A stretch of DNA of 33,885 bases from a virus (IMGVR_UViG_3300025917_000045:1-33885); one strand, 5' to 3'; shown: positions 1 through 33,885, numbered from the stretch's first letter. The notes: generated by a model from the sequence alone, not told the origin. Translations and numbers: made by a program.

Positions 1-27
1 CGTGATGAGTGGAAGTACGGCTCTCAC
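1..27 (-). CDS. start of a leftward early gene, cut by the window edge
   Basis: Nine codons of an open frame run off the left edge on the minus strand, beginning with GTG at 27-25. A strong Shine-Dalgarno (GGAGAAGG, 4 nt before the GTG) lies in the end of the preceding small gene, and the GTG overlaps that gene's TGA stop. This is the same tight packing seen elsewhere in the window. The visible residues (VRAVLPLIT) are hydrophobic, but no function can be assigned. The start is inferred from the ribosome-binding site and stop/start overlap only. Confidence 0.35.
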
Positions 28-140
28 GACGCCTTCTCCGTGAGCCACTCGTAGAAGTGCAGGGAGAGGATTCCCAGCGACGCCCCTGCCATCAGGCAGA
101 AGCCAGCGACGTACAGAAGGTCGGTTGCGGTGAAGAACAT
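24..140 (-). CDS. small membrane protein, first gene of the leftward early operon
   Basis: A 38-residue protein, MFFTATDLLYVAG onward, with one hydrophobic helix covering roughly residues 7-29 and a charged C-terminal end (YEWLTEKAS). The start at 140 is chosen because GGAGAG (complement of 145-150) sits 4 nt upstream; an in-frame ATG at 152 has no ribosome-binding site. The gene lies about 35 nt downstream of the expected start point of the strong leftward promoter at 181-210, so it would be the first early leftward gene. Function is unknown; single-span peptides of this size are common in early phage operons. It is short, so chance cannot be excluded, but the promoter, Shine-Dalgarno and overlap with the next start agree. 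Confidence 0.5.
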   Translation of the reverse strand: MFFTATDLLYVAGFCLMAGASLGILSLHFYEWLTEKAS

Positions 141-180
141 CTGGCTCTCCATCGGCGCTAGGGCCGTGTGCGATGGAGAG

Positions 181-210
181 ATTCTATGGACAGTTCGTCC
201 ACAAAGTCAA
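181..210 (-). promoter_or_regulatory. leftward early promoter (pL-like)
   Basis: On the minus strand TTGACT (complement of 205-210) and TAGAAT (complement of 181-186) are 18 nt apart, a good sigma70 promoter pointing left. The spacer is occupied by one operator palindrome and the -35 box is overlapped by a second, so repressor binding would block it. Transcription would begin near position 174, just before the 38-aa membrane protein gene. Confidence 0.7.
186..202. promoter_or_regulatory. operator site 1 in the leftward promoter
   Basis: ATGGACAGTTCGTCCAC contains the inverted repeat TGGAC-N5-GTCCA and fills the spacer of the leftward promoter. It shares its design with the sites at 209-225 and 622-638; the common form is ATGGAYTWATCGTCCAT. 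The likely ligands are the repressor encoded at 276-605 and/or the Cro-like protein encoded at 653-922. Confidence 0.65.
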
Positions 211-225
211 GGATTAATCGTCCAT
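209..225. promoter_or_regulatory. operator site 2 over the leftward -35 box
   Basis: AAGGATTAATCGTCCAT differs from the site at 622-638 at only two positions. Its start is 23 bp from the start of site 1, about two helical turns, so two dimers could bind on the same face of the DNA. It overlaps the TTGACT -35 box. Confidence 0.65.
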
Positions 226-235
226 GAAATAGGCG

Positions 236-260
236 AAAAAAATGTGACAGAAGTCACATT
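236..260 (-). terminator. intrinsic terminator of the repressor gene, overlapping a CRP-like site
   Basis: An 8-bp perfect inverted repeat (AATGTGAC, AGAA loop, GTCACATT at 241-260) is followed on the minus strand by a run of T (complement of 236-242), 16 bp beyond the repressor stop. It would stop repressor transcription before the leftward promoter. The same bases contain TGTGA-N6-TCACA at 243-258, the exact core of a CRP/Vfr-type site, so a protein-binding role is an alternative or additional reading. Confidence 0.55.
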
Positions 261-275
261 CCACCGGCCTACCGG

Positions 276-605
276 CTATTCCTGAACTGAGATCCCTGTA
301 TGAGAAGGGTGGCCTGGGCGCGGACCGTTGATAAGGTAGTCAGCGGTGACACCCGTCAGCTCACAGAACCGCGGCATCAGATAATGAGGCAGCATAGTGC
401 GTGTCTCGTAGCGGTAATACGTGTCTTCACGTATTCCAAGGGCTCTGGCCATGACCTTGGGTTCGTCGGTGTATAGAGCTCGAGCGGCCCTCACGCGGCG
501 CCTGAACGATTCCTCGTAGGCCGTGGGGGTGAGTTTCTTGGGACGACCGATCGGCTTATCCATGCCGAAGATTGTCCCCGGCGTCGTCGCTAAGGTCAGT
601 TCCAT
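276..605 (-). CDS. single-domain XRE-type repressor (CI-like position)
   Basis: A 109-residue DNA-binding protein. Residues about 35-98 form a Cro/C1-type helix-turn-helix: a basic first helix (RRRVRAARALY), then VMARALGI, the recognition segment EDTYYRYETR and the typical end FCELTGVTADYLING. Residues 15-24 (MDKPIGRPKK) carry a GRPKK stretch like an AT-hook. There is no C-terminal LexA/S24 domain, so RecA-driven self-cleavage of the CI kind is not expected. The start at 605 is chosen for its Shine-Dalgarno (GTGGAG, 4 nt upstream); in-frame ATGs at 638, 623 and 563 are alternatives. It is divergent from the Cro-like gene and flanked by operators on both sides, which supports a role as lysogeny repressor. 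It could instead be the lytic regulator, with the other protein as repressor. Confidence 0.75.
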   Translation of the reverse strand: MELTLATTPGTIFGMDKPIGRPKKLTPTAYEESFRRRVRAARALYTDEPKVMARALGIREDTYYRYETRTMLPHYLMPRFCELTGVTADYLINGPRPGHPSHTGISVQE

Positions 606-617
606 TGTACTCCACGA

Positions 618-646
618 TTGCATGGATTTATCGTCCATGATTAAAT
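618..646 (+). promoter_or_regulatory. candidate rightward early promoter (pR-like)
   Basis: TTGCAT (618-623) and TTAAAT (641-646) are 17 nt apart with the operator palindrome in the spacer, the same geometry as the leftward promoter. Both boxes are weak. The expected start point coincides with the ATG at 653, which would make the Cro-like mRNA leaderless; no Shine-Dalgarno is present there. Confidence 0.4.
622..638. promoter_or_regulatory. operator site 3 between repressor and Cro-like gene
   Basis: ATGGATTTATCGTCCAT has ATGGA/TCCAT arms and closely matches the two sites at 186-225. It lies between the divergent start codons at 605 and 653 and overlaps the candidate promoters for both genes. 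A weaker related sequence (ATGATTAAATCGTGAAA) follows at 636-652. This is the OR-like counterpart of the left operators. Confidence 0.65.
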
Positions 647-653
647 CGTGAAA
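625..653 (-). promoter_or_regulatory. candidate repressor promoter (pRM-like)
   Basis: On the minus strand TTTCAC (complement of 648-653) and TAAATC (complement of 625-630) are 17 nt apart. The expected start is near 618, leaving a short leader that contains the repressor Shine-Dalgarno. The operator at 622-638 covers the -10 box, suggesting negative autoregulation. The boxes are imperfect. Confidence 0.4.
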
Positions 654-922
654 TGCCAGCCCGTTGTAACTTAACGTCGATCGATCAGGTCTTTGGTCTC
701 TGGAAAACGCAGCCCGCGATGGCGCGCGACGTGGGTGTTCCGTGGCAGCGCCTCGCCAAATGGTCGCAGCGCAAGCGGATTCCCCCGGAAGCCTTCGACG
801 CAGTGATCGCCGCAGCATCACGCAAAGGGCACCGACTGACCCGGGATCGGCTCGACAAGCTGAATAAACCACGGGCGACGGTCCGGCAGGTTTCTGCCGT
901 CGAAGGTGCAAGCCATGCATAG
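653..922 (+). CDS. Cro-like helix-turn-helix regulator
   Basis: An 89-residue basic protein. Residues 9-50 form a compact helix-turn-helix of the type seen in small phage Cro/YdaS-like or 'carph-isopro' proteins: IDQVFGLW, then AMARDVGVPWQRLAKWSQRKRIPP, then FDAVIAAAS. The tail is basic and probably disordered. The gene is divergent from the repressor and shares a 47-bp intergenic region holding one operator, which is the position of cro in lambdoid phages. The start at 653 has no Shine-Dalgarno; an internal ATG at 719 would cut into the domain and is unlikely. Role as antagonist of the repressor is inferred from position and fold. Confidence 0.65.
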   Translation: MPARCNLTSIDQVFGLWKTQPAMARDVGVPWQRLAKWSQRKRIPPEAFDAVIAAASRKGHRLTRDRLDKLNKPRATVRQVSAVEGASHA

Positions 923-1206
923 CGACGGCCCCTCTCAATATACCGCTGTTCTTCCGCAGCGTTCAGGGCGATCACCGTACGCCTCTCGGACAAACGTCGC
1001 AACGCAAAAGAGTCGATTTAGATGCTCCTTTGAAAACTTCAGTTTTCTTGTGAGATATCTGCGTCGATCCAACAGTATGCGCGACTGTTTGTTTGCAGTT
1101 CGAAACGCGCCCCCTTTTTTAACCTATGTTAACGCATGGAGCGCGCACTCCCGCAGGGCCGCAGCAAGGTTCAGGCCTTGTTGCGCTGCGGGTGGAGGTT
1201 ACCCCT
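923..1206. other. non-coding leader between immunity and replication genes
   Basis: No convincing gene is seen here; an open frame across 906-1220 has no family look, no ribosome-binding site and overlaps the Cro-like gene. The stretch is less GC-rich and holds several signals. There is a perfect hairpin GAAAAC-TTCA-GTTTTC at 1032-1047. A possible promoter has TTGAAA at 1030-1035 and GATATC at 1054-1059. A loose terminator-like structure (GCGCG at 1079, CGCGC at 1106) precedes a T6 run at 1115-1120. The inverted repeat TTAAC-CTAT-GTTAA lies at 1119-1132, and a strong two-part stem occupies 1151-1191. This is where lambdoid phages keep tR1 and nut sites; no nut-like sequence is recognised. Confidence 0.4.
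1151..1191 (+). promoter_or_regulatory. strong mRNA stem-loop just before a ribosome-binding site
   Basis: An outer stem CCGCAG (1151-1156) / CTGCGG (1186-1191) encloses an inner stem GCAGCAAGG (1161-1169) / CCTTGTTGC (1176-1184, one G-U pair) with a 6-nt loop. It ends 2 nt before the GGAGG of the next gene. There is no T-run after it, so it looks more like a translational or protective leader structure than a terminator. Confidence 0.45.
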
Positions 1207-1320
1207 ATGCAGTTGCGTGACGAGCCCACCTATCCATTGGTCGGGCTTTGCCTGCTCTTGATTGTGTCCGCCGGATTCTGGTCTGGAGTGATTCTCATCG
1301 CGGAGAAGTTGCTGCCCTGA
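1207..1320 (+). CDS. small single-span membrane protein
   Basis: A 37-residue protein starting MQLRDEPTYPLVG, with a hydrophobic segment at about residues 11-32 and ending EKLLP. GGAGG at 1194-1198 lies 8 nt before the ATG, which is why this start is preferred over an in-frame ATG at 1126. Its stop overlaps the next gene's start by one base (TGATG), so the two are probably translationally coupled. Function unknown. Confidence 0.55.
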   Translation: MQLRDEPTYPLVGLCLLLIVSAGFWSGVILIAEKLLP

Positions 1321-2081
1321 TGGCCAGAATTCGCACCGTAAAACCGGAGTTGTGGACGGACGAAAGAGTAGGGGAGTGCTCGGTGAGTGCTCGCCTACTC
1401 TTCATCGCCACATGGAACTTCGCAGACGACCATGGAGGGCTTGACCGTTCGGCCAAGCAACTCAAGGCGCAAGCGTTCCCCTACGACAACATCGACTGTG
1501 AGCCGCTCGTCCAGGAGCTGCTCAAGGTCGGGTTGTTGATCGAGTATGAAGCTCAAGGGAAGAAGTACTTGCATATCAAGGGTTTCAGAACTCACCAAAA
1601 AGTCGAGAAACCGGCGAAACCTAGGGTACCTCTCTACGAGGATAGTTTGAAGACTCACCGAGTCCTCACCGAGTCCTCACCGACTAGTAGCGGAAGTTCA
1701 CCGGTAAGTTGCGGTCTCTTCTCTGGAAGGGAAGGGAATGGAAAGGAAGGGAATGTACTTCTTGCGCGCGCGGAGGATGGCGAACAGGTCGAGCGGCTGA
1801 AGAGCGTCTACCCGAAGGGCATCTACGCCCTCAGTGATTGGCTAGTCGCGGAACGGGAGGCTCGGAGGCGGATCGACGAAGGCCATACGTGGGACGAACT
1901 TGTTGCGGGGTGTCAGCGCTATGCGGCTCAGTGTGAGGCCAAGGGCAGCACTGGCACCCAATACGTCGAATCGCCCAAGAAGTTTTTCACACTACCGGAG
2001 TGCAAGTTTCGCGATCCATTTCCCTTGCCGGTTCCTCGCAAAACAAATCCTGAGGATACCGGCTGGAGGCCTACGGCATGA
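1320..2081 (+). CDS. phage replication initiator, replisome-organiser type (lambda O position)
   Basis: A 253-residue protein. Residues 1-105 match the widespread phage winged-helix replication protein that opens MARIRTVKPELWTDE and continues ARLLFIATWNFADDHG, AKQLKAQAFP, LVQELLKVGLLIEY and YLHIKGFRTHQKV. Residues about 106-150 are a Ser/Gly-rich linker whose DNA carries iteron-like repeats. The C-terminal part (VYPKGIYALSDWL...GCQRYAAQ...SPKKFFTLPECK) resembles the C-terminal region of the same proteins. It should bind the origin and recruit the replication machinery with the product of the next gene. The start at 1320 is fixed by the conserved N-terminus and the TGATG overlap; upstream in-frame codons to 1248 belong to the shadow of the small membrane gene. 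The next gene overlaps by ATGA. Confidence 0.8.
   Translation: MARIRTVKPELWTDERVGECSVSARLLFIATWNFADDHGGLDRSAKQLKAQAFPYDNIDCEPLVQELLKVGLLIEYEAQGKKYLHIKGFRTHQKVEKPAKPRVPLYEDSLKTHRVLTESSPTSSGSSPVSCGLFSGREGNGKEGNVLLARAEDGEQVERLKSVYPKGIYALSDWLVAEREARRRIDEGHTWDELVAGCQRYAAQCEAKGSTGTQYVESPKKFFTLPECKFRDPFPLPVPRKTNPEDTGWRPTA
1654..1755 (+). repeat. iterons and purine-rich repeats inside the initiator gene, candidate replication origin
   Basis: CTCACCGAGTC occurs at 1654-1664 and 1665-1675, with CTCACCGACTA at 1676-1686 and a weaker copy TTCACCGGTAA at 1697-1707. The starts are 11, 11 and 21 bp apart, so all lie on one DNA face. A purine-rich stretch follows at 1725-1755 with GGAAGGGAATG repeated 15 bp apart (1730 and 1745). 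They fall in the linker between the two domains of the initiator, the same arrangement as lambda ori inside gene O. Origin function is inferred. Confidence 0.5.
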
Positions 2082-2611
2082 GACTCGAAGAGTTCGATGC
2101 GTTCAAGGGCGAGTTGAAACAACTCTGCGCAACGCTCGGCAAAACGTATACGGATGCGCTGGGTGAGGCCTACTGGCGATCGCTGCGTGATGTGAATCTC
2201 GATGAGATTCAGGCGCATGTCGAGCGTATCCTGCTCAATGCCACAGGGGAGACGAAGTTTCCAAAGCCGGTGGCGTTGCGCAACTCACCCCGCAGGGAAG
2301 CGCCCAATCGCGAGGATGCTAAGAATTTCGATCTACGGCAACGAAGTCTGAGTTTGCGCCTGGAGGAAATGGAACCGGTACACGCCTGGCATCTGTTGGA
2401 CTCCTACTTGGCCCGAGTGGATGTCGAGGAAGAGCCTGGATCTGTTTTTTACGAGGAAAGGGTCGCTTGGTGTAAACAACAGGCCAAGAACTTATACGAT
2501 ACTCACGGGCCGAAGTGGTGCGTCGCGGACGCTCAATGCATGCATGTTGCAAGTAGGTTGTTAGGTGGTGGAGTCATCAACGCGCAACATAACAGCCTGC
2601 TTAGCCAATGA
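2078..2611 (+). CDS. hypothetical replication-module protein, possible helicase loader
   Basis: A 177-residue, mostly helical acidic/basic protein. The N-terminal part (FDAFKGELKQLCATLGKTYTDALGEAYWRSLRDVNLDEIQAHVERIL, then FPKPVALRN) has the look of a family found beside phage initiators: a short helical domain followed by a 'parameters for position' Pro-rich turn. I do not recognise a named family with certainty and see no Walker motif. It starts on an ATGA overlap with the initiator and ends with an ATGA overlap with the RusA gene, so all three are one translational unit. The lambda P position suggests a DnaB-loading partner; this is inference from context only. Confidence 0.6.
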   Translation: MRLEEFDAFKGELKQLCATLGKTYTDALGEAYWRSLRDVNLDEIQAHVERILLNATGETKFPKPVALRNSPRREAPNREDAKNFDLRQRSLSLRLEEMEPVHAWHLLDSYLARVDVEEEPGSVFYEERVAWCKQQAKNLYDTHGPKWCVADAQCMHVASRLLGGGVINAQHNSLLSQ

Positions 2612-2949
2612 TCCTCGAAATTCCCCGCGTACCCTCGAGCCCAAACTACTTGCGCGGCAAGCATTGGCGCGTGCGCTGGCGGGAGTCGAAGCTCTGGAAC
2701 GAGGAAGTGGGAATGGCCATCCTGCAGGCTCGCCATCAAGACCCTCCGTACCCGCGCGCCCAGGTGACCATCAACCGCCGCTCTCGCGGAGAGCTCGACC
2801 CCGACAACCTCGTCGGCTCCGTCAAGCCAGTGATCGATGCACTCCGCCATGCCGCCATCCTGGTGAACGACTCCCCGGACCACATCAAGCTGACCGTCAC
2901 GCAATCGCGTGGCGCCCCTTTGACCCGAATCGAAATTCAACCCGTCTAG
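2608..2949 (+). CDS. rusA: RusA-family Holliday junction resolvase
   Basis: A 113-residue endonuclease of the RusA family, close to the usual 110-140 residues. The hallmark acidic block is ELDPDNLVGSVKPVIDALRH at about residues 69-88, with the invariant DPDN and a later Asp in KPVIDAL. It is followed by ILVNDSPDHIKL, the usual second acidic segment. In phages the enzyme resolves branched replication and recombination intermediates before packaging. The preceding gene overlaps its ATG by 4 nt. The N-terminal segment (PRVPSSPNYLRGKHWRVR) fits the family beta-strand with its 'PPS.N..rg.HW' motif. Confidence 0.85.
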   Translation: MILEIPRVPSSPNYLRGKHWRVRWRESKLWNEEVGMAILQARHQDPPYPRAQVTINRRSRGELDPDNLVGSVKPVIDALRHAAILVNDSPDHIKLTVTQSRGAPLTRIEIQPV

Positions 2950-2957
2950 GAGATCCC

Positions 2958-3287
2958 ATGTCCCTTGTGACCAATCCGACCACGTTCACGATCGTTGACC
3001 TCAATGTCACCCCCGAGAACGTGACGAACTTCTTCGTGGACATGGGTACGGCTTCAGGCCAATACACAGTGCACAACGAAGTGACCGTCTCGAGCCTCAC
3101 GTTCGATGCTTCGAAAAACAGCTACACGGGCACCTTCGCAAGTTTGACGAACAAGCCGAATACGTCGGGTCAGTGGTATATCGCCGGCAGAGCGGTCAAT
3201 GCCGTGGGCACGTCGAGCGAATCTCCAGAGTCGAGCTTCATGATCCTTCTGCCCCCGAGTGCTCCATCGGCTTTTACTGTCGCCTGA
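2958..3287 (+). CDS. fibronectin/Ig-like beta-sandwich protein
   Basis: A 109-residue Thr/Ser/Val-rich protein with alternating beta-strand patterns. GQYTVHNEVTVSSLTFD is followed by a central KNSYTGTFASL and WYIAGRAVNAVGTSSESPESSFMI, which is the late-strand signature of a fibronectin type III-like fold. It has no signal peptide. The start at 2958 has TAGGAG 5 nt upstream. It sits between replication and terminase genes, an odd place for a structural fold; it may be a decoration or adhesion module of the virion. No specific family is recognised. Confidence 0.65.
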   Translation: MSLVTNPTTFTIVDLNVTPENVTNFFVDMGTASGQYTVHNEVTVSSLTFDASKNSYTGTFASLTNKPNTSGQWYIAGRAVNAVGTSSESPESSFMILLPPSAPSAFTVA

Positions 3288-3349
3288 TCTGTTGGATGCC
3301 CCAATGGCTCAGGCGAAACTGCTCTGCGTGCAAATCCTGTGGGTGCTGA

Positions 3350-3601
3350 ATGCGTGACTGGAACGTCCACCTGACCCGTCTGCACATCCTGCAGTACGTC
3401 AACCGACTGCGGATCTACGTCTCGTCCCTGCCCGAGAGCGAGCCCGAGGCGCACTCGAAGCTCACGGGGACTGAAGGCGTCAAGACCGGGGCACGCATCG
3501 CGGACCTCGTGCTCCAGGAGCTCGGCCACCCGCCACCGGAGGTCAAGGAGGAGAGCAAGACGGTCAAGGTTGCACGGCAGGTGCTGGGGAAGGGGCGATG
3601 A
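3350..3601 (+). CDS. hypothetical protein upstream of terminase
   Basis: An 83-residue charged protein (MRDWNVHLTRLHILQYVNRL...) with a helical N-terminus, a short linker and a Lys/Glu-rich C-terminus (VKEESKTVKVARQVLGKGR). The ribosome-binding site is poor. A 17-codon frame at 3304-3357 ends across its start and could couple translation. No family recognised; position just before the small terminase gene suggests a packaging accessory, but nothing in the sequence proves it. Confidence 0.5.
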   Translation: MRDWNVHLTRLHILQYVNRLRIYVSSLPESEPEAHSKLTGTEGVKTGARIADLVLQELGHPPPEVKEESKTVKVARQVLGKGR

Positions 3602-3628
3602 AAGATGGCACAGTGAGACTCAATTGCG

Positions 3629-3973
3629 ATGGCCAAGGGTAAAAAAACCGGTGGAGGCTCACGCAAGGGCGTTCCGAACAAGGCTACCGCAGCCAAGGAG
3701 GCTGCCATCGCCGCGAGTGGTCTTACTCCCCTGGATTTCTTCCTCAGCCTCCTGCGCGATCCAGAGCAGCCTCTGCAGGTGCGTCTCAGTGCGGCGAATT
3801 CGGCTGCGCCGTACGTTCATCCGCGACTGGCGAATATCGACCTCGGCAACAAGAACAACGAGCCGCTACAGGTTCGGGTACTGAGATTCTCCGATGGAAG
3901 TCACCCTACCCAACCTGTGGCAGCCAAGGCCTTACCAGCTCCCGTTGTGGACCGCTCTGGAACAGGGGTGTAG
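3629..3973 (+). CDS. terS: putative terminase small subunit
   Basis: A 114-residue protein with a basic N-terminus (KGKKTGGGSRKGVPNKATAAKEA), then a helical block TPLDFFLSLLRDP and RLSAANSAAPYVHPRLANID. This 'RKGVPNKAT ... TPLDF ... AAPYVHPRL' pattern is typical of a short DNA-binding small-terminase-like family encoded directly upstream of podoviral large terminases. It would bind the packaging site and load the large subunit. The 3' end overlaps the large-subunit gene by 80 nt in another frame, and the overlapped tail (after about residue 88) looks unconserved. Family assignment is from pattern and neighbourhood. Confidence 0.6.
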   Translation: MAKGKKTGGGSRKGVPNKATAAKEAAIAASGLTPLDFFLSLLRDPEQPLQVRLSAANSAAPYVHPRLANIDLGNKNNEPLQVRVLRFSDGSHPTQPVAAKALPAPVVDRSGTGV

Positions 3974-5201
3974 ACGTGCTGTCGCGTGCTGGCATCGCAG
4001 GTCAGGCAAGGATGATGTCGGATTGCACTGGACCGCACAGGACGCCATCCAGATCCCCGGCAACTACTGGTACATGCTTCCCCAGGCTAACCAAGCCCGT
4101 AAGGCAGTCTGGGATGCCGTGGATCCCCATACTGGGCGTAGACGCATCGACTGGGCCTTCCCGCCTGAGATCCGCGAGACCACCCGCGAGCAGGACATGC
4201 TCATCCGCTTCAAGGGCGGTGCGACCTGGCAGGTGGTGGGCTCGGACAACTGGAATGCACTGGTGGGCTCGCCTCCACGGGGAATCGTTTACAGCGAATA
4301 CGCACTGTCCGATCCCAACAGCTGGTCCTTCCTCCGGCCGATCCTGGAGGAGAACGGCGGGTGGGCGATCTTCAATTCCACGCCCCGCGGCCGCAATCAC
4401 TTCCATGGACTCGTGGAGCTCGGACGCACGGCGCCGGGATGGTTCTCGCAGACCCTCACCGTACGCGATACAGGCCTTATCTCGGCCCAGCAGCTGGAGC
4501 GCATACGACGGGAGCTTGCCGCTGAGCGTGGTGATGAAGAAGCCGACAACCTCATCCAGCAGGAGTACTTCTGCTCCTTCGATGCCGCAATCCCCGGCAG
4601 CTACTACGGCAAGATCATCGCGAGGATGGAAGAGGCCGGACGGATCACCGAGGTTCCGCACGACCCCCGCTATCCGGTTTACACGGCATGGGACCTAGGC
4701 GTGGGCGACTCGACGGCCATCTGGTTCATCCAGGAGATAGGCCTCGAGGTCCACATCATCGACTACTACGAGAACAGCGGAGTGGGCGCCGATCACTATG
4801 CTCGAATCCTCAAGGAACGGGATTACAACTACGAGGGGCATTATCTTCCGCATGATGCCGATGATCGTGAGTGGGGGAATAACGCCAGTAGCCGCGTCGA
4901 TACGCTCAAGTCTCTGGGAGTACGACCCATCCGGGTACAGAAACGCGCATCAGTGGATGATGGTATTAACGCAGTTAGGGTCCTGCTACCTAGATGCCGA
5001 ATTGACCGTGACCGGTGCGCTCGTGGCCTTGGGGCATTACGACAGTACCAGCGAACCTGGGACGACAAGCTGAAGTGCTTCAGCCAGAAGCCCTTGCACG
5101 ACTGGACGAGTCACGCGGCGGATGCGATGAGGTGCTATGCGCAGGGGGCGCGGGATGTGGCGCGCCGGTCGTACCCACGGCCTGAGTACGCTACGATGTG
5201 A
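3894..5201 (+). CDS. terL: terminase large subunit (ATPase/nuclease)
   Basis: A 435-residue DNA-packaging motor. The N-terminus RPYQLPLWTALEQG leads to the Walker A-like CWHRRSGKD at residues 32-40. A Walker B region is GIVYSEYALSD (130-140, with Ser-Glu where Asp-Glu is usual), and the coupling motif is IFNSTPRG (159-166). The nuclease half has AWDLGVGDS (Asp267), the acidic HDADDREW near 320 and HAADAMR (Asp410), the RuvC/RNase H-like metal ligands of TerL. It translocates DNA into the prohead through the portal and cuts it. The start at 3894 keeps the conserved N-terminus; the next Met is at residue 61, beyond Walker A. It lacks a strong Shine-Dalgarno and is probably coupled to the upstream gene. 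Confidence 0.93.
   Translation: MEVTLPNLWQPRPYQLPLWTALEQGCRRAVACWHRRSGKDDVGLHWTAQDAIQIPGNYWYMLPQANQARKAVWDAVDPHTGRRRIDWAFPPEIRETTREQDMLIRFKGGATWQVVGSDNWNALVGSPPRGIVYSEYALSDPNSWSFLRPILEENGGWAIFNSTPRGRNHFHGLVELGRTAPGWFSQTLTVRDTGLISAQQLERIRRELAAERGDEEADNLIQQEYFCSFDAAIPGSYYGKIIARMEEAGRITEVPHDPRYPVYTAWDLGVGDSTAIWFIQEIGLEVHIIDYYENSGVGADHYARILKERDYNYEGHYLPHDADDREWGNNASSRVDTLKSLGVRPIRVQKRASVDDGINAVRVLLPRCRIDRDRCARGLGALRQYQRTWDDKLKCFSQKPLHDWTSHAADAMRCYAQGARDVARRSYPRPEYATM
5188..5199 (+). repeat. direct repeat ACGCTACGATGT, copy 1
   Basis: Identical to 5404-5415. Here it is the last coding stretch of the large terminase gene (codons for A-T-M) and is followed by GAGAGGC and an ATG at 5207. The second copy is likewise followed by AGGG and an ATG. 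The paired arrangement before two consecutive small genes suggests a duplicated translation-start context. Confidence 0.5.
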
Positions 5202-5404
5202 GAGGCATGGCCAACTATCTGAAATCCCTATCTCCCGACGAGGCGGTATTCGAGTTTGCCTTGACTCGGATGATCGTAAAACATGCTCCTTATGGGCTTT
5301 GCATCGATATCCTGGACTTAGAGTATGGCGGTTTCGCAAGCATGTGCCTGGATCACCAGTCATTACAGTATCTGATTGAGTTTCTATCCAAGAAGCTGGC
5401 GTGA
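5198..5404 (+). CDS. hypothetical small protein
   Basis: A 68-residue protein (MRGMANYLKSLSPDEAVFEF...) with two predicted helices, an acidic middle (IDILDLEYGGF) and a basic end (LSKKLA). It starts on an overlap with the terminase stop (ATGTGA); a Met at 5207 is an alternative start, preceded by AGAGG but only 1 nt away. No signal peptide, membrane span or recognised family. It is in the packaging operon between terminase and portal with two other small genes. Confidence 0.5.
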   Translation: MRGMANYLKSLSPDEAVFEFALTRMIVKHAPYGLCIDILDLEYGGFASMCLDHQSLQYLIEFLSKKLA

Positions 5405-5415
5405 CGCTACGATGT
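5404..5415 (+). repeat. direct repeat ACGCTACGATGT, copy 2
   Basis: Second copy of the 12-bp repeat at 5188-5199, 216 bp downstream, lying in the short gap before the ATG at 5420. It begins inside the stop codon of the preceding gene and shares GACGCT with the late-region junction element. Confidence 0.5.
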
Positions 5416-5419
5416 AGGG

Positions 5420-5620
5420 ATGAACAAGGGATTATGGGCTCTGGTCATCGTAGCGATCCTCGCCACCTTTGCCTTCATTGGCATGGCAGAAAGACACATG
5501 GAGCTTCAGCGGCGGCAAGCGCTCTTCGATTGCGAGTGGCGATACCGCAATTACGAATCAGCCTGGGTAGGTGTCTACAAGAGCGCTGAGGAGTATTGCG
5601 CGAGTAAGTTTCCTCAGTGA
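5420..5620 (+). CDS. small membrane-anchored protein
   Basis: A 66-residue protein with an N-terminal hydrophobic helix (residues 5-22, LWALVIVAILATFAFIGM) and a soluble, aromatic C-terminal part with two cysteines (Cys38 and Cys60). No lipobox is present, so it is probably an inner-membrane protein with N-in topology or a cleaved signal. The ribosome-binding site is TAGGG immediately before the ATG, close for good initiation. Function unknown; it is unusual for a membrane protein to lie between terminase and portal. Confidence 0.55.
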   Translation: MNKGLWALVIVAILATFAFIGMAERHMELQRRQALFDCEWRYRNYESAWVGVYKSAEEYCASKFPQ

Positions 5621-5820
5621 CCGACTTCCCCCTCAACCCACCCGATAAAGTCGTCCCGTCTCACCCGGCCGACGAGCCGACACGGGAATGGGTCAACGCC
5701 CATCCCGAAGACCTCACCCAGCGCATCCTGCGCACCCGACGATACTTCCGCCTGTGCAGGATGCAGAAGCAGATGCACTACGCGCGTGGGCTGGATACTG
5801 ATCCCAAAGACATGGCGTAG
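5617..5820 (+). CDS. hypothetical small protein before portal
   Basis: A 67-residue protein beginning with GTG at 5617, overlapping the previous stop (GTGA). It has a Pro-rich N-terminus (DFPLNPPDKVVPSHP), an acidic turn and a basic helix (RILRTRRYFRLCRMQKQMHYARG). No family is recognised. Its stop TAG directly abuts the repeated junction element at 5821, after which the portal gene follows. Confidence 0.5.
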   Translation: MTDFPLNPPDKVVPSHPADEPTREWVNAHPEDLTQRILRTRRYFRLCRMQKQMHYARGLDTDPKDMA

Positions 5821-5837
5821 TTGATTTCCTGACGCTG
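5821..5837 (+). repeat. late-region junction element, copy A (before portal)
   Basis: TTGATTTCCTGACGCTG, identical to the copy at 14564-14580. Its first base is exactly 36 nt before the portal ATG. TTGATT resembles a -35 box, but the expected -10 position (CGAGGC/GAGGCT) is not promoter-like. Confidence 0.65.
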
Positions 5838-5856
5838 CCTTACCGAGGCTGCGTCA
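5830..5856 (+). promoter_or_regulatory. hairpin enclosing the portal Shine-Dalgarno
   Basis: TGACGC (5830-5835) pairs with GCGTCA (5851-5856) and GCCT (5837-5840) with AGGC (5846-5849), separated by a T-T mismatch, with loop TACCG. The only Shine-Dalgarno for the portal gene, GAGG at 5845-5848, is in the 3' arm, and the stem ends at the base before the ATG. Folding would hide the ribosome-binding site. Confidence 0.5.
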
Positions 5857-7503
5857 ATGAGCGATGACGTCCGCACGCTGATCGGTCACTGGGAAAAGCT
5901 CCACAGCGACCAAGCCAACTTTCGCATGCTGTGGAACACCATCGCCCAGTATGTGATGCCCGCTTGGGACAACTTCATCGGGTACTTCTCCGAAGGCATC
6001 ATCCGCACCACGCGGATCTTCGACTCCACCGGCATTACCGCGAATGAGCGCTTTGCCGCCGCCATGGAGCAGATGCTCACTCCCCGCACCCAGATGTGGC
6101 ACGACATCGTGCCGGCTGATGAGGCGCTCAAGGACGATGAGGAAGTGCAGGACTACTGCGGGCAGGTCCGCAAGATCCTCTTCGCCGCCCGCTACCGCCC
6201 AAGAGCCAATTACGCGAGCCAGATCGACGAGTGCTACATGCAGCTCGGGGCGTTCGGCAATGCCGCGATGCTCATCGATGAGGCGATGGGCAAGAACCTC
6301 ATCTACCGCTCTATCCCGCTGAACGAGGTCGTCTGGTCACTCGATGCGGCCGGGATGGTGGATCAGATCTACCGCAAGTTCCCCTTCACGGCTCACCAGT
6401 GCGCGCAGATGGCGAAATCCGATGGCTGGAAGCTACCGGACAAGATCAAGGAAGCACTGGACGAGAAGCCCTTTCACGAGTTCCAGATCCTGCACGTCGT
6501 GCGACCGAACGAGGAGCGTGTTGCAGGAGCGATTGGGCCCAAGGGCATGGCGTACAGCTCGTGGTACATCTGGCCCGATGAGAAGAGCGTTCTCAAGCAG
6601 GGAGGCTACCGGACATTCCCTTATGCCGTGGGCCGTTATCGCATGGCCCCTCGAGAGCATTACGGTCGCTCTCCCGCGGCGGTAGCCCTCCCTGCGATCC
6701 GCACCCTCAACGAGCAGAAGAAGACCGCGCTACGCGCCGGGCAGAAGGCGGTAGACCCACCGCTCTTGCTCGCCGATGAAGGCGCACTCACGCCGTTCAA
6801 CCTCCGGGCCGGTGCCCTCAACTACGGAATGTTGAGCGGCGATGGCACCCCGCTGGTTGTCCCGCTGGAAATCAAGAGCAACTTCGAGATTGGCAAGGAG
6901 CTGATGGACCTGGAAGCCCAGTCCATCAACGATGCGTTCCTTGTCACGCTGTTCCAGATCCTGGTGCAGAACCCGCAGATGACCGCCACCGAAGCGCTCA
7001 TCCGTGCCCAGGAGAAGGGCATGTTGATCGCTCCCGCCATGGGACGGCAGCAGTCCGAGTTCCTAGGACCCCAGATCGTGCGGGAAATTGACATCCTCTC
7101 CCGTGCCCGGATGTTGCCGCCACCGCCGGATCAGCTGGTGAAGTCCGAGCAGGGCCTGAAGATCGAGTACACCTCGCCGCTGTCCAAGCTCATGCGCGCC
7201 GAGGAAGCCCAGACGATCATGACGAGCGTCCAGGGTATCGGCTCCATGGCGAGCATTCTTCCCGGGATGCTGGACCTGATCGACGTGGATCAGACCGGCA
7301 AGGAGTTTCTAGAAGCCTCAGGCTTCCCCGGCAAGCTGATCCTGGATCCGGAGCAACTGGCCGCGAAGCGCCAGCAGCAGCAGGAGCAGGCCCAGACCCA
7401 GCAGATCGCGCAGGCCGCGCCCGGCGCCTCTCAAGCCGTGCTCAATCTCGCCAAGGCCCACCAGGCCATGAACCCGCAAGCCGGAGGCACCGGTGGAGCG
7501 TGA
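5857..7503 (+). CDS. portal protein (podoviral head-to-tail connector)
   Basis: A 548-residue connector of the T7 gp8 type ('head to tail connecting protein' family). Recognisable blocks are WNTIAQYVMPAWDNF near the N-terminus, RIFDSTGITANERFAAAMEQMLTP (about 49-72) and QLGAFGNAAMLIDE (about 127-140). Further on are MAPREHYGRSPAAVALPAIRTLNEQKKTALRA and the later QILVQNPQMTATEA with the crown-region helices. The C-terminus is Gln/Ala-rich (KRQQQQEQAQTQQIAQAA). A dodecamer forms the packaging vertex, receives TerL and later holds the tail adaptor encoded at 17533. Length is normal for the family. The start follows the junction element and hairpin; the next gene overlaps its 3' end by 11 nt. Confidence 0.93.
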   Translation: MSDDVRTLIGHWEKLHSDQANFRMLWNTIAQYVMPAWDNFIGYFSEGIIRTTRIFDSTGITANERFAAAMEQMLTPRTQMWHDIVPADEALKDDEEVQDYCGQVRKILFAARYRPRANYASQIDECYMQLGAFGNAAMLIDEAMGKNLIYRSIPLNEVVWSLDAAGMVDQIYRKFPFTAHQCAQMAKSDGWKLPDKIKEALDEKPFHEFQILHVVRPNEERVAGAIGPKGMAYSSWYIWPDEKSVLKQGGYRTFPYAVGRYRMAPREHYGRSPAAVALPAIRTLNEQKKTALRAGQKAVDPPLLLADEGALTPFNLRAGALNYGMLSGDGTPLVVPLEIKSNFEIGKELMDLEAQSINDAFLVTLFQILVQNPQMTATEALIRAQEKGMLIAPAMGRQQSEFLGPQIVREIDILSRARMLPPPPDQLVKSEQGLKIEYTSPLSKLMRAEEAQTIMTSVQGIGSMASILPGMLDLIDVDQTGKEFLEASGFPGKLILDPEQLAAKRQQQQEQAQTQQIAQAAPGASQAVLNLAKAHQAMNPQAGGTGGA

Positions 7504-8074
7504 GATCGTCAATTGGCCCCGGGACGAGGACGACGCCTACATCCAGCCGGAGAAGAACTCACCCCAGCTGGAAGTGACCATGAATCACAACCGGATGCGG
7601 TACGCGAATCAGTTCAACTTCGCAGACCTCTGGGGGTTCGGCAGTCCACACAACTACGACCATGACGGCAACTACGTCTGCGGGACATGCAATCAGCTGG
7701 AGAAGGGCGACTGCTTACTCATCGAGGATGTGGATGCCGATGACATCGACCCGAAAGCCAGCAGCTGCCGACACTACGAGCTCCAATGCGCGGGCGACCC
7801 CGAAACGCGCCTGAAGCGGACCACGAAGGCCGCGGCTCTCTTCGGGACTGCCAAGAACGGCGAGGGCTTTGGCTGCGAACGCTGCGGGTGGTATCGCGAG
7901 GGTAAATGGAAGGACAGCCTGGGCCGTGAGGGTTGGTGCGGTAACGGATACTTCACGACCGATGAGAAAGCCTGCTGCGCGCTAAATAGCGCCGAGACGA
8001 TCGAGGAATCCGAAGGAGCGGACGACGACGAGCCCACGATGGGTAAGTACATCCGCCTCCGCCGAGCCAAGTAG
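7493..8074 (+). CDS. cysteine-rich protein, likely metal-binding
   Basis: A 193-residue acidic protein starting with GTG at 7493, with GGAGG 5 nt upstream inside the portal gene. It has about twelve cysteines, in the order VCGTCNQLEKGDC (about 62-74), SSCRHYELQC (about 92-101), CERCGWY, WCGNG and KACC. The CxxC pairs suggest zinc or an iron-sulfur cluster. The surrounding sequence (NRMRYANQFNFADLWGFG) is aromatic. I do not recognise the family. Its place directly after the portal, in a head operon, suggests a virion or assembly factor; such a Cys-rich protein there is unusual. Confidence 0.7.
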   Translation: MEREIVNWPRDEDDAYIQPEKNSPQLEVTMNHNRMRYANQFNFADLWGFGSPHNYDHDGNYVCGTCNQLEKGDCLLIEDVDADDIDPKASSCRHYELQCAGDPETRLKRTTKAAALFGTAKNGEGFGCERCGWYREGKWKDSLGREGWCGNGYFTTDEKACCALNSAETIEESEGADDDEPTMGKYIRLRRAK

Positions 8075-11031
8075 TGGTCACGCTCCTCCACAACAAGTGG
8101 GTAGCGTTACCAGATGCGACCCTGCCGCCTCTGCGGATTACAACGGCCTCGATCCCTACGGGATCAATCGGCAACGCTTATAGCGCCTCACTGAGCGCCA
8201 CCGGCGGGCAGGCCCCCTACATCTGGTCGACACTCTCGATCGTTCCGGATACCGGGAACTGGCTCAGCCTATCCGCTGCGGGCGTATTCAGCGGGACACC
8301 CGGCACTCCGGAAACGGAAGTGGTGCTGGTCCAAGTGATCGACTCCCAGGGCACCAAGGCGAGTCGGTTCTTCACGCTGACCGTGACCGGCACTCCGCTA
8401 TCCATCACGAACTCCAATCCCTTGCCCAGCGCTACGGTCGGCACGGCCTACAGCGTCAGTATGGCGGCTACTGGGGGAATCCCGCCCTACAGCTGGACCG
8501 TTCTGTCCGATACGCCCAACACGGGCAACTGGTTCTCCATGACCTCGGGCGGATTGGGGACAGGAACACCGACCACCGCCGAGACTGAAAGCCTGGTGAT
8601 CCAGGTGCAGGATAGTGTCGGCTCTACTGCGTCCGCACCTTTCTCGCTCACGGTCAGTTCAGCTTCGGCAGTCTTGAGCTTCCCGCGCGTCATGTTGGTA
8701 GCGGTGGCTGGCGACCAAAGCTATGGCAGCAATGCCAGTACTGGCTATCCCGCCTGGACGACGGCGGCCGCAGGATCGGCGGCGAATACGGCGATCCAGA
8801 CAATCGGCGCCTACGACATCGCCATTATCACAGGGGTGTTCGAAGGCTGGGACACCTCCGGTGCGAGGGATCGCGAGAACCTGACACAGGCACTGCTCAA
8901 GAACACCACCTACACGGTGACCAAGAGCGCCACACGTCTGACCAGGGTGTTCTTCTACGAGATGATGTGCGCCACGATCTCGGGCAATCCTTACGCCCAG
9001 TGGCAAACCTTGGTCGATGCCAACAACTGGTATCTGTACGAGTCGGCCGGCGGAGTCGGGACGAAGACGCCCGCAGGCGGCGGACAGTCCTTCATCAACT
9101 ATTCAGCCGCCTGGCCCGGTGCGGTGGGCTCTGCGGGTGTCGGCGCATCCATCTGCGGTACAAACTACGGCACGACATCCAGTGGGAGCCCGACAGGGGT
9201 ACAAGGTCCTGCTCGCTCGTTCGGCAACTACGCCAGCATCAAGCTGCTCATGCGCGGCTACACCGGGGATTCTCGGTTCTCGTTCAATCCGCAGATGGGC
9301 GCGCCTTCCGCAGCGGGCATCTTCCTTGACCAATGCTTTGCGGCCCTGGATGGCGCCGGTACCGTTCCGGACTCATCACTCGACGGGCTCACGCTTTCTC
9401 CGGGCTCACAACAAGGCGGAGGATTTCCGGGTCTGGATACGCCGCAGTCACTCATCGCTCGCGGCAATCACAACATGTTCGACCAGATGCAGACGATGCT
9501 CGCGCTCGTCAATCCCGGGCGAACCTATTACAACTTCGGAAACTTCGGTCAGTACGCCAACAAGTATCAATTCGGTACGCGCACATTGACCGCAGGTCTG
9601 GAGAATACTCTTCACGGTGGCTTACTCGAGAACACGCTGGGGGCGGGCGGATCCTCCTGGGAATGCTTTCAGATCGGCAATACAAACACCGGCAACACGA
9701 CCTATGCTTCGGGATGGCCGAACTTGCTCGCCAACTATTATCAGGGAATGGACTTCTGTCTGGCGCCGAAACTGGTTGGTCTCGGGACCAAGCTGCCCTC
9801 GACTGACGGCCTACTAACGGCGTCGTGGCCTGTAGGAGCAGGCACGACGCTGACCACTGTGACGTCCGGCAGTGCGCTCGAATACCAGTTGATGCGTTAC
9901 GGACTGTGCACAACGCTGCTGGATGATGGCTATTTCGCGCCAGGCATTTCAAACTATGACTGGTCCAAGGTGCGCTGGTACGACGAGTATGGCGATGACT
10001 CGTTAGGACAGGTCAACGTCAGGCGCGGCTACTTAGGCACACCGCTCACCACCCGCCCCACATCACCCAATTGGAACGTGGGGACGATGGGCGTGTGGAT
10101 GCGTCAGTTCACCAATGGCATCGCGGTAGTCAATCCGCGCGGCAACGGTCCGCAGACCATCACGCTCCCGCGGCAGTATCAGGCGATCATCGGTTCACAG
10201 CAGCCGCTCATCAATAACGGTGCGCTGGTCTCGACTTTCACGATTCCTGATGGGGACGGACGGATATTCGTTCTTCCCTACTCGAGCTTCTCGCTCGTCT
10301 CTCTGATCCCCGGCACGACCAACGGTGGACTCGTCTCCGATCCCAATACGGGTCTCGCGTTTGCGGATGATGCGGGTGGCAATTCCGGAACTTGGGATGC
10401 GGCCAACGGCGTGGGCGTACTCAACTGGGCGGCAGGAGGAACCGCGGGATTCCGCTGGACCGGGATCGATCAGATCGCGAGTAAGGGCGGCGTTTACGTC
10501 AAGTACGACCTGATCCGTACGCAGACTCAGAACTCAAAGGAACTGAAGCTCTTCGGTAACGGCTATCCGACGAATTACTCCAACTTCACGATGGGCTGCA
10601 ACGCGGGTGGATACACCGGTACCGTCATGGGGCTGTCGTATTCGGATTCCGTTTCCGGTGGGGATATCAATACCCAGTTCTTCCTGAACCAAGCTCCGAC
10701 TCTCACGGGAGGCTCATCGTACTCTCGCACTCCGCACCCCACGATCAACAATCATGTCGGGGGTAACGAAGCTATCAACGGCACAGTCAATACCCTCGAA
10801 TGGTGGATAGTCCATAACACGGACGGAACACCCAACGGTGAGATGGCCTGCTGGTTGAATGGAGCGCTCATCTTCTGGGCAGTGAGTGTCTATAACTGTC
10901 GTACCGGAGGACAGGGATTCAACCGTATCGACATCGGCGGCTATGCCCCCACTCCTGGAACCATTGAGAAGTACAGCAAGGTTTACATCAATGTCGGCGC
11001 TTCGGCCCGTCCGACTGGAAGGGGAATATGA
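8074..11031 (+). CDS. large multidomain virion protein: Ig-like repeats plus putative TIM-barrel glycosidase
   Basis: A 985-residue protein starting with GTG at 8074 (1-nt overlap with the previous stop). Residues about 19-107 and 109-197 are two 'putative Ig' repeats (IGNAYSASLSATGGQAPYIW and VGTAYSVSMAATGGIPPYSW). Residues about 203-740 look like a glycosidase barrel: strands ending in FFYEMM (Glu296) and GIFLDQCF (Asp419), then the block MRYGLCTTLLDDGYFAP and WYDEYGDDSLG (Glu638). This last block is typical of hypothetical glycosyl hydrolases of the GHL15 kind. Residues about 750-985 form a beta-rich, lectin/lyase-like module (YSKVYINVG near the end). A capsule- or O-antigen-degrading role is inferred. 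It sits between portal and scaffold, not with the tail genes. Confidence 0.75.
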   Translation: MVTLLHNKWVALPDATLPPLRITTASIPTGSIGNAYSASLSATGGQAPYIWSTLSIVPDTGNWLSLSAAGVFSGTPGTPETEVVLVQVIDSQGTKASRFFTLTVTGTPLSITNSNPLPSATVGTAYSVSMAATGGIPPYSWTVLSDTPNTGNWFSMTSGGLGTGTPTTAETESLVIQVQDSVGSTASAPFSLTVSSASAVLSFPRVMLVAVAGDQSYGSNASTGYPAWTTAAAGSAANTAIQTIGAYDIAIITGVFEGWDTSGARDRENLTQALLKNTTYTVTKSATRLTRVFFYEMMCATISGNPYAQWQTLVDANNWYLYESAGGVGTKTPAGGGQSFINYSAAWPGAVGSAGVGASICGTNYGTTSSGSPTGVQGPARSFGNYASIKLLMRGYTGDSRFSFNPQMGAPSAAGIFLDQCFAALDGAGTVPDSSLDGLTLSPGSQQGGGFPGLDTPQSLIARGNHNMFDQMQTMLALVNPGRTYYNFGNFGQYANKYQFGTRTLTAGLENTLHGGLLENTLGAGGSSWECFQIGNTNTGNTTYASGWPNLLANYYQGMDFCLAPKLVGLGTKLPSTDGLLTASWPVGAGTTLTTVTSGSALEYQLMRYGLCTTLLDDGYFAPGISNYDWSKVRWYDEYGDDSLGQVNVRRGYLGTPLTTRPTSPNWNVGTMGVWMRQFTNGIAVVNPRGNGPQTITLPRQYQAIIGSQQPLINNGALVSTFTIPDGDGRIFVLPYSSFSLVSLIPGTTNGGLVSDPNTGLAFADDAGGNSGTWDAANGVGVLNWAAGGTAGFRWTGIDQIASKGGVYVKYDLIRTQTQNSKELKLFGNGYPTNYSNFTMGCNAGGYTGTVMGLSYSDSVSGGDINTQFFLNQAPTLTGGSSYSRTPHPTINNHVGGNEAINGTVNTLEWWIVHNTDGTPNGEMACWLNGALIFWAVSVYNCRTGGQGFNRIDIGGYAPTPGTIEKYSKVYINVGASARPTGRGI

Positions 11032-11726
11032 CGATCGCCATTGCCCAAGGATTTTCTGAAGAGGACACGTTCGGTAGTGGTATTCCTTTAGCCACGACAA
11101 ATAGCCTCAACACCTCCGCCACTGGCAGCTATTTCATTGTGGTCATCCGGGCGTACAGCCCATCCGCCAATACGATCACCGACAATTACAGCAATACCTG
11201 GAGCTTGCTCGGATCACAGGCTAACGGCAGCACGACAACTTATGTCTATCTTGGGGCCTCAGCAGGAGGCGGAACAGGAGCAGGCGGGACAGGTCACAAA
11301 CCAACGATCTCCAAGGCGCTAGGGGACACGGCCGCTGTTTGTTTCTTTGAAATCACGGGCGCTGCGACCTCCAGTGTTCAAGACGGTACACTGGTCTCCA
11401 ATCTCGATGCTTCCTCGCCGTTTGATCAGACGATCACGACGACCAATGCCACGGACCTCATCATCGGAATCGGCGCGAGCAATTCGGCTGCTAACCCGAC
11501 GACCTATACGCCTGGGGCAGGATTCTTGTTAGCCTCTACCAGCTCATTCACAAACGGGTCAAACGTGGACACGGTCGGGGTGATGTACCAGCGCGTTACC
11601 TCCACGGGAACCTATGGGCCGAACTTCACGACCTCATCGGGTACCAATGCGGCCGTGCTCACCTTTGCACTCAAGGAAGCAGGCGGCGGACCGGCCGACA
11701 CACTGATGGGGCAGATATGTCTGTGA
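11028..11726 (+). CDS. hypothetical beta-rich virion protein
   Basis: A 232-residue Thr/Ser/Gly/Ala-rich protein that starts on an ATGA overlap with the large glycosidase gene. Alternating strands (SYFIVVIRAYS, TTTYVYLGAS, TAAVCFFEITGA, DLIIGIGAS, AVLTFALKEA) suggest a jelly-roll or Ig-like sandwich. This composition is common in phage and bacterial proteins that coat or bind surfaces. No signal peptide. It is probably a partner or decoration protein of the upstream adhesin. The exact family is not recognised. Confidence 0.65.
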   Translation: MTIAIAQGFSEEDTFGSGIPLATTNSLNTSATGSYFIVVIRAYSPSANTITDNYSNTWSLLGSQANGSTTTYVYLGASAGGGTGAGGTGHKPTISKALGDTAAVCFFEITGAATSSVQDGTLVSNLDASSPFDQTITTTNATDLIIGIGASNSAANPTTYTPGAGFLLASTSSFTNGSNVDTVGVMYQRVTSTGTYGPNFTTSSGTNAAVLTFALKEAGGGPADTLMGQICL

Positions 11727-12058
11727 AGCGCCTTCAGGATCTGGAAGGGGAACTGCTGATTGACCATCGCAACTCTCCCGGCTTACCACAGGAGCTGCTC
11801 GCTGACCTGCCACCCGGCGCCAGGCGCGGGATCTACGAAGGTCCGATCTACACCTGCAGCCACTGTCAGGCAGGGGTAACGGTCATCGTGACCGCTTTTG
11901 GAGGCCGGGAGAAACGATCCATCTGCGGGGGCTGTCAGAAAGTCATCTGTGAGAATTGCGCTCGAGAGAAAGCTCAAACGGGTGTCTGCCGGACCTTCGA
12001 TCAGAAGGTGGACGAGCATCTGAACGCATTGGAGCGGGGTAGCATCCTCTTGCCATAA
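11717..12058 (+). CDS. zinc-ribbon protein
   Basis: A 113-residue protein overlapping the previous gene by 10 nt. After an acidic N-terminus (LQDLEGELLIDHRNSPGLPQELLADLPPG) it has three CxxC knuckles: CSHC (about 47-50), CGGC (about 70-73) and CENC (about 78-81), with a further Cys in TGVCRTF. The arrangement suggests one or two zinc-binding ribbons. The C-terminus is helical (DQKVDEHLNALERG). Zinc ribbons usually bind nucleic acid or stabilise small proteins; in this virion operon it may be structural. No specific family recognised. Confidence 0.65.
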   Translation: MSVKRLQDLEGELLIDHRNSPGLPQELLADLPPGARRGIYEGPIYTCSHCQAGVTVIVTAFGGREKRSICGGCQKVICENCAREKAQTGVCRTFDQKVDEHLNALERGSILLP

Positions 12059-13200
12059 TGGCCACGATCCGTCGTCATCCGTTCAAGCTGGACCAGTATC
12101 GGCGACCCTATCTTCAGGTCGATCCGGTTCCCAACCTGCCCACGACTTTCTTCCCGAAGCTCAAGCCCTTCACCAGTGACAGCTTAAGCCAACCCGATCG
12201 TTTCTGGCCGAAGCCTCCGGTTCAGGACTACATCCAGAACAGTGCGCAGGCACTTGGTATTCCGGTCAAGGCGCGCGATCCCAATATTTTCCGCACACCG
12301 ACGCGCATCGAATACTTTCGCCCGCCCTATCACCAGATCGAGCAGACGCAAAGTCTGGTTCTCAAGACGCTGGTCGCATCCGTGGCGCCCTTCAAGCCAC
12401 CGAGCTTTCCGGAAGTCTATCGACGAGCGGACCGCGATTTCCTGCAGATGGAAGCGCTGTCGTATCTGCCCGGCCCGGTCATCGCGCCGTATATCCCGGT
12501 GGACTTCCCCACACCGATGCGCGCCAGGGCCACTCCGCAGGATTTCACGTTCTCCAGCACAGGCATTCAGCCCCTTGCGCCATTCAATCAGGTTGACTGG
12601 CCGATCCCGCTCAAGCTACGCCTGCATCACCAGGACTTCTGGTGGACGGGTATCACTACGCGAGGTATCCCGGCAGGCGTTGCAGCGCCCTTCCAACAGG
12701 ATGACTGGCCGATCCCGTTGCGTCCGAAGTGGGCGCAGGCCGAGAGCTACGACAGCCCTCACATTCTGCTGATCACGCCGATCCTGCGACCCTTCTCCCA
12801 ACAGGAGTGGGTGAACCCGACCCGGTTCAAGCCGATTGCGATCGACTGGCCGTGGTCAGGACCGACAACCCGTGGAATCCCGCCGGTCCCGGCGCCCTCC
12901 GGCCCCTTTGCCGCGGTCACTCTGGAAGGTTATGCCATCGGGATGGATCAGCTGGAACTGCACTGGACGGCATCTTTGGGCGCACACGGCTATCGCATCT
13001 ACATCAACGGGGTTCCGCAACCCACGGTGCTGTTCGATCGGATTGCCGTAATCACAGGCCTTGCGATCGACACCGAGTACGACTTCAATGTGGTCTGCGT
13101 GAACGCCTTCAATCAGGATGCGTCCGACCTATCCAATACGGTCATGTTCCGTCGCGATTCACGCGAAATCGGCACCTATCACACCAAACCTTGGAACTAA
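12058..13200 (+). CDS. repeat-containing virion protein with C-terminal fibronectin III domain
   Basis: A 380-residue Pro/Trp/Phe-rich protein starting on a TAATG overlap. The first 280 residues consist of degenerate repeats of about 40-45 residues built around aromatic-proline motifs: VDFPTPMRARATPQDF, VDWPIPLKLRLHHQDFWW, DDWPIPLRPKWAQ and EWVNPTRFKP, with GITTRGIPAG and GPTTRGIPP between them. Residues about 290-365 are a fibronectin III-like domain (LELHWTASLGAHGYRIYINGV ... TEYDFNVVCVNAFNQDASDLSNTV). The repeats suggest an extended fibre or linker and the terminal domain a surface adhesion module. It may form a complex with the products of 8074-12058. Family not named with confidence. Confidence 0.65.
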   Translation: MATIRRHPFKLDQYRRPYLQVDPVPNLPTTFFPKLKPFTSDSLSQPDRFWPKPPVQDYIQNSAQALGIPVKARDPNIFRTPTRIEYFRPPYHQIEQTQSLVLKTLVASVAPFKPPSFPEVYRRADRDFLQMEALSYLPGPVIAPYIPVDFPTPMRARATPQDFTFSSTGIQPLAPFNQVDWPIPLKLRLHHQDFWWTGITTRGIPAGVAAPFQQDDWPIPLRPKWAQAESYDSPHILLITPILRPFSQQEWVNPTRFKPIAIDWPWSGPTTRGIPPVPAPSGPFAAVTLEGYAIGMDQLELHWTASLGAHGYRIYINGVPQPTVLFDRIAVITGLAIDTEYDFNVVCVNAFNQDASDLSNTVMFRRDSREIGTYHTKPWN

Positions 13201-13203
13201 GTC

Positions 13204-13497
13204 ATGGCTGAAAGCGAACAGGGCATTCACCCGGAAGTGATGCGACACATCGTCGATCTGCATAGGAAAAACTCCGATCTGCAGATGCAGATACACGATA
13301 TGGGCCAGGAGCCCAACGAGGTGTTCCATCAGATGCTCGCCGAGCTCCAGAAGCTGAATGAGCACCTGAGCAAACTGACCTCAGCCATGCAAGCCGATAC
13401 CAAGGCCGACCAGAAAGAAGGGGGTGAGAGTGGAAAGCCAAGACGAGAACGAAAGAGCGCGTCTGGATCATCTGGAGCGAACGCGCCTCAAGCATGA
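13204..13497 (+). CDS. coiled-coil protein upstream of scaffold
   Basis: A 97-residue protein with a strong heptad region at residues about 10-62 (MRHIVDLHRKNSDLQMQI and FHQMLAELQKLNEHLSKLTSAM), followed by a Lys/Gly/Ser-rich disordered tail. It probably oligomerises. It is located just before the Bbp19-like and scaffold genes, so a role in head assembly is plausible. The last 68 nt overlap the next gene in a different frame. No named family. Confidence 0.6.
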   Translation: MAESEQGIHPEVMRHIVDLHRKNSDLQMQIHDMGQEPNEVFHQMLAELQKLNEHLSKLTSAMQADTKADQKEGGESGKPRRERKSASGSSGANAPQA

Positions 13498-13717
13498 GGC
13501 GTACGCCACCATATTCAACAACCCGGTAGGGAAGCTGGTTCTGGATGACATCGACCGCTTCTGTAAACGAGGCGATGAGTCCATACATATGGACCGGGAA
13601 GGGCGGATGGACCCCTTCACCACGATTTACCGCGATGGCAAAAAGGCCGTCGCTGACCGAATTCACGCAATGATCGATTGGAGTGGCAATGACAACAGCA
13701 GCAGCGGTACTGAGTAG
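13430..13717 (+). CDS. Bbp19-like phage protein
   Basis: A 95-residue protein with the core FNNPVGKLVLDDIDRFCKRG, then MDPFTTIYRDGKKAVADRIHAMI. This resembles a small conserved head-module family known from Bordetella phage BPP-1 (Bbp19: 'F.tpaGr.vL.dL..fc', then 'GRRdv...I'). The GTG start at 13430 is preferred because AAGGGGGTGA at 13418-13427 is a near-perfect Shine-Dalgarno; GTG at 13424 is an alternative. The gene starts inside the coiled-coil gene and its last 29 nt overlap the scaffold gene. Function unknown; found next to capsid genes. Confidence 0.7.
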   Translation: MESQDENERARLDHLERTRLKHEAYATIFNNPVGKLVLDDIDRFCKRGDESIHMDREGRMDPFTTIYRDGKKAVADRIHAMIDWSGNDNSSSGTE

Positions 13718-14567
13718 TGGCAACCAAGGCGGAAATGAAGGCGGCGTGGGCGGCGCTTCCACCGGCGGAGCCCTTCCAGGTGCCAATCAACAAGCTTCGG
13801 GCTGGTGGGATACGGTCAAAGATCCCGAAGTCAAAACCTGGCTCGGGAGCAAGAAATACCCGGACGCCGAAAGCGCGCTGAAGTCGCATTGGAGCCTCGA
13901 GCGCCTGATGGGCGCCGACAAGGCCGGTCGCACGGTCATGCTCCCCAAGGACGAGAACGACGCGGAAGGCTGGAAGGCGCTATCCGCCAAGCTGGGCGTT
14001 CCTGATTCCGCCGATGGCTACAAACTCCCGATGCCGGAAGGCGCGGATGAGGGATTCTCCAAGACCGCATCCCAATGGTTCCACGAGGCCGGTGTGCCAC
14101 CGCGAGCGGCCAACAAGATCGCCGAAAAGTGGAACGAGTACATCTCAGAGCAGGTGAAAGCCGGTGAGGCCGCCGAGCGCGCCGAGTCTCAGAAGCAGAT
14201 GGGTGCTCTGGAAAAGGAGTGGGGTGGAGAATTCCCCGCCAAGCGAGAGCTGGCCCAGCGGGGCTACCGGGAATTCGCCAAGCAGTTCGGGCTTGACGAC
14301 AAGGCCGCTCTCGAGCGCGCCGAGTCGGTGCTGGGTGCTGCGAACCTGACCAAGTTCTTTGCCGGACTCGGTGCGATGAATTCAGAGTCAGGCTTTGCCG
14401 GATCCGATGGCAAGGGTGGATTCTCAGGCGTCACCAAGCAGCAGGCGATGGATCAGATCCGTCAGATTCAGGCGGACCGCATGAGTGGCAAGATCAACGA
14501 TCACGCCTGGCGTACCGAATATGCCGCGAGGGTTGAGAAGTTGGGCGCCATCGCGTACAGCAGTTGA
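13689..14567 (+). CDS. capsid scaffolding protein (putative)
   Basis: A 292-residue acidic, Ala/Gly/Gln-rich protein. A low-complexity N-terminus (Gly/Asn/Ser) is followed by WWDTVKDPEVKTWLGSKKYPDAESALKSHWSLERLMGADKAGRTVMLPKDEND and LGVPDSADGYKLPMPEG, a pattern common in podoviral scaffolds and head-assembly proteins. Then come long helices (about 130-220) and a C-terminal helix-turn-helix-like basic end (QQAMDQIRQIQADRMSGKINDHAWRTEY) that could bind capsid protein. The ATG at 13689 has TTGGAG 5 nt upstream and is preferred over GTG at 13683. It lies directly before the major capsid gene. Its TGA stop is inside the junction element. Confidence 0.8.
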   Translation: MTTAAAVLSSGNQGGNEGGVGGASTGGALPGANQQASGWWDTVKDPEVKTWLGSKKYPDAESALKSHWSLERLMGADKAGRTVMLPKDENDAEGWKALSAKLGVPDSADGYKLPMPEGADEGFSKTASQWFHEAGVPPRAANKIAEKWNEYISEQVKAGEAAERAESQKQMGALEKEWGGEFPAKRELAQRGYREFAKQFGLDDKAALERAESVLGAANLTKFFAGLGAMNSESGFAGSDGKGGFSGVTKQQAMDQIRQIQADRMSGKINDHAWRTEYAARVEKLGAIAYSS

Positions 14568-14580
14568 TTTCCTGACGCTG
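14564..14580 (+). repeat. late-region junction element, copy B (before capsid gene)
   Basis: TTGATTTCCTGACGCTG, identical to copy A. The scaffold stop codon TGA is bases 3-4 onward of the element (14565-14567). Unlike the other copies there is no start codon 36 nt downstream; the capsid gene begins 173 nt later after a structured leader. Nearby CATAGG at 14586 is a possible but poor -10. Confidence 0.65.
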
Positions 14581-14589
14581 CTCTGCATA

Positions 14590-14624
14590 GGGTCCCATCA
14601 CGAAGGCGGACACGGGTGGGACCC
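14590..14624 (+). promoter_or_regulatory. capsid leader stem-loop 1
   Basis: GGGTCCCA (14590-14597) and TGGGACCC (14617-14624) form a perfect 8-bp GC-rich stem around a 19-nt loop. No T-run follows, so it is more likely an mRNA-protecting or processing structure than a terminator. It lies in the 169-nt gap before the capsid gene. Confidence 0.5.
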
Positions 14625-14707
14625 ACTCCCCGCTGACTGGCAAAGCGCCCCTCGCAGCCCAGAGGTGAAAAGAGGCTAGAAGCGGCCCCTCACGGACACG
14701 CCCTTCG

Positions 14708-14723
14708 AAAGTGATTCCACTTT
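14708..14723 (+). promoter_or_regulatory. capsid leader stem-loop 2, next to the ribosome-binding site
   Basis: AAAGTG-ATTC-CACTTT is a perfect 6-bp hairpin ending 1 nt before the TGGAGGA Shine-Dalgarno region of the capsid gene. Its weak AT-rich stem should not block initiation and may define a 5' processed end or present the ribosome-binding site. Confidence 0.4.
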
Positions 14724-14736
14724 TGGAGGACTCTGC

Positions 14737-15642
14737 GTGTCTGTCAACATCACGACTTTCTACGTTCAGGAATACGCCCGGATCCTGAACGAACTCGTCC
14801 AGCAGAAAGATTCGCGTCTGCGCAAGGCCTGCACCGAGCAGCGCTACGAAGGCAAGGCCGGCTCCCCGGTCGAGCAGGTGGGCGCGATCAATATGCAGTC
14901 GGTCACGTCGCGCTATCAGCCGATGGGCCGCGTGGACGCGCCGACCGATCGCCGGTGGGTCTACCCCTCCGACTTCGATCTGCCGCAGTTGCTCGACAGC
15001 TTCGACAAGCTGCGCCTGCTGGTCGATCCGAAGTCGAAGTTCGTACAGAACGCGCATTTCGCCGCCAATCGTCAGATGGATGACCTCATCATCTCGGCGT
15101 TGTTCGGCACCTCCAAGACCGGCGAGACCGGTCAGAACAGCATCTCTCTGCCCTCCACGCAGGTGGTCTCGGTCCAGCAGGGCGCCGCCGCCCCGACCGG
15201 ACTCACGGTGGCGAAGCTTCGTGAAGCGCTGCGCATCCTGCGCGCGAACGAGGCGATTCCCGACAATGATCAGCCCGCAGATGTGTGGTGCGTCGCAGGC
15301 GCGACACAGCTCGACAACCTCCTGGCCGAAGTGCAGGTGGTCTCGAGCGACTTCAACGGCGGCCAGCCCGTTCTCCAGGAAGGTCGCATCCAACGCTTCC
15401 TCGGCGTGAATTTCATCCACTCAGAGCGCCTGCCGACCGGCACCGACGATCAGTCCGGCACCTCCACCAAGGTGGGCTTCTGGCAGAAAGAGGGTATGCA
15501 CCTGGGTCTGTGGAACGACATCACGACCGATGTGGCCCAGCGCAAGGACCTGCAGGGCCTTCCCTGGCAGGCCTACGTGTACATGACCGCTGGCGCGACC
15601 CGCATCGAAGAGAAGCGTGTCGTCCAAATCTGGTGCCGATAA
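14737..15642 (+). CDS. major capsid protein
   Basis: A 301-residue capsid protein with HK97-like fold features of the podoviral/BPP-1 type. N-terminal helix FYVQEYARILNELVQQKDSRLRKAC is followed by a loop and Gly/Ala-rich VEQVGAINMQ. Then come PTDRRWVYPSDFDLPQLLDSFDKLRLLVDPKSKFVQNAHFAANRQMDDLIISALFG, the peripheral region TVAKLREALRILRANEA, and the C-terminal strands VGFWQKEGMHLGLWNDITTDVAQRKDLQG. About 415 copies would build a T=7 shell. It has GTG as start with an excellent GGAGGA 6 nt upstream, fitting very high expression. It is preceded by the scaffold gene and followed by a cement-like gene. Confidence 0.9.
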   Translation: MSVNITTFYVQEYARILNELVQQKDSRLRKACTEQRYEGKAGSPVEQVGAINMQSVTSRYQPMGRVDAPTDRRWVYPSDFDLPQLLDSFDKLRLLVDPKSKFVQNAHFAANRQMDDLIISALFGTSKTGETGQNSISLPSTQVVSVQQGAAAPTGLTVAKLREALRILRANEAIPDNDQPADVWCVAGATQLDNLLAEVQVVSSDFNGGQPVLQEGRIQRFLGVNFIHSERLPTGTDDQSGTSTKVGFWQKEGMHLGLWNDITTDVAQRKDLQGLPWQAYVYMTAGATRIEEKRVVQIWCR

Positions 15643-15652
15643 GGGGTAATGC

Positions 15653-16171
15653 ATGGGCGTCGTCAACGTCAACTCGACTCAGATCACCAACGACCTGGCC
15701 ACTCCGGCTGTCCTGAACAACTCGTTTATTGCGGGCGCCAACATCAAGGAGATGGTGGATGTCTGCACGATGGGAGCTTCGGACTCCAACAACTCCACCT
15801 ACCGGTTCTTCCGCATCCCCTCGAATGCGCGCATCAGCGACATCGAGGTGATGAACGATGCGAACACCTCCGGCACGTCCTACAAGTGCGGGGTGTTGCT
15901 CACCAACGGTGGGAGCACCGTGGTCTCCAGCTCCGATGTGATCTTCATCCCCGCGGGCACTTCCATGGCCTCGGCACGCAGCACCTGGACGAGCTTGTAC
16001 TTCCCTGCCATCACGAGCGGCTCGGCCTCGGCTGCGAATATCGGCAAGCGCGTCTGGGAGCTGCTGGGACTGACCGCCGATCCGAATGCGATCTATGACG
16101 TCACGGTCACGGCCGTCACCGCGGGATCTGCGGGCGGCAGTTTGGCTCTGAAACTCTCCTACGTGGTGTAA
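15653..16171 (+). CDS. capsid cement/decoration protein candidate (Bbp16-like position)
   Basis: A 172-residue beta-rich protein without charge clusters. Blocks are VNSTQITNDLATPAVLNNSFIAGANIKEMVDVCTMGASDSNNSTYRFFRIPSNARI, then FIPAGTSMASARSTWTSLYFPAITSG and TVTAVTAGSAGGSLALKLSYVV. It begins 10 nt after the capsid stop, with AAGGGG 6 nt upstream. In BPP-1 the gene next to the capsid gene encodes a beta-sandwich cement protein; the position and composition agree, but sequence identity was not tested. It would bind the capsid exterior and strengthen it. Confidence 0.7.
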   Translation: MGVVNVNSTQITNDLATPAVLNNSFIAGANIKEMVDVCTMGASDSNNSTYRFFRIPSNARISDIEVMNDANTSGTSYKCGVLLTNGGSTVVSSSDVIFIPAGTSMASARSTWTSLYFPAITSGSASAANIGKRVWELLGLTADPNAIYDVTVTAVTAGSAGGSLALKLSYVV

Positions 16172-16174
16172 CAC

Positions 16175-16681
16175 ATGGCTCGATACTCCTACTCGGTCAA
16201 CTCGGTCACGCCCACCGCGACCGCCGACACCACGAACCTCGTGGACTCGACGTATCTCGCGTACCTGCAGGGTGGCAACTCCACCATGCGGCTGAACGTG
16301 TCCGAGATCTACCTGGGCGGTGAGGCCGCATCCTCGTCCTCGCCGACTGTCATCCTCTTCGGCCGGTCTTCCACGGTCGGAACCGGTACGGCGACCGGTG
16401 GCTTCTCCGCCGTGCTGGACGGCTCCAACACCGCACCCGGCACCGTGGCTCGTGTCGGCAACGCCTGCGCGACCACAAAGCCCCAGCGCTCGGCCACTTT
16501 GGGTCACCTGCTCACCCTCTCCTTCAACGCCTACGGCGGCATCGTGCGCTGGGTCGCGCGACCGGGTGAGGAAATCAGCATCGTGGGCAACACCGCCTCC
16601 TTGGGCGAGTGCACCTTGTCGGCCTTCACCGGCGGCACACCCGGTGCGATGTCCTCGCACATCCTCTACGAGGTCGTGTAA
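16175..16681 (+). CDS. second decoration-like virion protein
   Basis: A 168-residue Ser/Thr/Gly-rich protein (MARYSYSVNSVTPTATADTTN...), with strands RLNVSEIYLGGEA, PTVILFGRSST and LTLSFNAYGGIVRWVARPGEEISIVGN. The same opening 'VSEIYLGGEAASSSSPTVILFGR' pattern occurs in phage capsid-associated beta-sandwich proteins. It starts 3 nt after the cement candidate stop and is followed at once by another small gene. It is probably a minor head protein; a beta-barrel of decoration type is inferred. Confidence 0.65.
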   Translation: MARYSYSVNSVTPTATADTTNLVDSTYLAYLQGGNSTMRLNVSEIYLGGEAASSSSPTVILFGRSSTVGTGTATGGFSAVLDGSNTAPGTVARVGNACATTKPQRSATLGHLLTLSFNAYGGIVRWVARPGEEISIVGNTASLGECTLSAFTGGTPGAMSSHILYEVV

Positions 16682-16903
16682 GTGGCCGCGATCAGCTACC
16701 TGATCGCCCCCGGCGGGACACTGGAGACGGTGACCCTCGGAACGGCTGCGCCGACCTCAGCCGGGATCGAGCTCCGGGTCGATCAGACCACGACCACCAT
16801 CACAGACAAAGGTTCAACACGGGCTCTGAAGCGCGGCGAAATCCAGGCGCTGCTACGCATTATCGAAGAAGCCCTCATCCGCGACACGCGCCCGAATCAG
16901 TAG
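16682..16903 (+). CDS. small virion-region protein
   Basis: A 73-residue protein with GTG start immediately after the preceding TAA. A beta-rich N-terminal half (YLIAPGGTLETVTLGTAAPTSAGIELRVDQTTTTITD) is joined to a helix (LKRGEIQALLRIIEEALIRD). It is conserved-looking in composition but no family is recognised. Located among decoration genes, so it may be a head completion or chaperone protein. Confidence 0.55.
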   Translation: MAAISYLIAPGGTLETVTLGTAAPTSAGIELRVDQTTTTITDKGSTRALKRGEIQALLRIIEEALIRDTRPNQ

Positions 16904-16910
16904 GACTGCC

Positions 16911-17531
16911 ATGCCCACCAACAATCTCGTCGGCCCAGTTTCTTACGCAGACGGTGTCGCCGCCAGTCAGAACCGCGCCGGACGCCTCGGTGACATGATC
17001 GTCTCCGAGCTGAGCCCCCGGTACTACGAGCAGGTCTCCCGCGGCAACTGCTACATGGCAGCGAGCCAGGCCGTCGCCACCACCACGGTGGGCCTCGCCA
17101 CGACCTACACCGGACTGTGCCTGTCCAATCCGCTCAACTCGGGCAAGAATCTCGCGATCGTCCTGGCCTCCGTCGCCCAGTCGGTGATCCAGGCAACGCA
17201 GGTGGAAGGCTATCTGATTGCCACCGGTTCGAGCGCCACCGCCAATGTCACGCACACCACGCCCGGAACGGTGCAGACCGCCCTCGTGGGGGCCACGGCG
17301 AACAACGCTGTGGCGAAAGTCGACACCGCCGCGACGCTCCCTGTAGCGCCGCTGTACTCGCTCGCGTTGACCAATACCGCCTCTGCTACGACCAACTCCC
17401 CCGGAGTGACCGTGGATATCGGAGGTGCGATCGTGCTGGCGCCCGGAGCCTATGCGTGCTTCGTGACCCCGACCCAGGCTTCCGTTGCAGGATTGTGGTT
17501 CGGCTTCGCATGGGCCGAGATCCCGATCTGA
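16911..17531 (+). CDS. hypothetical structural protein of the head module
   Basis: A 206-residue Ala/Thr/Val-rich protein. N-terminus: PVSYADGVAASQNRAGRLGDMIVSELSPRYYEQVSRGNCYMAASQAVATTTVGLATTYTGLCLSNP; the rest is beta-rich (NLAIVLASVAQSVI, VDIGGAIVLAPGAYACFV). The strand pattern resembles bacteriophage head fibre or decoration proteins. AGGA lies 5 nt before the ATG. It precedes the tail adaptor gene, so it is the last gene of the head block. Function unproven. Confidence 0.6.
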   Translation: MPTNNLVGPVSYADGVAASQNRAGRLGDMIVSELSPRYYEQVSRGNCYMAASQAVATTTVGLATTYTGLCLSNPLNSGKNLAIVLASVAQSVIQATQVEGYLIATGSSATANVTHTTPGTVQTALVGATANNAVAKVDTAATLPVAPLYSLALTNTASATTNSPGVTVDIGGAIVLAPGAYACFVTPTQASVAGLWFGFAWAEIPI

Positions 17532-17532
17532 T

Positions 17533-18183
17533 GTGAGTTCTCAGACCGAGATTTGCAATTCCGCGCTCACCCTGCTGGGCGCGGATACCATCAATGCCAT
17601 CACGGACCAGACCACCAACGCACGGGCGTTGAACGCGGTTTGGAACCTCGAGCGCGATTCCGAGCTGCGCAAGAACATCTGGAAGTTCTCCATCACGCGC
17701 GCCAATCTCCCGGCGCTCGCCGATGCTCCCGTCAACGGTCCCTACACGGCACAGTTCGAACTGCCTTCCGGGTGCCTGCGGGTGCTGCAGGTGGGCAACT
17801 CCAACTTCGACTGGCCGGGCGTCGACCTGTCGGACTTCCGTTCAGGACCCACAAACGATGACTACATGATCGAAGGGGGCATGGTGCTGACCAACCTCGC
17901 ACCGCCCATCTCGATCCGCTACATCCGGCAGGTCACGGACACGACCCTGTGGGATCCGTGCTTCTGCACAGCCTTTGCCTCACGTATCGCCCGCCGCGCC
18001 TGCTTTCGCATCACACAATCCTCGGCCAAGGAAAAGGACTGCATCGCCGAGTATCTCACCGCGATAAAGGATGGGATCCGGGCGAACGCATTCGAGACTC
18101 CGCCGACGATCCAGGCGGATGACACCTGGGTGGCAACCCGTCCAGTGGGGGCCGGTGGGGCCGCGTGGATTCGCTACGGGTAG
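17533..18183 (+). CDS. tail adaptor protein, T7 gp11-like (tail tubular protein A)
   Basis: A 216-residue adaptor that joins the portal to the nozzle. The opening SSQTEICNSALTLLGAD and LNAVWNLERDSELRKNIWKFSITRANLPAL, followed by QFELPSGCLRVLQVG and LAPPISIRYIRQVTD, are the hallmark blocks of podoviral tail tubular protein A. The start is GTG at 17533, overlapping nothing but lying 1 nt after the preceding TGA; longer in-frame extension to 17485 runs back over the previous gene and is rejected. The stop TAG is 1 nt before the junction element that introduces the nozzle gene. Confidence 0.88.
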   Translation: MSSQTEICNSALTLLGADTINAITDQTTNARALNAVWNLERDSELRKNIWKFSITRANLPALADAPVNGPYTAQFELPSGCLRVLQVGNSNFDWPGVDLSDFRSGPTNDDYMIEGGMVLTNLAPPISIRYIRQVTDTTLWDPCFCTAFASRIARRACFRITQSSAKEKDCIAEYLTAIKDGIRANAFETPPTIQADDTWVATRPVGAGGAAWIRYG

Positions 18184-18184
18184 C

Positions 18185-18201
18185 TTGAAAACCTGACGCT
18201 G
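18185..18201 (+). repeat. late-region junction element, copy D (before nozzle gene)
   Basis: TTGAAAACCTGACGCTG matches the other copies at 14 of 17 positions, with AAA in place of TTT at positions 5-7. Its first base is exactly 36 nt before the nozzle ATG at 18221. No clear Shine-Dalgarno precedes that ATG. Confidence 0.6.
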
Positions 18202-18220
18202 GATTCCCGATCGTAGCCGG

Positions 18221-20767
18221 ATGGGCAAAAACGCACCGGCGCTATCGAACTTCAACGCAGGCGAGCTTTCTCCCGACTACGCCGCCCGTGTCGACAACGA
18301 GAAATACGCGGTTGGCTGCTCCACCCTTCAGAACTACATCCCCCGGGTGCAAGGCGGCGCCCGCCGCCGTCCCGGCTCCCGGTATGTAGAGCCGGTCAAG
18401 GACTCGACCCAGCGCACCTGGCTGCGCAAGTTCATCTTCTCCCAGAGCCAGGCCTATCAGGTGGAGTTCGGGGTGGGCTACTGCCGGTTCTATACGAACC
18501 ACGGGCAGGTGCAAGCCAGTGGAGTGGCGTACGAGATATCCACGCCCTACACGGCGCAGATGCTCACCAATCCCGACAACACCTGTGGTCTGCAACTGGA
18601 ACAGTCCGGCGATGTGATCTATATCGCCTGCGCCAGTTACTGGCCGATGCAGCTCACCCGCTTAGGTCCCACCAATTGGACGCTGACGCCCTTCGCGCCA
18701 CCGGATGGGCCGTTCCTCGACATCAACACCTCGAACACCCCGGCACTCTATGTGACGCCCATCGCAGGCTCACCCAATCAGGTGATCTGCTACGCCACCG
18801 CTGCCATCTTTGATCCGACCGATGTGGCCACGGCAAGCTCTCCCGGCCGGCTGGTCCGGATCAACGTCCAATACTTCAACGTCCCGACGTGGACCAACAA
18901 CGTCGCCTATTCCACGAACGATCTGACGCGCTTCAACGGCAGTACGTACAAAGCGCTGAACAGCGCTACTTCGGGACCCAATCCTCCCGTCCATACGAGC
19001 GGGATCGGGTGGGATGGCAAAGGCGCCGTCCAGTGGCTCTACATGGACTCCGGCTACGGAATAGGGCAGGTCACCGGTTACACGAGCCCGACCCAGGTCA
19101 CCCTCACTCTGTCCTCGTACGCGGGTCAGACCGGCAAGACCAACGGCAACCAGTATTACAACTTCCCTCAGGCCACGGTCGGCGCACCCTTCGCCATCAC
19201 CGCCATCTCCCAGGCCAATCCCGCCGTGGTCACTGCGCCCGGCCATACCCTGGCGGTGGGAGATCCGGTCTACCTCACGAACGTAGGCGGGATGACGCAG
19301 ATCTCCGAGCAGTCGTATGTCGTGACCGCAACCAGTGGAGGAAATTTCACACTGGGTACAGTGGATGCCACGGGATACTCCGCCTACACCTCCGGCGGGA
19401 GCGCGATCAAGAACGCATCCCTCAACTGGCAACTGGGCGCCTGGGGGCAGGGACGCAGCGGATACACGGCGTCCTTTCCGACGTGCGTCAGCTTCTTCTC
19501 GGATCGGCTGTTCTGGGCCAACGGCATCAAATGGTGGGGGTCGGCGCCGGGTCAGTACACGAGTCACACCGAGGATCTGTTCTCACAGGTGACCGCTGCC
19601 TGTGCAGTGGCCGGGACGATCGCCGCCCAGGATGTGGATGCGATCACCTGGCTCTCACAGACCACGCGGTTTCTCCTGATCGGCACCAAGGGCGGGGAGT
19701 TTGCCTTAGGGCCCATCGTCACCACCCAGGCATTGGGTCCGGATAACGTCGCGGTGCTGCGGCAGTCGAAGTGGCGCTCGCGCTCGATCCGGGCCGAGAT
19801 TATCGGCACCTCCAACTTCTACATCCAGGCGGGGGGGAAGAAGGTCCTCGCCCAGGACTACAACTTTTATCTCGACGTGTTCGATTCGACCAACCAGACG
19901 AGGTTGGCGAACCACATCGCAGGCTACACGGTCACCTCCGGCATCGTGGATATGTCCTGGCACCAGGAGCCCTACGAAACGCTCTGGGCCGTCCGGAACG
20001 ATGGCGTGCTCATCGGCTACGTGTTCGACCGGCCCGATCAGGTCACCGGCTGGCATGAGCATACCTTGGGAGCCACGACCGCAGGACCCGCGGTCGTCGA
20101 GTGCGTCTCGGTGATCCCGGCTCCGGACGGCACACGCGATGAGGTGTGGATGGTCGTCAACCGCACCATCAACGGTCAGACGTTGCGCTCCGTGGAGTAT
20201 CTCGAGAAGGACTTCGAGACCGGGGATGCCCAGAACACGATGTGCTATCTCGACATGTCCGGTGTCTACAACGGCGCACCGACCACCACGGTCTCCATCC
20301 CCTGGCTGATCGGGGAGACGGTGAGCGTTCTGCGCGATGGAGGAGGCCACCCCGATTGTGTGGTGGACAACACAGGCCACATCACCCTCGACAACGCGGG
20401 CAGTGTGATTCAGGTTGGATTGAAGTGCCCGTCTGACCTCGTGACCATGGACATCGAAGGTGGCGCGGATATCGGCACCGCTCAGGGGAAGACCAAGCGC
20501 GCAAGCCATGCAGTGGTGCGATTCAAGAACACCATGGGGGCCTACATCGGGCTTGCGGATGGGAAGATTGATCCGATCCAGTCGAACCTGAGTTCCACCC
20601 CTCTAGACAGTCCTCCGCCGCTCCTGACCGGCGACAGCCCGCGCATCTCTTTGCCGGGCGACTACGGCACCTCCTGCAAGATCCGCGTCTATCAGCCGGG
20701 ACCGTTCGCCACCGAGATTCTCGGCATCTTCCCGGTGATCACGGTTCAGGAGCCATCCCCGCCGTGA
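18221..20767 (+). CDS. tail nozzle protein, T7 gp12-like (tail tubular protein B)
   Basis: An 848-residue protein. The N-terminus (SNFNAGELSPDYAARVDNEKYAVGCSTLQNYIPRVQGGARRRPGSRYV) is the signature of podoviral nozzle proteins, and FIFSQSQAYQVEFGVGYCRFYTNHGQV follows. Inserted modules are a CBM5/12-like segment at about 224-270 (PTWTNNVAYSTNDLTRFNGSTYKAL) and an E1 FCCH-like segment at about 323-393 (ITAISQANPAVVTAPGHTLAVGDPVYLTNVGGM). Later blocks (SFFSDRLFWAN, DVDAITWLSQT, GTKGGEFALG, VTGWHEHTLGA) are conserved platform regions. It forms the tube below the adaptor. The start at 18221 has no good Shine-Dalgarno and lies behind a junction element. Confidence 0.9.
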   Translation: MGKNAPALSNFNAGELSPDYAARVDNEKYAVGCSTLQNYIPRVQGGARRRPGSRYVEPVKDSTQRTWLRKFIFSQSQAYQVEFGVGYCRFYTNHGQVQASGVAYEISTPYTAQMLTNPDNTCGLQLEQSGDVIYIACASYWPMQLTRLGPTNWTLTPFAPPDGPFLDINTSNTPALYVTPIAGSPNQVICYATAAIFDPTDVATASSPGRLVRINVQYFNVPTWTNNVAYSTNDLTRFNGSTYKALNSATSGPNPPVHTSGIGWDGKGAVQWLYMDSGYGIGQVTGYTSPTQVTLTLSSYAGQTGKTNGNQYYNFPQATVGAPFAITAISQANPAVVTAPGHTLAVGDPVYLTNVGGMTQISEQSYVVTATSGGNFTLGTVDATGYSAYTSGGSAIKNASLNWQLGAWGQGRSGYTASFPTCVSFFSDRLFWANGIKWWGSAPGQYTSHTEDLFSQVTAACAVAGTIAAQDVDAITWLSQTTRFLLIGTKGGEFALGPIVTTQALGPDNVAVLRQSKWRSRSIRAEIIGTSNFYIQAGGKKVLAQDYNFYLDVFDSTNQTRLANHIAGYTVTSGIVDMSWHQEPYETLWAVRNDGVLIGYVFDRPDQVTGWHEHTLGATTAGPAVVECVSVIPAPDGTRDEVWMVVNRTINGQTLRSVEYLEKDFETGDAQNTMCYLDMSGVYNGAPTTTVSIPWLIGETVSVLRDGGGHPDCVVDNTGHITLDNAGSVIQVGLKCPSDLVTMDIEGGADIGTAQGKTKRASHAVVRFKNTMGAYIGLADGKIDPIQSNLSSTPLDSPPPLLTGDSPRISLPGDYGTSCKIRVYQPGPFATEILGIFPVITVQEPSPP

Positions 20768-21207
20768 ACGTGATTCCGTTCGAGCCCGAACATATTCAGC
20801 GTCTGGAGCTCCAGGACGCCCAGCAGTACATGGTCTCGTACATCTGTGTGGAGTACCTGAAAGCGCTTCAGGCCGTAGGCCCTTCGGCCTCCGCCGAGGT
20901 CGACGGCCGGATCATCGCCAGCGCGGGAGTTGCCTTCCAGGGATTTCAAATGGGCGTGCTCTGGGCCTTCGTGGCGAAAGACGCTGGCCGGCACTTCGTG
21001 AAGCTGGATCGCTGTGTGCGACGGCTGCTCTCGATCACGAGCCTCAAACGTATCGAGGCCACGACAGAAGTGTCCTTCCATCAGGGCTGTCGCTGGCTGC
21101 AACTTTTGGGATTTGAGAACGAAGGCCGGATGAGAGCCTATGGCCCCAACGGGGAAGATCACTATCGCTTTGCGAGGATTTCATGGCCGCTGCCATCCCT
21201 TTCGTGA
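20764..21207 (+). CDS. GNAT-like acetyltransferase-fold protein (T7 gp13 position)
   Basis: A 147-residue protein with a GTG start overlapping the nozzle stop (GTGA). IPFEPEHIQRLELQ, then GRIIASAGVAFQGFQMGVLWAFVAKDAGRHFVKLDRCVRRLLS and FHQGCRWLQLLGFENEGRMRAYGPNGEDHYRFARI follow the order of a GNAT fold, ending in the 'a.r.Ye.LGF...g' type block. The Q/RxxGxG/A acetyl-CoA loop is not clearly intact, so enzymatic activity is uncertain. Similar GNAT-like proteins are commonly encoded between nozzle and internal virion genes in T7-like phages. The next gene overlaps by 25 nt. Confidence 0.7.
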   Translation: MNVIPFEPEHIQRLELQDAQQYMVSYICVEYLKALQAVGPSASAEVDGRIIASAGVAFQGFQMGVLWAFVAKDAGRHFVKLDRCVRRLLSITSLKRIEATTEVSFHQGCRWLQLLGFENEGRMRAYGPNGEDHYRFARISWPLPSLS

Positions 21208-21605
21208 TGCTCGCGGGTTCCGTCATCTCCGGAACCCAGAAAGCCAATGCCGCCGAATCCAATGCGCAGGTATTGGGATTCGAGGCCAAGACCGCCGCTG
21301 CGCAGGGATATTCCGCAGAAGCCCAGCAGCGCCGCAAGACCGCGGCGATGGAAGGTTCACAGATCGCCGCCGCCGGACAGGCCGGGGCGGGGTTTGGCGG
21401 ATCCACCGGCCGGGCGATCACGCAGAACGTCCGCAACGCCACCGAGGACGCGCTAGCGATCCGCTATAAGGCGCAACTCGCGAAATGGAGCTATGGACTG
21501 CAGTCGGCCAACGTCGCCGCTGAGGGTCAATCGGAAGCGAATTCAGACTATCTCAAAGCCGGTGGTGCCTTCCTCCGGGGCTACAGCGGCAACTATCTGG
21601 GTTGA
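21183..21605 (+). CDS. internal virion/ejection protein, T7 gp14-like
   Basis: A 140-residue Ala/Gln-rich protein with an N-terminal hydrophobic segment (IPFVMLAGSVISGTQ) and long helices (NAAESNAQVLGFEAKTAAAQGYSAEAQQRRKTAAMEGSQIAAAGQAGAGFGGSTGRAI). This is typical of the small ejection protein that inserts into the outer membrane in T7-like phages. It precedes two further ejection-protein genes, the gp14-gp15-gp16 order. The stop TGA lies inside the junction element at 21602. Assignment rests on position and composition. Confidence 0.7.
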   Translation: MAAAIPFVMLAGSVISGTQKANAAESNAQVLGFEAKTAAAQGYSAEAQQRRKTAAMEGSQIAAAGQAGAGFGGSTGRAITQNVRNATEDALAIRYKAQLAKWSYGLQSANVAAEGQSEANSDYLKAGGAFLRGYSGNYLG

Positions 21606-21618
21606 TTTCCTGACTCTG
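21602..21618 (+). repeat. late-region junction element, copy C
   Basis: TTGATTTCCTGACTCTG, one or two bases from copies A and B, with a second CTGACGCTG 15 nt further on. The first base is exactly 36 nt before the ATG at 21638. No Shine-Dalgarno is visible before that ATG. Confidence 0.65.
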
Positions 21619-21637
21619 GCTATCTGACGCTGACATC

Positions 21638-21973
21638 ATGAGCGGGGTTGTCAACAACATATCCAATATGGGGCGCCGGGCTGACTTCGGCGTCGGTAAG
21701 GCACTGTCGCATATCGATCCCATAGCCTCCGCCATCATGAAGGCGGACATAGGGACCCAGAACGCCGTACTCGGTAAGCCGGGCAACAACCGTCGCTTCT
21801 ACGGAGAAGGGCCTGTCGCCCCACCCACCGCACCCACCCAGGATACCGCGGCGAATGCGGCCCTTCAGCAGCAGGACATGCTCCGCCGCCGTCGCGGCGT
21901 GTTCGCGAACATCTTTGCCGGGGGCAGCGCACCGGCTCCCGCCACAGCGACCAAGAGCACCCTGGGGTCATAA
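21638..21973 (+). CDS. hypothetical virion-module protein
   Basis: A 111-residue protein with a helical N-terminus (VVNNISNMGRRADFGVGKALSHIDPIASAIMKADIG), a Pro-rich linker (APPTAPTQDTAANAALQQQDMLRRRRG) and a Gly/Ala/Thr-rich end. The RRRRG stretch could contact DNA. It is encoded between ejection-protein genes and preceded by the junction element. The 'APPTAPTQDTAANAALQQQD-MLRRRRG' region looks like those of small virion proteins in other podoviruses, but no name can be given. Confidence 0.6.
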   Translation: MSGVVNNISNMGRRADFGVGKALSHIDPIASAIMKADIGTQNAVLGKPGNNRRFYGEGPVAPPTAPTQDTAANAALQQQDMLRRRRGVFANIFAGGSAPAPATATKSTLGS

Positions 21974-23482
21974 GTGGCCCACCCGGTCGCCATCGGGGAT
22001 TATGAATCGCAGGTCCCCGTTGAGGAGGGCCTACGTCGGATCATCCCCACGCGTACCGGCGCCTCCATCGGGCCGGGCGTCGATGCGTTTGCCGAAGGCC
22101 TACAGCACCTCGCACAGAGCGAAGCCGCGAATTATTCGCTCCAGGCACTCTCGAAGGCGCAATCCGAGTGGACGCAGCAATTCCACGACCGCTCGCTGAA
22201 CGCCCAACCCGGAGCGCCCAACTTCACTCCCCAGCTGATGGGGGACTACGACAAGTATGTGAAGGACACGGTGAAGGGCGCGCCGAATCAGATGACGGGC
22301 CGCTATCTCCAGCAGCGACTCACCGAGTTCGGCACCCATCTCGCGCAGCAGTCCCTCTCGTTTGAGGCTGGAGCGAAGGACGCCCACAACCAACAGGTCG
22401 CAAAGGACGCCGCGGATTCAACCGCGGTCGAGCTGCAGAACAGCCCGGCCAACTATGGCCAGCGTCTATCCGAGCGCCTCGCGGCGATCGACACGATGCA
22501 GATGGAACCTACGGCCAAGGAGAAACTGGCCGACTACACCAAGCGCACGCTGTCGCACTTTGCCGTGATGGGGGATATCAACCGGGACCCCTATCAGTCC
22601 ATGTTGAAACTGAATGATCCCAAGGCGGACGGGTACTACCAGAACCTGACCGCCGAGCAGCGCCAGTCCCTCATGACGCACGCGGATCAAATGCTGCACC
22701 AGCGTGTCGCAGATGCAGAACGTGTCCACCAGTTGGCCAAGCAGGAGCAACAGGACAACTCGGACAAGCTGCTGAAGCAGGGCATCGCTATGAGCCAGGA
22801 CGGCAAGCTCACGGCCGGGTGGGTGCTGGGTCATTCCAATACGCTGGAGCCGGCAGCCATGAAGTACCTGTTGGAGGCTTCGTCAGGCAAGGAGACGCAG
22901 AGCGACCCACGCACCTACTCCGATCTGCTGACGAGAACCGTACGAGGTGAGGACACGCAGCAGGACATCATGGCTGCATTCACCGGCGGGCAGCTTTCCA
23001 AGGAAGACTTCACGCGCCTCACGGACAAGACAGCCACCGAGTTCCCGAACTCCTATAAGCGCGGGATCAACTACATCAACACCGCAGGCAAGGTGAGCGA
23101 GCTGGAGCCGGATCCGGCCAAGGCTCAAACGCTCGCCAACATGCAGAACGACTTTCAGGACTGGTTCCGCAAGAACGGCCAGCAGGCGAGTGACAAGGAG
23201 GTTCAGCAGGAAGCCATCGACGTCGTCAAGCGCTACCAGCTCGTTGCCTCTGACAAGAACTTGCTCACCCTCCCGGTCCCCCAGATGGGACTCGGCAAAG
23301 GCTCCCGCGCGGCGCCGGATGTCCCAGGAGCCAAGAAGGATCTGGTCAAAGCGTTGAACGACGGGCGTATCTCGAGAGACGAGTTCAACGCGCAGGCCGT
23401 ACTACTCCAGAAGTGGGAAGCCGCCGTCACCGCTCAGCAGCAGAAAGCGGCAGCCGCCAAGAAGGCCGCGGAGAATAAATGA
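21974..23482 (+). CDS. internal virion/ejection protein, T7 gp15-like position
   Basis: A 502-residue, largely helical, Gln/Ala/Lys-rich protein, with GTG start immediately after the previous TAA. Regions include GPGVDAFAEGLQHLAQSEAANYSLQALSKAQSEWTQQFHDRS and a long helical middle (ERLAAIDTMQMEPTAKEKLADYTKRTLSHF). The end is Lys/Ala-rich (QQQKAAAAKKAAENK). Such proteins form the periplasmic channel of the ejectosome in T7-like phages. The family is inferred from size, composition and order; no enzymatic domain is seen. It overlaps the next gene by ATGA. Confidence 0.7.
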   Translation: MAHPVAIGDYESQVPVEEGLRRIIPTRTGASIGPGVDAFAEGLQHLAQSEAANYSLQALSKAQSEWTQQFHDRSLNAQPGAPNFTPQLMGDYDKYVKDTVKGAPNQMTGRYLQQRLTEFGTHLAQQSLSFEAGAKDAHNQQVAKDAADSTAVELQNSPANYGQRLSERLAAIDTMQMEPTAKEKLADYTKRTLSHFAVMGDINRDPYQSMLKLNDPKADGYYQNLTAEQRQSLMTHADQMLHQRVADAERVHQLAKQEQQDNSDKLLKQGIAMSQDGKLTAGWVLGHSNTLEPAAMKYLLEASSGKETQSDPRTYSDLLTRTVRGEDTQQDIMAAFTGGQLSKEDFTRLTDKTATEFPNSYKRGINYINTAGKVSELEPDPAKAQTLANMQNDFQDWFRKNGQQASDKEVQQEAIDVVKRYQLVASDKNLLTLPVPQMGLGKGSRAAPDVPGAKKDLVKALNDGRISRDEFNAQAVLLQKWEAAVTAQQQKAAAAKKAAENK

Positions 23483-26400
23483 CCACGCCACTGCAGAATG
23501 ACGTGGGCGGCAACTATCTGGCCTATCGCGTACAGGCGCCTGAAAGCGCTGCAGGCGATGCGTTGCTCAAGGAAATGGGAGGCGGGGCTGAGCAGAAGCC
23601 CGCCGGTACCCCACAGGCGCCCTCAGGAGCGCCCCAAACACCGGGCGCCTCCCAACATGGGATCGCCTATCGGGTCGGCGCTGATGTCCTCAAAGGCGCC
23701 ACCGAGACCCCGCGCGCGATCTACACCGGCGCGCGCGATGCGGTCATAAACTCCTACGACGCCATCGACGACTTCAGTAAGTGGGCTGACAAGAAGATCG
23801 GCGATGCGACAGGTTTCCGCGGGATCGCCTGGGGTGGAGGCAAAGGTATCCACCTGATGACAGAAGGCGAGGCGGGCCAGGGCCTCACCGGACAGATCAC
23901 CGGAGGACAGGGAACCGTTCCGCGCTTTGCTGACACCGTACGGGAAGCGGTCGACAAGCGCGATGTCGCCTCACCGACCTCGGTCACCGGCGGACTGGTC
24001 AAGAACGTCGCGCAGTTCCTCACCGGACTGGCGCTGACGCGGCGCACGATGGGCGGACTCGGACTCCCCACGCAGGCAGCCGGAGCGGCCGGGTATGGGC
24101 TTTCCGCAGCCCAGGGCGCCATTGCCAACTTCGCAGCCTTCGACCCGCATCAGCAGCGGCTGTCGAACCTGATCGAGAAGTTTCCCGAACTCTCCAATCC
24201 AGTCACCGAGTACCTACAGTCCAAACCCGGAGATTCTGCTGTCGAGGGCCGCGTCAAGAACGCCCTCGAGGGGCTGGGTCTGGGCGTAGCGACTGACGGG
24301 TTCCTGAAGGGTTTGCGCCTTCTTCGAAGCGTGGCGGATGCCAAGGCGGCGCCGATGGAAGCCCCGGCTACGGAACCCGGTGTTCCACCGGATGCCTTCC
24401 GCGAGCTAGGGGATAGCAGCCCCGAAGCCCCGTTGGTTCAGGACCAACCTTTCAGCGGCCCGCCCGTAGGGCAACCTCCCGTTGGAGGACGCACGCCATT
24501 AGGCAATATGCTTCGCGGCCAACATGCGGAGGACGTTACACGTGGAACGACTCCGGAGGAGGTTTTAGCGGGTGAAAAGCCACAGCCGCCGCTGACATCC
24601 TCAGCTGAAGGAGCCGCTCAAACACCGCCTCGCCCCTACATCAACTTCGCGAAAGTCGATACGCCGGAAGATGTCCAGAACGTGATGCAGACGTTGGCGG
24701 ACAAGTTCCAGAAGAACGTCGAATCGGCCCGCCGCGGTACGCAGACCTTCGAGCAGATCAAGCTCAACTCACAGATGGAGAACGCCTGGGACCTCCTCCA
24801 GAACCGCAGGATGGGCGAGCCGCTCAATGCGGAACAGTCCGTGGCGGCCAGGGAGCTGTGGGCCTCCTCGGCCGACAAACTCAAGCAGTTGGCACAAATC
24901 GCAGCGACATCACCTAGCCCGGAGAACCTCTTCGCCTTCCGAAAGATGATGGCGACGCACTATGCCATTCAGTCCGAGGTGATCGGGGCACGCACCGAGA
25001 CCGCCCGCGCGCTGGCCTCCTGGCGTATCCCGGTGGGCTCCAATGCCTCACGCCTGCAGGACATTACTGACCGGATGATGGAGATGTCAGGCGGCAAACA
25101 GAACGTTGAGCTTATGGCTCACCGTATTGCTGGTATGGCGAACGCAGGGCAGTGGAACGAAATCAACCAGGCCATCGACAAGTCGGCTTTCGCCCGCACA
25201 CGCGATGCCGTGATTCAAGCGTTCTCGGACGGACTTCTTTCGTCCCCGGTTACGCAGGCCAAGATTCTGGCGTCCAACGTCTCCACGGGTATCTGGCGCG
25301 TCGGAGAACGCGCGTGGGCTTCCAAGATCAGTCAGACATTGGGAACCTCCAATGGAGTGGAACCCGGAGAGGCTTCCGCGATGTGGTCCGGATGGGTCGG
25401 CTCCTTCAAGGACGCCATGGCCTACGGGTGGAAAGCGGCCAAGAGCGGAACGACCGGTGAGGGTATCGGCGAGCCGCACGACCCCTATCCATCAAACATC
25501 TCCGCCGAGGCGCTGAACCTCTCTGACCATCCGTGGTTAGGCCGGGCGGCCGACTTCATCGGTCAGGCGCTTTCATTGGGCCGAAGGGGCATCGCGGCGC
25601 AGCACGATGTCGCGCTCACCATGGCCTATCGGGGAGAGCTGAACGCGCAGGCCGTCCGGCAGGCCACGCAGGAGATGAACGCCGGGGAGCTGGCGGAATC
25701 TGCCTTCCGGAGCCGGGTAGCGGATCTGATCGCCAATCCTCCGGAGGCCATCACTCAGGCGGCACGGGACGGGGCCAAGTATCAGGCCTTCCTCGATGAG
25801 CCGGGCAAATATGCGCAGTGGCTCCTCGACGGCCGTCAGAAGATCCCCGCGCTGCGGGTGATCGCGCCCTTTATCAAGATCCCAGCGCGGATCATGTCGT
25901 ACACCTTCGAGCGGACCCCTCTCGCACCGCTGATGAGTGACTTCCGCGCCAAGATCGCAGCCGGGGGTGCGACGCGGGATCTGGCGCTGGCCCAGATGTC
26001 AATGGGATCCATGATCGCGATGTCGGCCGCCGACATGACCTTGAATGGAACACTCAAGGGTGGCGGCCCGCCGGAGAAGGGACTGGAGCAAGCTCAGGAG
26101 CGCGAGGGCATGATGCGCGACTCCGTCAAGGTCGGTAATCGTTGGTACAACATCAACGGTGTTCATCCGGCCGGCAAGCTCATGTTGCTCGCAGCCGATG
26201 TGGCCGAGGCGATCAACGGTGGGCAGCATGAGCTTCATGACGATGCGGACACTGAAAAGCTGGTAGCGGGTACAACGCTCGCCATCGGCCGCACCCTCGT
26301 CGACAACAGCTACTTCACCGGTTTCGCCAACCTCTTTGCGGCGCTCCACGATGCGCGGGTAGGTGGGGCAGGGGAGGGAGCCATCCTGTCTACGGCTGGA

Positions 26401-27021
26401 TCTGCCGTACCAGCCATCTCCGGCGCCGCGGCCCGGGCGACGGATCCCTACCAGCGCGAAGTCTATTCGATGCTGGATGAGTTCAAATCCAAGATCCCCG
26501 GCCTGTCGAAGACCTTACCGCCCCGGCGAAACCTGTGGGGTGAACCCATCCCCTCCGGCCACGACCCGATCACGAACTTCATCTCACCCGTGAAGATCGC
26601 GGATGAGAAACACGAGCCGATTGACGATGAGATCCTGAAGCAGGGTTTCAACATCACGATGCCCGAACGACATCAGACCTTCACTCAGGAAGGGACCTCG
26701 GTGCCGATCGACATGGCGAAATACCCCAAGGCGTATTCGCGCCTGCTTCAGCTCTCAGGGAATGAGTTGAAACATCCCGCCTGGAATGAGGGCTTGAAGG
26801 ACCTGCTGAACTCCATCGTCTCCGGCACCCATCCGCTCTCGGCGGTCTACAACCTGAAGACGGACGGCCCGGAGGGTGGGAAAGAAGTGATGATCCGTGA
26901 CCTCATGTCGCAGTACCGCGATATGGCAAAAAAGCAGGTGCTGGAAGAATTCCCCGAGATTCAACAGGAAGTCGCGGACAAAGCTGACGCCAAGCGCGCC
27001 TTGAAATTTGGAGCGATGTGA
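23479..27021 (+). CDS. large internal virion/ejection protein, T7 gp16-like position
   Basis: A 1180-residue protein, the largest in the window. Features are a Pro/Gly-rich N-terminus, hydrophobic stretches at about 172-220 (NVAQFLTGLALTRRTMGG) and about 834-856 (LALAQMSMGSMIAMSAADM), and a long helical middle. Conserved-looking blocks include RVIAPFIKIPARIMSYTFERTPLAPLM and PAGKLMLLAADVAEAI. Proteins of this size and location cross the cytoplasmic membrane and pull in DNA. The lytic transglycosylase domain found at the N-terminus of T7 gp16 is not recognised here. Arg/Lys-rich parts suit DNA contact. Its stop overlaps the spike gene start by one base. Confidence 0.75.
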   Translation: MTTPLQNDVGGNYLAYRVQAPESAAGDALLKEMGGGAEQKPAGTPQAPSGAPQTPGASQHGIAYRVGADVLKGATETPRAIYTGARDAVINSYDAIDDFSKWADKKIGDATGFRGIAWGGGKGIHLMTEGEAGQGLTGQITGGQGTVPRFADTVREAVDKRDVASPTSVTGGLVKNVAQFLTGLALTRRTMGGLGLPTQAAGAAGYGLSAAQGAIANFAAFDPHQQRLSNLIEKFPELSNPVTEYLQSKPGDSAVEGRVKNALEGLGLGVATDGFLKGLRLLRSVADAKAAPMEAPATEPGVPPDAFRELGDSSPEAPLVQDQPFSGPPVGQPPVGGRTPLGNMLRGQHAEDVTRGTTPEEVLAGEKPQPPLTSSAEGAAQTPPRPYINFAKVDTPEDVQNVMQTLADKFQKNVESARRGTQTFEQIKLNSQMENAWDLLQNRRMGEPLNAEQSVAARELWASSADKLKQLAQIAATSPSPENLFAFRKMMATHYAIQSEVIGARTETARALASWRIPVGSNASRLQDITDRMMEMSGGKQNVELMAHRIAGMANAGQWNEINQAIDKSAFARTRDAVIQAFSDGLLSSPVTQAKILASNVSTGIWRVGERAWASKISQTLGTSNGVEPGEASAMWSGWVGSFKDAMAYGWKAAKSGTTGEGIGEPHDPYPSNISAEALNLSDHPWLGRAADFIGQALSLGRRGIAAQHDVALTMAYRGELNAQAVRQATQEMNAGELAESAFRSRVADLIANPPEAITQAARDGAKYQAFLDEPGKYAQWLLDGRQKIPALRVIAPFIKIPARIMSYTFERTPLAPLMSDFRAKIAAGGATRDLALAQMSMGSMIAMSAADMTLNGTLKGGGPPEKGLEQAQEREGMMRDSVKVGNRWYNINGVHPAGKLMLLAADVAEAINGGQHELHDDADTEKLVAGTTLAIGRTLVDNSYFTGFANLFAALHDARVGGAGEGAILSTAGSAVPAISGAAARATDPYQREVYSMLDEFKSKIPGLSKTLPPRRNLWGEPIPSGHDPITNFISPVKIADEKHEPIDDEILKQGFNITMPERHQTFTQEGTSVPIDMAKYPKAYSRLLQLSGNELKHPAWNEGLKDLLNSIVSGTHPLSAVYNLKTDGPEGGKEVMIRDLMSQYRDMAKKQVLEEFPEIQQEVADKADAKRALKFGAM

Positions 27022-29225
27022 TGCCCATCTCAACGACACAGATCCGCAAGAGCTACCGGGGGGATGGGTCCAGCACTCAGTTTCCGATTCCGTTTCCCTT
27101 CTATCTCGACACGGATATCACGGTTCTCCTGGGGACCGCCGAGCAGTCATCGGGCTATTCCATCACGGGCGGTGAGGATGCCAACGGCGACCCCCAGACC
27201 GGCACGGTGATCTTTTCATCCGCCCCGGCCAGTGGCGTCGCCATTCAGGTGATTCTGGATGTACCGCTTACCCAGCTGGTCCGGTTGGTGGACGGTACGG
27301 CATTCCCTTCTGATACGCTGAACCAGGTCAACGACCGTGCGATCCAGGCCGTGTTGCGCATGGACGATCTACTGGGTCGTACGATGCTCGCGCCCGATGG
27401 CGATGTGTCGCCCAACCTGGCGCTCCCGTCAGCTTCGGTCCGGGCGAACACGTATCCGGTATTCGACTCCAACGGCAATTTGAGCGTTGCGCAGTCCTTG
27501 CCTTCAGGGACGCTCTCGCAGGCGACCATCGGCGGATTCCTGCAGCCGCAGACGGCCGCGGAGACGGCCGCGGGCGTCACCCCCGCGAACTACGCTTACG
27601 CGCAGGGACACCTCTATCGGTACGGCACCAACGCCAACCCGGGCGTGACGGACATGACCAACGCCGTTAAAGCGTGGGCCTCCATTGGGGGGAATCTCAC
27701 GATCCCGGTAACGGATACCATTCTGATCAGCGACACGATCAGTCTCGGTAACAATACATCGATCACCATGGTGCAGGGCGCCACGATCAAGAGCGCCACG
27801 CCGAATGTCTCGCTGTTCAAAGCCTTGAACAAGTCGAACGTGCAGATCCGTGGCGGCACCATTCAGCAGACCGCCACCGGCGCAGGCGTCCACATCGGGG
27901 TCATAGAGCTCAACGGTTGCACCAATTGCCTGATCGAGGGCGTGGAGATTATCGGTGCGCAGTGGCACGGCATTCTTCTCTCCGGGTCGTCCAACAATGT
28001 CGTGCGGGGCAACAACATCCACAGCTCGCAGGGTGTGACGATAGCCAACGTCGATTCAGCGGACATCTCCTGCTACGGATCGTCCAGCTTCAACATCATC
28101 GACGGCAACATCTGCTACGGCGGCACAGCGGTCGAGCACGGGATCATGATCCAGGATCCGGGCTCCGGACTCATACCCTTCAAGAACACGGTCACGAACA
28201 ACAAGGTCGGGCCGCATAGCTGTTACGGGATCCTCGATTACCTGATCGACCACAGCAACACCTACGATCAGATCATCGGGAACGAGGTGGAAGGCATCAC
28301 GGGCACTGCGTTGAGCGGTAACTCAGGGATGGGGATCTACATCCAGGGGGCGGGTGGGGCGCTGGTCGATGCGAATCAGGTGAGGGACTGCTGCAAGAAC
28401 ACCACCGCGTTCTCCCTGATTCCCGCGGGCATCACGTTCAATCTGGACCCGGCCATGAAGCCGGCCACCTGCACGAACAACAAGGTGACGGATATCGTCA
28501 ACGGCAGCGCTTGCATCGCGGTGACATCAGGCCCACTGAATATCCACGGCAACACGGTCGATCAGTCGGCCGGGATGATCACCAACATCGGTATTTACTT
28601 TAATACCGCCAGCAATGTGAAGGCGAGCGGAAACCAGATCACGATTGACCCCAGCATCGCCACGTCGCACGGGATCCTGTCCCTTGCGGGCGCTAACGTT
28701 GCGAACATCAATATCACCGGGAACTCCATCTTCGGATGCTCGGCCCGGCATATCCGTGTGGATACGTCCGCATCCTTCACGACCGCGACAGTCACGGTGT
28801 GCGGGAATATGACTTCCAGCACCAGCCCCAACTGCATCCCCATCGAGTTGGGCCGGATCAATAACGGCGCGGTCTCGGGGAATACGTTCGTGACCACGGG
28901 GAATGTGGTGGTCACGGCGAACAACGCCCAGCAGGTCTCCTATACCGGTAACGTCTGCTCAGGTGGCATCGCAGCACCTCAAGTCATCTTCGCGGGGACC
29001 TGCAACGGGAGCTACTGGGATAAGTCCAACATCTTGGGGACATTCATCAATAACCAAGGTTCAGGACAGATCTGCGAGATTACGCGATCTGGGACGCCAA
29101 CCTCGACCAACAGTCAGGTAGGTGACGCAGTGTGGCAACAGGTTCCGATCGTGGGCAATCCCAAGGGATGGCGCTGTACGGCGGCCGGTAACCCTGGAAA
29201 CTGGATCAGCGAAGGGCCTTTGTGA
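27021..29225 (+). CDS. tail fibre/spike with T7-fibre-like N-terminus and beta-helix
   Basis: A 734-residue receptor-binding protein. Residues 1-122 (ISTTQIRKSYRGDGSSTQFPIPFPFYLDTDITVLLG to QVNDRAIQAVLRMDDLLGRTM) resemble the T7 gp17 N-terminal anchor that joins the fibre to the tail. Residues about 215-620 are a right-handed parallel beta-helix with repeated N-x-x-V/I-x-G-N turns (NVVRGNNIHS, NIIDGNICYGG, QIIGNEVEGI, NINITGNSIFG). The end (GDAVWQQVPIVGNPKGWRCTAAGNPGNWIS) is a small C-terminal domain frequent in phage spikes. It probably binds or cleaves a surface polysaccharide. ATG at 27021 with GGAG 7 nt upstream is preferred to the GTG at 27018. Confidence 0.88.
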   Translation: MPISTTQIRKSYRGDGSSTQFPIPFPFYLDTDITVLLGTAEQSSGYSITGGEDANGDPQTGTVIFSSAPASGVAIQVILDVPLTQLVRLVDGTAFPSDTLNQVNDRAIQAVLRMDDLLGRTMLAPDGDVSPNLALPSASVRANTYPVFDSNGNLSVAQSLPSGTLSQATIGGFLQPQTAAETAAGVTPANYAYAQGHLYRYGTNANPGVTDMTNAVKAWASIGGNLTIPVTDTILISDTISLGNNTSITMVQGATIKSATPNVSLFKALNKSNVQIRGGTIQQTATGAGVHIGVIELNGCTNCLIEGVEIIGAQWHGILLSGSSNNVVRGNNIHSSQGVTIANVDSADISCYGSSSFNIIDGNICYGGTAVEHGIMIQDPGSGLIPFKNTVTNNKVGPHSCYGILDYLIDHSNTYDQIIGNEVEGITGTALSGNSGMGIYIQGAGGALVDANQVRDCCKNTTAFSLIPAGITFNLDPAMKPATCTNNKVTDIVNGSACIAVTSGPLNIHGNTVDQSAGMITNIGIYFNTASNVKASGNQITIDPSIATSHGILSLAGANVANINITGNSIFGCSARHIRVDTSASFTTATVTVCGNMTSSTSPNCIPIELGRINNGAVSGNTFVTTGNVVVTANNAQQVSYTGNVCSGGIAAPQVIFAGTCNGSYWDKSNILGTFINNQGSGQICEITRSGTPTSTNSQVGDAVWQQVPIVGNPKGWRCTAAGNPGNWISEGPL

Positions 29226-29545
29226 GACCTGAGCGCCGCATCGATCCGGATTACGCAGAAGATCAGATCGATATTCTGAGGCATCTCATCGCGGAGGCGA
29301 TCGCAGCCAAAAGGACGGAGCTTGGTGTGGAGACCTACAATGAATTCCCGAAAGCGATGGTCAAGTGGATCGCAGGAGGAATTATGGTTCTCTCAGTTTC
29401 GGGAATCGTTGGCTGCATTGTCATGTACGGAGAGCTCCAGGCCGTGCGAGCCGAACTCACCGCCCTCCACTCAGACTTCGATGACCTCAAGCGACTGGTC
29501 GAGCCACGATACCGAGGAGCATCGGATGCCCCCAATGCACGCTGA
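29222..29545 (+). CDS. membrane protein of the lysis module (1)
   Basis: A 107-residue protein with GTG start overlapping the spike stop. A charged N-terminal helix (DYAEDQIDILRHLIAEAIAAKRTELG) precedes one membrane span at about 51-70 (AGGIMVLSVSGIVGCIVMYG), then a coiled coil (LQAVRAELTALHSDFDDLKRLV). It is the first of several membrane proteins between spike and endolysin genes. It may be a holin or antiholin, but a single span with a large cytoplasmic helix is not diagnostic. Overlaps the next gene by 20 nt. Confidence 0.6.
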   Translation: MRPERRIDPDYAEDQIDILRHLIAEAIAAKRTELGVETYNEFPKAMVKWIAGGIMVLSVSGIVGCIVMYGELQAVRAELTALHSDFDDLKRLVEPRYRGASDAPNAR

Positions 29546-29852
29546 GCATTCCCCGGATGAGTCGGTACACGGTGCGGCAAATGGCAATGTGAACGTCAAC
29601 CGGTTCATCTTATCAAGGGATACATGGCAGTGGATTACTTCTGCCGTGTGCGCTGCTGCTGTCCTCGCGATCATCATCGTGAGCTACTTGCTCCACGATG
29701 CGTACCGGGATATCCAGACTCAGGTTTGGCTCAAGCAGGACAAGGAGGAAGAGAAGTTCCAGAAGTTTGTAGTAGGGCCATATGCCCAGCTCGCTGGCGA
29801 GTTAAGGGCCAACGAGATCCTATTCGACCAATGTAAGGAGAAACGTAAATGA
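29526..29852 (+). CDS. membrane protein of the lysis module (2)
   Basis: A 108-residue protein whose ATG at 29526 follows GAGGAG at 6 nt; longer in-frame extension to 29322 lacks this and is rejected. A hydrophilic N-terminus with Asn repeats (GAANGNVNVNRF) is followed by one membrane helix (about 37-58, ITSAVCAAAVLAIIIVSYLLH) and a charged C-terminal helix (WLKQDKEEEKFQKFVVGPYAQLAGELRANEILFDQ). It resembles small phage membrane proteins preceding endolysins. Role unproven. Confidence 0.6.
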   Translation: MPPMHAEHSPDESVHGAANGNVNVNRFILSRDTWQWITSAVCAAAVLAIIIVSYLLHDAYRDIQTQVWLKQDKEEEKFQKFVVGPYAQLAGELRANEILFDQCKEKRK

Positions 29853-30043
29853 GCGGAGGCGGCATCATCATCCAACGTCGTGCGGTCCTGTTACCGGTCG
29901 CAATGGATACATCGATTTACCCTTTTTTGTCAGATGAGCAGAAAGACGCCGTCGAGGCGGTTAGTGCGAAGGACCCTCATCAGGTGACCGAAGGCGATAT
30001 CCACACACTCGCCCAGGCCATCGCCTCGGTGTGCAAGTGCTGA
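29849..30043 (+). CDS. hypothetical small protein of the lysis module
   Basis: A 64-residue protein on an ATGA overlap with its predecessor. It has a beta-like N-terminus (GGGIIIQRRAVLLPVAMD), an acidic helix (LSDEQKDAVEAVSAKDP) and ends in a Cys pair (VCKC). No membrane span. No family recognised; the compact gene packing is the main support. Confidence 0.5.
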   Translation: MSGGGIIIQRRAVLLPVAMDTSIYPFLSDEQKDAVEAVSAKDPHQVTEGDIHTLAQAIASVCKC

Positions 30044-30044
30044 A

Positions 30045-30266
30045 ATGCCCGCATGGGTCATCCCGTTACTGTGCTTTGCGGGATCTACCCTAGGAAGCGT
30101 CGTGGTGACCGTATGGCGATTTGCCCGGCTGGATGCGGACGTTGAACGTATGAAGATCGACATCGGCACACACGAGACCGGCCTTCGCGGAGCGGTACAC
30201 AAAACGGCCACTCACGTAACGGAGCTGGAGATGCGGGTTACCCTATTGGAGAAGTTGCGAGAATGA
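30045..30266 (+). CDS. small membrane protein with coiled coil (holin candidate)
   Basis: A 73-residue protein: a membrane helix at residues 4-24 (WVIPLLCFAGSTLGSVVVTVW) and a long amphipathic helix (DADVERMKIDIGTHETGLRGAV ... TELEMRVTLLEKL). It begins 1 nt after the previous stop and overlaps the endolysin gene by ATGA. A single-span protein directly before an endolysin may be a holin or pinholin; it may also be an accessory coiled-coil membrane protein. Confidence 0.55.
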   Translation: MPAWVIPLLCFAGSTLGSVVVTVWRFARLDADVERMKIDIGTHETGLRGAVHKTATHVTELEMRVTLLEKLRE

Positions 30267-30607
30267 GCCTGTTACAAGAAGAGTTCGCCCAGTCGGCCGC
30301 GAAACTGATTCAGAAGGCTGCGGAACTTGGGTACACGGTGACCTTCGGGGAGGCCTGGAGAACGCCCCAGCAAGCCCAATGGGACGCCGATCATGGCTCG
30401 GGCATCTCCCATAGTCTCCATATCGAACGCCTCGCCATAGACCTCAATTGCTTCAAGAACGGCGCTCTCATTCGGGACGGGTCACAGCTGAAGGACTTGG
30501 GCGAATGGTGGAAGTCACTCGGTCCGAAGTACCGATGGGGCGGAGATTTCGTTCACCTTCCTGACGGGAACCACTTTTCCATTACTCCCGATGGGGTACG
30601 CGCATGA
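30263..30607 (+). CDS. endolysin, M15-type L-alanyl-D-glutamate/D-Ala peptidase
   Basis: A 114-residue peptidoglycan peptidase. The zinc site is visible: SLHIERLAIDL gives His53 and Asp60, and WGGDFVHLPDGNHFSI gives Asp101 and His104 (D-x-x-H), which is the M15 signature (SxHxxGxAxD ... DxxH). The Gly of the motif is Arg here. It cuts peptide cross-links in the wall at the end of the cycle. There is no signal peptide, so a holin must release it. The size is that of single-domain phage M15 lysins. It overlaps neighbouring genes by 4 nt on both sides. Confidence 0.85.
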   Translation: MSLLQEEFAQSAAKLIQKAAELGYTVTFGEAWRTPQQAQWDADHGSGISHSLHIERLAIDLNCFKNGALIRDGSQLKDLGEWWKSLGPKYRWGGDFVHLPDGNHFSITPDGVRA

Positions 30608-30885
30608 AAATCTGGCAATGGTTCAAGAATAAGGCGGGCCGCATCATCTCCAGCGCTGGGGTTCTACTTTCCGGTGTTGAGACGTTCGATATTACGCCCA
30701 TCAAGGATCCGCTCGAAGGGTTCATCGGACACAAAGGCGTGATGGGTCTCACAGTCGCTCTGTTCCTAGCGTCGTACATCCGCCATCAGTACGTGGCTAA
30801 CCAGCATCCGAAACTGGATGGCTCAGGAATCCAAGTTAAAGAGGGAACTGAATGCATCATCAAGGGAAATAATATTACGCCATGA
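30604..30885 (+). CDS. putative holin-like membrane protein
   Basis: A 93-residue protein with a basic amphipathic N-terminus (KIWQWFKNKAGRIISSAGVLLSGVE), a short linker with the conserved-looking ITPIKDPLEGFIGHKG, one clear membrane span (about 47-62, MGLTVALFLASYIRHQ) and a hydrophilic C-terminus. It lies between endolysin and Rz with ATGA overlaps. It is a good holin candidate by position, but with one or two spans the class cannot be fixed. Confidence 0.6.
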   Translation: MKIWQWFKNKAGRIISSAGVLLSGVETFDITPIKDPLEGFIGHKGVMGLTVALFLASYIRHQYVANQHPKLDGSGIQVKEGTECIIKGNNITP

Positions 30886-31397
30886 CCGCCATTCTCGCGT
30901 TCCTGCGTGTCGCGTGGCCGTACTTAGTTACTGCCGCGGCCGGGGCGTTTATCTCACACGAAATCGACAATATCCCGTACTCGCGCCTACAAGCCGCACG
31001 TAGCGCCGATCAGACCCGATGGGCGCAGGAAGAGGCCCAGCGTCAGAAGGACGCCACAGAGGCGCTACAGGCGCAGATCAAGGCCCGTCTCACCACCGAG
31101 GCGAACAACTCCGCCGTCATCGAGAACCTCCAGAATGCAAACGCCCAAATCGCTGCTGACCGCGACGGCACTCTCACTCGGGTGCGCCGTCTCGAGCAGC
31201 TGCTCGTCCTCGCCTCCCGTCAGACCGCCGGCCGTGGTGGAGTGTCCCAAACCGGTAGTGGATCGGGCGCTACTACAGCCAGCGGAGACGCAGGCCCTTC
31301 AGAGGCTGAACGACTTCTTATCGACGCCAAAGAAGAAGCTGAACGGAACGCAGCCCGACTGAACGCGTTGATTGCTCAAATAGAGCCTCAGCTTTAG
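30882..31397 (+). CDS. inner-membrane spanin subunit (Rz-like)
   Basis: A 171-residue protein: N-terminal membrane anchor (AFLRVAWPYLVTAAAGAFISH), then a long charged coiled coil (TRWAQEEAQRQKDATEALQAQIKARLTTEANNSAVIENLQNANAQIAADRD), a Gly/Ser/Thr-rich linker and a C-terminal helix (EAERLLIDAKEEAERNAARLNALIAQIEPQL). This is the i-spanin plan, and the o-spanin gene is embedded in another frame. The pair fuses inner and outer membranes at lysis. Its stop overlaps the stop of the convergent glycosyltransferase gene by 2 nt. Confidence 0.8.
   Translation: MTAILAFLRVAWPYLVTAAAGAFISHEIDNIPYSRLQAARSADQTRWAQEEAQRQKDATEALQAQIKARLTTEANNSAVIENLQNANAQIAADRDGTLTRVRRLEQLLVLASRQTAGRGGVSQTGSGSGATTASGDAGPSEAERLLIDAKEEAERNAARLNALIAQIEPQL
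31135..31362 (+). CDS. outer-membrane lipoprotein spanin (Rz1-like), embedded in Rz gene
   Basis: A 75-residue protein read in another frame entirely inside the Rz-like gene. It has a basic start and a hydrophobic segment (KSLLTATALSLGC) with Cys17 or Cys23 (VSSSC) as possible lipidation site; neither lipobox is ideal. Then a Pro-rich part (SSPPVRPPAVVECPKP) and a short helix (LLQPAETQALQRLNDFL) follow. Proline-rich, embedded lipoprotein is the Rz1 hallmark. The Shine-Dalgarno is weak, as is often the case for embedded Rz1 genes. Confidence 0.75.
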   Translation: MQTPKSLLTATALSLGCAVSSSCSSSPPVRPPAVVECPKPVVDRALLQPAETQALQRLNDFLSTPKKKLNGTQPD

Positions 31398-32392
31398 GAA
31401 GCGCGTTGGTCCAGTATCGATTGCGGTAAACAGGTTGTCAGCGCCAGCTTCAATGCCTTGGCATTCCATCGGTACCGCAATGAGGTCAGGCTCCACTTGA
31501 GCGCCGCCCAGCGATCACGATGGGTCGTTCTCATCGCATAGGCAAGGTGACCGGCCAGGGAAGCGCCCTTCGTGCGAAGCTTCTTCTTCTGCTCCGGCGT
31601 CAGATCGGAGTCCGCCATCAGCTTTTGGACCACCTTGAAACTGGAGCTCGAAGTGCGCACCGTATCCGCGCTCACGTTCTCACCGTGAAAGTACTTCCGT
31701 AACAGCGGTCGATTCAAGAAAGCGACCGTTCCCACCCGGCTCACCCGTAGCCCGAAACTCCAATCTAGCGATATTTTCAGCTCGGCGATGTCCGTGTATC
31801 CCTCGACCCGTCTATAGATCGAGCGCTTGAACATGGTGCATGGGGGAAACAAGACCTGGCCTTCCAGCAACATCCCGAAGAACTCGCCGCGCTCGAATCG
31901 AAACACGTCGGCATTCTGAGCGGCCCGCGTCAGGTTGACCCACGTGGCCTCGTGTGACTTGACGCTTTCGGAACCCGTTCTCGTATTCTCTTCAACAAAG
32001 TCACAGTAGATCAGATCAATGTCAGGGTGCGATACGAGCGCTTCCGACATCTTCTCGAGATACTCTGGCTCCCAATAATCGTCGCAGTCAAACGGCGCAA
32101 TGATATCGGTCTGGGCAAACTGACAGGCCAGATCACGTGCCTGCTCGCAGCCTTGGTTTAGCGTGCGCAGCACACGTCCCTGCAACCCGTGTTGTGCCAT
32201 CAGGGCACGGGCTTTCTCCGCTGAGTCGTCTTGCGAGCCGTCATCCACGAGGATGATCTCAAACGATGGTAGTGTCTGCTTTGCGAGGCAATCGAATGCC
32301 CGCTCCAGAAACCGGCTACCATTCCAGACCGGCATGCAGACACTGATAGTGGGCGTTAGTTCAGATCCGAAAATCCATTGATCGACCAGCAT
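31394..32392 (-). CDS. family 2 glycosyltransferase, possible surface-modifying moron
   Basis: A 332-residue GT-A enzyme: TISVCMPVWNGSRFLERAFDCLAKQ is the opening Rossmann strand and helix, EIILVDDGSQDDS (Asp50-Asp51) binds the sugar nucleotide, and IIAPFDCDDYWEP (about 97-109) holds the DxD-like metal site. Further on are FFPPCTMFKRSIYRRVEGY and LDWSFGLRVSR. There is no membrane helix. It would transfer a sugar to an acceptor such as O-antigen, capsule or phage DNA/protein; the acceptor is unknown. It is on the opposite strand to the lysis genes, the last gene of a minus-strand operon, with AAAGGGA 8 nt upstream of its ATG. Lysogenic conversion is a common role for such genes, inferred here. 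Confidence 0.85.
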   Translation of the reverse strand: MLVDQWIFGSELTPTISVCMPVWNGSRFLERAFDCLAKQTLPSFEIILVDDGSQDDSAEKARALMAQHGLQGRVLRTLNQGCEQARDLACQFAQTDIIAPFDCDDYWEPEYLEKMSEALVSHPDIDLIYCDFVEENTRTGSESVKSHEATWVNLTRAAQNADVFRFERGEFFGMLLEGQVLFPPCTMFKRSIYRRVEGYTDIAELKISLDWSFGLRVSRVGTVAFLNRPLLRKYFHGENVSADTVRTSSSSFKVVQKLMADSDLTPEQKKKLRTKGASLAGHLAYAMRTTHRDRWAALKWSLTSLRYRWNAKALKLALTTCLPQSILDQRAS

Positions 32393-32442
32393 TGTTATAT
32401 CCCTTTTCCACCGGCTCTTGTTATCGTCGTAAAGTAGTCTGA

Positions 32443-32673
32443 TCAGTCCGAATTGTCACTCCGCGGTGCAACGAGACCTTGGTCCTTTGACTTATCGTCC
32501 TCTTTTATAAAGACTGCGAAGCATTCACCGCACTGGATCCATGTTCGTGAATCGATCGTCGATTTGGTTCGAAGAGACTTGGAGTGGCACTTCGGACAGA
32601 CTCCAAGAGACACCGCCTGTTGCTCTAATGGAGACGTAGTATTTCTTTTGAACAGTTCGAAGAACTTAACCAC
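32443..32673 (-). CDS. small zinc-ribbon protein
   Basis: A 76-residue protein with a GTG start. The CPKCHSKSL (Cys26, Cys29) and WIQCGECFAVF (Cys48, Cys51) knuckles form a classical zinc ribbon. A charged tail follows. Phage zinc ribbons of this size are often transcription- or nuclease-associated, but nothing more can be said. The start overlaps the upstream 31-aa gene by 8 nt, indicating one operon. The Shine-Dalgarno is poor. Confidence 0.6.
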   Translation of the reverse strand: MVKFFELFKRNTTSPLEQQAVSLGVCPKCHSKSLRTKSTIDSRTWIQCGECFAVFIKEDDKSKDQGLVAPRSDNSD

Positions 32674-32761
32674 GCTTCACGGTCAGTAGATATGCCAGGA
32701 CGGCCAGCTCGATAACTAGCAGCAGCCCGAAGGCAATACGCTCTTTCCAGGTAGACCTCAT
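32666..32761 (-). CDS. tiny single-span membrane protein
   Basis: A 31-residue protein, starting MRSTWKERIAFG, with a basic N-terminus, one membrane helix (residues 9-27, IAFGLLLVIELAVLAYLLT) and a basic tail (VKRG). It sits between two minus-strand genes, 6 nt after the upstream stop and with an 8-nt overlap with the zinc-ribbon gene, which supports translation by coupling. It has no Shine-Dalgarno. Function unknown. Confidence 0.5.
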   Translation of the reverse strand: MRSTWKERIAFGLLLVIELAVLAYLLTVKRG

Positions 32762-32767
32762 GATGAG

Positions 32768-32959
32768 TTAAACGGTCAGCACTTTCAGGCCACAGAATGT
32801 ATCCGGTAGTCCGGTCATCATCTGATATTCAAGCGGCTGATCCCGAATCAGGCACATCTCTTCCTGCGTAACAACAAAGTTGCCGAGAGGTTTGTGCTCA
32901 TCCAGTAATCTGGCTCGCAACGTCAGAGCCGCCAGCTCCAATTCCTTGATCGTTCTCAT
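32768..32959 (-). CDS. hypothetical small protein
   Basis: A 63-residue protein: helical N-terminus (TIKELELAALTLRARLLDEHKPLG), then VVTQEEMCLIRDQPLEYQMMTGLPDTFCGLKVLTV. Two cysteines are present, no membrane span. The ATG overlaps the upstream gene's stop (ATGA). No family recognised; the late block looks like a small alpha/beta fold. Confidence 0.5.
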   Translation of the reverse strand: MRTIKELELAALTLRARLLDEHKPLGNFVVTQEEMCLIRDQPLEYQMMTGLPDTFCGLKVLTV

Positions 32960-33174
32960 GGGCGTTCCGTTGGTTGATCCGAAGTTAACGCCTTCTGGCC
33001 GCCGCCTGGACAGTACTGGACTGGTCGCAACGGGCTGACCACGGATTTACCTGGAGAGTGATGCGCGAATGTGCCGTTACGTCCTTTTGGACGACGGGAC
33101 GCAAAGCAGATGCGTACCTCAGCTTGGCACCAAGGACAGCGTGCATAGCGGTCTGTAGGCAACGATTTAACCAT
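32956..33174 (-). CDS. hypothetical small protein with CPWC motif
   Basis: A 72-residue basic protein. A CPWCQAEVRIC segment (about 13-23) suggests half of a zinc knuckle, followed by FASRRPKGRNGTFAHHSPGKSVV with His pairs and a Pro/Gly-rich end. It may bind zinc through Cys and His. It overlaps both neighbours (8 nt upstream, 4 nt downstream). No family recognised. Confidence 0.5.
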   Translation of the reverse strand: MVKSLPTDRYARCPWCQAEVRICFASRRPKGRNGTFAHHSPGKSVVSPLRPVQYCPGGGQKALTSDQPTERP

Positions 33175-33400
33175 GATCTGTTAGTTGGTCTTGTAGACGC
33201 TTCTCCAGCTCCACGATACGGTCGATCGCATCTGAGAAAGCGTTCATGGCTAACCAGTTCTCAAAGCGCTCACGGTTCTCGTCATCGTTGGAGTCTCGAT
33301 AGGTCTCCGCAGCCTCGTGCTTTCCAGGACGAAGGCGATGGTGCCTAGCATAGAATAGGTCTCCAACGGCCTCAAAGCGCTCTATAGATGTAGCTTTCAT
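33167..33400 (-). CDS. hypothetical helical protein
   Basis: A 77-residue charged protein: ERFEAVGDLFYARHHRLRPGKHEAAETYRDSNDDENRERFENWLAMNAFSDAIDRIVELEKRLQDQL. The block 'F..vgd.ffarh..lrPGK' is reminiscent of small early phage proteins, but I cannot name it. It is predicted to be almost entirely helical, with a coiled-coil end. It is 13 nt downstream of the XRE gene and probably cotranscribed. Confidence 0.5.
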   Translation of the reverse strand: MKATSIERFEAVGDLFYARHHRLRPGKHEAAETYRDSNDDENRERFENWLAMNAFSDAIDRIVELEKRLQDQLTDHG

Positions 33401-33413
33401 GTTTGGTTGTCAG

Positions 33414-33608
33414 CTAGTCGAACCACTCGGCAGGCTTGATACCGAGCGCCCTAGTCAGCGCTTGCATCGTTGCCAGGGTGGGATTTATCGCTCCAGCCTC
33501 TAGCTTAGATAGCGTAGCTGCTGACACCTCAGAAAGGCGCGCCGCCTCCCTTAGACTAAGTTTACGTTTCTGGCGAGCAGCCCGGATCACAGCGCCTACA
33601 TTCTTCAT
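33414..33608 (-). CDS. short XRE helix-turn-helix regulator
   Basis: A 64-residue protein that is a complete Cro/C1-type helix-turn-helix and nothing else: VIRAARQKRKLSLREAARLSEVSAATLSKLEAG, then TLATMQALTRALGIKPAEWF. The ATG at 33608 opens the domain; longer in-frame reading to 33746 is shadow of the upstream gene. No Shine-Dalgarno is seen. A 33-nt imperfect palindrome at 33603-33635 spans its start, suggesting autoregulation. It may control the minus-strand operon that ends with the glycosyltransferase, or be an antitoxin-like orphan. Confidence 0.75.
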   Translation of the reverse strand: MKNVGAVIRAARQKRKLSLREAARLSEVSAATLSKLEAGAINPTLATMQALTRALGIKPAEWFD

Positions 33609-33635
33609 GTTTCGTACAGTAAACGTTTCATGAAG
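33603..33635. promoter_or_regulatory. palindromic operator candidate at the XRE gene start
   Basis: CTTCATG (33603-33609) and CATGAAG (33629-33635) form a perfect 7-bp inverted repeat around an inner partly symmetric core (TTTCGTACAGTAAACGTTT); 11 of 16 half-site positions match. It covers the start codon of the XRE gene. Weak promoter boxes may exist just upstream (TTGCGT and TACTGT on the minus strand). Confidence 0.45.
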
Positions 33636-33645
33636 TGAACGCAAG

Positions 33646-33885
33646 CTATCTATGCTCCGCTGGCTGTGGTGGAGCACGTCGAGTGATCGCGTTGATGTCC
33701 TCGCTCGTTGCGTCGCGCCATAGAGAGCCGAAATGCTTCTCACCATTGCGAATAAGCCATTTGGCGTTGTAGAGCTCCTGGAGCCTATACGCGAGCGTAG
33801 AGTTCAGCCGCTCAATCGTGCACCACGGACACTCGGCCGTCTTGATGACGTGAGTGGTTGAGGCGCAAGTCTGCCTGATCCAATA
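33646..33885 (-). CDS. 3' part of a gene cut by the window end
   Basis: An open frame on the minus strand runs from the right edge to a TAG at 33648-33646, 79 codons with no stop. No Met lies near the edge, so the start is outside the window. The visible part includes KTAECPWCTIERLNSTLAYRLQELYNAKW and FGSLWRDATSEDINAI, so a CPWC knuckle, perhaps zinc-binding, precedes a helical region; the end is Pro-rich. Gene structure and direction match the downstream XRE operon. Function unknown. Confidence 0.6.
   Translation of the reverse strand, partial: YWIRQTCASTTHVIKTAECPWCTIERLNSTLAYRLQELYNAKWLIRNGEKHFGSLWRDATSEDINAITRRAPPQPAEHR

Follow-up and report, generated by a model that had tools for sequence, protein, structure and literature searches.

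The window, as we call the whole 33,885-nt stretch of viral DNA analysed, carries on its plus strand a late region with genes for the portal protein, the major capsid protein and the tail nozzle and with a 111-aa gene. At four junctions of this region lies a 17-nt element, TTGATTTCCTGACGCTG or a close copy of it, and between the copy nearest to the capsid gene and the capsid start codon a long leader is predicted (Table 1). A 985-aa ORF (8074-11031) located between the portal and capsid modules had no PHROG match, and a 380-aa late gene contains a 33-nt direct duplication (12577-12609 and 12685-12717, 88%).

Table 1. Coordinates of putative promoter parts, leader RNA elements and late genes in the window
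Feature	Position	Strand	Remarks
17-nt element, portal promoter: -35-type hexamer TTGATT plus extension	5821..5837	+	L007/L155 likewise have it 36 nt from the portal ATG
-10-like GAGGCT, 18 bp after TTGATT	5845..5850	+	predicted +1 = A of ATG 5857
Portal gene, predicted leaderless, first of unit	5857..7503	+	PHROG 332 head-tail adaptor, 2.6e-131
17-nt element, capsid promoter -35 region	14564..14580	+	0-mismatch copy; aligned capsid promoters of relatives
Capsid promoter -10, TAGGGT	14588..14593	+	predicted +1 about A14600
Capsid 5' leader, predicted, about 137 nt	14600..14736	+	
Conserved structured RNA: three hairpin domains plus closing P6	14605..14707	+	covariance models R1/R2; no Rfam match
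P6 stem, GAAG/CUUC	14679..14682 / 14703..14706	+	
Alternative hairpin CUUCGAAAGUG-AUUC-CACUUUUGGAG	14703..14728	+	covers most of Shine-Dalgarno GGAGG (14725-14729); excludes P6
Major capsid gene, GTG start	14737..15642	+	PHROG 3437, 7.5e-70
17-nt element TTGAAAACCTGACGCTG, nozzle promoter	18185..18201	+	orthologous sites in L149/L155 and L150
-10-like GATCGT	18209..18214	+	predicted +1 = A of ATG 18221
Tail nozzle / tubular B gene	18221..20767	+	PHROG 376, 1.2e-156
17-nt element TTGATTTCCTGACTCTG, 111-aa gene promoter	21602..21618	+	ortholog at L155:15435 before 112-aa gene
-10-like GACGCT	21626..21631	+	predicted +1 = A of ATG 21638
111-aa gene, heads last unit	21638..21973	+	internal virion genes downstream

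The 17-nt element and its -10 partner in the window

When up to 3 mismatches were allowed, four matches to the 17-mer were detected in the window, all on the plus strand, at 5821 and 14564 (0 mismatches), 21602 (1) and 18185 (3). By chance a mean of 0.05 matches and a maximum of 1 is expected (100 dinucleotide shuffles), and the reversed pattern gave 0 matches in the whole record, which bears out the four-copy repeat in the late region described in an earlier note on this DNA. As that note had also stated, three of the copies are separated from an ATG by exactly 36 nt, at the portal (5821 to 5857), nozzle (18185 to 18221) and 111-aa genes (21602 to 21638), and the fourth precedes the long capsid leader. 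We counted 173 nt from this fourth copy to the capsid GTG (14564 to 14737). Its placement of the copies at or after stop codons holds at all four junctions: each 17-mer adjoins the preceding gene's stop codon or shares bases with it (TAG 5818-5820, TGA 14565-14567, TAG 18181-18183, TGA 21603-21605), the copy at 18185 starting one base past the stop. The nozzle and 111-aa genes are without an evident Shine-Dalgarno sequence, and a GAGG close to the portal ATG could serve as a weak one.

The earlier note had seen no -10 consensus, and here it is contradicted, as a hexamer xAnnnT lies 18 bp downstream of TTGATT or TTGAAA in all four window copies and recurs at fixed spacing in relatives. The best -10 among the four belongs to the capsid promoter, TTGATT-18-TAGGGT. 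Within a -10 hexamer, A-11 and T-7 are the most important bases; both are kept at the portal, nozzle and 111-aa sites, where -12 is G in each case. Counting 7 nt from the hexamer, the predicted +1 coincides with the A of the ATG in these three genes. A published signature of leaderless genes is TANNNT some 12 bp upstream of the start codon (PMC3160421); at all three sites predicted to be leaderless the -10-like hexamer begins exactly at -12, with G and not T as its first base. TTGxxx and xAnnnT at 16-18 bp conform to a sigma70 promoter, the window sites are not near the TTGACA/TATAAT consensus, and a plain sigma70 promoter scan detected none of the four.

Conservation of the bipartite signal in relatives

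A near-identity DNA search of phage records gave no match, and relatives were gathered by portal, nozzle and capsid protein searches. The bare 17-mer was rejected as a cross-genome probe, its scan of viral contigs having given mostly unrelated contigs. The element in relatives reads cTTG[CA][AT]TGTGCCCG, and it is located 36 nt from the ATG at the portal, nozzle and 112-aa genes of L007/L155 and at the nozzle gene of L150. Its absence from the matching junctions of close relatives, which according to the earlier note would speak against a function, was therefore not what was found. At about two dozen capsid loci (24) the promoter conforms to TTG[AC]xx-17/18-xAnnnT (or TAnnnT) directly before the leader RNA, and its ortholog in L022 has an exact TTGACA. 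The spacing to xAnnnT is 17 bp in the wider family and 18 bp in the branch to which the window belongs.

The complete pattern TTG..-17/18-[GT]AnnnT-N5..7-start occurred at 11 late-strand and 0 antisense sites in 320 kb, two of the 11 being L149 copies of L155 sites; as the pattern demanded the -10, this count is not an independent test of it. Orthologs, a matrix trained on capsid promoters and a spacing test using the -35 side alone examine the -10 more independently, with few sites from the window branch. The weight matrix was built from capsid promoters alone and left -12 almost unconstrained. At a cut-off of at least 13 bits it gave 19 non-capsid matches in 352 kb, of which 2 were antisense and 17 late-strand, with promoters recognized at portal, tail and other junctions. 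A start codon was present at the predicted +0 to +3 in 11 of the 17 late-strand matches, compared with 4.6% of random positions. Since the nozzle and 111-aa sites, the two weakest of the window, are below the threshold of this wide-family matrix, their assignment rests on identity to the other copies, spacing and orthologs. When sites were picked by the -35 side (GTGCC core, capsid copies included), 40 of the 49 on the late strand had xAnnnT exactly 17 bp away, and each of the remaining spacings between 10 and 25 bp was seen in 0-2; on the antisense strand the figure was 3 of 29.

Among 28 tabulated non-capsid sites the predicted 5'UTR measures 0-3 nt in 25, that is, in all 25 having a start codon. 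The codon at the expected start behind the same late promoter reads ATA or ATC at L012:9188, L014:5176 and L208:1401; these may be non-AUG leaderless starts or genes with later start codons. Across the family the first base of the -10-like hexamer is G in 10 cases, C in 9, T in 7 and A in 2. The promoters stand before the portal gene or a preceding gene of about 85 aa, a 203-aa tail gene or the nozzle gene, a 104-aa gene that lies ahead of the protease/scaffold gene, and the 111/112-aa gene, so that different branches have them at the head of the same modules. No such promoter was found before the leader RNA of L156 (L156:4592-4692), suggesting that RNA and promoter are separable. L156 and a more distant group, L171-L202, are the capsid relatives without the element, and the promoter class is therefore narrower than the leader RNA.

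A structured RNA in the capsid leader

Two covariance models, R1 built on 19 sequences and R2 on 45, detect the leader RNA once per record and always just before the capsid gene in 13 of 16 whole records (e.g., L164:6389-6489). Its fold comprises the hairpins P1, P2 and P3 and the closing stem GAAG...CUUC (P6), and P1 and the closing stem have a common internal loop, GG-ACAA/ACAC-G opposite C. Changes on both sides were seen in 24 of 29 pairs, and covariation, in an alignment that was fitted to the model, was 0.507 versus 0.145 ± 0.011 for shuffled and at most 0.105 for slid pairs; in the unfitted MAFFT alignment A2, 20 of 29 pairs were doubly changed (0.253 versus 0.114). Compensatory changes and a fixed gene association, by which structured cis-regulatory RNAs are recognized, are thus both present. 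The thermodynamic stability of the whole leader is ordinary (z -0.07) and was dropped as a signal. Searching Rfam 15 gave no match at E≤1 for the window; in five relatives the sole match, to a snoRNA, was weak (E 0.16), attributable to chance and located outside the leader. No description of capsid-leader RNA motifs was found in literature searches. Judged by sequence comparison, the leader of the capsid gene holds a conserved structured RNA that has apparently escaped description and probably represents a new RNA family.

Downstream, pairing of CUUCG(A/G)A... with the Shine-Dalgarno strand is predicted for most leaders of the close group. The Shine-Dalgarno hairpin of the window has a z of -4.0. 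Between leaders, own arms pair with a score of 7.68 versus 7.18 for swapped arms, the best of 2000 shuffles reaching 7.63. The CUUC at 14703-14706 can pair with GAAG at 14679-14682 or with GGAG at 14725-14728, and this mutually exclusive geometry is conserved in relatives. As CUUC cannot join both helices, a translational switch is likely, and anything that stabilizes one of the folds would probably turn capsid translation on or off. The leader, in which an on/off geometry is visible, is a strong candidate new RNA family.

Late transcription model and alternative explanations

Phage structural operons are usually assumed to depend on Shine-Dalgarno translation. From the evidence of the related genomes we propose, with a probability of roughly 80%, that each copy of the element forms the -35 part of a bipartite late promoter of sigma70 type and that leaderless mRNAs are made at three of the units; the first option of the earlier note, a phage-specific late promoter with a -35 box and a message starting from the ATG, appears well supported by the relatives. 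The late operon would be cut into four units, headed by the portal, capsid, nozzle and 111-aa genes. Comparison of the genomes shows a TTGxxx hexamer, the adjoining extension and, downstream, xAnnnT, spaced by 17 bp in the wider family and by 18 bp in the window branch. Judging from this geometry, RNA polymerase would begin on the first base of the ATG, its A, in the window branch and 0-3 nt before the ATG in the wider family. Three of the four units are predicted to open with a leaderless mRNA translated without a Shine-Dalgarno sequence, and the capsid promoter would start a leader of about 137 nt with a conserved fold. A literature search found no description of late promoters of this kind.

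That the copies are chance repeats or functionless recombination junctions, like the boundary sequences of lambdoid phages, hardly deserves belief, for although they sit exactly at gene-module boundaries, 0.05 copies are expected and both the fixed distance and the -10 partner are conserved across relatives. The location of the 17-mer between stop and start codons and the nozzle and 111-aa genes without evident Shine-Dalgarno sequences would also suit an RNA processing site, as the earlier note considered, or a ribosome standby site in read-through mRNA at operon junctions. Such an element at the RNA level would not explain an xAnnnT partner at fixed spacing across unconserved intervening sequence, nor the perfect -35 TTGACA of L022, nor the same -10 geometry at a capsid copy 173 nt from its start codon, and it is considered very unlikely. 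Real promoters could instead start transcription several bases upstream or downstream, with translation by weak Shine-Dalgarno sequences or coupling and no leaderless initiation. Offsets in the wider family do spread over 0-3 nt without a single value, and a junction gene might also depend on translational coupling in read-through mRNA; however, 0-3 nt is too short for a Shine-Dalgarno sequence, all 25 sites cluster within this range, and their start codons are mostly ATG, the codon favoured on leaderless mRNA. This explanation therefore seems unlikely, if less so than the others discussed here.

Which factor reads the extension was approached by comparing sites within and between genomes. The 17-mers of one genome shared an identity of 0.83, those found at one junction in different genomes 0.64, and on the -10 side the relation was reversed (0.40 versus 0.76), in a small sample of 13 and 8 comparisons from three genomes. 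A 17-mer uniform within a genome and different between genomes is the pattern expected from a trans-acting factor reading the extension, and such a factor, bound just downstream of the -35, would probably set promoter strength. The same co-variation, the conserved extension past the -35 hexamer and the failure of a canonical sigma70 scan to see the sites might indicate that a phage-coded RNA polymerase or sigma factor, and not the host sigma70 holoenzyme, reads these promoters. Sigma region 4 (Sigma70_r4) was found neither in the window nor in 10 relatives, with positive controls working; a T7-type RNA polymerase was not matched in a phage search whose control also gave no signal, nor was it among the PHROG matches of the window; and the -35/-10 geometry is sigma70-like. 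Reading by a phage-coded polymerase or sigma factor is considered improbable. The working model is host sigma70 assisted by a phage activator, which is favoured over a phage sigma factor. No activator or sigma gene was identified among the phage genes examined. In relatives, two conserved small proteins, A5 and A6, are encoded immediately ahead of the small terminase gene (L214:1452-1763 and 1549-2109). An 83-aa ORF of the window (3350-3601) resembles a distant A5 relative (hhalign 91.7%), and the predicted structure of A6 consists mainly of two helices (moderate confidence). No DNA-binding domain was recognized, and they are candidates that we do not claim as the activator.

Leaderless phage transcripts are known from Thermus phages such as P23-45. 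The leaderless lambda cI transcript is likewise read from a 5'-terminal AUG (PMC9031893), and unlike in either of these cases, such mRNAs are predicted here for several structural operons across a podovirus family, from a shared late promoter. Promoters of bacterial leaderless genes (PMC3160421, PMC12340547) resemble the phage sites in having a -10-like hexamer at -12 and no need of a Shine-Dalgarno sequence, whereas the phage sites add a conserved -35 and extension, often have G or C at -12, and head late units alongside one long-leader unit. T4 middle promoters, which depend on sigma appropriation by MotA/AsiA (PMC7403470), also combine a phage-specific sequence near -30 with a sigma70 -10, but in the phages described here the TTG core of the -35 is retained. 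A start-associated sequence, another suggestion of the earlier note, fits in position only: the SAS of cluster K mycobacteriophages (PMC3203893) is likewise a short repeat in the same orientation directly before gene starts, but it reads GGGATAGGAGCCC, a sequence that the window motif does not share, comes from different phages and has no described -35/-10 geometry. The podoviruses HTVC010P, BcepC6B and Stenotrophomonas phage BUCT708 have homologous portal and nozzle proteins and a similar gene order, HTVC010P also a homologous capsid protein, and unlike the window phage their records gave no match to the leader RNA models.

More tentatively, this podovirus family might express its structural genes from a late promoter of their own, which host polymerase reads together with a phage factor and which yields leaderless mRNAs for portal, tail and internal proteins, with the capsid gene alone carrying a new class of regulatory RNA that gates its Shine-Dalgarno sequence. 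Capsid synthesis would then depend on canonical 30S initiation, and synthesis of the other proteins on leaderless initiation. A family with late promoters starting at the AUG and the capsid as sole leadered exception would make it simple to test by what means phages adjust protein ratios and whether late infection favours 70S leaderless initiation, and the promoter consensus enables annotation of late units in these uncultured phages. Elsewhere in the window, two copies of GGATT(A/T)ATCGTCCATGA (198-227 and 611-640) flank a leftward ORF near the left end and resemble repressor operators, and a GtrB-like glycosyltransferase is encoded on the opposite strand (31397-32392, minus), possibly a gene for host-surface modification.
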